From positions 1-45,164 of the forward strand of contig JABSRB010000045.1 in NCBI GenBank assembly GCA_013215375.1: DNA of 45,164 bases, in the 5' to 3' direction. A model generated the notes under the pieces. That model had not been told where the DNA came from and ran no database searches. It saw only the letters and a program-made list of their open reading frames with translations. Position 1 is the stretch's first letter. Every line of letters starts with the position of its first letter. Below, piece after piece: positions 1 through 45,164 of the stretch. This stretch comes from Oceanospirillaceae bacterium. Its GTDB lineage: Bacteria; Pseudomonadota; Gammaproteobacteria; Pseudomonadales; Balneatricaceae. The translations under genes and the position numbers were made by a program.

Positions 1-36
1 GAAGATTGGGTAGAGGGGGCAGTTGAAAGTCTTTAG
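1..36 (+). CDS. 3' end of an unidentified gene (partial)
   Basis: Frame 1 is open from the left edge for 11 codons (EDWVEGAVESL) and ends at TAG 34-36; the other two forward frames close quickly. The stop codon lies in the first unit of a heptamer array (35-52), exactly as in the convergent decarboxylase gene on the other side, where the sequence around the stop is also CTT TAG TCG. That shared layout is the main reason to call this a real gene end. Too little protein is visible to name it. Confidence 0.45.
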   Translation, partial: EDWVEGAVESL

Positions 37-52
37 TCGTGAGTCGTAAGTT
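35..52 (+). repeat. Heptamer array, AGTCGTG-AGTCGTA-AGTT
   Basis: Two full 7-bp units and part of a third follow the presumed stop codon at 34-36. The units belong to the same family as the arrays at 204-237 (read on the minus strand) and 41166-41228. A perfect 10-bp inverted repeat (GTCTTTAGTC 29-38, GACTAAAGAC 57-66) encloses the array and could form a hairpin. Confidence 0.6.
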
Positions 53-203
53 ACAAGACTAAAGACCTACTGTTTTTTGAACTTCTCTGAGAAAAGCAAA
101 GAGCTTTACGTTTTTCTCGGCACTCTCAGTGGTAAATAAAAAAGTGCGATTCAACTAATTAATTGTAAAAAATCTTGTTCAATCGATTAGCTTGGGTTGA
201 ACT

Positions 204-237
204 GACTAACGACTAACGACTAACGACTAACGACTAA
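204..237 (-). repeat. Heptamer array, five units, sense AGTCGTT
   Basis: On the plus strand the unit is GACTAAC, repeated five times with the last copy incomplete. Read in the direction of the decarboxylase gene it is AGTCGTT, and each unit junction makes TAG (CTA on the plus strand at 206, 213, 220, 227 and 234). The copy at 234-236 is the stop codon of the decarboxylase gene itself. The array therefore closes all three frames within 14 bp of the gene end. Further left, near 100-135, a stretch related to the right arm of the 41257-41353 element can be made out in this orientation. Confidence 0.85.
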
Positions 238-1607
238 AGCCCCTCCAACAACCTACATGTTTGTTCAATATCTGCCGCCGTGGTTTTCCAGTTGCTAATC
301 GCGGCGCGAATAGCGCTGTTTCCGCCCCAGAACCCCGGGGTCATAAAAGTCTCGCCACTTGCGTTGATCTGCGTTAGGCACAGTTTTACTTCTGCGTCTG
401 AGCTGTTTTTGGGACGAAACACCACCACATTGAGGTTGCAGGGGGTTAGTAATTCGTAGTGATCACTAGCCTCTATCCACTGCGCTAATTGCAGGGCGTG
501 TTGGCAGTTAGCGGCGATCATTTCGCGATAGCCCTCTATGCCATAAGCCTGCAGTGTCATCCATACGGGGAGCGCGCGAAAGCGCCGTGAATTCTCGATG
601 CCGCGATCCATAAAAGATGGGGCGGCGCTGCCGATGTCTAAATAGGGTGCTGCCACTGAGCATACTTGCTGTAAATACTCTAAATGGCGGGTGTAAAAAA
701 TCCCGCAATCGTAGGGCACATTGAGCCATTTGTGGCCATCGCAAGTGATGGAATCCGCGAGCTCTATGCCTGCACTTAAATCGCGTTTTTCCGGTAGTAA
801 GCGGGAGAAAATGCCAAAGGCGGCATCCACATGCAGCCAAGCGTTGTGTTGCTTGCACAGTGCGGCAATGGCGACTAAATCGTCAAAATCGGTACCGGTG
901 ACTGTGCCAGTGCTGGCGATGACAATCTTACCGGGGCTAGTGTTAGCCGCTAACAGTTTGGCTAAAGATGCAACATCCATCGCCTCGCTGTCTGCTAGGC
1001 AACCTACCGCTTGTATTTGATTGCGGCCAAGGCCCGCGATGGCCATCGCCTTTTGACTACTGGCGTGGGGTGTGGCTGAAAAAACGCTGATATCGGCGTT
1101 GCTAAAACCATCTCTGGCGATATCTATCCCCTGTTGAGCACCGCCAAATTGTCTGGCACAGAGCAGCCCTAAAATGTTGGAGGCGGTAGCACCAGTGGTT
1201 AAGGTGCCCTCAAAACTGTTGGGCAGGTGGAATAATTCACGCAGCCAAGCCAGTGCTTGGGACTCCACTTCAGAGCTGATGGAGTCTCCGCCCTGCGCCA
1301 CATTCTGGTCGGTGCCCGCCACTATCCAGTCGGCTAACAGCGCTGCAGGTGTACAGCCGCCAGTGACAAAACCAAAGTAGCGCGGGCCTGCGGTGGCGCT
1401 TAGGTGTGGTGCGATGCGCTGCTTGAATGCCGCAAAGGCGGCTTGGGTGCCAGTGGTGGTGGGCTCAATGCTATGCGCGGGCAGCTGTGGGTCGTCGACT
1501 AATGCCGCGCGTCGCTGTGGCAATTGCTGTTGAAACTGCGTGATCCACTGGCTGACTTGGGCTGATAGCTGCGCAAAATTTTGCTGATCTGTTTGCATTT
1601 GGCTCAT
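234..1607 (-). CDS. Group II PLP-dependent decarboxylase (aromatic amino acid type)
   Basis: A cytoplasmic pyridoxal-phosphate enzyme that removes the alpha-carboxyl group of an amino acid; aromatic-L-amino-acid/tyrosine decarboxylases and glutamate decarboxylases share this fold. The family signatures are present: HVDAAFG near residue 260 (the Asp that contacts the PLP ring nitrogen) and DGHKWLN near 290, with the Schiff-base Lys at about 293. Length (about 457 residues) is normal for the family. The start is taken at MSQMQT (1607); an in-frame ATG six codons earlier is possible. The gene diverges from a MocR-type PLP regulator, an arrangement typical of a regulator controlling the adjacent PLP enzyme. 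The substrate cannot be fixed from sequence. The TAG stop is inside a heptamer array. Confidence 0.9.
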   Translation of the reverse strand: MSQMQTDQQNFAQLSAQVSQWITQFQQQLPQRRAALVDDPQLPAHSIEPTTTGTQAAFAAFKQRIAPHLSATAGPRYFGFVTGGCTPAALLADWIVAGTDQNVAQGGDSISSEVESQALAWLRELFHLPNSFEGTLTTGATASNILGLLCARQFGGAQQGIDIARDGFSNADISVFSATPHASSQKAMAIAGLGRNQIQAVGCLADSEAMDVASLAKLLAANTSPGKIVIASTGTVTGTDFDDLVAIAALCKQHNAWLHVDAAFGIFSRLLPEKRDLSAGIELADSITCDGHKWLNVPYDCGIFYTRHLEYLQQVCSVAAPYLDIGSAAPSFMDRGIENSRRFRALPVWMTLQAYGIEGYREMIAANCQHALQLAQWIEASDHYELLTPCNLNVVVFRPKNSSDAEVKLCLTQINASGETFMTPGFWGGNSAIRAAISNWKTTAADIEQTCRLLEGL

Positions 1608-1707
1608 GATATATCCCCTAAACATAGATGTGTTTCGATACTGGCTAATCTACGTTAGACTAAAAAAACAATACAGATGCAATTATGTTAAAAATAAAGG
1701 GTACAGT

Positions 1708-3126
1708 ATGGCGTTTCTCTATCGCGAGTTAGCGGATCACTTCACAGCAGAAATAAAGGCAGGCTCACTAGTCGCAGGGGCCAAGATGCCTTCCATTCGC
1801 CATGTTAGCAAGCAGCGTCAGCTGAGTATTAATACCGTGCAAAAGTGTTTTGAACTGCTAGAAGCACAAGGCTATCTGATTGTTAAAGCGCAGTCGGGTT
1901 TTTATGTACGCACCGCCACTCACGCGCTTAAAGAGAGTGTCTTTAGGCCGTTTGAACCGCAAGTTGAGTCTATTGATAATATTAGTCTACTCAATGAAAT
2001 CATCAGTGCCTCCTCTGATCGCAGTAGATTGGCATTGGGTACAATCACTTTGGATGTATCGTTATTGCCGGCTAAAATGTTGCAGAGAAGCCTGCTGCGG
2101 GCGATGCGCAGCCAGCCCGATACTGGTCTAACTTATAGTCCGGTGTGTGGTGAGCCCATATTGCTGCAAGCGTTAGTCGAGCACTTTGCCCAAGATGCGA
2201 TCCATATCAATACCGAACAATTGATTATCACCAATGGAGTGATGCAGGCGTTATCGCTGGCTATTCTCAGTATCTCAAAGCCTGGGGATAGTATTGCAGT
2301 CCCCACGCCTTGTTACAGCGGGCAGTTGTTATTACTGGCCAATTTAGAGCGCAATATCATTGAAATACCGGCCAACTCGCAAGGTATTGATATGCAAGTA
2401 TTAGAGCAAGTGATGGCGTCGGGTGATGTAGCAGGTGCCCTGCTCAGTGCCTGTTATCAAAACCCGCTGGGTTACAGTTTATCGATCGCTGATAAACGTA
2501 AAATTGCGCGCTGGGCAGAGCAGTATCAGTGCCCGGTTATTGAAGATGATGTATTTGGCGAGTGCGGCTATAAGCTGGATAGACCCGCACCGATTAAAAG
2601 TTGGGATAAACAGGGGTATGTGATTTGGTGCGCTTCTTTTTCTAAGACACTGGCGCCGGGTTATCGGATTGGTTGGTGCGCATCCGGACGTTTTACCGAG
2701 CAGTTACAACGCCAGTTACTCAGTAGGAGCTTGGCAGTGAATGCCCCATTGCAATTGGCGCTGGCCGATTTTGTTAACTGCGGGCAATACCGACGACATT
2801 TAAATCGATTGCGCGTGCATTTAGCCACGCAAGTCGATGCGCTCTATCAAAGTGTCAGCCGGCATTTTTCTAAGGATTGTCGCTGCTCAAGGCCCGCTGG
2901 TGGCTATGCGCTTTGGCTACAGCTACCAGAGGCTGTTGATGCCTTCGGCATTTATCAGAAAGCTCTGGAAAAAGGCATTAATATTGTGCCGGGAGTGGTG
3001 TTTAGCGCCGATCAAAAGTATCAAAATTGCCTGCGTTTGAATGCTGGGAATCCATGGAATGAAGAGCTAGATCAGGGCGTTAAAATTTTGGCTGAATTGG
3101 TCAGGGCGATTAATCATTCGGCCTGA
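1708..3126 (+). CDS. MocR-family transcriptional regulator (GntR HTH fused to aminotransferase fold)
   Basis: MocR proteins (GabR, PdxR and TauR are known members) join an N-terminal GntR winged helix to a class I aminotransferase-like domain that binds PLP and senses an amine or amino acid. Here the winged helix covers about residues 1-75 (PSIRHVSKQRQLSINTVQK is the HTH core) and the aminotransferase domain follows a linker; SFSKTLAPGYRIGW holds the PLP Lys at about residue 313. The ATG at 1708 is chosen because AAAGGG precedes it and translation then starts at MAFLYRELADHF, the usual start of the GntR domain; the frame is open upstream but without a good start. Divergent from the decarboxylase with about 100 bp between, so probably its regulator. 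The 3' end overlaps the convergent HTH gene by 17 bp. Confidence 0.9.
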   Translation: MAFLYRELADHFTAEIKAGSLVAGAKMPSIRHVSKQRQLSINTVQKCFELLEAQGYLIVKAQSGFYVRTATHALKESVFRPFEPQVESIDNISLLNEIISASSDRSRLALGTITLDVSLLPAKMLQRSLLRAMRSQPDTGLTYSPVCGEPILLQALVEHFAQDAIHINTEQLIITNGVMQALSLAILSISKPGDSIAVPTPCYSGQLLLLANLERNIIEIPANSQGIDMQVLEQVMASGDVAGALLSACYQNPLGYSLSIADKRKIARWAEQYQCPVIEDDVFGECGYKLDRPAPIKSWDKQGYVIWCASFSKTLAPGYRIGWCASGRFTEQLQRQLLSRSLAVNAPLQLALADFVNCGQYRRHLNRLRVHLATQVDALYQSVSRHFSKDCRCSRPAGGYALWLQLPEAVDAFGIYQKALEKGINIVPGVVFSADQKYQNCLRLNAGNPWNEELDQGVKILAELVRAINHSA

Positions 3127-3859
3127 ATATTTCTAAGATGGGGAAGGGGCCCATGGCATACACCAGTTTTGTGTGTACCAGCTGCTCGCTGGGGTGAAAC
3201 ATCTGATCTTGGGTGGCTAGATAGTCAAAGTCGCGTTTAACTTGGGCCAGTGCTTCTTGAATTTGCGCGGCGCTCTCAACCGTCATCAAACGACTCGCTG
3301 AACTAAAGGCGTAGTCAGCGTTGGCTGCCTGATCGATGCAATGGCAAATATAACGCATATTGGCCTGTTTGATTAAGCCGTTAAGGGGGCCATCTAAACG
3401 CCATCTAATCGGCAAGCTCACTCGATATTTCACTTTGTTATCGGGCTGTAACTCAATCACCCCCAGTTTTTCTAAAGCTCGTAACTGTTGATATATATGG
3501 GCATCGCTCAATTTACATTCGATAGCAATGCGCTTGGTATCAATCCATGACACTAATAGCAGGAGAAAGACAAAAATTTGTGGGTCATCCGCTAACGCTT
3601 GTTCTGTGGCCTGGGGTAAATATTGGGCGCTGCTACTCATGCGCTCTTGCATATCAACTAAATCGGCTAAGCTCATGCCGACAATGGCGCAGATCTCCTG
3701 CAGGCGGCTCATCTTGCAGTCTTTTTCTTTAAATAGACGCTTAACGGTGAGTTCGGAGCAGTGCATAACACCTGCCAGTTTGGCGTAAGTGTAGCCGCGC
3801 GTTTTTAATACCTGTTTTAACACGCCAAACAAGTTATCTCTTTGTTGCTCGTCTTTCAT
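3110..3859 (-). CDS. Cro/C1-type helix-turn-helix transcriptional regulator
   Basis: A 249-residue protein with an N-terminal Cro/C1-like HTH (about residues 10-65; YTYAKLAGVMHCSELTVKRL is the helix-turn-helix). The middle (about 90-150) looks like a second winged-helix segment (LSDAHIYQQLRALEKLGVIE), followed by an alpha-helical C-terminal region with no motif I recognise. Similar-sized proteins of this kind are common in marine gammaproteobacteria and none that I know has an assigned target. The gene is convergent with and overlaps the MocR gene by 17 bp. Confidence is high for a DNA-binding protein and low for any function. Confidence 0.8.
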   Translation of the reverse strand: MKDEQQRDNLFGVLKQVLKTRGYTYAKLAGVMHCSELTVKRLFKEKDCKMSRLQEICAIVGMSLADLVDMQERMSSSAQYLPQATEQALADDPQIFVFLLLLVSWIDTKRIAIECKLSDAHIYQQLRALEKLGVIELQPDNKVKYRVSLPIRWRLDGPLNGLIKQANMRYICHCIDQAANADYAFSSASRLMTVESAAQIQEALAQVKRDFDYLATQDQMFHPSEQLVHTKLVYAMGPFPILEIFRPND

Positions 3860-3893
3860 TAAAGAAAATGTCCATTTTTCAAGTGGTTATAGA

Positions 3894-3930
3894 AATAAAA
3901 AATGGGCATCAGAGTGTTGATGCCCATTTG
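3894..3930 (-). terminator. Rho-independent terminator of the CBS-domain gene
   Basis: A perfect 12-bp stem (AAATGGGCATCA 3900-3911 with TGATGCCCATTT 3918-3929) has a 6-nt loop. Read on the minus strand it is followed by a run of T (A-run 3896-3902 on the plus strand) and lies about 20 bp past the stop of the CBS gene. Confidence 0.85.
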
Positions 3931-3950
3931 CTTTTCTTATGAAAAGCGCT

Positions 3951-4346
3951 TTAGATAAGCGCTAACATAGATTTCAAAACACGGCGTCTAGTAATAACGC
4001 CAATGACTTTGTTGTTGCTATCGACTACAGGGTAGTTTTTCGGTTGCTCGCCGTTCATTTTTTCAGCCAGCGATAGTACCGATTGGTCTGCTGTAACGGT
4101 TAATACTTCTGCACGCATAATGTCTTTAACCGTCGCGACCCGCTCGTTGTGATAGGCCACCTTGGTGATCACTGGTAGGCACTCTTGCTCAGAGATCCAG
4201 CCTAAGAGCATGTTGTTATTATCGACTACAGGTCCGCCTAAGGCTTCTTTCTTAATCAGCTCCATAGAAGCTTCTACTACAGGCATGTCGGCACTTACTT
4301 TGGCAAAATCAGTGTTCATGATGTCTTTAACAGTCACATCTTTCAT
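3951..4346 (-). CDS. Two-CBS-domain protein
   Basis: A stand-alone Bateman module of about 131 residues with two CBS motifs: residues 1-60 (VKDIMNTDF ... LLGWISEQECL) and about 68-128 (VKDIMRAEVLTV ... KVIGVITRRRVL). CBS pairs bind adenosine nucleotides and act as sensors; small stand-alone forms are widespread and their targets are mostly unknown. The start at 4346 is preferred because GAAGGG stands upstream at normal spacing and the protein then begins MKDVTVKDIM; the ATG at 4376 would add ten residues that do not fit the domain. A strong terminator follows, so the gene is monocistronic. Confidence 0.88.
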   Translation of the reverse strand: MKDVTVKDIMNTDFAKVSADMPVVEASMELIKKEALGGPVVDNNNMLLGWISEQECLPVITKVAYHNERVATVKDIMRAEVLTVTADQSVLSLAEKMNGEQPKNYPVVDSNNKVIGVITRRRVLKSMLALI

Positions 4347-4425
4347 TTCATACCCTTCTACATAGTTGATTTTCAATGTTCAAACGATGCGATTAATGCA
4401 TCAGCTGAGACTTATCGAATCATTA

Positions 4426-4473
4426 GGTATCACTAATTGATACCAAACATTTGATTAGTTACAAAATAGTAAC
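4426..4473. promoter_or_regulatory. Two inverted repeats in a divergent promoter region
   Basis: Between the divergent CBS and SMP-30-like genes lie GGTATCA-5 nt-TGATACC (4426-4432, 4438-4444) and GTTAC-6 nt-GTAAC (4458-4462, 4469-4473), each perfect. Both have operator-like geometry. Which protein binds is unknown; the region is AT-rich, so one of the two could be chance. Confidence 0.35.
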
Positions 4474-4523
4474 TTTTATTTTAGTCTGAGTCACCTTAAT
4501 TCAATAACTTGTAGAGAGACGAA

Positions 4524-5381
4524 ATGAAAAATACCGTATTAGCCGCCACTTTAGTAACATTTTTAAGCTGGCAGAATGTGGGCGTAAGTGCTGCGCAACT
4601 AGATTGGTCATTAAGTGATTTTGATCAGCCTGAGTCGGCATTGTATAACCCTGAAAGCCGCGAGATTTTGGTGAGCAACATCAATGGTAGTCCGGTAGAA
4701 ATCAATGGCAAAGGTTATATCAGTCGTGTCTCTGCAAGCGGGGAAATGTTAGAGAAACATTGGGTTGAGGGGATGGACGCTCCCAAGGGCATGGCCTTAG
4801 TCGGTGATATGCTCTACATCGCTGACATGCAAAAATTGCACATGGTGAATACAAAAACCGGCCAGCTGGTTAAAAGCTACTTCGAAGCAAACAGTAAAAT
4901 GCTCAATGATGTCAGTGCTGACGAAAAAGGCAATATCTATGTGTCTGATTTGTTGGGCGGCGGTATCTATCGCTTAAAAGATGATGAATTTAAGCTGTGG
5001 CTCAAAACGGATCTGATCGGTCACCCCAACGGTCTATTAGCAGAACAGCAGAGTTTATATGTGGCGAACTGGGGACAGGGGATGCACGAGGACTTCAGCA
5101 CTGATGAGCTGGGCAAAGTGTATCGATTATCATTGAGTGATCCAAGTGTTGCACCACAAGCGATCAGTGGTCCACTAGGTAATCTAGACGGTTTAGTGCG
5201 TTTCAATGGGGACTTAATCGTCAATGATTGGATTAACGGCAAAGTATTTAAACTCAATGAAGGTAAGGCTGAACAGCTGTTTAATGCCGGTAAAGCGGCT
5301 GCTGATATCAGCCTATTCCAAGACAAGTTGTTAGTGCCGGTGATGTTCGATAATAGATTGGATGTTTATAAACTCGACTAA
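4524..5381 (+). CDS. Secreted SMP-30/gluconolactonase-like (NHL-type) beta-propeller protein
   Basis: A 285-residue protein starting with a Sec signal peptide (MKNTVLAATLVTFLSWQNVGVSA, cleavage expected after VSA), so periplasmic. The mature part has repeated propeller blades with patterns typical of SMP-30/LRE-like and NHL proteins (PESALYNPESREILVSN, APKGMALVGDMLYIADM, LNDVSADEKGNIYVSDL, GHPNGLLAEQQSLYVANWG). The spaced Glu/Asn/Asp residues of the metal-binding gluconolactonases may be present (E near 30, N near 130, N near 170, D near 230), but I cannot confirm them without alignment. A lactonase or a plain binding propeller are both possible. A GAGAGACG stretch precedes the start. The gene stands alone, followed by hairpins at 5413-5453. 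Confidence 0.75.
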   Translation: MKNTVLAATLVTFLSWQNVGVSAAQLDWSLSDFDQPESALYNPESREILVSNINGSPVEINGKGYISRVSASGEMLEKHWVEGMDAPKGMALVGDMLYIADMQKLHMVNTKTGQLVKSYFEANSKMLNDVSADEKGNIYVSDLLGGGIYRLKDDEFKLWLKTDLIGHPNGLLAEQQSLYVANWGQGMHEDFSTDELGKVYRLSLSDPSVAPQAISGPLGNLDGLVRFNGDLIVNDWINGKVFKLNEGKAEQLFNAGKAAADISLFQDKLLVPVMFDNRLDVYKLD

Positions 5382-5412
5382 ATAGTTTTGTTTGTAACGA
5401 AATACGATTGTT

Positions 5413-5453
5413 CTCTACACCCTCAAAGGAGAGTGTAGAGGCGAATTTTTCGC
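5413..5453. terminator. Hairpin pair between convergent genes
   Basis: CTCTACAC (5413-5420) pairs with GTGTAGAG (5433-5440), and a second small stem GCGAA/TTCGC with a TTT loop follows (5441-5453). The pair lies between the convergent ends at 5381 and 5457 and probably ends transcription from both sides, although no long T-run follows. Confidence 0.5.
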
Positions 5454-5456
5454 TGA

Positions 5457-6065
5457 TTAGCCCATGTATTTAGGCGCTATTTCAATTAATAAATAGCTAC
5501 ACAATAGTATCGGGGTAAGGGAGCGCAAAATAGCCAGAGGAATCGAAAAGCCGATGTTGTCGTGTTGTTTTAACTGGTAGAGGCGTTGATAGGCGAAACC
5601 TAGCATAACCACAAGCAACACACTGAGTGCAATGGTAATAGGCAATTGTAAAAATAGGAAAAGCTGGGTGATGCCAATAATAGTATTGCCGATGAGATAG
5701 ACTATTAACAAGAAAGGCCAAACAGCAAGGGTAAATATTCCCAAATAGGAGAGCTCTTCGAAAGATTTATACTCGATAAAATCTTGAACTTCAACGGCTT
5801 CAAAAAACAGGTAGAAGTGAATGATAAAGAGCACTACTGGCACGCTCCAATTGATCAGCCGATAGGCTTTAAATAACACCTTATCGCTTGCAAGGCCCTG
5901 TTTGTAACTCAGGCGAATGATTAAATAGCAGCAGGCGCCAAACAAAAAAGCGCCGACTAATAAGCTATCATAAAGCTTGGGTGCGCCAATAAAGTAACTG
6001 GCAGCGAAGGCCATACCAATGGTCATAGCATGAAAAACGAGGGTGATATTTTCTTTGAAGTGCAT
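5457..6065 (-). CDS. Integral membrane protein of unknown function
   Basis: About 202 residues, almost wholly hydrophobic, with five or six likely membrane helices (around residues 8-25, 33-50, 70-90, 105-130, 135-160, 180-198). I recognise no family. The ATG at 6065 is used; the TTG just before it is a less likely start. No operon partner: the upstream neighbour diverges and the downstream one converges. Confidence 0.6.
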   Translation of the reverse strand: MHFKENITLVFHAMTIGMAFAASYFIGAPKLYDSLLVGAFLFGACCYLIIRLSYKQGLASDKVLFKAYRLINWSVPVVLFIIHFYLFFEAVEVQDFIEYKSFEELSYLGIFTLAVWPFLLIVYLIGNTIIGITQLFLFLQLPITIALSVLLVVMLGFAYQRLYQLKQHDNIGFSIPLAILRSLTPILLCSYLLIEIAPKYMG

Positions 6066-6178
6066 CAATTATATCCGTATAAAAAATGTGAGACGATAGC
6101 AATAACGTTCAATAATGTTCTCATGAATACATTTAAGATCAAAGAATTAATAAAGCTTCCTTATGGTAGAGAGAATAC

Positions 6179-6802
6179 ATGGATTCAACACAAATTATTG
6201 CCTACGCACTGGCGTTAGGTATTGCCGCGGCTATTCCCGGCCCCGGGATGATCGCGCTGGTGGCCCGTAGCTTAAGTGGCGGAGCGCTCAGTGGCTTTGC
6301 ACTGTTAGCTGGCATTATTCTGGGGGACTTAGTCTACCTCTCTTTTGCCGTATTTGGCTTGGCGCTTATTGCACAGAGCTTTCACTGGCTTTTTGTACTG
6401 ATCAAATGGGGATCAGTGCTGTATTTGAGTTGGCTAGCTTGGCAGTTCTGGCGCGCTAAAACACAAAGTATTGATGTGATGAGCAAACCCGGCACTAAAG
6501 ATTTATTGGCGGCTGGCTTATCGGGTTTAAGTATTACTTTAGGTAATCCCAAAACCATCGCTTTTTATCTGGCGTTATTACCGGTAGTAATAGATTTACA
6601 GGCGATTAGCTTGAGCAGTTGGGCCACAACACTAGTCCCGTTAACGGTGGCGGTATTGTTAATCGTTGGCGCTGTGTTTGTGCTCGGGGCCGTCGCTATC
6701 AGGCGCGGTTTAACCAGTGCACGAGCTCAGCAGTTTATCTATCGCGGTGCCGGCACCGCAATGTTTTTAGCGGCGGGCACACTGGTCAGCAAAGAGTTGT
6801 AG
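6179..6802 (+). CDS. LysE/RhtB-family amino acid exporter
   Basis: A 207-residue inner-membrane protein with the family pattern: an N-terminal helix with AAIPGPGMIALVARSLSGG (residues 14-32; the conserved PGP motif), a central GLSITLGNPKTIAFYLALLP (the NPK signature) and about six hydrophobic segments. Members export amino acids such as lysine, arginine, homoserine and threonine; the substrate here is unknown. GAGAG precedes the ATG. Thirteen bases past the stop begins a heptamer array and then the hairpin repeats. Confidence 0.88.
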   Translation: MDSTQIIAYALALGIAAAIPGPGMIALVARSLSGGALSGFALLAGIILGDLVYLSFAVFGLALIAQSFHWLFVLIKWGSVLYLSWLAWQFWRAKTQSIDVMSKPGTKDLLAAGLSGLSITLGNPKTIAFYLALLPVVIDLQAISLSSWATTLVPLTVAVLLIVGAVFVLGAVAIRRGLTSARAQQFIYRGAGTAMFLAAGTLVSKEL

Positions 6803-6815
6803 GTGGGAGTTAGAA

Positions 6816-6836
6816 AGCTAAAAGCTAAAAGCTAAA
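6816..6836 (+). repeat. Heptamer array, three AGCTAAA units
   Basis: Three exact AGCTAAA units start 13 bp after the LysE stop codon, in its sense direction. TAA at 6819, 6826 and 6833 falls once in each of the three frames. The same unit opens the array at 41166, where it contains the gene's real stop codon. Confidence 0.85.
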
Positions 6837-6844
6837 ATATCTCA

Positions 6845-6988
6845 GGTTTTCTCTGTGTAGCGAAGCGCCTCTGTGCCCTCGGTGGTAGATAGTCTTTAAA
6901 AAATTTTTCACCACAGAGGGCACAGAGAACACGGAGAAAGATTAAGAAAAGACAATCGAGAGCTAAAAGCTAAATATTTTGATTCTAT
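6845..6988 (+). repeat. Imperfect hairpin repeat element, copy A
   Basis: First copy of an element with two inverted arms: a left arm ending CTCTGTGCCCTCGGTGGT (around 6869-6886) and a right arm ACCACAGAGGGCACAGAG (6910-6927), which pair with a single mismatch across an AT-rich loop. An outer stem can form between TTTCTCTGTG and the AACACGGAGAAA side, interrupted by TAGCGAAGCGC. The unit closes with two AGCTAAA heptamers (6961-6974) and some AT-rich bases before copy B begins. Short spurious reading frames arise from such repeats in many genomes. Confidence 0.8.
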
Positions 6989-7121
6989 GGTTTTCTCTAT
7001 GTAGCGAAGCGCCTCTGTGCTCTCGGTGGTAGAAGTCTTTAAAAGATTTTTCACCACAGAGGGCACAGAGAACACGGAGAAAAGATTAAGAAAAGACAAT
7101 CGAGAGCTAACAGCTAAAATA
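6989..7121 (+). repeat. Imperfect hairpin repeat element, copy B (tandem duplicate)
   Basis: The element of 6845-6988 is repeated head to tail with few changes, including the sequence after the right arm (AGATTAAGAAAAGACAATCG) and two heptamers (AGCTAAC, AGCTAAA; 7105-7118). The period is about 144 bp, so heptamers and hairpin were duplicated as one unit. Confidence 0.8.
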
Positions 7122-7161
7122 AATGTGTTGATGAACTTTATGTGACTGCGAAACTTTCTTG

Positions 7162-7233
7162 CTCACAGCTCACAGCTCACAGCTCACAGCTCACAGCTCA
7201 CAGCTCACAGCTCACAGCTCACAGCTCACAGCT
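7162..7233 (-). repeat. Heptamer array, about ten units, sense AGCTGTG
   Basis: The plus-strand unit CTCACAG runs without mismatch for about 72 bp and ends 2 bp from the stop codon of the convergent PhoH gene (TGA, 7236-7238 on the plus strand). Read in the PhoH direction the unit is AGCTGTG with TGA at each junction, so all frames close repeatedly. The perfect identity of all units suggests recent expansion by slippage. Confidence 0.9.
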
Positions 7234-7235
7234 GT

Positions 7236-8015
7236 TCAAGCGCACATCACTGGTGGGCGCATGTGCGGTAGGCAGCCGTAGCCTTCCACTATCTGCTGCA
7301 CTAGGCCAGAGCGCACTATGTCTTGTTGCTCGAAGTGTATGTAGCCGACATTGCTCAAGCTGGCAAAGCGGTTCACTGCATCACTGAGCCCTGACTTCAC
7401 CTTGATGTCTTTTTGCGAGATATCGCCGTTAATCACCACTTTGGTATTTTCGCCGATGCGGGTTAAAAATAACTTCATCTGCCCTTCGCTGGTATTTTGC
7501 GCTTCATCTAATACCACAAAACACTCTTTGAAAGAGCGACCGCGCATGTATGCCAGCGGTGCCATTTCTATTTGGCCGGCTTTTATTAACGCTTTCACGT
7601 GACCTGCGCCTAAGCGCTCTTCGAGAACTTCGCGAAACGGGGTGAAGTAGGGGGCGAATTTTTCCTCGATGGAGCCCGGTAAAAAGCCCATGTTTTCCTC
7701 GGCCTCAACCACTGGCCTCGTGATGACGATCTTTTTTACTTCTTTGGCGAGCAGTGCCTCGGCGGCTTTGGCGGCGCAGACCCAAGTTTTCCCCGTGCCG
7801 GCAGGACCTGTGGCAAAAGTCAGCTGGTTGCTATCAATACTTTGAATGTAACGCTGTTGGGATTGGGTTCGCGGCTCTATGGGGGAGGTATTGCGGCGTA
7901 TTTGAAAGTCTTGAATCAATGGCGCTTGACTGAACTCGATAATGTTTAAGTGGCTGTTAGTGGCTCTACGCTTGGCTTTTTTACTCTCTTTACGTTTGCT
8001 TCTATATTGAGTCAT
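7236..8015 (-). CDS. PhoH-family ATPase
   Basis: A cytoplasmic P-loop ATPase of about 259 residues. Walker A is FATGPAGTGKTW (about residues 67-78), Walker B FVVLDEAQN (about 170), and the GDISQKDI segment is the helicase-like sensor of PhoH proteins. PhoH homologues are linked to RNA metabolism and phosphate starvation, but their role is not settled. The N terminus is very basic (KRKESKKAKRR), which fits nucleic acid binding. The ATG at 8015 is preferred over that at 8027 because GGGA lies six bases before it. The stop codon abuts a heptamer array. Confidence 0.88.
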   Translation of the reverse strand: MTQYRSKRKESKKAKRRATNSHLNIIEFSQAPLIQDFQIRRNTSPIEPRTQSQQRYIQSIDSNQLTFATGPAGTGKTWVCAAKAAEALLAKEVKKIVITRPVVEAEENMGFLPGSIEEKFAPYFTPFREVLEERLGAGHVKALIKAGQIEMAPLAYMRGRSFKECFVVLDEAQNTSEGQMKLFLTRIGENTKVVINGDISQKDIKVKSGLSDAVNRFASLSNVGYIHFEQQDIVRSGLVQQIVEGYGCLPHMRPPVMCA

Positions 8016-8262
8016 CGTTTTTCCCATCTGTGCAAGATGCGACTGTTAGAGCAGCTAAAACAATCATGTCTACAGTCGCCTCTCTCATTAAAGTGAACAA
8101 ACTGATGTGGGTTAACGTTGTGCTTAATTCTATCCACATACTAGTTGTAGCGTAGGGGTGTGAATAAATTATGACAGTGGAGAAAAAGAAAAAAAACCAC
8201 TCATCCAGTTATCCACAAAGTATGTGGGCTCGAGGAGCGGCAAAGGGTTTTAAACGGAGTTG

Positions 8263-9585
8263 CTAGTTCATTACCTTGTTGGGTAACCAAAGTATTATTT
8301 CAGGAAAGATCATGCACAAGATCAGTACACACAGGTTGAGCAAAATAAACGGTGTGACTGAACGGTAGATATCACCCATGGTGACGCCTTTGGGTGCTAT
8401 GCCTTTTAGGTAAAACAGTGCAAAACCATAGGGCGGAGTCTGTACTGCGATTAAGATGTTGATGATCATCAGCACTCCAAACCAGATAGGATCGTAGCCA
8501 AGGGAGACAGCAATAGGGGTGAATAGCGGCGCGCACATTAATACAATGATGAATTCATCGATGATAAAGCCCAGTAGCAACATGATCAGCTGGAACATGA
8601 TGATAATCATGATCGGTGGCATGTCGAGGGTGGCGGTAAAGTCTGCCACCATGCTTTGCACGCCCATCAGTAAGTGGAAATTACTGAAGATAGAGGCGCC
8701 AAAAATAATCCACATTGCCACGCTGACCAAGATGCCAGTCTGCAGTCCTGCCTCGACAAACATGCGCACTTTAAAGCGCTTAAACATGATAGCCAGTAAG
8801 ATTGCACCAACCACGCCAATAGCACCAGATTCGGTCGGTGTGGCGATACCGGTGATGATACTGCCCAGTACCGCGACAATTAACAGTATGGCAAACAGGC
8901 CATCACGGGTGGTGATGAATTTTTGCTTGGGCGTCATGGTCGGCTGTATATCTAGCTCATGATCGAGCGGTGCGCGCTCAGGGTTGAGCTTACAACTGAT
9001 AATGACGTAAGTAATCAGCGCGATCACGGTCAGTAGTGCTGGGAACATGGCACCTAAAAACATCCGACCGATAGAGTTTTGGGTGGAGGCGGCAAACATG
9101 ATCATTGGGATGCTTGGCGGTATCAAAATACCGAGGCCACCACCTGCCATTATCACACCCAGCGCTAACTTCTTATCGTAACCGCGCTCTAACATTGGTT
9201 TAAGCGCTATGCTGCCAGAGGTCATAATGCCGGCGCCAATGATGCCTACCATGGCACCTATCATGGAACAGACGCCGATCACGCTGATGGCGAGTGATCC
9301 GCGAATCCGCCCGAGCAACATTTGACAGAAATTGAACATGGCATCGCCGATGCCCGATTTAGTCAGCAGCTGGCCCATGTATATGTACAGCGGAATGGCC
9401 AGTAATATAAAGCTGAAGTAGGTGGATTCTAAAGTGGTCGGTATGACGTTGAATATTCCCTCTCCCCACGTCATATAACCAACTAACATGGCGATGCCGC
9501 CAAGGGCCAAGCCCACCTGCGCACCGAGCGCAAAACAAATTAAAATACAGCCCAATAACACGGCGGTTAATAGCTCAATGCCCAT
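8263..9585 (-). CDS. dctM: TRAP transporter large permease DctM
   Basis: The 440-residue, 12-helix subunit that carries solute across the inner membrane in sodium-driven TRAP transporters. Typical features are the GIIGAGIMTSGSIALKPMLERGYDKKLALGVIMAG region (about residues 115-150), GGLGILIPPSIPMI and the ATPTESGAIGVVGA segment (about 250). AGGAG stands 7 bp before the ATG, and the start overlaps the end of dctQ by 11 bp, indicating translational coupling. Third gene of a dctP-dctQ-dctM operon. Confidence 0.95.
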   Translation of the reverse strand: MGIELLTAVLLGCILICFALGAQVGLALGGIAMLVGYMTWGEGIFNVIPTTLESTYFSFILLAIPLYIYMGQLLTKSGIGDAMFNFCQMLLGRIRGSLAISVIGVCSMIGAMVGIIGAGIMTSGSIALKPMLERGYDKKLALGVIMAGGGLGILIPPSIPMIMFAASTQNSIGRMFLGAMFPALLTVIALITYVIISCKLNPERAPLDHELDIQPTMTPKQKFITTRDGLFAILLIVAVLGSIITGIATPTESGAIGVVGAILLAIMFKRFKVRMFVEAGLQTGILVSVAMWIIFGASIFSNFHLLMGVQSMVADFTATLDMPPIMIIIMFQLIMLLLGFIIDEFIIVLMCAPLFTPIAVSLGYDPIWFGVLMIINILIAVQTPPYGFALFYLKGIAPKGVTMGDIYRSVTPFILLNLCVLILCMIFPEIILWLPNKVMN

Positions 9586-10117
9586 CGCGGTGCTCCTGCG
9601 CCAGTAGTACTTGGCGGGTAAAAATAAAATAAATCTCGCTAATTAGATCGCGACCAAGCTGCGCTATAAACAGTGAGCTGGCAACGATCATCATCACCCA
9701 GAAGTGGAACATAGGCGGTGCCCATTCACTTTGGCGGCGGTAGTTAAATTCAATCGCCTCCTCATACTTGCCCAAGCTCATGGCAATGATCAGCACTAAA
9801 AAGAAGATCGCTAGTGAGAAAGTTAATAAATTAAAGGCGCTACGTACTTTGGGGGGGACCCGATTGTATAAAATGTCGACGTTAATGTGGGCGCGTCGCT
9901 GTTGCGCATAAGCGCCCCCAAGTGCAGCAATATAGCCAAACAGGAAGAGTGAGAGATCAAATGCCCAAATTGTAGGGCTGTCAAAAAGGTAGCGCGAGAA
10001 AACTTCGTAAGCGACTACAAAGGCCAAAATAGGCATCAGTAGCGCGGCGGTTTTGCCACTAAACATCACGGTTTTGTCTATCGCGAAACACAATTTTTGC
10101 AGTAAGGCTGTGAACAT
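9575..10117 (-). CDS. dctQ: TRAP transporter small permease DctQ
   Basis: A 180-residue membrane protein with four helices, the small subunit that pairs with DctM. The motifs YEVFSRYLFDSPTIWAFDLSL (trimmed, about residues 37-57) and YAQQRRAHINVDILYNR (about 72-88) are those of the DctQ family. It lies between dctP and dctM; a terminator-like hairpin separates it from dctP. Confidence 0.93.
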   Translation of the reverse strand: MFTALLQKLCFAIDKTVMFSGKTAALLMPILAFVVAYEVFSRYLFDSPTIWAFDLSLFLFGYIAALGGAYAQQRRAHINVDILYNRVPPKVRSAFNLLTFSLAIFFLVLIIAMSLGKYEEAIEFNYRRQSEWAPPMFHFWVMMIVASSLFIAQLGRDLISEIYFIFTRQVLLAQEHRDGH

Positions 10118-10134
10118 TAAATTACCTGTAAAAC

Positions 10135-10161
10135 AAAAAAGGCGGCCAATATGACCACCTT
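10135..10161 (-). terminator. Intra-operon terminator/attenuator between dctP and dctQ
   Basis: On the minus strand a 9-bp stem (plus-strand arms 10139-10147 and 10153-10161, with two G-U pairs in the RNA) has a 5-nt loop and is followed by six T (A-run 10135-10140). It sits 21 bp after the dctP stop and before dctQ. Partial termination here would give more binding protein than permease, which is the ratio these transporters need. Confidence 0.75.
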
Positions 10162-10181
10162 TATTTCCAAAACGCGAGATA

Positions 10182-11195
10182 TTACTTAGAGTTACGTAGA
10201 ATGTCGATCAACTGCTTAGAGTATTTGTCTTTTGCAGCATATTCGTCGTAAAGGCCCGCACCGGCTTCTGCCCATGCAGCACGATCCGCAGCTGATGGCT
10301 CAACACTCCATAACAAACCTTTCTCTTCCATCTGTGTTACCGCTTCTGATTCCCACTGCTGAGATTTAGCAAGCTGGTCTGCAGCGTGTTGTACAGTGGC
10401 TTTGCGAACAGCCGCTTGCAACTCTTCAGGTAATTTATTCCAGGCACTGCGGTTAACGATGATAGGTAATACTTGTGCACCGGCTAAAGGTAGGCGGTAC
10501 ATGTACTTCGCCACTTCTACGTGGTTACCATCGCGGTGATCGATCATGTTTGATCCAATGGATCCATCGATCACACCCGTGGCTAGTGAGGTGTATATTT
10601 CACTCCAAGCGAGAGATACTGGAGATGCGCCTAAGTTGCGTAGAAACTTACCGTAGGCACCAGGTGCGCGAATTTTAAGGCCTTTAAAATCAGCAATAGA
10701 GTTGATTGGCTTTTTGGTGATGATGTAAACAGGAGGTTGGATGTACGGTTCTAACCAAGTTAGTCCCTGCGCGCCATAGGCTTCTATCAGGACTTTGTCC
10801 CAACCTTTATCGTGGAAAAGCGCGTGCAGCTCTGCTGGGTCATCGGTGCCTCCAGGAAGGCCTATTTCAACAACACCAGCGGGTAACTCGCCTGCGTGCA
10901 TAGATTGGAAAGGTGCACCCATGGTTACTAGGCCAGATTTAACAGCACCTAAAAGACCGCTAGTGCCTACACCTTCACCTGAGTAAAGTACTTGAACTTT
11001 GATTTTACCTTCAGAGTTAGTCTCGATGTTTTTAGCAAGGTCTTCATAAACTTCACCAAAGGCGGTACCGCGACCGTAAAGGTTGCTAAAGCGCCAGTTG
11101 TGTTCAGCGGCATACACGTCAGCTGCGCCGACAGTTAAGGTTAACCCTAAGGCTAATACAGAAGAGCTAAATGTCTTTTTGATTGAACTAATCAT
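10182..11195 (-). CDS. dctP: TRAP transporter solute-binding protein DctP
   Basis: A 337-residue periplasmic binding protein of the DctP (SBP_7) type. The signal peptide covers about residues 1-29 (hydrophobic SSSVLALGLTLTVGAADVYAA). LKIRAPGAYGKFLRNLGASPV (about 170-190) contains the conserved Arg that holds the substrate carboxylate in this family, and LATGVIDGSIG is the usual following motif. The ligand is therefore probably an organic acid; its identity is open. First gene of the operon, divergent from a LysR regulator across 237 bp. Confidence 0.92.
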   Translation of the reverse strand: MISSIKKTFSSSVLALGLTLTVGAADVYAAEHNWRFSNLYGRGTAFGEVYEDLAKNIETNSEGKIKVQVLYSGEGVGTSGLLGAVKSGLVTMGAPFQSMHAGELPAGVVEIGLPGGTDDPAELHALFHDKGWDKVLIEAYGAQGLTWLEPYIQPPVYIITKKPINSIADFKGLKIRAPGAYGKFLRNLGASPVSLAWSEIYTSLATGVIDGSIGSNMIDHRDGNHVEVAKYMYRLPLAGAQVLPIIVNRSAWNKLPEELQAAVRKATVQHAADQLAKSQQWESEAVTQMEEKGLLWSVEPSAADRAAWAEAGAGLYDEYAAKDKYSKQLIDILRNSK

Positions 11196-11432
11196 TTCAT
11201 ATACTCATGCAAGTTGGGTGAAATTTTTGAGTGGTCTTAACTCAGTTGCAGTTAGGCACTCTTTGTCATTATTAGATGGTGGTTATCCTATCAAACCGAT
11301 AACGGGTTTAAATCTGTACATCTCTACTTAAACGTTGATAAATCTTTACGTAATAGGCTATTTACTGCTGTATTTTCAAACAGATGAGCTTACTATTGGC
11401 GGTTTTAACCTTGTCGGCGATGTAGCAAACTA

Positions 11433-12371
11433 ATGCAGTATTTATCCTTGGGCCAGTTTGGTGATTCAGAAATAAAGCAGCTGAAAATTTTTAAAGCAGT
11501 GGTTGATTGCGGTGGTTTTTCCGCGGCCGAAACCGAGCTAAATATCAGCAGGCCAACCATCAGTAATCACATTGCCAATTTAGAATCGCGCTTGAATATG
11601 CGCTTGTGTAAGAGAGGCCGCGGTGGTTTTTCGATGACCGAGGAAGGCGAGGTGGTTTACGAACAAACCAACCAGCTATTGGCGCGCCTTGAGCAGTTTA
11701 GAAATACCATTAATAATTTGGGTGCACGGCCCGCAGGTCAGTTAAAAATCACCTTAAGTGACTCTTTTAGTAACGATCCACGCTGTCGACTACCGAGTAT
11801 TTTTAGTCACTTTTGTAAACGCGCTCCCGAGGTTGAGTTAAAAGTAGAAGTAGGGCAGATGTCGCGCATGGAAAACATGGTGCTCAATGATAAGTTGGAT
11901 TTGGCTTTTATTCCCTATCATCGACGCTTAGAGGGGTTAAATTATTTGCATTTGTTTACCGACGAGCACTATTTGTACTGCGCTAAACAGCACCCGTTAT
12001 TTGCCTTGCCTGATAAACAGATAACCGAGCAGATGATCAATGAGTCTAAATTGATTCACGCGGGGCTTAAACCCCATGAAGAGGTGTTCCACCTGCTGTC
12101 CAATATGAATTTAGCAGGGCGTTCTTATCACTACGAAACTCGCATATCAATGGCGATGTCGGGACAGTTTATTTGCTTTTTACCGCGGGAAATTGCCCGC
12201 CCTTATGTGGACTCAGGAGCGTTGCGGGCAATAGCAACTGCCACCAAACACTTTACTTTAGGGGCGGCGGTGATTAGTAAAAAAACCGCACAGCCGAATC
12301 GTGCTAAAGATCTTTTTTTAGATACCATCCGGGCTATCTTTAGCGATATAGATACCAGGGCGCCCTACTAA
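11433..12371 (+). CDS. LysR-family transcriptional regulator
   Basis: A 312-residue LysR protein. The N-terminal winged HTH (about residues 13-75; AAETELNISRPTISNHIANLE) is followed by a LysR substrate-binding domain (about 100-300). It is divergent from the dctPQM operon and upstream of gamma-glutamyltransferase in the same direction, so it may control the transporter, the peptidase or both. An imperfect dyad (AAACC-7 nt-GGTTT, 11293-11309) lies in the shared promoter region and could be an operator. No clear ribosome binding site precedes the chosen ATG, so the true start may be a few codons later. Confidence 0.9.
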   Translation: MQYLSLGQFGDSEIKQLKIFKAVVDCGGFSAAETELNISRPTISNHIANLESRLNMRLCKRGRGGFSMTEEGEVVYEQTNQLLARLEQFRNTINNLGARPAGQLKITLSDSFSNDPRCRLPSIFSHFCKRAPEVELKVEVGQMSRMENMVLNDKLDLAFIPYHRRLEGLNYLHLFTDEHYLYCAKQHPLFALPDKQITEQMINESKLIHAGLKPHEEVFHLLSNMNLAGRSYHYETRISMAMSGQFICFLPREIARPYVDSGALRAIATATKHFTLGAAVISKKTAQPNRAKDLFLDTIRAIFSDIDTRAPY

Positions 12372-12518
12372 TTATCAGTGATTAATTCTCTTGCAATGCT
12401 ATTCATTTCCAATTAATTTATGCAAAGCTTAGCGAATAACCATGGAAGTATCGCAGCTTTTATATCTGCATCTGAGTGCTGCGCTTGTAGCCAGTACCAA
12501 CATCAGGGACGATTGAAC

Positions 12519-14246
12519 ATGAAATCACTGTTATTCAAAAATAAACTGTCACTTAGCCTCTGCATTGCCTTATGCCATGCCCCCTTACTTAGCGCTGCTC
12601 CTGCCATTCTTGAAGGTCAGCGGAGCCACCCTGTGGAATTTAAAAACGCGATGGTGTCGACCAGTCATAAGCTGGCGACGGCGGTTGCATTAGAGATTCT
12701 CGAAAAAGGTGGTAATGCCATCGATGCCGCTGTCACCGCAGGTTTTGCTCTTGCGGTCACACAGCCGCGCTCGGGTAACATTGGTGGAGGAGGTTTTATG
12801 CTGATTTCCTCCGAGCAAAAGAAGTCGGTAGTGGCGATAGATTATCGAGAAAAAGCGCCTAAAGCCGCCTTTGAAAAGATGTTTCAAGATGAGCAGGGCG
12901 AGGTGGTTAAAAATCGCAGTCGCTTCTCGCATCTTTCTGCAGGAGTACCTGGCACTGTCGCAGGGCTGCTGATGGCGCTAGAGAAATACGGCACTATTAC
13001 CCGTCAGCAGGCGCTGGCACCAGCTATTAAATTAGCTGAAGAAGGTTTCATCGCGCCGCTGCGTTTTAGTAAAGGCCTCAAACAGCGCCAAGAAAGACTG
13101 TCTAAGTTTGAGTATGGTCGTGCATTATTTTACAAAAAAGATGGCAGCTTTTATGAGGCCGGTGACCTTTTTGTACAAAAAGATTTGGCTAAAACACTGA
13201 CCCGTATTTCTGAACAGGGCGCCAAGGGCTTCTACGAGGGGGAAACGGCTAAGTTGATCATCGATGATATGCAAAAGAATGCAGGCATCATGACCTTGGA
13301 GGATTTGAAAAACTATCAGGCAGTGGTGCGAGCCCCAGTACATGGAAGCTATAGAGGCTATGATATTTATTCCATGTCACCGCCGAGCTCAGGTGGTGCA
13401 CATGTTGTACAAATCCTCAATATTCTGGAAGGCTATCCGATCGGTGAATATGGCCATAATTCAGCACAGACTATTCACTTAATGGCGGAGGCAATGAAAC
13501 GTGCCTACGTAGATCGCGCCGAATATTTGGGCGATCAAGATTTTGTCAAAGTGCCGCTTAAAGGGCTGACATCTAAAGAATACGCTAAAGAGCTTGCGGC
13601 GAGTATCGATCTTGCTAAAGCCACCCCCAGTAAAACCTTAAGTGCTGGCGATCCCACCCCCTATGAAAGTAATGAGACCACTCACTTCTCGATTGTCGAT
13701 AAATTTGGCAATGCCGTCTCCAATACTTACACCATCAACTTTAGTTATGGTTCAGGTATTTCGGTGCCTGGTGCCGGATTTTTACTCAACAATGAAATGG
13801 ATGATTTCAGCGCTAAGCCCGGTGTCGCCAATGCCTACGGTTTACTCGGTGGTGAGGCTAATAAAATAGAACCTCTCAAGCGCATGCTCAGCTCGATGTC
13901 GCCGACCATTGTGCTCAAAGATGACAAAAACTTTTTAGTGACAGGCAGTCCTGGTGGCTCAAGAATCATCACTACTACTTTGCAAGTATTGATGAACGTG
14001 ATTGATCACGGCATGAATATTCAAGCGGCTGTTAGTGCACCACGCATTCATCACCAGTGGTTACCCGATGAAATCCGGGTCGAGCAGGGGATCAGTGCCG
14101 ATACGGTGAAGTTACTAGAAACTAAAGGCCACAAAGTGGTGCAAAAGTCAGCGATGGGCGCTATTCAAAGTATTATGGTCGGTGAAGACGCTTTTTATGG
14201 GGCGGCGGATCCAAGACGCAGTACCTCGTCTGCTGACGGCTTTTAA
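12519..14246 (+). CDS. ggt: Gamma-glutamyltransferase (glutathione hydrolase)
   Basis: A periplasmic N-terminal nucleophile hydrolase that cleaves gamma-glutamyl bonds (glutathione and related peptides) and matures by self-cleavage. The signal peptide spans residues 1-27 (LSLSLCIALCHAPLLSAA). The self-cleavage/nucleophile Thr is the first Thr of NETTHFSIVD at about residue 387, close to Thr391 of E. coli Ggt. TQPRSGNIGGGGFML and LSSMSPTIVLKDDK with GSPGGSRII are the substrate-binding loops. Length (575 residues) is normal. The ATG at 12519 is chosen because it starts a good signal peptide; the frame is open 33 codons further up without support. It follows the LysR gene by about 150 bp, suggesting that the TRAP system may take up a product or relative of its substrate. 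The 3' end overlaps the convergent regulator by 4 bp. Confidence 0.94.
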   Translation: MKSLLFKNKLSLSLCIALCHAPLLSAAPAILEGQRSHPVEFKNAMVSTSHKLATAVALEILEKGGNAIDAAVTAGFALAVTQPRSGNIGGGGFMLISSEQKKSVVAIDYREKAPKAAFEKMFQDEQGEVVKNRSRFSHLSAGVPGTVAGLLMALEKYGTITRQQALAPAIKLAEEGFIAPLRFSKGLKQRQERLSKFEYGRALFYKKDGSFYEAGDLFVQKDLAKTLTRISEQGAKGFYEGETAKLIIDDMQKNAGIMTLEDLKNYQAVVRAPVHGSYRGYDIYSMSPPSSGGAHVVQILNILEGYPIGEYGHNSAQTIHLMAEAMKRAYVDRAEYLGDQDFVKVPLKGLTSKEYAKELAASIDLAKATPSKTLSAGDPTPYESNETTHFSIVDKFGNAVSNTYTINFSYGSGISVPGAGFLLNNEMDDFSAKPGVANAYGLLGGEANKIEPLKRMLSSMSPTIVLKDDKNFLVTGSPGGSRIITTTLQVLMNVIDHGMNIQAAVSAPRIHHQWLPDEIRVEQGISADTVKLLETKGHKVVQKSAMGAIQSIMVGEDAFYGAADPRRSTSSADGF

Positions 14247-15157
14247 ACAAAACGCTTTTTAAACTCACTGGGACTGAGCCCCATAATATTAACAAATAGC
14301 TTGCGACAGGCGCTACTGTCTTGATAGCCAATTTGTGTGGCGATAACTTCAAATGAAAGCGCGGTGTTTTCCAGCAGCTCGCAAGCCTTTTGAATACGCA
14401 ATCGCTGCAGGTAATAATGGGGTTTTAAGCCAGTGGCTTTAACAAAGCGTCGCTGTAAGGTGCGCGGCGTTAAATGACAGTGCGCCGCCATATTGTCAAT
14501 GTTATTGGTCTCTTGGAAATGGCTGTGTAGATGTTTTTGCAGTAGCAAAATATTGGCGTCACTGTGTTGTAAGTTGGCGCTGAATTGCTGGTAATAGCGC
14601 TGTTCACGCTGACCGGTATCAACCACTAAACTTTTACCTAGCTGGCGCATGACCTGTAGAGAGGCAAAGGTTGCCACCACCTCTAAACCTAGATCAACCC
14701 ACGACATCATGCCCCCGGCACTAATGATCTCCCCCTCGTTGATTAATATTTTATCGATCTCTAAGCTGATATTGGGGTGGGTCTCTATAAACAGAGCCTC
14801 TAATCCCCAGTGGGTCGTGGCGCGTTTTCCTACGAGCAATTGTGCGGCCGCTAAAATAAAGGTGCCCGCACAAGCCGAGCCTAATACGGCACCTTGATGG
14901 TGCTGTTGTGCCAGCCAAGTGGTGAGCGATTTGTCGGGTGATAAATAATAGTCACCTTGATGTGAGGGTGGGATCAGCACCACATCAAACGCAGTCTCAG
15001 TCATCTCCAACTGATGTGTAGCGATGATCTGCGCAGTAAATTGATAATCTAATGCCTGTGTCTCGCAAGCCTGATTGGCCATTTCGAACATTTCAAGCAG
15101 GCCATAGCGAGCGGAGGTTAAACTACTGGGGTAATCGAGAATGGCAATCTTGATCAT
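14243..15157 (-). CDS. GlxA-type AraC-family regulator (DJ-1/PfpI domain + AraC HTH)
   Basis: About 304 residues: an N-terminal DJ-1/PfpI-like domain (residues 1-170; the nucleophile-elbow sequence LGSACAGTFILA is kept, as in GlxA) and a C-terminal AraC double HTH (about 215-304; MAAHCHLTPRTLQRRF and FEVIATQIGYQDSSACRKLF). GlxA-type regulators often control amine or amide catabolism. Start at 15157 is chosen because GATTAGAGGTTCC precedes the ATG and the domain begins there; the frame is open 39 codons upstream but would run across the divergent promoter. It diverges from an isochorismatase-family hydrolase, a common pairing that suggests it regulates that gene. Confidence 0.9.
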   Translation of the reverse strand: MIKIAILDYPSSLTSARYGLLEMFEMANQACETQALDYQFTAQIIATHQLEMTETAFDVVLIPPSHQGDYYLSPDKSLTTWLAQQHHQGAVLGSACAGTFILAAAQLLVGKRATTHWGLEALFIETHPNISLEIDKILINEGEIISAGGMMSWVDLGLEVVATFASLQVMRQLGKSLVVDTGQREQRYYQQFSANLQHSDANILLLQKHLHSHFQETNNIDNMAAHCHLTPRTLQRRFVKATGLKPHYYLQRLRIQKACELLENTALSFEVIATQIGYQDSSACRKLFVNIMGLSPSEFKKRFV

Positions 15158-15298
15158 GGAACCTCTAATCGAGCAAAAATTTAGCTCACAGTATTGTTGT
15201 GTCGTAAATGCACTATATAGTGTCATTAACGACACTAAAAAGCCAAAGCATTGTCGCTCATAATAAGTACTCACTTAATCAGTACTAGAGAGCTAAAC

Positions 15299-15811
15299 AT
15301 GAGCAATAAAGCATTAATCATCATCGACATTCAACGCGATTATTTTGCGGGTGGTCAGTTTGAATTATTTAATACCCAAGCGGTGTTAGACAATATCATT
15401 GCGGCGACTAAGAGTGCACAGGAACAGAGTATCCCGGTAATTTTGGTGCAGCATGTAGCGGATGAGACACAGGGGCCCTCAGCGTTTTTTAATGCCAATA
15501 CCAGCGGCGTTGAAATACACCCAGAGCTGTTAGCAGTGGCAGCAGATGCGCCAGTGGTGGTGAAGACTTTTTCCGATAGCTTTGAGCAGACATCCCTACA
15601 ATCATTGCTCGAAGGTTTAAACATCGATGAATTGCTGGTCTGCGGCATGATGACGCAAAACTGTGTCACACATACAGCCATCTCCAAAGTGGCAGAGCAG
15701 TACAAGGTTTCAATTATTGCAGATTGTTGCACCAGCTCTGATGCGATGATTCACAATATCGCTTTGCATGGTGTGTCACACCGAATCCCTTTAATAGAGA
15801 TGCCACAATAG
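15299..15811 (+). CDS. Isochorismatase-family cysteine hydrolase
   Basis: A 170-residue cytoplasmic hydrolase of the isochorismatase-like superfamily (nicotinamidases, N-carbamoylsarcosine amidases, isochorismatases). The Asp-Lys-Cys triad can be placed: D10 in IIIDIQRDYF, K89 in VVVKTFSDSF, and C122 in GMMTQNCVTHTA. The length fits the family. The ATG at 15299 has AGAGAG upstream. Divergent from a GlxA-type regulator, so it probably cleaves an amide or carbamoyl compound; the substrate is unknown. A perfect hairpin follows the stop codon. Confidence 0.9.
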   Translation: MSNKALIIIDIQRDYFAGGQFELFNTQAVLDNIIAATKSAQEQSIPVILVQHVADETQGPSAFFNANTSGVEIHPELLAVAADAPVVVKTFSDSFEQTSLQSLLEGLNIDELLVCGMMTQNCVTHTAISKVAEQYKVSIIADCCTSSDAMIHNIALHGVSHRIPLIEMPQ

Positions 15812-15823
15812 TGATTGAGTATC

Positions 15824-15863
15824 ATCTGCCCGTTAGTGATGTATAGGTCACTAACGGGCAGAT
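15824..15863 (+). terminator. Perfect 16-bp hairpin after the isochorismatase gene
   Basis: ATCTGCCCGTTAGTGA (15824-15839) is exactly complementary to 15848-15863, with an 8-nt loop (TGTATAGG). It begins 12 bp past the stop codon. The stem is strong but no T-run follows, so it may stabilise the 3' end as much as terminate. Confidence 0.65.
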
Positions 15864-15949
15864 TAAGTCATATTTGAGCTAATCCAGTTCCAACCTATTA
15901 CCTATCTGTTTAAAATAGCTAAAATTTTTACTGGTAGGTGTTTTGGTTT

Positions 15950-16453
15950 ATGAAAAAATTGTTACTTTTAGCGTTGCCCGTACTGGCTGTTATCGCCGCT
16001 CTAGCCTTTTATTTTGAGAGCCCTAGGCAAAAGACAGCGATGCATCATCATCAAACAAAGCAGCCAGTGCCTAAAAATGCATATACTCCCTCGTTAACAC
16101 TCCAAGCTGTGAAAGATGCGATGAGCGGTTACAACCTAATTTTAGAGATACAAAAATATCAAATAGGCATGCCTGTCGAAAACTTAAAACCGATTCTATT
16201 AGAAGATAAAATAGTACTGCAAGGGCATGCGCATCTCTATGTGAACGGGGTGAAAATACAACGTGTCTATGGGCGTTTTGTACATATCCCTAAATCTGTG
16301 TTTAAAAATGGCGAAAACAGTATACGTGTCACCTTGAATAATCATCAGCATGCTAATTGGACCATGGCCGGTCAGATCATTGAAAGTGAGATTAGCGTGA
16401 TGGTAGAAGAGGGCTCAGCGACAGAGTCCTCTGCACACGCAGGGCACCATTAG
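15950..16453 (+). CDS. Membrane-anchored periplasmic protein with a GHAHLYVNG motif
   Basis: About 167 residues: an N-terminal membrane anchor or signal (KLLLLALPVLAVIAALAFYF), a His-rich linker (MHHHQ) and a small domain containing GHAHLYVNGVKIQRVYGRFV and a C-terminal AHAGHH. The GHAHLYVNG/RVYG/HIP pattern recurs in small secreted proteins of aquatic bacteria that are uncharacterised as far as I know. The many His residues near both ends suggest metal binding, which is inference. The ATG at 15950 has GGTAGGTG nine bases upstream. The 3' end is 2 bp from the convergent amidotransferase gene. Confidence 0.7.
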   Translation: MKKLLLLALPVLAVIAALAFYFESPRQKTAMHHHQTKQPVPKNAYTPSLTLQAVKDAMSGYNLILEIQKYQIGMPVENLKPILLEDKIVLQGHAHLYVNGVKIQRVYGRFVHIPKSVFKNGENSIRVTLNNHQHANWTMAGQIIESEISVMVEEGSATESSAHAGHH

Positions 16454-16455
16454 GT

Positions 16456-17178
16456 TTACTGAGTGTGATAAGTTCGACAGAAATTGACAAAACGCGTCAG
16501 GAGCTCTTTTGAGTGTGGGGTATCCTGGCAAGTGCGGTAAATCGCATCAACATCACCGTTGTATTGGCGTATTTGTGCTCCGATTTCCCTCACGTAATAT
16601 CTTGTAGTAGCGCCATTAAATTCCGGGTGAAATTGCACTGACCAGATATTGCCTATCCTCAGCGCTTGATGCGGCTCAAAACTATTACTGGCGAGTACCA
16701 CCGCACCTTTGGGTTTTTGTATGACGGTTTGAGAGTGAGCTACATTGACCTGGAAAGTACTAGGTAATCCTCCCATTAAAACATCGTCTTTCCCCTGAGG
16801 AGTGAGTGTCACAGCGACCGTTCCAGGCTCCGGTCCCAGAGGATGAAAACCGACTTTACCACCGAGTGCTTTCGCCACGAGCTGATGGCCGTAACAGATG
16901 GCTAATAGCGGAATATTAAGCCTGTGCATTTGGGATATATAAGGTAGCATAGCTTCGCTCCACGGCTCTTCCTCGCTGACCATAGTGTGGGATCCTGTGA
17001 TGATCACGCCTTGGAAATCAGCTAAGGGTGGATGGGGAGACATTTTTCGCGGATCATAGAGGGTAAACCTAAGAGGCGTATCCCCCAGCGCTGCGCTAAT
17101 CATATCTTCAAAATCACCCTGGCGTTTTTTGAGAGCCTCGAAAGTATCTCCGACCTTAATTAATAATATTCTTATCAT
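16456..17178 (-). CDS. Class I glutamine amidotransferase-like protein (GMPS-like)
   Basis: A 240-residue stand-alone amidotransferase domain. The nucleophile Cys95 is in LLAICYGHQLVAKALGG and His184/Glu186 in WSVQFHPEFNG complete the triad; FQGVIITGSHTMVSEEEPW is the oxyanion region. Free-standing members of this kind (related to the GuaA glutaminase domain and to YfeJ-type proteins) have been tied to gamma-glutamyl transfer or hydrolysis, but the substrate here is not defined. The ATG at 17178 is the first in the frame. The gene is alone on its strand. Confidence 0.88.
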   Translation of the reverse strand: MIRILLIKVGDTFEALKKRQGDFEDMISAALGDTPLRFTLYDPRKMSPHPPLADFQGVIITGSHTMVSEEEPWSEAMLPYISQMHRLNIPLLAICYGHQLVAKALGGKVGFHPLGPEPGTVAVTLTPQGKDDVLMGGLPSTFQVNVAHSQTVIQKPKGAVVLASNSFEPHQALRIGNIWSVQFHPEFNGATTRYYVREIGAQIRQYNGDVDAIYRTCQDTPHSKELLTRFVNFCRTYHTQ

Positions 17179-17562
17179 GATTTACTCGGTTTTCTAAATG
17201 GCCAATAATAGCAAAGACACGCTGTTTATCTGCTCTAATAGCGTACATATTTATGTTCTTAGCGCCCAATGACATGGATTAAGCAACGGGCGAAATGATA
17301 GTTAGCCCTAGGAAACCGAGTTGCATTAATAGTGTTATGCCGTTGTGCGGTTTTTACGATTAAACGGCCAAGTTTTTATTTAAAGTGGGTCTATCAGGTA
17401 AAAACGGCGTCGGTGACGCAATAGTGGCTCTGCATCTTGATAAATAATTGGCTGCTGTGTGGAACCCAAGGCTAAGTTCTAATGGCCTATTTAAGCTAAA
17501 CAACAAGCGAAAATCTAATCATGGTCTATGCTAAATAATTATTGTTAATGCTTGGAGGAGTT
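17179..17562. other. Intergenic region of about 380 bp without a gene
   Basis: Divergent promoter region between the amidotransferase and the first solute-binding protein. No convincing reading frame or RNA gene is visible. One small hairpin with a T-run (CCG TTGTG CGG TTTTT, near 17340-17356) occurs. GGAGG at 17553-17558 is the ribosome binding site of the next gene. Confidence 0.5.
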
Positions 17563-18303
17563 ATGAATAACTATTTAGCATCTTTCACTGTCTTAATCAT
17601 AGCACTTTCAGCAGCAACGCAAGCCGACTCATTAACAGTGGCTTTTGGTAAAAGCAAAGCGCCTTTTGTCTTTAAAGAAAATGGTGAGTGGCGCGGCATT
17701 GAGATAGATATAGTGCGCGCAGCCCTAGAGCATGTTGGCCATGATATAAAAGACGCTGCCTATGTTTCTAATCGACGTTTAGCAATGGCGATCCCGAAGA
17801 TGGATTTAGACGTAGCAGTGACTATCTCGGAAGCAGAAAACAGGATTTTTTATTCTGATAATTTCATAACATTCAAGAATTACGCAATATCGAGGACTAC
17901 TGAAAACCTCAATATCCAATCGATTAAAGATTTAGCCAACTACAGCTTTGTTACTTGGCAAAACGCCGTGCACCACTTAGGCCCAGAATTTAAAAAACTA
18001 TTTATGGAAGAAAATTCTAACTATCACGAATACGCAGAACAGGCAGTGCAAAATACCGTTTTTTGGCATAAAAGATACGATGTTATATTAGTTGATAAGA
18101 ACATTTTTCTATGGCATAAAAAACAACTGAAAGATAAAGTTGATACCAATATTGCCGTCACCTATCACAATATATTGCCCAGTAGCTTGGCTTACAAAGT
18201 CGGCTTTAAAACGCAGCGCATTCGCGATGATTTTAACCGCGGTTTGCAATATTTGCGCAGCAGTGGTCAGTATCAGGCGCTATTCGATAAATACATTCAG
18301 TAG
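17563..18303 (+). CDS. Periplasmic solute-binding protein, family 3-like (paralogue 1)
   Basis: A 246-residue protein with a signal peptide (NNYLASFTVLIIALSAATQA) and a single periplasmic binding domain of the amino-acid (SBP_bac_3) type: AFGKSKAPFVFKENGEWRG and IEIDIVRAALEHVGH near the N terminus and IRDDFNRGLQYLRSSGQYQ at the C terminus. No permease or ATPase gene lies nearby, so it may work with a distant transporter or as a sensor subunit. GGAGG fixes the start at 17563. The next gene is a clear paralogue. Confidence 0.85.
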   Translation: MNNYLASFTVLIIALSAATQADSLTVAFGKSKAPFVFKENGEWRGIEIDIVRAALEHVGHDIKDAAYVSNRRLAMAIPKMDLDVAVTISEAENRIFYSDNFITFKNYAISRTTENLNIQSIKDLANYSFVTWQNAVHHLGPEFKKLFMEENSNYHEYAEQAVQNTVFWHKRYDVILVDKNIFLWHKKQLKDKVDTNIAVTYHNILPSSLAYKVGFKTQRIRDDFNRGLQYLRSSGQYQALFDKYIQ

Positions 18304-18404
18304 TTTTCCATCGACCAAGCCCGACAGACTATTAGTACAACAAATAATGCGAATCTATAATTAATGGCTATTATTTAAATGTTCGTATATTTGATAGGTC
18401 TCTT

Positions 18405-19157
18405 ATGAAAAAAATGATATTAATTGTTGGGATGTTATTGATTTTCCCTCTTTTTGTTCACGCTCAAAAGTTAGATATCGCCTTTGGCATGAACAGGGCG
18501 CCATTTGTATTTAATTATCAGGGGGAGTGGCAGGGGATAGAAGTCGATATCTTACGTGAGGCGTTAGCTTTCTCCGGGCATGAAATAGCCAGTAGTATTC
18601 ATGTATCCAATAAACGTCTGGTCATGGCAGTACCAAAAATGGGGTTAGATGCAGCGGTAAAAGTGAAATCGGCCCAAGATGGCAGCTTTTATTCCGATGT
18701 TTATTTAGAGCATAAAAATCTCGTGATTAGCCGCAAAGATCAACAACTGTCGATTAAAACTTTGGTAGATATCAATAAATACAGTTTGGCTGCTTGGCAG
18801 AATGCAACACAGCATCTTGGGGAGAAATTTGCATTTATTGTCAGCCCCTCGCAGCTGCATAAAAATGGTGGGGTTTACCAGGAATATGCGAGTCAAAAAA
18901 TCCAGAATGTGGTGTTTTGGCACAATAGAGCCGATCTGCTTATTATTGATAAACATATCTTTCTATGGCATAAAAAGCAGCTAGCAGGAGAATATCAGAC
19001 CAATGTAGAGCTTAACTACCACGATATATTGCCCAACAAAGGGAAGTTTAAAGTGAGTTTTAAAAGCTCAAAAATTCGCGATGATTTCAATAGAGGTTTG
19101 CAAAATCTGCACACTACTGGCAAATATCAGGCGATTTACGATAAATATATTAAGTAG
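18405..19157 (+). CDS. Periplasmic solute-binding protein, family 3-like (paralogue 2)
   Basis: A 250-residue paralogue of the preceding gene: AFGMNRAPFVFNYQGEWQG, IEVDILREALAFSGHEI, VVFWHNRADLLIIDKHIFLW and IRDDFNRGLQNLHTTGKYQ align end to end with it. The signal peptide is KMILIVGMLLIFPLFVHA. The 100-bp gap and similar length indicate an old tandem duplication followed by divergence, with the binding-site regions changed more than the hinge ends. No transporter partner is nearby. Confidence 0.85.
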   Translation: MKKMILIVGMLLIFPLFVHAQKLDIAFGMNRAPFVFNYQGEWQGIEVDILREALAFSGHEIASSIHVSNKRLVMAVPKMGLDAAVKVKSAQDGSFYSDVYLEHKNLVISRKDQQLSIKTLVDINKYSLAAWQNATQHLGEKFAFIVSPSQLHKNGGVYQEYASQKIQNVVFWHNRADLLIIDKHIFLWHKKQLAGEYQTNVELNYHDILPNKGKFKVSFKSSKIRDDFNRGLQNLHTTGKYQAIYDKYIK

Positions 19158-19297
19158 TGTTTATTACCCTTTTGTTACTTTCCTAGCTCTGTAATGATGT
19201 TTTTACTTTCCCGCTGTTAAAACTGTGGCGTGTTACACTTTATCGCAATAATAAAGAGGTACCGAGCAGCGATATAAATAACCAGAGGAGATCAATA

Positions 19298-19780
19298 ATG
19301 GATGAGTTATACAGCGCAGAATTTAGCATTAACGGTAAAATTCAGTCGTTACAACAGTGGCGCGGGCAACCAATTTTAGTGATCAATACCGCCACTAAAT
19401 GTGGCTTTACCCCTCAGTTTGAAGGCTTAGAAGCCCTGCATAAAAAGTATGCAGGTCAGGGCTTAAAAGTGATAGGTTTTCCCTGTAACCAATTTAAAAA
19501 CCAAGAGCCAGAAACGGATGAAAATATGGCAGAAGTCTGCCTGTTAAATCACGGTGTGAGCTTTGATCTTACTCACAAAGTGGATGTAAAAGGGGATAAT
19601 ATCCATGCTGTCTTTAAAGCACTCACGGAACATGCGCCTGGAATCATGGGCTCTAAAGCTGTGAAGTGGAATTTCACGAAATTTTTGATCAGCCCAGATG
19701 GCAGCAGTATTGAGCGATTTGGCTCTATTACCAAACCTGCGGCGATTGAGCCTAAAATAGTGGCGATATTAGATAAATAA
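19298..19780 (+). CDS. Glutathione peroxidase family protein (Cys type)
   Basis: A 160-residue thiol peroxidase of the BtuE/glutathione peroxidase family, which reduces hydrogen or lipid peroxides using thioredoxin or glutathione. The peroxidatic Cys35 is in NTATKCGFTPQ, followed by GFPCNQFKNQEPE (Gln of the tetrad, about residue 70) and VKWNFTKFLI (Trp/Asn of the tetrad). Cys rather than selenocysteine is encoded. No signal peptide, so cytoplasmic. AGAGGAG stands at good spacing before the ATG. It lies upstream of a di-heme peroxidase gene but an intergenic region with its own regulatory site separates them. Confidence 0.93.
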   Translation: MDELYSAEFSINGKIQSLQQWRGQPILVINTATKCGFTPQFEGLEALHKKYAGQGLKVIGFPCNQFKNQEPETDENMAEVCLLNHGVSFDLTHKVDVKGDNIHAVFKALTEHAPGIMGSKAVKWNFTKFLISPDGSSIERFGSITKPAAIEPKIVAILDK

Positions 19781-19796
19781 GAGCGAAAAATGTGTC

Positions 19797-19815
19797 TTAA
19801 ATAATAATCATTAAG
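19797..19815. promoter_or_regulatory. Possible Fur box upstream of the di-heme peroxidase gene
   Basis: The 19-mer TTAAATAATAATCATTAAG matches the E. coli Fur consensus at 13 of 19 positions, including the ATAATCATTA core. It lies about 180 bp before the di-heme peroxidase start. The surrounding DNA is AT-rich, so chance similarity is possible. Confidence 0.4.
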
Positions 19816-19991
19816 ATTAATTGCTTACCATTATTGTTATTTTCCTTATGAAAAATCTCAAACCCCGCTCAATTGCCATTTATGGCGTTGGCATTGGCAA
19901 AAAACAAGATAATATCAGATCCTTAACAGTCTAAAAGAGCTTTGGCACCTTCCTCGCCAAAAGCTACTTTAGGCTATTTTTAGGAATCTTT

Positions 19992-21572
19992 ATGTCTGCT
20001 CTAACAATAATCCTAGATTCGGTAGTTAAGTTCGAAAAAGCTGTGCAAGAAATTGGTGTGCATAGGAAATTAGAAAATTTAGTGGTCACCTTATTGGTGA
20101 TGAGAATGTTTTCTGGTTTTCTAGGTGCATTAAGATCTTGTGCAGACTTGCGTGATGCAACTGCCGGATTTAGGATAATCACGCTGATATTAGGCGCGGT
20201 TTCTCTAACGGCTACCGCAGCCACCCCTGAAAGTTTGATCGGCGATGAGCGCGCGGTTAAAGAACATTTTGCGCAAGATAAAATACAAACTCTGAGCGCT
20301 GCACAAGTGATCAAACATGGAAAAATGTTGTTCAACGCCAAATTCACCGCGCTAGATGGCGCCGGCAGACCTGCTGCCACCTCCTCTGAAGTACCGGTCA
20401 AAAAAGACCCGGGAATCTCTCTGGCAATGTTTAGAACGGCGGGGCCTGATTCTAATGCCTGTGCTGGCTGTCACAATCAGCCGGGTTCTGGTGGTGCCGG
20501 GGAATTTGTAGTGAATGTATTTGCCTCCTCTGGTGTGACCAACGTCGATTTTGATACTCTGGAACCGCAGTTTTCCAACGAGCGAGGAACGCCCCATTTG
20601 CATGGCAGTGGGTTAGTGGAGTTACTGGCGCGAGAAATGAGCGCGCAGTTACAGGTTATTCGCGCCAATGCAGTGGAGCAGGCACGCACTAGCAAACAGT
20701 CGGTAACAGCAAAGCTGGTGGCAAAGGGTATAGACTTTGGCGAGTTGATTATTGGCGCAGACGGTTTTATTGATATCTCAAAAATACAGGGCGTCGATCA
20801 CGACTTGATCGTTAGACCTTTTAGCCAAAAAGGCGTGTTTACCTCGCTGCGTCAATTTACCATTAACGCGATGAATGCCCATCACGGCATTCAAAGTAAT
20901 GAGCGCTGGGGTAAACAGTGGACGCACAGTAACGACTTCGATGAAGACGGTTATAGCAATGAAATTAGCAGCGGTGATTTAACCGCCATCTCGGTGTATC
21001 AAGCAAGTATCCAAACGCCGGTGCAGATTCTCTCCCAAGACAATGTTTTAAAACAGGCGGCGCTGGAAGGCGAGCAGTTATTTAAGTCCACGGATTGCAC
21101 TGCGTGTCACACCCAATACCTACCTTTGAAATCATTAGTATTTGCTGAGCCCGGCCCCTACAACAACGCGGGTAACTTACGCCAAAGCGATGGGCAGCCG
21201 ATCTATCAATATCCGCTGAGCAGCGAGGGGTTGAGTCAGGATGCGCAGGGCAATTGGCTGATCCCAATTTTTTCTGATTTAAAGCGCCATGTGATTGCCG
21301 ATAGTGACAAGCCGCACTTCGCCAATGAGCGTTTGTCGCAGCGTTTTATCGCTATCGATGAGTTTATGAGTGCCAAGCTTTGGGGGGTGGGCAGTACTGC
21401 ACCTTTCGGGCATCGCGGTGATGTATCTACCTTAATGGAGGTGATTTTGCACCACGGCGGCGAGGCGACGGACTCTAGGGTGAAATTTGAGGCCCTAAGT
21501 GATTTAGAGCGCAGAAAAATCGTCGAATTTCTGAAATCTCTGCAACTAACCACTGCGCAGGAGAGTAATTAA
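19992..21572 (+). CDS. Di-heme oxidoreductase (DHOR) family peroxidase-like protein
   Basis: A c-type cytochrome of 526 residues with two heme-binding motifs, CAGCH (157-161) and CTACH (369-373). The spacing and the motifs RGTPHLHGSGLVELLA (about 198-213), DFDEDGYSNEISSGDLTA (about 315-332) and LWGVGSTAPFGHRGD near the C terminus match the DHOR family, relatives of bacterial di-heme peroxidases and MauG. An N-terminal stretch of about 60 residues precedes a hydrophobic segment (FRIITLILGAVSLTATAA), so the protein is exported or membrane anchored; the long N-tail is unusual. TAGGAATCTTT precedes the ATG. Its stop codon overlaps the start of the propeller gene (TAATG), so the two are translationally coupled and probably act together outside the cytoplasm. 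Substrate unknown. Confidence 0.85.
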   Translation: MSALTIILDSVVKFEKAVQEIGVHRKLENLVVTLLVMRMFSGFLGALRSCADLRDATAGFRIITLILGAVSLTATAATPESLIGDERAVKEHFAQDKIQTLSAAQVIKHGKMLFNAKFTALDGAGRPAATSSEVPVKKDPGISLAMFRTAGPDSNACAGCHNQPGSGGAGEFVVNVFASSGVTNVDFDTLEPQFSNERGTPHLHGSGLVELLAREMSAQLQVIRANAVEQARTSKQSVTAKLVAKGIDFGELIIGADGFIDISKIQGVDHDLIVRPFSQKGVFTSLRQFTINAMNAHHGIQSNERWGKQWTHSNDFDEDGYSNEISSGDLTAISVYQASIQTPVQILSQDNVLKQAALEGEQLFKSTDCTACHTQYLPLKSLVFAEPGPYNNAGNLRQSDGQPIYQYPLSSEGLSQDAQGNWLIPIFSDLKRHVIADSDKPHFANERLSQRFIAIDEFMSAKLWGVGSTAPFGHRGDVSTLMEVILHHGGEATDSRVKFEALSDLERRKIVEFLKSLQLTTAQESN

Positions 21573-23206
21573 TGAAGATTCAAAAATACCTATTATGTAG
21601 CGCTCTGTTAGTAGCAGCTAATCAAGGGATGGCGGTGCAAGCGCCGCAGATGCAAGAGGAGACCGACAGCTCGGGAATCCAACACCAATATACGGGTGGT
21701 TGGGAGTATTTTGTTGGGGGTGGGGTGGCTGTCTTTGACTGCAATAACGATCAATACCCCGATCTATATTTTGCCGGTGGCGCAGCGCCTGCAGCGCTGT
21801 ATATCAACCAATCGACCTTGGGGCAGGCGCTTAAATTTAATAAAAATCTAGTCTCTAGCTTAGCGTTGGAAGCGGTGACAGGTGCCTACCCGCTGGATAT
21901 CGATAACGATGGTATTTTGGATCTCGCGGTATTGCGTGTGGGGGAAAATATATTGTTTAAAGGTCTGGGCAATTGTCAGTTTGAAAACGCCAATAAAGAA
22001 TGGGGATTTGACGGTGGCAGTGCCTGGACCACCGCCTTTGCCGCGACTTGGGAGAGTGATAACAGCAAACCTAGTTTAGCTTTTGGAAACTATGTGGATC
22101 GCTCACTCCCCGGCTCGCCGTTTGGTACTTGTCACGATACTGATTTTTATCGCCCTGATGGGGCTGGAAAATATAGCCTGAACACCCCACTAAGTCCCGG
22201 TTACTGTTCATTGTCGCTGTTATTTACCGATTGGAATCGCTCTGGTACGCCCAGCTTAAAAATTGCTAATGATCGTCAGTATTACCGTGGTGAGGGGCAA
22301 GAGCAGCTGTGGAAAATTCCCGCAGGAACAGCGCCTTCTCGCTACACTGCCAAAGAGGGTTGGCAGCGCCAGCGTATTTGGGGGATGGGCATTGCGGCGG
22401 CGGATTTAACCGGTGATGGCAAGCCCGATTATTACGTCACTAGCATGGCCGACAACAAATTGAGCACTTTAGCCTCAGCCGATGGCACTCCGAATTTCAA
22501 AGATATCGCCAGGGTGCGTGGGGTCACTGCACACCGACCCTTTGTTGGCAGCTCAGTGTTGCCATCAACTGGTTGGCACGCTCAGTTTGAAGATGTGAAT
22601 AACGATAGTTTTAGCGATTTGTTTGTGGTTAAAGGCAACGTCGAGGCGATGTCTGATTTTGCGCTGTTAGATCCCAATAATTTGTTTTTAGGCACCCCAC
22701 AAGGCAAGTTTATCGAGTCCGCAGAGACGGCCAATCTGTTGAGTTTGCACCGCGGTCGCGGCGGCTCTTTAGTCGATCTGAACTTAGATGGTTTATTAGA
22801 TGTGGTGGTGGTTAATCGTGAACAGAACGCGCAATTGTGGCGCAACTTAGGTGCAGGCTCCAATAACAAAAGTGCGGCGATGGGTAACTGGTTAGGGTTG
22901 AAAATTGTGCAGCCAGAGGGCAATAATCGCAACGCAATAGGCGCCTTTATTGAAGTGCGCGTGGCGGATAGAACACAGAGTCGTGAGATCACGGTAGGTG
23001 GAGGTCATGCTGGAGATAAAGCCCACTGGCATCACTTTGGTATAGGTGTCGCAGAGCGCGCGGTTGCCAGGGTGCAGTGGCCCGATGGTAAATGGAGCCC
23101 CTGGATTAGATTGTTTGCCAATCAGCACGCGCGTATTAGCCGTGATAAATCAACGGCGGATACTTGGCTACCTTTTGCCAGTGCTAAAAAACTAGCAGAG
23201 CAATAA
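21572..23206 (+). CDS. Secreted CRTAC1-like FG-GAP propeller protein with ASPIC/UnbV domain
   Basis: A 544-residue protein with a signal peptide (KIQKYLLCSALLVAANQGMA), then FG-GAP/VCBS blades with DxDxDG-like calcium loops: DCNNDQYPDLYFAGG (about 50), DIDNDGILDLAVLR (about 110), DLTGDGKPDYYVTS (about 280), DVNNDSFSDLFVVKG (about 340) and DLNLDGLLDVVVVNR (about 405). The C-terminal ASPIC/UnbV domain starts near 430 (NWLGLKI ... GGGHAGDKAHWHHFGIG ... VQWPDGKW). Proteins of this type are extracellular or periplasmic and mostly uncharacterised. Coupled to the di-heme enzyme, for which it could be partner or substrate (inference). It contains many aromatic residues that such an enzyme could oxidise. 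Confidence 0.85.
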   Translation: MKIQKYLLCSALLVAANQGMAVQAPQMQEETDSSGIQHQYTGGWEYFVGGGVAVFDCNNDQYPDLYFAGGAAPAALYINQSTLGQALKFNKNLVSSLALEAVTGAYPLDIDNDGILDLAVLRVGENILFKGLGNCQFENANKEWGFDGGSAWTTAFAATWESDNSKPSLAFGNYVDRSLPGSPFGTCHDTDFYRPDGAGKYSLNTPLSPGYCSLSLLFTDWNRSGTPSLKIANDRQYYRGEGQEQLWKIPAGTAPSRYTAKEGWQRQRIWGMGIAAADLTGDGKPDYYVTSMADNKLSTLASADGTPNFKDIARVRGVTAHRPFVGSSVLPSTGWHAQFEDVNNDSFSDLFVVKGNVEAMSDFALLDPNNLFLGTPQGKFIESAETANLLSLHRGRGGSLVDLNLDGLLDVVVVNREQNAQLWRNLGAGSNNKSAAMGNWLGLKIVQPEGNNRNAIGAFIEVRVADRTQSREITVGGGHAGDKAHWHHFGIGVAERAVARVQWPDGKWSPWIRLFANQHARISRDKSTADTWLPFASAKKLAEQ

Positions 23207-23235
23207 ATTCTCAAATAAGAAGAGGCTTCACCCAA

Positions 23236-23264
23236 TAAAAAAAGGTGAGTTATATGCTCACCTT
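23236..23264 (-). terminator. Rho-independent terminator of putA
   Basis: AAGGTGAG (23242-23249) and CTCACCTT (23257-23264) form a perfect 8-bp stem with a 7-nt loop. On the minus strand a run of seven T follows (A-run 23237-23243). It is 17 bp past the putA stop and may also stop transcripts from the convergent propeller gene. Confidence 0.85.
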
Positions 23265-23280
23265 CTTTCGGTACTACCTT

Positions 23281-26200
23281 CTAATCCTCAACGGTCGCGA
23301 TCAAACTTGCGTTACCACCTGCGGCTGTTGTGTCCACACACAAGTGACGCTCAAGTATAAAACGCTCAGCTGAGCACTCATTAATGATAGGGATTAAGGT
23401 ACCCGAGCGCTGTGCTAAGGCGATTCTATATTGGCGTAACTGCGTAGTATTGGCATCACTGGCTAAGGCGCTAAAGTCCTGTAGCTGCGTTAATACGCTG
23501 GCATCAATGCCGGCACTGATGAAGTTGATTGGAATGGCGAGTTTCGCCGCACTTTCATTCAGCGCTGTTAAAGTTTGCTGCTCTTCAGTATTAACGACAG
23601 CTAACACAGCATTACCTTGGGAGAGTGCGCTTAGGGCGAGGGCAAGGGCGTTATTCAAATCATTGGCAATACACAATATATTACCGCGTGCCGCTTCGCG
23701 CAGCACATTTAGCTCACCGGTTGGTCCTGGCATATGGCGGGCAGGTGCGCTGTGAGCGATAGCATTGAGGGCACTCTCAAGACTAATCAGCATGTCGTTC
23801 TGTCCGTTAATCCATTGTCTGAGAGCAATATGGCGCGCTTCGATGTTTGGCCAATGCGCGTTGCTAGGCGTGTTTAGTGCACTGAGTTGGTCTTGAAGTT
23901 GCGCTGTGCTCAATGAGTTTTGAGCATTTTTACTCGCTGCGCTGTGGCAGCTCGCAGGTTGTAAGAAGCGCTTTAAATAGTGCGGGCCACCCGCTTTAGG
24001 GCCAGTGCCAGATAAACCCTCGCCGCCAAAGGGTTGGGAGCCGACAATCGCGCCTATCTGATTGCGATTAACGTAGGCATTACCGACCTTGATGCGGCTC
24101 ACAAGCTGCTGCACACGGCTATCAACTCGGCTGTGTAAACCGAAGGTTAGGCCGTAGTTTTGTGCATTGATAGCATCTACTACCTTGTTAATGTCTTTAC
24201 CTTTAAAGGTAGCGACATGCAGTATCGGGCCAAATATTTCCTCGCCCAACTCTTCTATACCTTCTACCTTGAGTACAGTCGGTGCTATGTAGAGTCCTTG
24301 AGCCGGCGTATCCATAGTCTTTAACAACTTGCCGCGTTTTTCATAGAGCGCACAGTGATCAATGATTTTTTGTTGGGCGGCTTTATCGATCACCGGGCCG
24401 ATATCATTACTCAGCTGCCAAGGATTACCTAAGATCAGTTGATCCATTGCGCCGTAGAGCATGGCTAATAGCTCATCGGCGATTTCCTCTTGCACATATA
24501 ATACTCTTAGCGCCGAGCAGCGCTGCCCAGCACTTTGAAAAGCGGATGCTAATACATCGCGCACTACTTGTTCTGGCAGGGCGGTTGAATCGACGATCAT
24601 GGCATTAAGGCCGCCAGTTTCGGCAATCAGCGGTGCATCGGGAGCAAGGTTTTGCGCCATGGCTTTATTGATATATTGTGCCGTTGGCGTAGATCCAGTA
24701 AAACAAACCCCGCCAATGCGGGCATCAGAGGTTAGCAGCGCGCCTATTTTAGCGCCTTTGCCGGGTAGTAGTTGCACTACATCGGTGGGAATACCCGCTA
24801 GATGCATCAATTCAATCGCTTTCGCGGCGATTAAGACTGTCTGCTCAGCGGGCTTTGCCAATACAGTATTGCCAGCACCAAGGGCTGCAAGAATCTGACC
24901 GGTAAAAATCGCCAGTGGGAAGTTCCAAGGGGAGATACAAGTGATGACGCCACGCGCTTGGGCTGTGGCATCCGTTTTAAGGGTTTGGTCTGCGTAGTAG
25001 CGGGCGAAATCCACCGCTTCGCGTAGCTCGCCAATACCATCCAACAATGTTTTCCCCGCCTCACGGGTGGCGAGTGCAAAAAACTCGGCAGCGTGTTGCT
25101 CGTATAGATCGGCCAGTTTATTTAGGCAATCAGCTCGGTGCACGGCGCTGGTGGCACTCCAGCTATTAAACGCTTGTTGTGCCTTGTCTATAGCTGCATG
25201 CACTTCATCGGTGCTCGCCTCACGTACTTTACCTACTAAGTCGGAGGGATCGGCAGGGTTGTAAATAGCGACATATTCGACATTTTCAGACTCTAGAGTC
25301 AGTGTGGGAGCGCCCTGCCATTGATGGTCTTTAAAAATGGCACGGGCTGTGTCTATCTCCATCACATCTTTATGATCGGTCACATCCCAGCCCTTGGCAT
25401 TGATTCGCTCGCTGCCATAAAGATTCTTTGGTAGCGGAATCAGTTGGCTAGAGATTTGATCGCTGAGCGCTAATACGGCATCGATAGGATCGCGGGCGAT
25501 GTCAGCAGGCTTGATACTGGTATCGACAATTTGGTTAACAAAAGAGCTGTTGGCTCCATTTTCCAGTAATCTGCGCACTAAATAGGCGAGTAAATCCTTG
25601 TGGGCACCGACTGGCGCGTAAATGCGGCATTGAGTTCCCTTACTGGTAAATACTTGGTGATGCAGTGATTCGCCCATGCCGTGCAATCTTTGAAATTCGT
25701 ATTGATTGGGGTTTAATTGCTCGGCGAGATGTAAGACTGCAGTCACAGTATGGGCGTTGTGGGTGGCGAATTGTGGGTAGATGCGATCTGTCATCTGCAC
25801 CAATTTTTTCGCACAGCAGATGTAAGACACATCGGAGTTTAGTTTACGGGTGAAAACCGGGTAGCCATCCAGGCCAAATACTTGAGCACGTTTAATCTCA
25901 GCATCCCAATAGGCACCTTTTACCAGACGCACCATCACTTTGCGGTCGAGTTTTTCAGTTAGTGCATATAGCCAATCTAAGACAAAGCTAGCACGGGGGC
26001 CAAAGGCCTGTACCACTATGCCAAAGCCATCCCAGTCTTTAAGTGCAGCATCAGACAACACCGCCTCTATCACATCCAAGGAAATGTCTAGGCGATCGGC
26101 TTCTTCGGCGTCGATGTTGAAGCCCATGTTAGCCGCTTTTGCCTGCTTCGCCAGCTGTAAGGTACGCGGTACTAAAATCGCTAAAACCTGGTCGCGCTGA

Positions 26201-26970
26201 CCGTATTCGTATCTTGAAAAGAGCGCTGATAATTTAACGGAGATACCGGGGTTTTTACGAATATCTTGGTGTTGGCAAGCGGTGGCTAATTGAGCGATAG
26301 CGTTTGAGTAAGAGGTTAAGTAGCGCAGTGCATCATCCTCGGTACGCGCGGCTTCCCCGAGCATGTCATAGGAATAGGAATAGCCCTGTTTTTCGTACTT
26401 TTTGGCGCGTTTACAGGCCTCTTTGATGTCGCGGCCCAATACAAACTGGCTGCCTAGCTCTTTCATCGCTTGGCCCACGGCAGTGCGCACTAATGGCTCT
26501 CCTAATCTTTTTACTAGGGAGCGAATAGCTTTGGCTACGTTATGCTCTTGGCTCTGTGGGTTACTTGGCGCAATCACTTTTCCGGTGAATAGCAGCGCCC
26601 AAGTAGAGCTATTCACTAGTGAGGAGTTAGAACTGCCCAAGTGAGAGTGCCAATTACCACTGCTGATTTTGTCTTCGATTAACGCGTCGATGGTGTAAGA
26701 GTCCGGCACACGTAATAATGCCTCGGCAAGGCACATCAAGGCGACGCCCTCTTTGGTGGTCAGGCCGTATTCGGCGAGAAACTTTTCCATCATCGATGGT
26801 TTGCCAATTTTGCGCACATCAGTGACTAATTGCGCGGCCTGCGCGGAGATGGCCTGACGTGTTTGCATGTCGATGTCGGCATTGGCGATTAGCTGTTCTA
26901 TCACTTGCTGCTCTGGCGCAAGGTAATAGTCGTGAATGCTTTGGCGAATGCTCGAAAGTGATAGGCTCAT
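23281..26970 (-). CDS. putA: Bifunctional proline dehydrogenase / L-glutamate-gamma-semialdehyde dehydrogenase
   Basis: PutA oxidises proline to glutamate in two steps, with FAD then NAD. From the N terminus (1229 residues): an alpha domain (about 1-130), the proline dehydrogenase barrel (about 150-470; MVRLVKGAYWDAEIKRAQ, QFATHNAHT, QRLHGMGE), the aldehyde dehydrogenase (about 540-1010; ISPWNFPLAIFTGQ, TGSTPTAQYI, SAGQRCSALRVL with the catalytic Cys near 818) and a C-terminal degenerate dehydrogenase domain. The E. coli enzyme begins with a ribbon-helix-helix DNA-binding domain; this one lacks it, so it cannot repress itself and an outside regulator is expected (the Lrp-type gene at 28.6 kb is a candidate). 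GGAG at normal spacing fixes the ATG at 26970; an upstream TTG is unlikely. Confidence 0.95.
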   Translation of the reverse strand: MSLSLSSIRQSIHDYYLAPEQQVIEQLIANADIDMQTRQAISAQAAQLVTDVRKIGKPSMMEKFLAEYGLTTKEGVALMCLAEALLRVPDSYTIDALIEDKISSGNWHSHLGSSNSSLVNSSTWALLFTGKVIAPSNPQSQEHNVAKAIRSLVKRLGEPLVRTAVGQAMKELGSQFVLGRDIKEACKRAKKYEKQGYSYSYDMLGEAARTEDDALRYLTSYSNAIAQLATACQHQDIRKNPGISVKLSALFSRYEYGQRDQVLAILVPRTLQLAKQAKAANMGFNIDAEEADRLDISLDVIEAVLSDAALKDWDGFGIVVQAFGPRASFVLDWLYALTEKLDRKVMVRLVKGAYWDAEIKRAQVFGLDGYPVFTRKLNSDVSYICCAKKLVQMTDRIYPQFATHNAHTVTAVLHLAEQLNPNQYEFQRLHGMGESLHHQVFTSKGTQCRIYAPVGAHKDLLAYLVRRLLENGANSSFVNQIVDTSIKPADIARDPIDAVLALSDQISSQLIPLPKNLYGSERINAKGWDVTDHKDVMEIDTARAIFKDHQWQGAPTLTLESENVEYVAIYNPADPSDLVGKVREASTDEVHAAIDKAQQAFNSWSATSAVHRADCLNKLADLYEQHAAEFFALATREAGKTLLDGIGELREAVDFARYYADQTLKTDATAQARGVITCISPWNFPLAIFTGQILAALGAGNTVLAKPAEQTVLIAAKAIELMHLAGIPTDVVQLLPGKGAKIGALLTSDARIGGVCFTGSTPTAQYINKAMAQNLAPDAPLIAETGGLNAMIVDSTALPEQVVRDVLASAFQSAGQRCSALRVLYVQEEIADELLAMLYGAMDQLILGNPWQLSNDIGPVIDKAAQQKIIDHCALYEKRGKLLKTMDTPAQGLYIAPTVLKVEGIEELGEEIFGPILHVATFKGKDINKVVDAINAQNYGLTFGLHSRVDSRVQQLVSRIKVGNAYVNRNQIGAIVGSQPFGGEGLSGTGPKAGGPHYLKRFLQPASCHSAASKNAQNSLSTAQLQDQLSALNTPSNAHWPNIEARHIALRQWINGQNDMLISLESALNAIAHSAPARHMPGPTGELNVLREAARGNILCIANDLNNALALALSALSQGNAVLAVVNTEEQQTLTALNESAAKLAIPINFISAGIDASVLTQLQDFSALASDANTTQLRQYRIALAQRSGTLIPIINECSAERFILERHLCVDTTAAGGNASLIATVED

Positions 26971-27129
26971 AAATAACTCCAACGGGATTTGTTTTCGTTA
27001 TTCTAGCAATAGCTTGATAGGAGAATTGTCTTAAGAAAATGTAATATGTTTAATTTTTAGCTAAATAATAAGAAGGCAGTAGTGATAAAGCTATGCTAAA
27101 TGCGTAAATATAGTGAATTATTAACATGA

Positions 27130-27162
27130 ATATCGAGACTAATCAGCGAGTCGTCTCGATAT
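27130..27162. terminator. Terminator hairpin downstream of the YjeH-type gene
   Basis: ATATCGAGAC (27130-27139) is fully complementary to GTCTCGATAT (27153-27162), with a 13-nt loop. It lies about 28 bp past the stop of the transporter gene. A TTTATTT stretch follows on the plus strand but the minus-strand side has little T, so termination strength in the gene's direction is uncertain. Confidence 0.6.
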
Positions 27163-27190
27163 TTTATTTACCATCAAAAATGGCTGTTTT

Positions 27191-28441
27191 CTAAGCGGGA
27201 TTACTGCGTAATAGCCACTTTTTCTGCCAGTATAACATGGGTAATAACAGCGTAATAATGATACCAGCGTAGAGCATATTGGCGCCGATAGAAATGCCAA
27301 TGGCAATAAAGAAAATACAACTTAATAGTATCGCGGGCTGATACCTTTTACTCAGGAGTTTGAAGGCCGACAACATTGTCGCGCTATAGATAAGCACAAA
27401 CACGCCATTGGTCCAGGCGATTAACTGCTCAAGTTGCTGATCAAAAGCAAAGGTGATAATGATCGCTAACGCCATGGACAGGCTGATTGCCTGCAGCGAC
27501 CTAATAGGTACGTTTTGACTGTTAATTTTCTTAAAATACTGTGGTAATACTTTATCGCCACTGAAACTACACAGCAGTTTTGAGGCGCCAGCGACATAGA
27601 CGTTGATGGCTGCCATACCACTGGCCACGCCCAACACGCCGATTACTTGTGCACCGTAGCCGCCGAGTAATTGGTCAAATATATCAACGAATCCCAACGA
27701 GCTAGTATTAGGTATCACCAGTAATAGGTAAGTACAGGCCAGATAAATAGCACCGACTAAGACAGTGCCTATCATCATTGCTGGCAGCATATCACGCTTG
27801 GGGTCTTTAAAATCTGTGGCTAAATGAGACATTGCCTCCACCCCTAGAAATCCCCAGAACGCGAGTCCTGCAGCGCTCATCACCACCTCATAATCAGAGT
27901 GGCTCAACAGATTAGATAAAGTGTATTTGGGTGTGTTGACACCGGCGGCGCCAAGCATGGCCACCACAATGCCTAAAATGATGAGGGTTAATACAAACTG
28001 CAATTTAGCCGATACTTGTACGCCTTTAATGTTTATCCAATACAGCAGTAGAATAAGTCCTAGTTGTATCGCTAAGCTGGTTAGCCCCTGGGCCGGAAAC
28101 AGCACATAGACAAATTGAAAGGTGATGAGTATCGCGGCGGCGCTGCCAAAGGGGATCAACAGTAAAAAACTTAAACCGACACTGCGACCAAGCAAGCTGC
28201 CGAAAGCTTTTTCGACAAAGTGGGCGGGCCCGCCAGCATGAGGGAATTTACTGGATAACTGACCGAATACCAATGTCACCGGAATAATAGCAAAGGTGAG
28301 TAATATCCATGCCCAGAGAGCGCCGTTTGCCGCGATGTTTATAGTGAGCTGGGGCAAAATGAAAATGCCGGTGCCTAATAGTGTGGTGGCCATTAGTCCA
28401 GCACCTTGCCAGCGGCCAATTGTACCTGTTGTCTGTTGCAT
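27191..28441 (-). CDS. APC-superfamily amino acid transporter, YjeH-like
   Basis: A 416-residue, roughly 12-helix permease. LLGTGIFILPQLTINIAANGALWAW (trimmed; residues 20-44), SSKFPHAGGPAHFVEKAFGS (about 62-81) and WGFLGVEAMSHLATDFKDP (about 193-211) match E. coli YjeH, an exporter of methionine and branched-chain amino acids, in sequence and in total length. YjeH is the best comparison; uptake by other APC members cannot be excluded. It diverges from an Lrp/AsnC regulator, the usual partner of such exporters. Confidence 0.85.
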   Translation of the reverse strand: MQQTTGTIGRWQGAGLMATTLLGTGIFILPQLTINIAANGALWAWILLTFAIIPVTLVFGQLSSKFPHAGGPAHFVEKAFGSLLGRSVGLSFLLLIPFGSAAAILITFQFVYVLFPAQGLTSLAIQLGLILLLYWINIKGVQVSAKLQFVLTLIILGIVVAMLGAAGVNTPKYTLSNLLSHSDYEVVMSAAGLAFWGFLGVEAMSHLATDFKDPKRDMLPAMMIGTVLVGAIYLACTYLLLVIPNTSSLGFVDIFDQLLGGYGAQVIGVLGVASGMAAINVYVAGASKLLCSFSGDKVLPQYFKKINSQNVPIRSLQAISLSMALAIIITFAFDQQLEQLIAWTNGVFVLIYSATMLSAFKLLSKRYQPAILLSCIFFIAIGISIGANMLYAGIIITLLLPMLYWQKKWLLRSNPA

Positions 28442-28480
28442 GCTTATCTCTTCAATATGTAGTCATAATATATAATCTTA

Positions 28481-28574
28481 TTTGAGTATACTGTAAATGT
28501 TTTTGGCAAACTGCGCGTGTAAGCCTTCAATGTGACGGCAAATGTTGTCAAACTGACGCTTTGATATACTCAAA
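28481..28574. promoter_or_regulatory. Inverted TTTGAGTATA motifs in the YjeH/Lrp divergent promoter
   Basis: TTTGAGTATA at 28481-28490 recurs inverted at 28565-28574 (TATACTCAAA), the second copy being part of a near-palindrome TTTGATATACTCAAA (28560-28574). The two sites are about 84 bp apart, eight helical turns, and flank the divergent promoters. They suit an Lrp-type octamer that wraps DNA; binding is inference. Confidence 0.5.
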
Positions 28575-28584
28575 GGTTTATCTA

Positions 28585-29016
28585 GTGGATAAGTTCGATC
28601 AAGCCATCATCCAGGCGCTAAAGCAAGATGCGCGTCAGAGCATCTCCAGCATTGCTGAGCAAGTGAATTTATCGCGCTCGTCAGTGACAGCAAGGATAAA
28701 AAATTTAGAACAAAAGAAAGTGATTCGCGGTTATCAAGTGCTGCTCAGTGAGTCTCAAAAAAGTGCGGTGAGCGCCTATTTAGAGATTAAAAATGTCAGT
28801 ACCTGCTGCGAGGACTTGCTCGCTGTCTTTAATCAAATGCCCGAGGTCATTACCTGTCACGGTATCACAGGTGATATGGATCTATTGATGTTTGTCAAAG
28901 CGCCCAGTATGCAAAGACTGCATGAAATCCGCGAGTATATTGATGCGCACGACAGTATCGCCAAGGTGAAAACTCACGTAGTGATGAGTGAGTGGATCAA
29001 TAACCGCGGGGATTAG
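28585..29016 (+). CDS. Lrp/AsnC-family transcriptional regulator
   Basis: A 143-residue feast/famine regulator: N-terminal HTH (residues 1-50; ISSIAEQVNLSRSSVTARI) and a C-terminal RAM domain (about 65-143; GITGDMDLLMFVKAPS is the effector-binding loop region). A GTG start at 28585 is chosen, because AAAGG lies at proper spacing and the protein then begins MDKFDQAIIQAL like other members; a TTG eight codons earlier overlaps the putative operator. Divergent from the YjeH-type exporter, which it probably controls in response to an amino acid. Confidence 0.9.
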   Translation: MDKFDQAIIQALKQDARQSISSIAEQVNLSRSSVTARIKNLEQKKVIRGYQVLLSESQKSAVSAYLEIKNVSTCCEDLLAVFNQMPEVITCHGITGDMDLLMFVKAPSMQRLHEIREYIDAHDSIAKVKTHVVMSEWINNRGD

Positions 29017-29017
29017 C

Positions 29018-29980
29018 CTATTTCTTCTCAATGCTAATTTCTTGCTCATTAGCGACTTCCGTTGGCGCGATAGGTACTTCCTCAGCAGAGTTTGGTTGCT
29101 CCTCGAGTTTTAAGTCCTCTTTGTTATCAGTCTCTTTTGTATCGATAGGCGGTTCATCTTTTTCTTTTTCTTCTTCGCTGGTCGTCACTATGTCAGTTAT
29201 TTCAGTGCTGCTCTCGGGTTTGATGATCGTTTCATCCCAATGTAAATTGTGATGGCTAAAGCCATTTTGTACTATGGGTTTAATCACTTCAAAATAGGGT
29301 GAAACGTCAAAGTCTCTGGGGGCAAACAGGCTGGGGTCGCGACGCCTGTGCATTTTCCGGTAGCTGTCTATACGCTTAGAATCACTGGGGTTTTCATAAG
29401 TGACATCCGGCAAAATCGGGTAGTTAATAGATTGAAATGCCTGGGCAATCAGCGATGAACAAATAGCTCTTGTAGGATCTCCACTGCCAAGGGACAGCGC
29501 TTTGCGGCGCCAGCGCGCAGGAATTGGTGGAGTGGGAATTAAGTATCTGGCGAGGTCAAAGATATTTTTTAAATCATAGCTGTTGCCCATGCGCGAGACG
29601 GCGAATTGGATAACATCATTTATCTCGCTTTCAGAGAGTCCTATCGGTCGGCAAATGCGGCTGTGTTGCTCGTGATACATGCTTAATGGGACTGCTCTTA
29701 CGCCTGCTTCCACATCTACTTCTAGCAGGCATAAAGGCTCCACGCCCTCTTGCGTGCCTAAATGATCGCCAATGTAGAGCATTGCGTGCGACCAAGTGGA
29801 CTGGGTGAAAAACTTAATACTGGTGCTGAAGCGGCTGGTCCCTTCAATTAATAAGATGTCGCCTTTGCGCAAGGTTCTCTGGAGTAACTGTGGGTTACTG
29901 GTCGAAAATAAATCGTCATTTGTTTGGGGCTTGGCAAGAAAATGTGCAAGTTTACCGCCGATATAACTAAAAAATCTCAC
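29018..29980 (-). CDS. Permuted papain-fold (YiiX/NlpC-P60-like) peptidase with acidic tail
   Basis: About 320 residues. The catalytic pair of the permuted NlpC/P60-like enzymes is visible: His in FFTQSTWSHAMLYIGDHLG (about residue 62) and Cys in RAICSSLIAQAFQS (about 180), i.e. His before Cys, as in YiiX/YebB and poxvirus G6-like proteins. After about residue 250 the protein is a charged, Glu/Thr-rich low-complexity tail. A GTG start at 29980 is preferred: AAGGAG precedes it by six bases, and the ATG at 30001 lies upstream of that ribosome binding site. Substrate unknown; an amidase or thioesterase acting on lipids or cell wall are possible. Confidence 0.75.
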   Translation of the reverse strand: MRFFSYIGGKLAHFLAKPQTNDDLFSTSNPQLLQRTLRKGDILLIEGTSRFSTSIKFFTQSTWSHAMLYIGDHLGTQEGVEPLCLLEVDVEAGVRAVPLSMYHEQHSRICRPIGLSESEINDVIQFAVSRMGNSYDLKNIFDLARYLIPTPPIPARWRRKALSLGSGDPTRAICSSLIAQAFQSINYPILPDVTYENPSDSKRIDSYRKMHRRRDPSLFAPRDFDVSPYFEVIKPIVQNGFSHHNLHWDETIIKPESSTEITDIVTTSEEEKEKDEPPIDTKETDNKEDLKLEEQPNSAEEVPIAPTEVANEQEISIEKK

Positions 29981-30452
29981 AACCAACTCCTTATGTGGCA
30001 TTTACACTAAAAATTATAAATCGTAGCTCTCAAATTTTTAGCAATTAGTGCTACTGACAAAGCGATGTAAATTACCTCCATCTATAATATTTATAGTAGT
30101 GCCGCAATATATACAAGAATTTATCAAAGTGTAAGCTGCTTATGGTATTGCGGTTAAAGACTTAATAAAGTGGTAATTTTTGAATTTAATCAGCATAGGT
30201 TAAATATAGCAGATAATTTAATAATACCTAAAATATTGATTAGAGGGGATAAAATAGCTTCTATCTGCAATATTTTACGAATAACCCTTAGTGACTTACG
30301 TTGCTCTGAAAACGGTGTTATTGGACATGGTTTTTATCACTATCAATACATGCCTAAAGCAGTGCGTCATTAACAATGTTGACTGTAATGCCAAGCGCCA
30401 CAGTCTTTAAAGACATGTTATGATGATGTTTTTCCTAAGGTTCAAAAAGAAA
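29981..30452. other. Intergenic region of about 470 bp without a supported gene
   Basis: AT-rich DNA between the peptidase gene and tdk. A 67-codon open frame at 30170-30373 has no ribosome binding site and no recognisable motif. No hairpin with a T-run stands out. It must contain the divergent promoters. Confidence 0.4.
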
Positions 30453-31034
30453 ATGGCGCAGTTATACTTTTATTATTCGGCAATGAACGCCGGAAAATCG
30501 ACCTCTTTACTTCAATCTTCGCACAATTACACCGAGCAGGGGATGCAGGTACTGCTGTTTACCGCTGCCGTTGATGAGCGGGTAGAGAAAGGCGTCATTG
30601 CCTCACGTATTGGACTGCGCAGCGATGCGTTAGTGTTTGAGCCGGACACTCAACTCTATACGCAGATCAATGAATTTTTTGAAAAGAGTGAATTGCACTG
30701 TGTGTTTGTGGATGAGGCGCAATTCTTATCCCGCGATCAAGTTGATCAATTGGCCAGAGTGGTCGACAGGCTAAATATTCCGGTACTTTGTTATGGCATA
30801 CGCTCAGACTTTCAAGGAGAGCTGTTTCCTGGGAGTCAGCGTTTATTAAACATCGCCGATAAACTCACAGAGCTTAAAGCTGTGTGTCACTGTGGTCGTA
30901 AAGCGACGATGGTTGTCAGGCGAGATGCGCAGGGCAATACCGTCAGCGCAGGTGAGCAAGTAGTGATTGGCGGCAACGACAGTTACGAGTCTATGTGCCG
31001 CAATCACTTTTTCTTGTCGGTCGGAACTTATTAA
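30453..31034 (+). CDS. tdk: Thymidine kinase
   Basis: A 193-residue type II thymidine kinase that phosphorylates thymidine to dTMP in the salvage pathway. Walker A is [14 protein letters not shown] (residues 8-21), the Walker B/catalytic region [15 protein letters not shown] (about 83-97), and CHCGRKATM with a late Cys (SMCRNHF) forms the zinc-binding lasso region. The start at 30453 ([16 protein letters not shown]) matches the family; the upstream in-frame ATGs would add eleven atypical residues. Convergent with msrA 40 bp on. Confidence 0.95.
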
Positions 31035-31074
31035 AATAATTTCGCAGTAGATTTGTGCTGAGTCCGACAGGCTC

Positions 31075-31716
31075 CTATATGGCGCAGCTAACACCTGTGC
31101 CTTTAAGACCACAGTAGCCATCGGGGTTTTTCGCCAGGTATTGCTGGTGGTATTCCTCTGCGTAGTAAAATTCCCCCGCGGCTATTACCTGCGTTGTAAT
31201 CTTATCCACAACACCTTCATCAGCTAAAGACTGTTGGTAACTTATCAGCGATGCTTGTGCTTCTATCTGCTGGGCATCGTTAAGTGTATAGAGACCAGAG
31301 CGATACTGGCTGCCTATATCTGCACCTTGGCGCATGCCCTGAGTCGGATCATGGGATTCCCAAAATACTTTTAGTAACTGCCCATAGCTAATGAGTGCAG
31401 GGTCAAAGATCACCAATACCGCTTCTGTGTGGCCGCTAAAACCGCTGCAAACTTCTTTATAACTGGGATTTATAGCGTCGCCTGCGATATAACCTACCGC
31501 ACTGGAGTAAACCCCTTGCTGCTGCCACATTTTGCGCTCGGCACCCCAAAAACAGCCCAAGGCAAAAATAGCTTGCTGCAGATGCGCGGCGAAAGGTGGC
31601 TTAATTGGATGGCCAAAAACAAAGTGCTCGGTAGCTGTCACTAGGGGTTCTGTACGACCCAGCGGTGTGTCGGCATTGATAGGTTTGATTTTATCAAACA
31701 GAGAAAAGTCGCTCAT
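31075..31716 (-). CDS. msrA: Peptide-methionine (S)-S-oxide reductase A
   Basis: A 213-residue cytoplasmic repair enzyme that reduces the S form of methionine sulfoxide. The catalytic Cys55 is in IFALGCFWGAERKMW, and Cys residues at about 202 (GYCGLKGTG) and 211 (VSCAI) are the resolving pair, an arrangement like that of E. coli MsrA. FWESHDPTQGMRQGADIGSQ is the substrate loop region. The longer N terminus (about 48 residues before the catalytic segment) also matches the E. coli form. Confidence 0.95.
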   Translation of the reverse strand: MSDFSLFDKIKPINADTPLGRTEPLVTATEHFVFGHPIKPPFAAHLQQAIFALGCFWGAERKMWQQQGVYSSAVGYIAGDAINPSYKEVCSGFSGHTEAVLVIFDPALISYGQLLKVFWESHDPTQGMRQGADIGSQYRSGLYTLNDAQQIEAQASLISYQQSLADEGVVDKITTQVIAAGEFYYAEEYHQQYLAKNPDGYCGLKGTGVSCAI

Positions 31717-31868
31717 GTGAACCTCGTTAAGCTAAATACAATGCACAGATAATAACTTAACTAAGGTGAATTTACAGCTAAAAGGCAGTGGCATTTTTGT
31801 GCCGCAGCCCTAGAGGCTTGAGCAATCGTTACCAGAAAAAGTAGATTTGTATTTAGTCCGATAAACTC

Positions 31869-31902
31869 CTAGCCCGGATATTGCATGCAATATTCGGGCT
31901 AG
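31869..31902. repeat. Near-perfect 34-bp palindrome
   Basis: CTAGCCCGGATATTGCA and its reverse complement meet at a GCATGC centre; only one position pair differs (G/T, still a wobble pair in RNA). It lies between msrA and the small gene at 31972, about 70 bp past the end of the latter. CATTTTT follows it on the plus strand, so it is not a classic minus-strand terminator; it could be a processing hairpin or a protein site. Confidence 0.6.
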
Positions 31903-31971
31903 ATAGGCATTTTTGACATAAGTGATGCTGATTTTGGCGAGCAGCTTCCCGCCGTTGCAACAGCGACAAAT

Positions 31972-32181
31972 TTATTGTGCGCTATCTTGTAGCCAAATTT
32001 CATTGACGTAACTACGCAGCTGTTTACTTTCCCGGCGCTTTTCAATGGCGCGTCGCGCGTGTCCCATGCGCTTGGAGCGCTGTTGTTTCTTGCTAAGCGC
32101 TTGATTCTCCTCAAAGCCAATGGCGGCGTTGAAAAAATCAATTTCGATATTGGTATTTTCGAGGGAGCTATAATGATTCAT
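31972..32181 (-). CDS. Small basic protein, paralogue of the 32359-32550 gene
   Basis: A 69-residue protein, acidic in its first third and basic in the middle: NAAIGFEENQAL then RSKRMGHARRAIEKRRESKQL. It aligns over most of its length with the next small gene, sharing ARRAIEK..E.KQL and the N-terminal V/I-D....IGY/F-E-N segment, which is good evidence that both are real. GAGAGAT stands before the ATG. The family resembles the small PA3496-like proteins of pseudomonads, though I am not certain. Function unknown; a nucleic-acid-binding or cell-envelope role is possible. Confidence 0.65.
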   Translation of the reverse strand: MNHYSSLENTNIEIDFFNAAIGFEENQALSKKQQRSKRMGHARRAIEKRRESKQLRSYVNEIWLQDSAQ

Positions 32182-32324
32182 GATCTTATCTCTCTTTACT
32201 TTGATTTAACCCATGGCTTTGGGCGTCTTTGTTGTAAAGAAAATAGCGATTAAATATGACCATAAGATGACAGAAAAATGATAGCTTGAATTTGAGAGGA
32301 GTGTTTTAGCAGGAGAGTTTAGGA

Positions 32325-32344
32325 GGGTTGAGAGGATTCAACCC
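32325..32344. terminator. Short hairpin downstream of the second small gene
   Basis: GGGTTGA (32325-32331) pairs with TCAACCC (32338-32344) over a 6-nt loop. It lies 15 bp past the stop codon of the gene at 32359-32550. The T-run needed for a strong terminator is missing. Confidence 0.4.
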
Positions 32345-32358
32345 CCGGATAATGGCAG

Positions 32359-32550
32359 TTATTCTAAGACGTAGTAATCGTCAAGATTTTCAGATAACTG
32401 CTTTTTTTCATTGTGTTTTTCAATGGCGCGCCGAGCCTCCAAGACTCGCTTTGAATGCATCTGCTTAGTTTCGTTTTGCCGGTTTTCGTTATAGCCAATA
32501 ATAGTATCGACAATGGTATTTTTTAAAGTAACTTTCTCAGTAGTATTCAT
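32359..32550 (-). CDS. Small basic protein, paralogue of the 31972-32181 gene
   Basis: A 63-residue protein related to the gene downstream: IVDTIIGYNENRQNE, then MHSKRVLEARRAIEKHNEKK, then an acidic end (NLDDYYVLE). GAGGGG is well placed before the ATG. The tandem pair probably arose by duplication. No membrane segment or signal peptide. Function not known. Confidence 0.7.
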   Translation of the reverse strand: MNTTEKVTLKNTIVDTIIGYNENRQNETKQMHSKRVLEARRAIEKHNEKKQLSENLDDYYVLE

Positions 32551-32708
32551 TTTTTATTGCCCCTCAAATAAAGAACAGCAGTTGTCAGAAAAAAGATTAG
32601 CTGCTGAACTACGCTCTGACGTAGATCAATAATTAAACAATAGCAAGAAAAAGTCAAATATTTGATTTTTGTGGAGTTTTGGCGACAATTAAGCCGCCAA
32701 ATTAATAT

Positions 32709-33572
32709 TCAATAACTGCGCTTGTCGTTTTGGCGTAAATTGCGCAAGCTGCGTTTGATGGTTTTTAGATGCTCTAGCACTCTAGGGCCAAGTCTCATAG
32801 CGACACCGACTGCCAGCACATCGATCACTACTAAGTGCAAGACTCTTGAAGACATCAGTGTACTAAGGTCTTTGTCCTCTTCCACATCGACAGGAATAGA
32901 GATACTGGCTAAATCTGCTAAAGGCGTGTTGCCTGGGCAGAGTGTCACTAAGGTGGCTCCCGTTTCGCGAACCAGCTTGCAGGTGTGCAGCATGTCTTTA
33001 GTGCGCCCTGTTTGCGAGATAGCCACCACTACATCTTGCTCGTTCATAGTGACCGCAGAGATGATTTGCATATGCGGGTCAGAGTGGGCCGCCGCTGAAA
33101 TCTGCAGGCGATGAAACTTGTGTTGCGCATCTGAGCAGACCGCAGCGGAGGCACCAAAGCCATAAAATTCAATACGTCGTGCACTGGCCAGGGCATCGAT
33201 TGCCGCCTCTACTCTGGCTGATTCTAGGTGATCGCGAATATGAATTAAGTTGCCGATCATAGAATCAAAAATTTTCTTTTGAAAATCCGTGACGCTGTCA
33301 TCGCTGTCTAAGGTAAATTGCTCAAAATTAGGATTACTGGCGAGGTCTTGCGCCAAAGTCATTTTGAAGTCTTGAAAACCGTCATAGTTAAGCGCTCGAC
33401 AGAAGCGTACTACAGTAGGCTCACTGACGTTGGCCTTTGCGGCAAGATCGACAATGCGCATGTGAATGACATCTTCTGGGTTTCCCAACACGTAATCAGC
33501 TACTTTTTGCTCTGATTTTCGCAGGCTTTCTCTAGCACTGTTAATTGATTTTATTAGATTGTTAGCGCTCAA
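32709..33572 (-). CDS. hexR: RpiR-family transcriptional regulator, HexR-like
   Basis: A 287-residue regulator: N-terminal RpiR HTH (residues 1-77; RIVDLAAKANVSEPTVVRFCRAL) and a C-terminal SIS sugar-phosphate-binding domain (about 120-260; FYGFGASAAVCSDAQHKFHRL, VVAISQTGRTKDML). Sequence and length fit HexR, which represses genes of the Entner-Doudoroff pathway and central carbon flow and is released by 2-keto-3-deoxy-6-phosphogluconate. The neighbours seen here are not carbon genes, so the name rests on the protein alone. No clean HexR-type palindrome was found upstream. Confidence 0.85.
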   Translation of the reverse strand: MSANNLIKSINSARESLRKSEQKVADYVLGNPEDVIHMRIVDLAAKANVSEPTVVRFCRALNYDGFQDFKMTLAQDLASNPNFEQFTLDSDDSVTDFQKKIFDSMIGNLIHIRDHLESARVEAAIDALASARRIEFYGFGASAAVCSDAQHKFHRLQISAAAHSDPHMQIISAVTMNEQDVVVAISQTGRTKDMLHTCKLVRETGATLVTLCPGNTPLADLASISIPVDVEEDKDLSTLMSSRVLHLVVIDVLAVGVAMRLGPRVLEHLKTIKRSLRNLRQNDKRSY

Positions 33573-33834
33573 GGTGTTTTCACTCTTAAAGTTATTATCC
33601 CTCGATTCTATATGGATATCTGCTTAGATAAAATCATTATATAGGTTACCTATAGGTAAACTGTTCAAATAGGTAGGATTCGCGGCTAATTGGGCCTTGT
33701 TACTGGAACATATTCGGCGATAGTCGTGAAAAAATCACGTAATTGGCTGCAATTATAGTAAATAACTTTACAATATGGATATCAGTTAGGTGCTTTAAAG
33801 CATTTACTCAGCGCTACAAAAATTGGAAAACGGT

Positions 33835-34437
33835 ATGAATGATAATATCTCTTTAGAAACGCAACTTAAAGCCTTCGATAAAGCTAAACTCACCGCATAC
33901 TGCGTGGCTATCTCGACAAGAGCGTTTCCAAATTTTGCACTGTTTAGCAACTTGGTTGAATTTGGCGATGCGAAAAAGATGGCCAATGTCATCGATGGTA
34001 TCTGGCAGTCATTAGTGCCAGGCGGCGCTAAAATGAACTTTGAGCTGCAACTGAGTAAAGTTGAAGACAACATGCCCGATCTAGATGTTTTTGATATGTA
34101 TGGCGCAGCACCTGCTCTGGATGCGATCACTTGTCTGCACGCTACGATTTCCTGCCTATTGCTCGGTGAATTTGAAGAGGCAGTAACTATAGGTTTGGTC
34201 TCTCGTGAAACCGTTGCCAGCTTCATTGAAATGTCTGAGGGCGATGATCAAATGTCTGATGAAGAGATCATGCGCTTAATCAGTAATCACCCGTTAACAG
34301 AACAAGAGGAAGAGTTCCAAGGCCAAGTGATCGAACTTTTAGAGGGCAGCAAAAGCCTTAACAAAGAGTTTATCGCTTCTCTTAAAGCACTGGCTACCAA
34401 CGAAGGCGTTAGTAATATCGGCATTAGTGTCGAGTAA
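33835..34437 (+). CDS. yjaG: YjaG/DUF416 family protein
   Basis: A 200-residue cytoplasmic protein that lines up with E. coli YjaG from end to end: FPNFALFSNLVEFGDAKKMA, LDVFDMYGAAPALDAITCLH, MSDEEIM and EGVSNIGISVE match conserved stretches. The function of the DUF416 family is unknown; it is a compact alpha-helical protein. The ATG at 33835 is used, as the TTG four codons earlier is a poor start and the family starts here. Confidence 0.85.
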   Translation: MNDNISLETQLKAFDKAKLTAYCVAISTRAFPNFALFSNLVEFGDAKKMANVIDGIWQSLVPGGAKMNFELQLSKVEDNMPDLDVFDMYGAAPALDAITCLHATISCLLLGEFEEAVTIGLVSRETVASFIEMSEGDDQMSDEEIMRLISNHPLTEQEEEFQGQVIELLEGSKSLNKEFIASLKALATNEGVSNIGISVE

Positions 34438-34485
34438 TCAATACTGCGCTCCCGCTTCCCCCCTCAGTTTCAGAAAGAATAACCG

Positions 34486-34761
34486 ATGATTAGAATAGGT
34501 TTACTACTCCTTGTTGTCCCCTGTCTTATGTTGATGGGTATGTATTTACCGGAACAATCCAGTATTGCTGATTGTCTTGAAATAGGCGGCTCCTTCGATT
34601 TTCAGAGCGCCAGCTGCGATACTCTCAATACTCATCCAAGCTCAACTTTCATGGCTCGGCATACGTTACTGGTTAACAGCGCTATGTTATTGGCACTGCT
34701 GGGATTCTTTGTTTGTTTAATTGGCTTGTACCGGCCTAAAAAGGTGCCAGAGGTACGATGA
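34486..34761 (+). CDS. Small two-helix membrane protein
   Basis: A 91-residue protein with an N-terminal hydrophobic helix (IGLLLLVVPCLMLMGMYL), a loop of about 35 residues with two Cys (IADCLE, SASCDTL) that probably forms a disulfide in the periplasm, and a second helix (VNSAMLLALLGFFVCLIGLY) ending in a basic tail. I do not recognise the family. Its end overlaps the next gene as ATGA, which supports both as real and coupled. Confidence 0.7.
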   Translation: MIRIGLLLLVVPCLMLMGMYLPEQSSIADCLEIGGSFDFQSASCDTLNTHPSSTFMARHTLLVNSAMLLALLGFFVCLIGLYRPKKVPEVR

Positions 34762-35186
34762 TAAAAAAAATATTGTGGGCTTTATTGGTACTGCTGTTAG
34801 CTGCAGCGGTGATGTTCTACCTAGATCGCGAGCAGTGGGTTGCCGATTTTAACCAAGAGCGACAAGCGCAACAAAGCGAATTTATCCAGCAGGGCCAAGC
34901 CTTTGGCGAAAGCGCTAGTCAACAACAGTGTTTAGCACAGAGTCTGGAGAAACTGGGCAGTTGCTTTTCCTATGGCTGTACTTTAGATCACGGTGCCTAT
35001 CTACGCGCTTGTCTGCAAGAGGCCAGCCCCAGTGAACAGTTTTGTCAGGATGTGCCTAGCTATCATAAAAAAGCCACGGAAGATGATAAAAGCTGGCTCA
35101 AAGATAACTGCTGGGATAAAAACTTAAACGGTGAGAGCTGTCGCTTTTTATACAAACAGCAAATACACTTTTGCTCCGTTAAATAA
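34758..35186 (+). CDS. Membrane-anchored, cysteine-rich periplasmic protein
   Basis: A 142-residue protein with one N-terminal membrane helix (IKKILWALLVLLLAAAVMFYL) and a soluble part with eight Cys, an even number that suggests four disulfides outside the cytoplasm. The Cys-containing stretches (QQCLAQSLEKLGSCFSYGC and NGESCRFLYKQQIHFC) are unlike anything I recognise. Coupled by a 4-bp overlap to the gene before and 21 bp ahead of cysZ; a link to sulfate transport is conceivable but unproven. Confidence 0.7.
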   Translation: MIKKILWALLVLLLAAAVMFYLDREQWVADFNQERQAQQSEFIQQGQAFGESASQQQCLAQSLEKLGSCFSYGCTLDHGAYLRACLQEASPSEQFCQDVPSYHKKATEDDKSWLKDNCWDKNLNGESCRFLYKQQIHFCSVK

Positions 35187-35207
35187 TTCAGGATATAGAG
35201 AAAAGTA

Positions 35208-35933
35208 ATGATAGGAAATCCAGTAAAAGGTGGTGGTTACGCACTGCGAGCGGTACATCTACTCTCAGAGAAAAAGTTGCGAGTATTTGTCTTAATCCCG
35301 CTTGTTATCAACATTGTATTATTCTCAGGTGCGCTGTATTTTATGTTTACCCAGTTGCCGGGTTGGATCGCTAGCTGGTTGAGCTTCCTGCCTAGTTTTC
35401 TGTCATTCTTAGAGTATGTTTTGTACCCGCTGTTTGCCGTGACCGCAATGTTGATGGTCTATTATGGCTTTAGCATTTTGGCCAATATCATTGCCGCCCC
35501 TTTTAACGGTATTCTCTCTGAGCGCGTGGAGCAGATGTTGGCTGGGCGCGAAGTAGCTGAGGAGAGTTTTAAAGAGCTGCTGGCTATTATCCCGCAGTCG
35601 ATAGGCCGTGAGTTATCTAAGTTGGCTTATTATATCCCCCGCGTTATCTTGTTATTAATATTGAGCTTTATCCCCGGAATTAATCTCTTTGCGCCGTTTT
35701 TCTGGTTCTTGTTTGGCGCTTGGATGATGGCGGTACAGTACTGTGATTACCCCATGGACAATAATAAGGTGAGTTTCAAAGAGATGTTAGTGTTGTTAAA
35801 GAAGCAACGCATGACCAGCTTAGGCTTTGGCGCAGTAGTACAAGTGGCAATGATGGTGCCTATCCTAAACTTTATTATGATGCCAGTGGCGGTGATTGGC
35901 GCGACTATTTACTGGGTAGAAGAGCACCGTTAA
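35208..35933 (+). CDS. cysZ: Sulfate transporter CysZ
   Basis: A 241-residue inner-membrane protein of the CysZ/EI24 family, which takes up sulfate for cysteine synthesis. The features are IGNPVKGGGYALRAVHLLSE at the N terminus, four or more long hydrophobic helices, LANIIAAPFNGILSERVEQM (about 90-110) and FLFGAWMMAVQYCDYPMDNN (about 165-185). Length is close to the E. coli protein (253). Last gene of a small operon and followed by a strong terminator. Confidence 0.92.
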   Translation: MIGNPVKGGGYALRAVHLLSEKKLRVFVLIPLVINIVLFSGALYFMFTQLPGWIASWLSFLPSFLSFLEYVLYPLFAVTAMLMVYYGFSILANIIAAPFNGILSERVEQMLAGREVAEESFKELLAIIPQSIGRELSKLAYYIPRVILLLILSFIPGINLFAPFFWFLFGAWMMAVQYCDYPMDNNKVSFKEMLVLLKKQRMTSLGFGAVVQVAMMVPILNFIMMPVAVIGATIYWVEEHR

Positions 35934-35956
35934 ATTATCATCAATAGCGATCCAGT

Positions 35957-35990
35957 AAAAATCCCGCCCCTATGTCGCGGGATTTTTTTT
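35957..35990. terminator. Bidirectional Rho-independent terminator
   Basis: ATCCCGC (35961-35967) pairs with GCGGGAT (35977-35983), loop 9 nt, followed by a T-run (35984-35990) and preceded by an A-run (35957-35961). It lies between cysZ and the convergent mioC and can serve both. Confidence 0.92.
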
Positions 35991-35992
35991 GA

Positions 35993-36436
35993 TTAAAGCT
36001 CGCGGGCCCAGCTCTGCGCCCAAGGCACCGCCTCAAGCTCTGGCTCTAACGTCTCGCAGGAGTCAATGCTGAGCATTTCTTTTGTTTCCCTGCCCTGAAG
36101 TTTTAGCAGTATTTGCTGCATTTGCCGACCGCCACCGCAAAAAGTATCACCATAACCACTGTCTCCGAGAGCGATGACAGCAAAGGGGGTGTTGGTGATC
36201 AAGGGTAATTGGCGGTGAAGCTGCAAGTAAAAGTCTTCCAGGTTTAGCGGAATGTCACCTTGGCCGGTGGTTGAAGTAATCACTAAAATGGCACTGGCCT
36301 GCTGTAATTGCGCCACACCCGGTGAGCTGTATTGCTCTGCACTGTGGCCATCAGCGATTAAAGCGTCAGTGACAAGATCGGCAACTTCGCTAGCATTACC
36401 AAACACAGAACCTACAAATATTTTAATATCAGCCAT
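35993..36436 (-). CDS. mioC: Flavodoxin-like protein MioC
   Basis: A 147-residue FMN-binding flavodoxin of the MioC type. IKIFVGSVFGNASEVADLV (residues 3-21) is the phosphate loop, ILVITSTTGQGDIPLNLEDF (about 52-71) and VIALGDSGYGDTFCGGGRQ (about 88-106) are the isoalloxazine loops. MioC proteins have been linked to biotin synthesis as electron carriers. The start MADIKIF at 36436 follows TAAGG at good spacing and gives the family length; the open frame upstream adds 34 atypical residues. Confidence 0.9.
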   Translation of the reverse strand: MADIKIFVGSVFGNASEVADLVTDALIADGHSAEQYSSPGVAQLQQASAILVITSTTGQGDIPLNLEDFYLQLHRQLPLITNTPFAVIALGDSGYGDTFCGGGRQMQQILLKLQGRETKEMLSIDSCETLEPELEAVPWAQSWAREL

Positions 36437-36760
36437 CATTAACCTTAAATAATTATCAGAAATTAAGGGCAACACCCTCCTATATTCGGCTGTTGGACAC
36501 CTTTTTAGACGCCGGAAGATAACGTCGTAGCAAGGCACGAATTGTAGTAAATGGTTGTTCCCTTTACAAGATTGGTAACGCCGCTAGGGCGAGATTTAAC
36601 TAGTATAAATAGGTGTAGCGCCTTCACTCATTGAGTGAAAATTGATTTAGCAGTATTTTACCTATAACTCATAAGCTTGGCGCTAATTAATAGCGACTGC
36701 CAAATTTAGCATCATAATACAACGACGTTTATTTATCAGTGCCGAGTTGAGCAGAACTCT
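36437..36760. other. Intergenic region with one short perfect palindrome
   Basis: About 320 bp between mioC and the end of phoR without a supported gene. It holds TTCACTCA-T-TGAGTGAA (36623-36639), a perfect 8-bp dyad of operator type. The region lies 5' of mioC and 3' of phoR, so the palindrome could act on mioC, although it is about 190 bp from its start. Confidence 0.4.
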
Positions 36761-38053
36761 CTACAACTCAACCAAAGTCTCCAGTGGAAAGAGGCAGCTA
36801 AAAGTACTGCCCTTGCCCAATGCGCTGTCGATGTTTAGCTGGCCCTGATGTCTCAACACCACATTTTTTACTATCGCTAAGCCCAATCCCGAACCACCAG
36901 TGTCTGAAGATCTGTCATCATCCACACGGTAAAATCTTTCAGTTAATCTATCTAAGTGAATGGAGTTAATCCCTGGGCCATTATCAGTGACACTAAAGTA
37001 GCCGCCATGGTCATCACAGCGCCAGAGGATTTTGATTTCGCCACCCTCTGGGGTGTAGCGCAAGGCATTGTAAAACAAGTTGGAAAAGGCGCTATGCAGT
37101 TCTTTTTCCTTGCCTACTAGGCCGATGTTTTCTGCGAGATCAACACTGATATGATGTTTTTTCCCCTCGGCGGCCTGCTCGGCGCTATCCAGTATCGAGA
37201 TAATTAAGCGAGAGACATTAATGGGCTCATCATCTAGGTTCATTTCAGTGGAGTCTAGGCGTGATAGCGTTAATAAATCGCCAATTAAACTCTGCATTCG
37301 GTCTGACTGTTGCTGCATTTGCAACATCGCTTTTTGCAGTGGCCTAGGTAAATTTCCCTGATCTAAAAAGGTTTCTAAATAGCCGCGAATAACGGTGAGC
37401 GGAGTGCGCAATTCGTGGGAGGCGTTGGCGACAAAATCTTGTCTGGTCTGCTCTAAACGGGTGAGGTCACTAATGTCACGTGCCACTAAGAGCTTTTCAG
37501 ATTCACCAAATTCGGTGATGGTATATTGCAGTTCAATGTTGGCGTTGTGTGGGCTTTTTTGCAGTAGTGGTTCGCTGTAATCACCGCGCTGGCAGTAGCG
37601 AATAAAGCTGGGATCGCGCAGAATATTAAACAGTGGTTTATCTTGATCTGACTGGTTTTTTAGCCCGAGCAATTGCTCGCTAGCCAAGTTCCACCACTGC
37701 ATATTAAATTGCTGGTCCAGTATTACCACAGCGTCTTTAAGGGCGGCGGAAAACTGTTGGAACCTGCTTAGTTTGTCCAGAAGTTGGGATTCACGAGAGC
37801 GGCGAATTTTACGGATGCGGTACAAGTGATCAAAGACATCGCCCCATTCCCCTTTAGCATCTGGTGGGTCTGTCACTAACTCTTGAGCGAGCCAGTGCTG
37901 CAGTTTGCGCAACTGGTGTATTTGCACCACTGACCAGATGAATAGCGCCAGCGCCAAAGTGTCAGCTATGTGGCCAATTAGCCAGCCGATAAATAGGGCG
38001 CAGGCTAAAAGCAGTGAAAAATGAGTAATAGCGCGGCTGGAAGCTTTTAGCAA
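36761..38053 (-). CDS. phoR: Phosphate regulon sensor histidine kinase PhoR
   Basis: A 430-residue membrane kinase that phosphorylates PhoB when phosphate is scarce. Two N-terminal hydrophobic helices (about 10-45), a PAS domain (about 95-195; LKDAVVILDQQFNMQWWN), the H box with His213 (FVANASHELRTPLTVIRGYL) and the ATPase domain (NLFYNALRYTPEGG, SVTDNGPGI, DTGGSGLGLAIVKNV) are in the PhoR order and the length matches E. coli PhoR (431). Downstream of phoB on the same strand, separated by about 130 bp. Confidence 0.95.
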   Translation of the reverse strand: MLKASSRAITHFSLLLACALFIGWLIGHIADTLALALFIWSVVQIHQLRKLQHWLAQELVTDPPDAKGEWGDVFDHLYRIRKIRRSRESQLLDKLSRFQQFSAALKDAVVILDQQFNMQWWNLASEQLLGLKNQSDQDKPLFNILRDPSFIRYCQRGDYSEPLLQKSPHNANIELQYTITEFGESEKLLVARDISDLTRLEQTRQDFVANASHELRTPLTVIRGYLETFLDQGNLPRPLQKAMLQMQQQSDRMQSLIGDLLTLSRLDSTEMNLDDEPINVSRLIISILDSAEQAAEGKKHHISVDLAENIGLVGKEKELHSAFSNLFYNALRYTPEGGEIKILWRCDDHGGYFSVTDNGPGINSIHLDRLTERFYRVDDDRSSDTGGSGLGLAIVKNVVLRHQGQLNIDSALGKGSTFSCLFPLETLVEL

Positions 38054-38186
38054 AAGTGGCGTCCTGAGTAATGGCTAAAATAGAGGGTAAATAATTAGTG
38101 TTCATCGTTTTGGCTGAGCACTCACTATACGGAGCCTAAATCAAAAAGCTCAGAGACACCACTGCTAGTTGATAGTTGTGAGTAAG

Positions 38187-38882
38187 CTATTGAGTTTGCG
38201 TGGAAAAACGATAGCCTGTGCCACGTACCGTCTGGATTAAATACTCGTGGCGCTCCCCTAACGCTTTACGCAGACGCCTGATATGCACATCCACGGTACG
38301 CTCTTCTACATAGACATTACCACCCCACACCATGTCTAATAGCTGTGTGCGTGAATAGGCGCGATCTTGATGGGTCATAAAGAACTGTAGTAACCGATAT
38401 TCGGTGGGACCTAGGTCTAAGGTGCTTCCCTCGGCACTGGCGCGGTGTGAAATAGGGTCGAGGATCAGTTGATCAACCTCGACAATTTGATCGACTCCCT
38501 TGGGAGTCACTCTGCGCAGTACCGATTTTAAACGCGCGACCAGTTCACGGGGCGAGAAGGGCTTGGTAATGTAATCGTCAATACCCGCCTCAAGGCCATG
38601 TACCTTATGATCTTCATCATCGCGGGCAGTGAGCATGATAATGGGGATGTCGGCGGTTAGCGCATCGCTGCGCAACCTGCGGGCTAATTCAATACCGCTC
38701 ATTTTTGGCATCATCCAATCGAGTAGCACCATATCAGGTTGTTGATCGATGATGATTTGGTGAGCCAGATGCGCATTGTCAGCCTCCAGACAATGAAACC
38801 CTGCCATCTCCAACGCAACCGCAATCATTTGCCTGATAGAAGACTCATCGTCGACAATTAGAATTTTTTTCGCAGATCCCAT
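38187..38882 (-). CDS. phoB: Phosphate regulon response regulator PhoB
   Basis: A 231-residue OmpR-type response regulator. The receiver has the acidic pair D11/D12, the phosphoacceptor D55 (VLLDWMMPKMSG) and Lys in DDYITKPFSPREL; the DNA-binding domain (about 130-228) ends in VDVHIRRLRKALGERHEYLIQ and VRGTGYRFS. Activates phosphate-scavenging genes by binding Pho boxes, one of which lies 89 bp upstream of its own start, as in other bacteria that autoregulate phoB. Confidence 0.96.
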   Translation of the reverse strand: MGSAKKILIVDDESSIRQMIAVALEMAGFHCLEADNAHLAHQIIIDQQPDMVLLDWMMPKMSGIELARRLRSDALTADIPIIMLTARDDEDHKVHGLEAGIDDYITKPFSPRELVARLKSVLRRVTPKGVDQIVEVDQLILDPISHRASAEGSTLDLGPTEYRLLQFFMTHQDRAYSRTQLLDMVWGGNVYVEERTVDVHIRRLRKALGERHEYLIQTVRGTGYRFSTQTQ

Positions 38883-38970
38883 CTTTTACCTCTTTGTCCC
38901 TAACTGTTATCTGCCTACATAATGGCGAGATCACATATATTGAGTGTGGCTACTATTACAAATCAAATTT

Positions 38971-38988
38971 GTGACAGAAATGTTACAA
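38971..38988 (-). promoter_or_regulatory. Pho box upstream of phoB
   Basis: On the minus strand the 18-mer TTGTAACATTTCTGTCAC has the two direct 7-bp halves (TTGTAAC, CTGTCAC) spaced by 4 bp as in the Pho consensus CTGTCATAAAACTGTCAT; the second half is nearly perfect and the first weaker. Its position 89 bp before the phoB start suits activation. Confidence 0.7.
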
Positions 38989-39011
38989 CGCGAAATAAAT
39001 ATTGCTGTTAG

Positions 39012-39875
39012 TCAGTAGGCATAATCGAGCACGATAGCGATAAATACAGCCAAACCGGCGTAGTGGTTATTAAGAAAGGCTTTAAAACACTGCTCGCGCA
39101 CTCTATCTTTGGTTAAATATTGTTGATAGCCAAAGAAACCAGCCATGACCACTAACCCCAAGTAGTAAATAATGCCTAAACCAGCACTGATGCCGACAGC
39201 CACAAACAGGCACAAAGTGGTGCACTGTAATATTGCATTGATTAGATTGTCGTATTTTCCAAACAAGATAGCCGTTGATTTCACGCCAATTTTTAAATCG
39301 TCGTCTCTGTCGACCATGGCGTACATCGTATCGTAGGCGACAGTCCAGCAAATTTTGGCAAAGTACAGTAGCCAGGCAATCAGCGGCAATTGTTCAGTGG
39401 TGGCGCTAAAGGCCATGGGGATGCCGAAGCCAAAAGCGGCACCTAATACCAGCTGCGGTAACTGAGTGAACCTTTTCATAAAGGGATAGCTAAAGGCGAG
39501 TAACAAAGCGGCAAACGACAAGTACACCGTCATTGCGTTGGTGGTCAGTAGTACCAGTAAAAACGCGGCACCCATCAATACCATAAACAGCGCTACCGCC
39601 TCTTTAGTGGAAATCAATTTTTGCGCCAGAGGGCGGTTAGCGGTGCGTTTTACTTTGCCGTCAATCTTACGGTCGGCAATGTCGTTAATCACACAACCTG
39701 CGGAGCGGGTGAGAAATACGCCTAAGGTAAATACCAGCAATAAGGTTAAATCGGGCAGCCCCTCACTGGCAATCCACAGTGCGCTAAGTGTGGGCCATAG
39801 CAGTAAATAACTACCGATAGGTTTGTCAAAGCGGGTGAGCTGCAGATAGATATTAAAACGCTGGGAGAGAGTCAT
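39012..39875 (-). CDS. ubiA: 4-hydroxybenzoate octaprenyltransferase
   Basis: A 287-residue membrane prenyltransferase that attaches the polyprenyl chain to 4-hydroxybenzoate in ubiquinone synthesis. The two Asp-rich motifs are [20 protein letters not shown] (about residues 64-83) and [20 protein letters not shown] (about 185-204); eight or nine hydrophobic helices surround them. Two bases separate it from ubiC upstream, so ubiC-ubiA is an operon. Confidence 0.96.
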
Positions 39876-39877
39876 AG

Positions 39878-40453
39878 TCAGGGTCTATTTTTTCTGTTGG
39901 TCAAAAGGGCTGGTGTGTAATGGGTTGTCGCCAGTATAGGTAAAAATACCTCGCAGACCAATAGTGGCTTACCCGAGAGATAAAAAACAGAGCGTCGCGC
40001 CCAAACTTTCTCACCGCTATCTAGCTGCAGCTGGCATATCTGGAAAGTGCCACGGCGCATCGTTGGGTCAGAAAATAATACACTGCCGAGTGAGCGGTTG
40101 CCCAAGTTGGCTAACTGCTGGTATTTGCCGGTTAAGGTGGAAGCGGGAATCACTGTGCGCGCTAGCACGTAGGTCTGATCATTGCCCTTGAGCTCCACTT
40201 CACGAATTAACGCCGCCTGGCGATTTTTTAGCTTTAGTACTTTCGCTTCACTGCGACAGGGAATAGCCCAACCCTGTTGTTTTAATGCCACTTTAAAATG
40301 ATGGTTACTGGCGGCGATTAAGTGCGTGGTTAACGAGCCCCTGTCTAACAGCCAGGCTCGCCAAGGACGCGGTGCCTGTAAATTAGTTGGTCGTTGATAA
40401 GTGCTCCAGCGAGTGTCAAAGTTCGTTGCTAATAATGTGTCTTTGATGAACAA
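39878..40453 (-). CDS. ubiC: Chorismate--pyruvate lyase
   Basis: A 191-residue cytoplasmic enzyme that converts chorismate to 4-hydroxybenzoate and pyruvate, the first step of ubiquinone synthesis. [21 protein letters not shown] (trimmed, about 29-49), [20 protein letters not shown] (about 84-104; the Arg/Glu ligand region) and [20 protein letters not shown] are family motifs. First gene of ubiC-ubiA; its product feeds UbiA directly. Confidence 0.93.
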
Positions 40454-40595
40454 ACCTTTGCTCCCGGGTAATGCTTGAAGGTTAAAACCTGATAAAATGT
40501 AGGGAACAGTGGAAATTCCCTGCTATTGCGGCTGAATAATAGCGACTTATGAATTTTGAATACAGCAGTCTATCGTAAAATTGAGTAATAATTAA

Positions 40596-41171
40596 ATGTC
40601 GACAAACACCGAACAACAACAGCTTGAACTCTGTACTTCCTGGTTACAAAAAGTAGTGATTGGCATGAACTTATGCCCTTTTGCTAAACCTGTGGATAAA
40701 GCTGGCGGTATTCACTATGCCATTACTCAACAGTCTCAGCGCCAAGAGTTACTGATGTTTTTTGCCGAACAATTGCAGCTTATAGCGCAGGCAAAAGACA
40801 CTGAAATAGCGACTTCGCTGGTGATTTATCCCCATGGTTTAGATGATTTCTACGACTATTTAGATTTTTTAGCGCAGTGCGAAAAGCTATTGGACAGCGG
40901 CGGGCACAGTGGCGTGTTCCAACTGGCTAGTTTTCACCCGCAGTATTTATTTGGCGGTGTCGACGCCACTGATTTAAGTCACTGGAGCAATAGATCCCCT
41001 TATCCCATCATCCATATCATTCGCGAGCAGCAAATGAGCGAAGTGTTGGCAAAGCACCCCAACCCAGACGCCATCCCCGAGCGCAATATCGCCTTTTTAC
41101 AAGCGCTGGGAAGTGATGAGTTGATTAAACGTTTTCCGCCGTTTGGTGATTATGCGAGGGGAGAAAGCTAA
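40596..41171 (+). CDS. DUF1415 family protein
   Basis: A 191-residue cytoplasmic protein of the conserved DUF1415 family: CTSWLQKVVIGMNLCPFAKPV at the N terminus (CPFA motif), VIYPHGLDDFYDYLDFL, FQLASFHPQYLFGGV and RSPYPIIHIIREQQM are hallmark stretches. The function is unknown. The stop codon TAA (41169-41171) lies inside the first unit of a heptamer array. Confidence 0.88.
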   Translation: MSTNTEQQQLELCTSWLQKVVIGMNLCPFAKPVDKAGGIHYAITQQSQRQELLMFFAEQLQLIAQAKDTEIATSLVIYPHGLDDFYDYLDFLAQCEKLLDSGGHSGVFQLASFHPQYLFGGVDATDLSHWSNRSPYPIIHIIREQQMSEVLAKHPNPDAIPERNIAFLQALGSDELIKRFPPFGDYARGES

Positions 41172-41228
41172 AAGTCATAAGTCATAAGTCATAAGTCATT
41201 AGTCATTAGTCATAAGTCATTAGTCGTT
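41166..41228 (+). repeat. Heptamer array of nine mixed units
   Basis: Nine consecutive 7-bp units: AGCTAAA, three AGTCATA, two AGTCATT, AGTCATA, AGTCATT and AGTCGTT. The first unit includes the real TAA stop of the DUF1415 gene. Within one array the unit seen at the LysE gene (AGCTAAA), the AGTCAT forms and the unit seen at the decarboxylase gene (AGTCGTT) stand together, so the arrays in this window belong to one family. Every unit junction carries TAA or TAG. Confidence 0.95.
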
Positions 41229-41256
41229 AGTATCAAGACCAAAAGTCCGTATCTGC

Positions 41257-41353
41257 GGTTTTTCTCTGTGTAGCGCAGCGCCTCTGTGCTCTCGGTGGTA
41301 GAAATTCTTTAAAAGATTGGTTTACCACAGAGGGCACCGAGAACACCGAGGAA
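41257..41353 (+). repeat. Imperfect hairpin repeat element, copy C
   Basis: Third copy of the element at 6845 and 6989, at about 30 bp past a heptamer array, in the same order relative to the upstream gene (stop, heptamers, hairpin). Left arm CTCTGTGCTCTCGGTGGTA, right arm TACCACAGAGGGCACCGAG; the loop is AT-rich. It has diverged more than the A/B pair. It lies upstream of the acetyltransferase gene. Confidence 0.8.
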
Positions 41354-41452
41354 GGGATTAAATGACAAGAGACTTGAGAATCCTCGTTTTTATGGGTGCA
41401 CTCGGAGCTGAAAAACTTTAATCTTCGACTAACTCCCCAAGGATTACTAACA

Positions 41453-41899
41453 TTGAAAACTCGAGCCGTTCAACAACGTGACCTAGACAGCTGGGCCAAT
41501 TTCAGGTTGCAGCTTTGGCCCGATTCTGGCGATGGTTATCGAGCGGAGTTAGTGGCCTATTTTGCAGGGGATTGCTCTGTGGTGACTCAAGCGTTTGTAT
41601 TAGAAAATGATCAGGCGCAGTTATGTGGTTTTATCGAGTTAAATATTCGAAGTAATATCACTGGCAGTACAGCACCGAAAATGCCTTTCATTGAGGGCTG
41701 GTTTGTCGCTGGGGAATATCGAGCTTGCGGCTTTGGTGCAAAGTTGATGGCACGAGCGGAGCAGTGGGCGCAAGATCAAGGTTACACTGAGCTAGGTAGC
41801 GATGCAGAGGCTAATAATACCCCAAGTATTAAGGCGCATTTAGGCTTTGGTTTTCAAGAAACACAACGTATTGTCTGTTTTATCAAACAGTTAGAGTAG
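41453..41899 (+). CDS. AAC(6')-like GNAT acetyltransferase
   Basis: A 148-residue GNAT enzyme close to the aminoglycoside 6'-N-acetyltransferases of the AAC(6')-I group: DLDSWANFRLQLWPDSG, FIEGWFVAGEYRACGFGAKL (acetyl-CoA binding), ELGSDAEANNTPSIKAHLGF and GFQETQRIVCFIKQ all follow that family. A TTG start at 41453 is proposed because AAGGA lies nine bases before it and the resulting protein begins MKTRAVQQRDL, the same distance from the first motif as in AAC(6') enzymes; a GTG further up (41396) lacks a ribosome binding site. Whether it acts on aminoglycosides or on a cell amine cannot be told from sequence. Confidence 0.8.
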   Translation: MKTRAVQQRDLDSWANFRLQLWPDSGDGYRAELVAYFAGDCSVVTQAFVLENDQAQLCGFIELNIRSNITGSTAPKMPFIEGWFVAGEYRACGFGAKLMARAEQWAQDQGYTELGSDAEANNTPSIKAHLGFGFQETQRIVCFIKQLE

Positions 41900-41962
41900 A
41901 GTCGGTTTTTTATCGCTATAATGCCCCCTCACTTACTCACAACCATCAAAATGAACTAACTT

Positions 41963-42313
41963 GTGATTATAAAGATTAGATCAAACCCCTATTTACAGCT
42001 GCTTAGCTTGTTTAGTTGGTTTTTTCTTTCCAGCGTTTTTCTTTTTAATAATATTAGTGCCGGTCAAGATAGCTGGCTGCAGCTGTGTACCCAACAGGGA
42101 ATAAAGCTGGTCAATGTGGCTGTGCAAAGCGATGCAGCGCAGCATTCAGCAGAAGCTTGTGACTGTACTATTGACAGTTTTGTTGAGCAGCCCTCGCTGG
42201 AATTTACACCGCTGGTTGTCACGCAGCATTTTGCTTCGCACTATCACTTTCGCCCCGCCTCTGAGGCCTATCGGCCCGCTAACCCAAGAGCCCCTCCAGC
42301 GCTACGCGTTTAA
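41963..42313 (+). CDS. DUF2946-like small exported protein
   Basis: About 116 residues with an N-terminal hydrophobic segment (LQLLSLFSWFFLSSVFLF), WLQLCTQQGIKLV, a CDC cluster and a PRAPPAL C-terminal motif, which together resemble DUF2946 proteins. Those often stand beside metal-linked TonB or PepSY genes and carry Cys for possible copper or iron binding. The GTG start used here has no clear ribosome binding site, so the N terminus is uncertain. The next gene is a PepSY membrane protein. Confidence 0.65.
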   Translation: MIIKIRSNPYLQLLSLFSWFFLSSVFLFNNISAGQDSWLQLCTQQGIKLVNVAVQSDAAQHSAEACDCTIDSFVEQPSLEFTPLVVTQHFASHYHFRPASEAYRPANPRAPPALRV

Positions 42314-42453
42314 TCTTTATTCCACACGCTTATTACAGAACACCGCTCTGTTTTTTCGCGTACCTCATTAAAAATATCTTAGGCGAATATACGCACTGCG
42401 TTTGCTTGCCTAAAGCTTATTTTTAACCGTTTAAAAGAATTAGGTTATTCCCT

Positions 42454-43836
42454 ATGAATAATATTCAACAGCAAGCCAGCGCGCGTCTGTCTAAGAAAAC
42501 TCGTGCCTTTATTTATCAAACAACCTACCGCTGGCATTTTTATGCGGGTTTATTGGTCATTCCCTTTTTACTGATGCTCAGTGTGACTGGCACTGTGATG
42601 CTTTACGATGAACAAATACAAGACTTTCGCTATGGCGGAGTGCTGCATATTAGCGGACAGGGAGAGCTGTTAAGTCCCTCGGCACAACTAGCTATCATCA
42701 AGAAACATTATAAAGACGCTAAAGTGAGTAAATACATTCCCGCTAAAAGTGCTCAGCGGGCCAGTTTTGTCGTGATAGAAACGGCGCATAAAACCTTACA
42801 TATAGCCATTAATCCCTACACTGGCGAGTTGCTGCAAGAGATAGATAGGGATGATAGCTGGTATGCGCTGGCCAATGACATCCATGGCTCGCTGCTATTA
42901 GGTGATTGGGGAGATAGGCTGATTGAGGCGGCGACAGGTTTAATTGTGTTGCTTATCCTCACTGGAATGCTGTTGTGGGCGGCGCCACACCGGGCCACTA
43001 AGCTAGTGTGGTATCCGCGCCGTGGTCAGGGTAAACGTGTTTTTTATCGTGAGCTACACAGTGCGTTAGGGTTGTATAGCCTGTTTTTTTTATTGTTCTT
43101 TACCCTTAGTGGTTTGAGCTGGTCAGGCGTTTGGGGATCAAAAATAGTCCAGGCATGGAGTAGTTTTCCCACTGAAAAAAGTGCCAAAAATGTGAAACTC
43201 TCGACAGAATCTCACGCGATGCTTAATCAGGGGGTGATGGAAGAGATGCCGTGGAATCTAGAGCAGAGCAAAATGCCGCTGTCCCACACTCCAGAAAATC
43301 ATCCTAAGCTGGGTATTGATGCCGTTACAACGATTGCCAAAGCGCTGAACATGCCGCGTTATCAGTTGAGTATGCCCGCCTCAAAAGAGGGGGTATACAC
43401 TTTGTCAGCGAATACAATGAGTGGTGATATTACTGATCCGCGCCGTGATCGCACTGTGCATATCGATCAGTATTCAGGGGCAGTACTGGTAGATATCGGC
43501 TGGGATGATTATTCACTGCTCGCTAAGGCAATGGCCGCAGGAGTGGCTTTGCACCAAGGTAATGCCAGCTGGGTCAACTTGGCGATTAATACTTTGTTGT
43601 GCCTCGTCTTCATGGTGATATCCCTAACAGCTATTGCCATGTGGTGGCAGCGTCGACCCAGCAATGACTGGTCGCTCAATGCGCCTCAAAAACATCCCCA
43701 TAACCAGTACTGGTACTTAGGGGTGGGAACGCTGGTAGTTATTGGTGTGCTCTTTCCGCTGACTGGGGTGGTGATTTTTTCGTTTGCCTTGATCGATGCT
43801 GTTGCTGCTGTAAAGCGGGCATTGTCAGAGCGCTAA
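42454..43836 (+). CDS. PepSY-associated TM helix (PiuB-type) protein
   Basis: A 460-residue inner-membrane protein with four long helices and PepSY domains. YQTTYRWHFYAGLLVIPFLL (residues 23-42) is the signature first helix, VFYRELHSALGLYSLFFLLF (about 195-214) the third, and FPLTGVVIFSFALIDA closes the protein. His residues sit at helix ends (RWHFYAG, DIHGSLLLGDWGD, ELHSALG, LHQGNAS), as in heme-binding reductases of the PepSY-TM group. Homologues reduce or assist release of iron from siderophores in the periplasm (established for FoxB/PiuB-like proteins); no receptor lies next to this one. A hairpin follows. Confidence 0.85.
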   Translation: MNNIQQQASARLSKKTRAFIYQTTYRWHFYAGLLVIPFLLMLSVTGTVMLYDEQIQDFRYGGVLHISGQGELLSPSAQLAIIKKHYKDAKVSKYIPAKSAQRASFVVIETAHKTLHIAINPYTGELLQEIDRDDSWYALANDIHGSLLLGDWGDRLIEAATGLIVLLILTGMLLWAAPHRATKLVWYPRRGQGKRVFYRELHSALGLYSLFFLLFFTLSGLSWSGVWGSKIVQAWSSFPTEKSAKNVKLSTESHAMLNQGVMEEMPWNLEQSKMPLSHTPENHPKLGIDAVTTIAKALNMPRYQLSMPASKEGVYTLSANTMSGDITDPRRDRTVHIDQYSGAVLVDIGWDDYSLLAKAMAAGVALHQGNASWVNLAINTLLCLVFMVISLTAIAMWWQRRPSNDWSLNAPQKHPHNQYWYLGVGTLVVIGVLFPLTGVVIFSFALIDAVAAVKRALSER

Positions 43837-43853
43837 GTGGTTAATTAAGTGCT

Positions 43854-43885
43854 CAAACATCGATTTGGTTGCGGGTCGATGTTTG
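43854..43885 (+). terminator. Hairpin downstream of the PepSY gene
   Basis: CAAACATCGA (43854-43863) and TCGATGTTTG (43876-43885) are perfect complements with a 12-nt loop, 18 bp past the stop codon. No T-run follows, so it is a weak terminator or an mRNA-stabilising stem. Confidence 0.55.
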
Positions 43886-43984
43886 CAATAAAGATCTTTA
43901 AATATAAGGGAAGTACAGAATAAATCCCAGACTTTCCCTGTGGCTAAATATTACAGGCGGTGTCGTGATGGTAAGTGCGAACGT

Positions 43985-44668
43985 TTAATTTAGATTGATG
44001 CCATAATGAACGAGTCGCTGGTTAAAGGTTTTTTGGATGGTCTTTTCCAATATGTCGCCGTAGAGCTCCCGTGGGAAAATCCCCCACGCGAGCTCTTGCT
44101 CACTGAGCGCGGGCGCAAACGGCGGATGATTTTGGTAGGCAACCCGCATCCGCGATAGTGCGATAGGCACAATTTGTGGCAACCATTGTTTAGTTTGGGG
44201 TAAATTCTCATAACACCAAGCTAATGTTAGCCAGCCAAATTTTGCATGACGCGGCTCGTCTTCTAAAATGCGATCAAAAACTGTAATCACTGCTGGCTCT
44301 GATGCGGATTTCCGCATGGCAGAAAAGAGCGGTACCGCTACGGTTTCACCAAAACAGTAAGATTGCACTATCACCAATAACAGTGACTTAGCGTGGGATT
44401 CAAATTCGCGCTCTAAATGTAGACGCATAGATTCTATCGGGAGTTTTTTAGTGCAGCCCACTGCTTGAGAAACATCAAAACAAATCTGCGCATGTACCAT
44501 CTCATCATCGGCAATACGGATCGCATCTCTGATGAGATCAGGGCTAATAGACAGTTGTTGCATCCAGTGACAAAGCTCGACCGTTCTCGCTGAAGATGTG
44601 TATTCAGCCACCGCCTGATTGAACCAAAATTGTTGTAGTCTATTCATGTTTTTTTTACGTTGAGTCAT
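43985..44668 (-). CDS. Ferritin-like (di-iron carboxylate) domain protein
   Basis: A 227-residue helical protein with paired metal-ligand motifs: IADDEMVHAQ (about residues 64-73) and LEDEPRHAKFGW (about 140-151), plus Glu in the FGETVAV helix (about 105-112) and an early Glu (VELCHWM, about 30). This EXXH arrangement is that of ferritin-like four-helix bundles and di-iron oxygenases. No closer family is recognised. Either the ATG at 44668 or that at 44647 may be the start; neither has a clear ribosome binding site. The gene downstream of a Pro-rich repeat protein on the same strand may be in its operon, though a hairpin separates them. Confidence 0.75.
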   Translation of the reverse strand: MTQRKKNMNRLQQFWFNQAVAEYTSSARTVELCHWMQQLSISPDLIRDAIRIADDEMVHAQICFDVSQAVGCTKKLPIESMRLHLEREFESHAKSLLLVIVQSYCFGETVAVPLFSAMRKSASEPAVITVFDRILEDEPRHAKFGWLTLAWCYENLPQTKQWLPQIVPIALSRMRVAYQNHPPFAPALSEQELAWGIFPRELYGDILEKTIQKTFNQRLVHYGINLN

Positions 44669-44714
44669 TTTTGTAGGTAGTGTAAATCCTTGGTTGTTAC
44701 CGTTAGACAGGCTA

Positions 44715-44760
44715 AAACTAACGCATCAGTCATTGAGAGATGCACTGATGAAGTTAGTTT
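44715..44760 (-). terminator. Interrupted hairpin terminator after the repeat-protein gene
   Basis: AAACTAAC (44715-44722) pairs with GTTAGTTT (44753-44760) and CATCAGT (44724-44730) with ACTGATG (44744-44750); the joined stem is bulged. On the minus strand TTTTAG follows, within 11 bp of the stop codon of the gene at 44771. Confidence 0.65.
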
Positions 44761-44770
44761 AGTTGTAAAA

Positions 44771-45163
44771 TTACAGGTCGATAGGAATAATTTCTTTGAG
44801 TAGGTCATCAGCTTGATTGGAGCTTGGTAAGCTGTAGTGGTCCATGCTGATTAACCCTCCAAAAGGGCTCATAGCTGACTGGGCGATAGGCCTAGAAAGG
44901 GCGTTTAAGTTAAATAACAGCTCATCTGGTTTGAAATCAAGAATGTCGGCAGGATTTAAAACAGAGTTAATTGTTGAGTCCATATGGCTGTTTGTCTTCA
45001 TTGATCCCGGGATTATAATCATGCCCTCCTCTAACTCAGGGGAGTAACCGCAGGAAGGCTCTTGAAATTCTGGAACTGTTTCAATTGTCGGAGGTGCGGG
45101 GTTCACCGAGATCTCTGGAACGGCTTCAATAACTGGAGGTGCTGGATTCGCTGAAATCTCTGG
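44771..45163 (-). CDS. Protein with 15-residue Pro-rich repeats, 5' end outside the window
   Basis: The frame is open to the right edge, so the protein is partial; an apparent GTG start at 45106 lies inside a repeat and is unlikely. The visible N-terminal part has two copies of a 15-residue repeat (PEISANPAPPVIEAV, PEISVNPAPPTIETV) and the start of a third (PEFQEP). The 45-bp DNA repeat is diverged at many third positions, so it is not a recent duplication. The C-terminal 95 residues are acidic and hydrophobic by turns, without a membrane helix (LNPADILDFKPDELLFNLNA, DLLKEIIPIDL). No family is recognised. Confidence 0.65.
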   Translation of the reverse strand, partial: PEISANPAPPVIEAVPEISVNPAPPTIETVPEFQEPSCGYSPELEEGMIIIPGSMKTNSHMDSTINSVLNPADILDFKPDELLFNLNALSRPIAQSAMSPFGGLISMDHYSLPSSNQADDLLKEIIPIDL

Positions 45164-45164
45164 A

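Follow-up and report, generated by a model that had tools for sequence, protein, structure and literature searches.

Tandem heptamers beside genes have been described in several bacteria. The Xanthomonas and Nostoc units are GGGAATC and GGGGA(C/T)T; in the parts of PMC4692102 drawn on here, arrays downstream of genes lie mostly 0-50 bp from the stop codon on the coding strand, some of them overlapping the stop, and upstream arrays near start codons lie mostly on the non-coding strand. Convergent pairs number 70 in Xcc and 75 in Xac, while Nostoc has few pairs and prefers the non-coding strand. Positions are largely conserved between two Xanthomonas, and those parts of the paper report no general link to mobile elements. 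By our own reading of the published Xanthomonas unit, GGGAATC is free of stop codons in every frame. A second heptamer, TAACTGA, occurs as direct repeats in Beggiatoaceae, Cyanobacteria, and Bacteroidetes, and its stops in all three frames have been noted (PMC4679880). In the BOGUAY genome it is found mostly near start codons, with the AG strand pointing away from the gene, and in a Microcystis sample of 24 sets the orientation is mixed, with 6 facing starts and 8 opposite. Among intergenic palindromes, the GTAG ends of REPs often provide the adjoining gene with its TAG stop (PMC3733652).

We analysed a 45,164-nucleotide stretch (the window) from an Oceanospirillaceae bacterium, contig JABSRB010000045.1. 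An earlier note had described five heptamer arrays in it, all at stop codons and written in gene sense. All five are present, and the placement that it took to be new is already published for other heptamers. Its stop positions hold for four arrays (204-237, 6816-6837, 7161-7233, and 41166-41231). The fifth, at 35-52, was thought to carry the stop in its first unit; the actual stop is TAG 11-13, 21 bp before the array, and ends a gene that enters from the left on the plus strand (MarR-like by eye), whose orthologue at locus L092 of a second species, G004, ends SLTAKIG* at the same codon. The gap is filled by degenerate units in phase with the array (14-20 AGGGGGC, 21-27 AGTTGAA, and 28-34 AGTCTTT), giving a plus-strand run at 14-55 that continues AGTCGTG AGTCGTA AGTTACA and is directed away from the MarR-like gene. 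Facing it on the minus strand is (AGTCGTT) x4.9 at 204-237 (TRF, ORF list), in the sense of a PLP-dependent decarboxylase gene (234-1625, minus strand; Pfam PF00282, E 7e-51) and containing its TAG at 234-236. The interior, 56-203, is missing at L092, where the two arrays abut in the alignment and where we saw by eye a duplicated 35-bp block of degenerate heptamer units.

In the second intergenic region, the LysE-type translocator gene (6179-6802, plus strand; PF01810) ends at TAG 6800-6802 and is followed on the plus strand, at 6801-6837, by AGGTGGG AGTTAGA A and then (AGCTAAA) x3, so that the first degenerate unit overlaps the stop and the array at 6816-6837 starts 13 bp past it (sequence, TRF). 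From the other side comes (AGCTGTG) x10.4 (7161-7233, minus strand; TRF, alignment), 2 bp after the TGA at 7236-7238 of a PhoH-like gene (7236-8027, minus strand; PF02562, E 6e-76). Between the two lies a CTCTGTG palindrome as a tandem pair (6845-7118; 144-bp period, 1.9 copies by TRF), single in L092 by alignment; a genome search gave 66 matches to it at 50 places. A simple scan of 6750-7300 found no GC hairpin with a T-run terminator. At the third site, the DUF1415 gene (40596-41171, plus strand; PF07209) has its TAA at 41169-41171 inside the first unit of the plus-strand array at 41166-41231, which is built from AGCTAAA, AGTCATA, AGTCATT, and AGTCGTT (sequence, TRF), and a plus-strand copy of the palindrome (41260-41361, 88% identity) lies on the inner side of that array.

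In the window's own 5.0 Mb genome (G000), three consecutive AGYYRNN units match 490 times, compared to 34 for the pattern read backwards. By our reading, 12 of 274 genomes of the class, G000 among them, reach 15 or more such matches and three times the control. We sampled 60 stretches of it, 49 chosen around array matches and 11 not, which merged with the window into 57 (1,090,908 bp). In this 1.09 Mb, 89 exact tandem repeats have at least three units and a period of 5-15, and in 82 of them the period is 7; periods 5, 6, and 8-15 contribute 0-2 arrays each, 7 in total. Periods 2-4 are, as expected, rich in short runs. The main units, AGCTAAA, AGTCGTT, AGCTGTG, and AGTCATA, lack GGG, which is found in a few rare units. 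None of the 77 arrays used lies inside a gene.

Eighty-three arrays were found in the sample. Two had no orientation and six were dropped, having a called gene on at most one side and none within 30 bp, which left 75 that share ancestry and are thus not independent events. Forty-six of the 75 have a stop codon no more than 15 bp away, compared to a mean of 10.0 and a maximum of 19 in 1000 random intergenic placements; 5 of 75 lie as close to a start codon. Of the 46 arrays no farther than 20 bp from a 3' gene end, 44 are in gene sense. The stop-codon enrichment and the orientation bias claimed in the earlier note are therefore both present, and the outcome that it named as a refutation did not arise, but its gene-sense rule, correct at 3' ends, was too narrow: within 20 bp of a gene start, 5 of 5 arrays also point outward and are hence antisense. 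Plain neutral slippage without special geometry, with placement a by-catch of intergenic space, would suit the rapid changes in copy number described below, but the near absence of other periods of 5-15, a placement above all 1000 random sets, and the 44/46 orientation make it very improbable.

Outward polarity was also observed elsewhere. Within 20 bp, it holds for 2/2 arrays at 3' ends in G004 and, in the congener G006, for 9/10 at 3' and 1/2 at 5' ends. In G008, outside the genus, orienting arrays by AGYYRNN alone left only 5/8 pointing outward among those within 20 bp of a 3' end; extending the rule to NGT units, for G008 after the fact, gave 11/13. The widened rule was fixed before G006, G193, and G099 were scored. 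The last two represent two other families and gave 10/10 (3') and 4/5 (5') for G193 and 4/4 and 2/2 for G099, together 14/14 and 6/7, in stretches selected around AGYYRNN matches and with arrays of at least three AGYYRNN units that the period-7 detector had missed added and oriented by their AGYYR strand (13 of 23 G193 rows and 2 of 12 G099 rows). Farther from the gene the polarity is less strict: with arrays at all distances included, the 3' and 5' counts are 51/60 and 11/15 in G000, 10/14 and 6/8 in G006, and 21/31 and 11/13 in G008. In G006, nearness to any gene end is weakly above random (10/23 versus 6.1 expected, with 55 of 1000 placements reaching 10).

Polarity at both gene ends bears directly on the earlier note's proposal that the arrays stop translation in any frame, limiting readthrough or releasing ribosomes. 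A sense stop is present in 42/44 outward 3' arrays of G000 and 11/11 of G008, above letter-shuffled units, and the DUF1415 gene does terminate at an array stop. Nevertheless, start-side arrays show the same outward polarity (5/5 in G000, 6/7 in the two other families, and 1/2 in G006); G000 arrays elsewhere bear stops about as often (26/30); and in G006 only 4/9 outward 3' arrays have a sense stop, below the 6.1 of shuffled units. In 31/44 outward 3' arrays of G000 the opposite strand contains a stop as well, so that stops by themselves fail to account for the orientation. They are also dispensable: the other 5/9 outward 3' arrays of G006, and GGTCGTT x10 at C12:79684 of G000, have no sense stop but keep the placement and orientation. 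Finally, protein ends agree within one residue between G000 and G004 in 8 of 8 comparable genes. The DUF1415 protein may be an exception, since in the window it is four codons longer, with its stop inside the array, than in four congeners (..DYA* in G006, ..DYT* in G002 and G005, and ..DY* in G003); G004 is also extended and G001 differs. Taken together, these results make the translation-stop proposal hardly tenable.

Arrays that neighbour each other within 350 bp face inward in 11 cases in G000 and 7 in G008 and outward in none, with 5 direct pairs in each genome. Inverted family heptamers within 300 bp show the same excess on the inner compared to the outer side (31/82 versus 1/82 in G000, 13/46 versus 1/46 in G008, and 4/9 versus 1/9 in G193), although G006 has as many on one side as on the other (1/24 each) and G099 has none on either (0/9 each). 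A palindrome core within 250 bp of 81 G000 arrays is found on the inner side only for 43, on the outer side only for 5, and on both for 1. Facing arrays fold as stems, and a facing pair in G193 (L191) encloses a GC hairpin with a T-run.

We therefore propose, with about an even chance of being right, that the arrays are the outer arms of intergenic inverted-repeat (hairpin) elements, each arm tandemly and independently amplified. The arms would face each other around a palindrome or terminator hairpin, and because of this the AG strand of each would run into the intergenic space, away from the abutted gene, whichever gene end that is. The arms would reach the gene border because there is little other intergenic DNA, and starts, with their promoters and ribosome sites, would accommodate fewer arms than 3' ends, a preference that probably reflects selection. 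Stop codons in the units would be incidental, used only where an arm has replaced the native stop. Within 300 bp, 51 of 82 G000 arrays have no strict inverted partner on the inner side, and within 250 bp 37 of 81 have no palindrome core there; some stand alone at a stop (C13:51266, C21:15034, and C24:62538). Such lone arrays may be remnants or variants of the same hairpin elements. That the two arms were copied from each other was unsupported, as the same unit is shared in 1 of 11 inward G000 pairs (0.5 expected) and in 0 of 7 in G008.

Alternatively, the transcribed heptamers could be under selection for a function in the 3' UTR, where they would lengthen terminator stems, block exonucleases, or be bound by a protein whose subunits each take one 7-nt unit of RNA. 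The strong 3' preference and the stable stems of facing arrays would fit, as would the array at C13:44934, which lies between a stop codon and a terminator-like hairpin that is also in G004 (by eye), and the binding of one heptamer per protein by CspB, discussed in PMC4679880. We consider this unlikely, however, as 5' arrays are antisense to their own gene, no Rfam match at gathering score was found in the window, the unit can differ between orthologues, and the array is missing from most of the G004 loci found.

The comparison of orthologous loci that the earlier note had suggested showed that an array of one species can be missing from the other, be shorter there, or consist of a different unit, and turnover is fast. 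The PhoH locus has one full unit in G004 (L092) compared to 10.4 in G000; C8:67066 has AGCGGTG x6 in G004 and AGCTGTG x13 in G000; and of 17 gene ends sought in G004, 8 were found, with the array absent from 6 of those 8 loci. In our hairpin-arm reading, units would be gained, lost, and replaced by 7-bp steps, with slippage as the probable amplifier. Adjacent differing units gave no mismatch profile common to the three genomes that would indicate constraint on AG: at positions 1-7, mismatches were 5, 3, 5, 3, 9, 12, 14 in G000 (39 pairs), 4, 1, 4, 13, 0, 6, 5 in G006 (24 pairs), and 7, 6, 3, 12, 12, 7, 13 in G008 (35 pairs).

Whole-array unit differences such as that at C8:67066 would also be expected if a putative enzyme made the arrays, adding 7-nt units, templated or nick-primed, from an AG onward in the direction away from the gene. 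Consistent with this are the near-exclusive period 7 (83 arrays versus 0-4 for periods 5, 6, and 8-10 in G000, 25 versus 0-1 in G006, and 47 versus 0-2 in G008), the similar polarity in other families, and a periodicity that begins at A1 of the unit in 10/14 arrays of G006, 10/22 of G008, and 19/70 of G000. Yet the 304 kb of G004 contained only 2 period-7 arrays, no clear excess over the 0-1 of each other period, a duplicated five-unit block fits ordinary slippage or recombination, and we found no candidate enzyme, which leaves enzymatic addition quite unlikely. RAYT genes do not track arrays: among 30 chosen genomes, PF01797 matches occur in 12 of the 15 rich in arrays and in 8 of the 15 poor in them. 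An origin of the RAYT/REP type as sole driver was likewise rejected. PF01797 in G000 is at C66 (two genes), with unrelated ends and, by eye, no heptamers nearby, and the array-rich congeners G001, G002, and G005 (drafts, 87-94% complete) have no RAYT-type match.

Among known systems, REP and BIME elements (PMC3733652) resemble those proposed here as hairpins in intergenic DNA that follow genes or separate convergent ones; REPs differ in being palindromes of 20-40 bp that are tagged by GTAG or CGTC and often have RAYT genes, whereas here the arms are tandem heptamers and no RAYT link was found. As to a possible MITE nature, inverted arms were seen and the hairpin elements may be mobile; the orthologous loci compared showed neither a duplicated target site nor a clean empty one, and no transposase could be linked to the elements. 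In reverse, TAACTGA reads AGTTATC and conforms to AGYYRNN; it is one fixed unit, in BOGUAY mostly before starts, whereas here there are many units, mostly after stops, and none of the 83 arrays listed from the G000 sample has TAACTGA or its reverse as main unit. The Xanthomonas and Nostoc arrays are tandem 7-mers that are mostly intergenic, as here, and their strand rule, coding near stops and non-coding near starts, is followed by the arrays described here (44/46 and 5/5 in G000, 14/14 and 6/7 in the two other families). Their units are G-tract and quadruplex-forming according to the same parts of PMC4692102, whereas the main units here lack GGG, and unlike the Xanthomonas heptamers our arrays turn over fast and often lie beside a palindrome.

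Similar polarity is in print for the Xanthomonas, Nostoc, and Beggiatoaceae heptamers, with exceptions. These gene-adjacent heptamers were noted separately and given different roles (quadruplexes, translation control); an outward polarity common to them, antisense start-side arrays included, speaks against explaining them by stop codons or quadruplexes. Whether a single law governs unrelated heptamer families of distant bacteria, with the AG/GT strand pointing away from the gene at starts and stops alike and the unit border at A, is decidedly doubtful, the more so because of the mixed Microcystis sample. Such a law, if true, would point to a dedicated activity, so far undescribed, by which 7-nt units are written from gene borders outward. 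As a comparison across these systems, outward polarity is a simple rule that can be tested in any genome.

All five heptamer arrays that the earlier note had claimed for the window were present on a sequence check, and the arrays were as described, but the stop placement at the 35-52 array had to be corrected: the stop of the left-edge gene, TAG at 11-13, lies 21 bp upstream. The intervening positions 14-34 are filled by degenerate heptamers in phase. In the whole genome (G000; 5.0 Mb in 96 contigs, the window being all of contig C40), AGYYRNN x3 gave 490 matches, compared with 34 for the reversed pattern. We then sampled 60 stretches, 49 of them picked around array hits, and added the window; merging left 57 (1,090,908 bp). 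Among repeats of at least three exact units, period 7 accounted for 82 arrays, and periods 5, 6, and 8-15 for 0-2 each. A dedicated 7-nt writer could be imagined as the source of such arrays, but we consider this quite improbable. Contig ends fall in or beside heptamer arrays at C2:1, C19:81522, C23:1, C35:50071, C47:35981, C69:1, C84:1 and 6101, and window 14-55, indicating that the assembly breaks there and that array counts are probably lower bounds. At the other contig end of the window (45064-45164), a 45-bp unit is repeated in tandem (2.3 copies at a 77% match) and overlaps an ORF running off the contig.

Genes in the sample were called with a simple hexamer-based gene caller; 83 arrays were placed, and 75 were usable for the placement test. 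Of the 75, 46 had a 3' gene end no more than 15 bp away, against 10.0 expected and never more than 19 across 1000 placements; 5 were this close to a 5' end, where 11.3 were expected. The earlier note had arrays at stop codons written in the direction of the gene, and this is borne out: within 20 bp, the AG-bearing strand runs outward, away from the gene, in 44/46 cases at 3' ends. Its observation of arrays at gene ends is sound. However, 5/5 arrays at 5' ends are also outward (51/60 and 11/15 at 3' and 5' ends, respectively, at any distance), and the polarity rule is outward from the gene rather than sense at stops. Gaps with arrays were convergent in 26 cases, tandem in 23, and divergent in 4, compared with 89, 331, and 145 for all gaps of at least 60 bp.

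The same polarity was seen elsewhere within 20 bp of gene ends, although 5'-end numbers are small in every count. In the congener G006, whose stretches were chosen independently of arrays, 9/10 (3') and 1/2 (5') were outward; in the congener G004, 2/2 (3'). With the orientation rule fixed beforehand, in the widened form noted below for G008, two genomes of other families gave 10/10 (3') and 4/5 (5') for G193, and 4/4 and 2/2 for G099; here stretches were picked around AGYYRNN matches, and degenerate arrays were added by pattern. G008, from another genus of the family, gave 11/13 (3') by a rule widened after its inspection and 5/8 by the original rule. Arrays of G006 lay within 15 bp of stops in 9/23 cases versus 2.9 at random (1 of 1000 placements reached 9); proximity to any gene end, 10/23 versus 6.1 (55 of 1000 reached 10), was not clearly above chance.

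The AGYYRNN excess over the reversed control is several-fold in all 7 genus genomes examined (e.g., G004, 116 vs 16). In the family it is 173 vs 38 (G008), 52 vs 6 (G011), and only twofold in G035 (135 vs 65), and among 274 genomes of the class it is patchy (e.g., G178, 379 vs 3; G099, 64 vs 2; G193, 58 vs 0; G071, 51 vs 4; G181, 30 vs 0). In G064, G180, G249, and G140 the control is about equal to or above the pattern, a hint of further heptamer families or of low-complexity DNA. The presence of RAYT genes does not follow the excess across genomes. Two RAYT-type PF01797 transposase genes lie close together in G000 (C66:7922-11075; L151, L152). Copies of a GGGGTCAGAGTAAATTGAT-like end flank the first, and heptamer arrays were not seen next to either gene.

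The earlier note had proposed a frame-independent translation stop. A sense stop occurs in 42/44 outward 3' arrays of G000, but 26/30 arrays at other positions carry one too, and in 31 of the 44 the opposite strand has a stop as well. Outward 3' arrays with a sense stop numbered 11/11 in G008 and only 4/9 in G006, and 16/52 distinct unit classes contain none. On these counts, placement does not require a three-frame stop, and the proposed function is unsupported.

Arrays occupy the edges of intergenic regions and tend to be oriented toward one another. Neighbouring pairs no more than 350 bp apart (G000 and G008 pooled) were inward in 18 cases, outward in 0, and direct in 10. Inverted family heptamers within 300 bp were found on the inner and outer sides of 31/82 and 1/82 arrays in G000, 13/46 and 1/46 in G008, and 4/9 and 1/9 in G193; G006 was without side bias (1/24 each), and G099 had 0/9 on either side. 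A dispersed palindrome has 66 matches at 50 places in G000. Of 81 arrays, 43 had it within 250 bp on the inner side alone, 5 on the outer side alone, and 1 on both; 37/81 lacked an inner-side copy at this distance. Among the loci listed, judged by eye, particular units accompany particular interior ends; for example, AGCTAAA arrays pair with TATCTCAGGTTTTCTCTGTG, and AGCTGTG arrays with AGCAAGA. On folding, facing arrays form stems, and one facing pair in G193 surrounds a GC hairpin with a T-run; some arrays are solitary at a stop. The palindrome (CTCTGTG) is clustered in G000, in some cases in tandem, at C58:44-388, C63:8425-13217, C88:117-446, and C92:1794-3530, with small genes between copies in a cassette-like arrangement, mostly without heptamer arrays in the parts inspected by eye.

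Comparison with G004 revealed turnover. In its syntenic stretch, L092, a single palindrome copy and a single full AGCTGTG unit are found in the PhoH-LysE gap; the window has two copies and 10.4 units. The left gap of L092 holds facing arrays with no interior between them. From 17697 of L092, by a MarR-like gene, a 35-bp block of five different heptamers is duplicated in tandem (by eye). A search of G004 for 17 G000 3' array loci recovered 8; protein ends were no more than 1 residue apart in 8/8. The array was absent from 6 of the 8; in 1 it consisted of a single unit, and in 1 its unit differed (C8:67066, AGCTGTG x13 in G000 and AGCGGTG x6 at that place in G004). At C21:15034, the array-less G004 orthologue stops at the identical codon. 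The DUF1415 protein ends ..DYA*, ..DYT* (two), or ..DY* in 4/6 congeners; the window gene runs four codons beyond DYA, with its stop within the array. The G004 gene likewise continues further but stops outside any array, and the G001 end is different. At C13:44934 a terminator-like hairpin, present in G004 too, follows the stop, and the array is placed between the two (by eye). A selected RNA role for the arrays seems unlikely to us. We put about an even chance on the arrays being the outer arms, amplified independently, of hairpin elements in intergenic DNA.

The accessible text of the open-licence literature yielded no statement of a polarity common to Xanthomonas/Nostoc heptamers, the TAACTGA repeats of PMC4679880, and REPs. 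According to PMC4692102, Xanthomonas/Nostoc heptamers form coding-strand arrays 0-50 bp past stops and non-coding-strand arrays before starts, and Xanthomonas has convergent pairs. REPs are located after genes, often providing a TAG stop (PMC3733652). Reversed, the TAACTGA unit of PMC4679880 reads AGTTATC, which fits the present AGYYRNN family, and its polarity in that paper is the same as here, but a Microcystis sample is mixed: 6 sets face starts, 8 point the opposite way, and 8 lie between stops.
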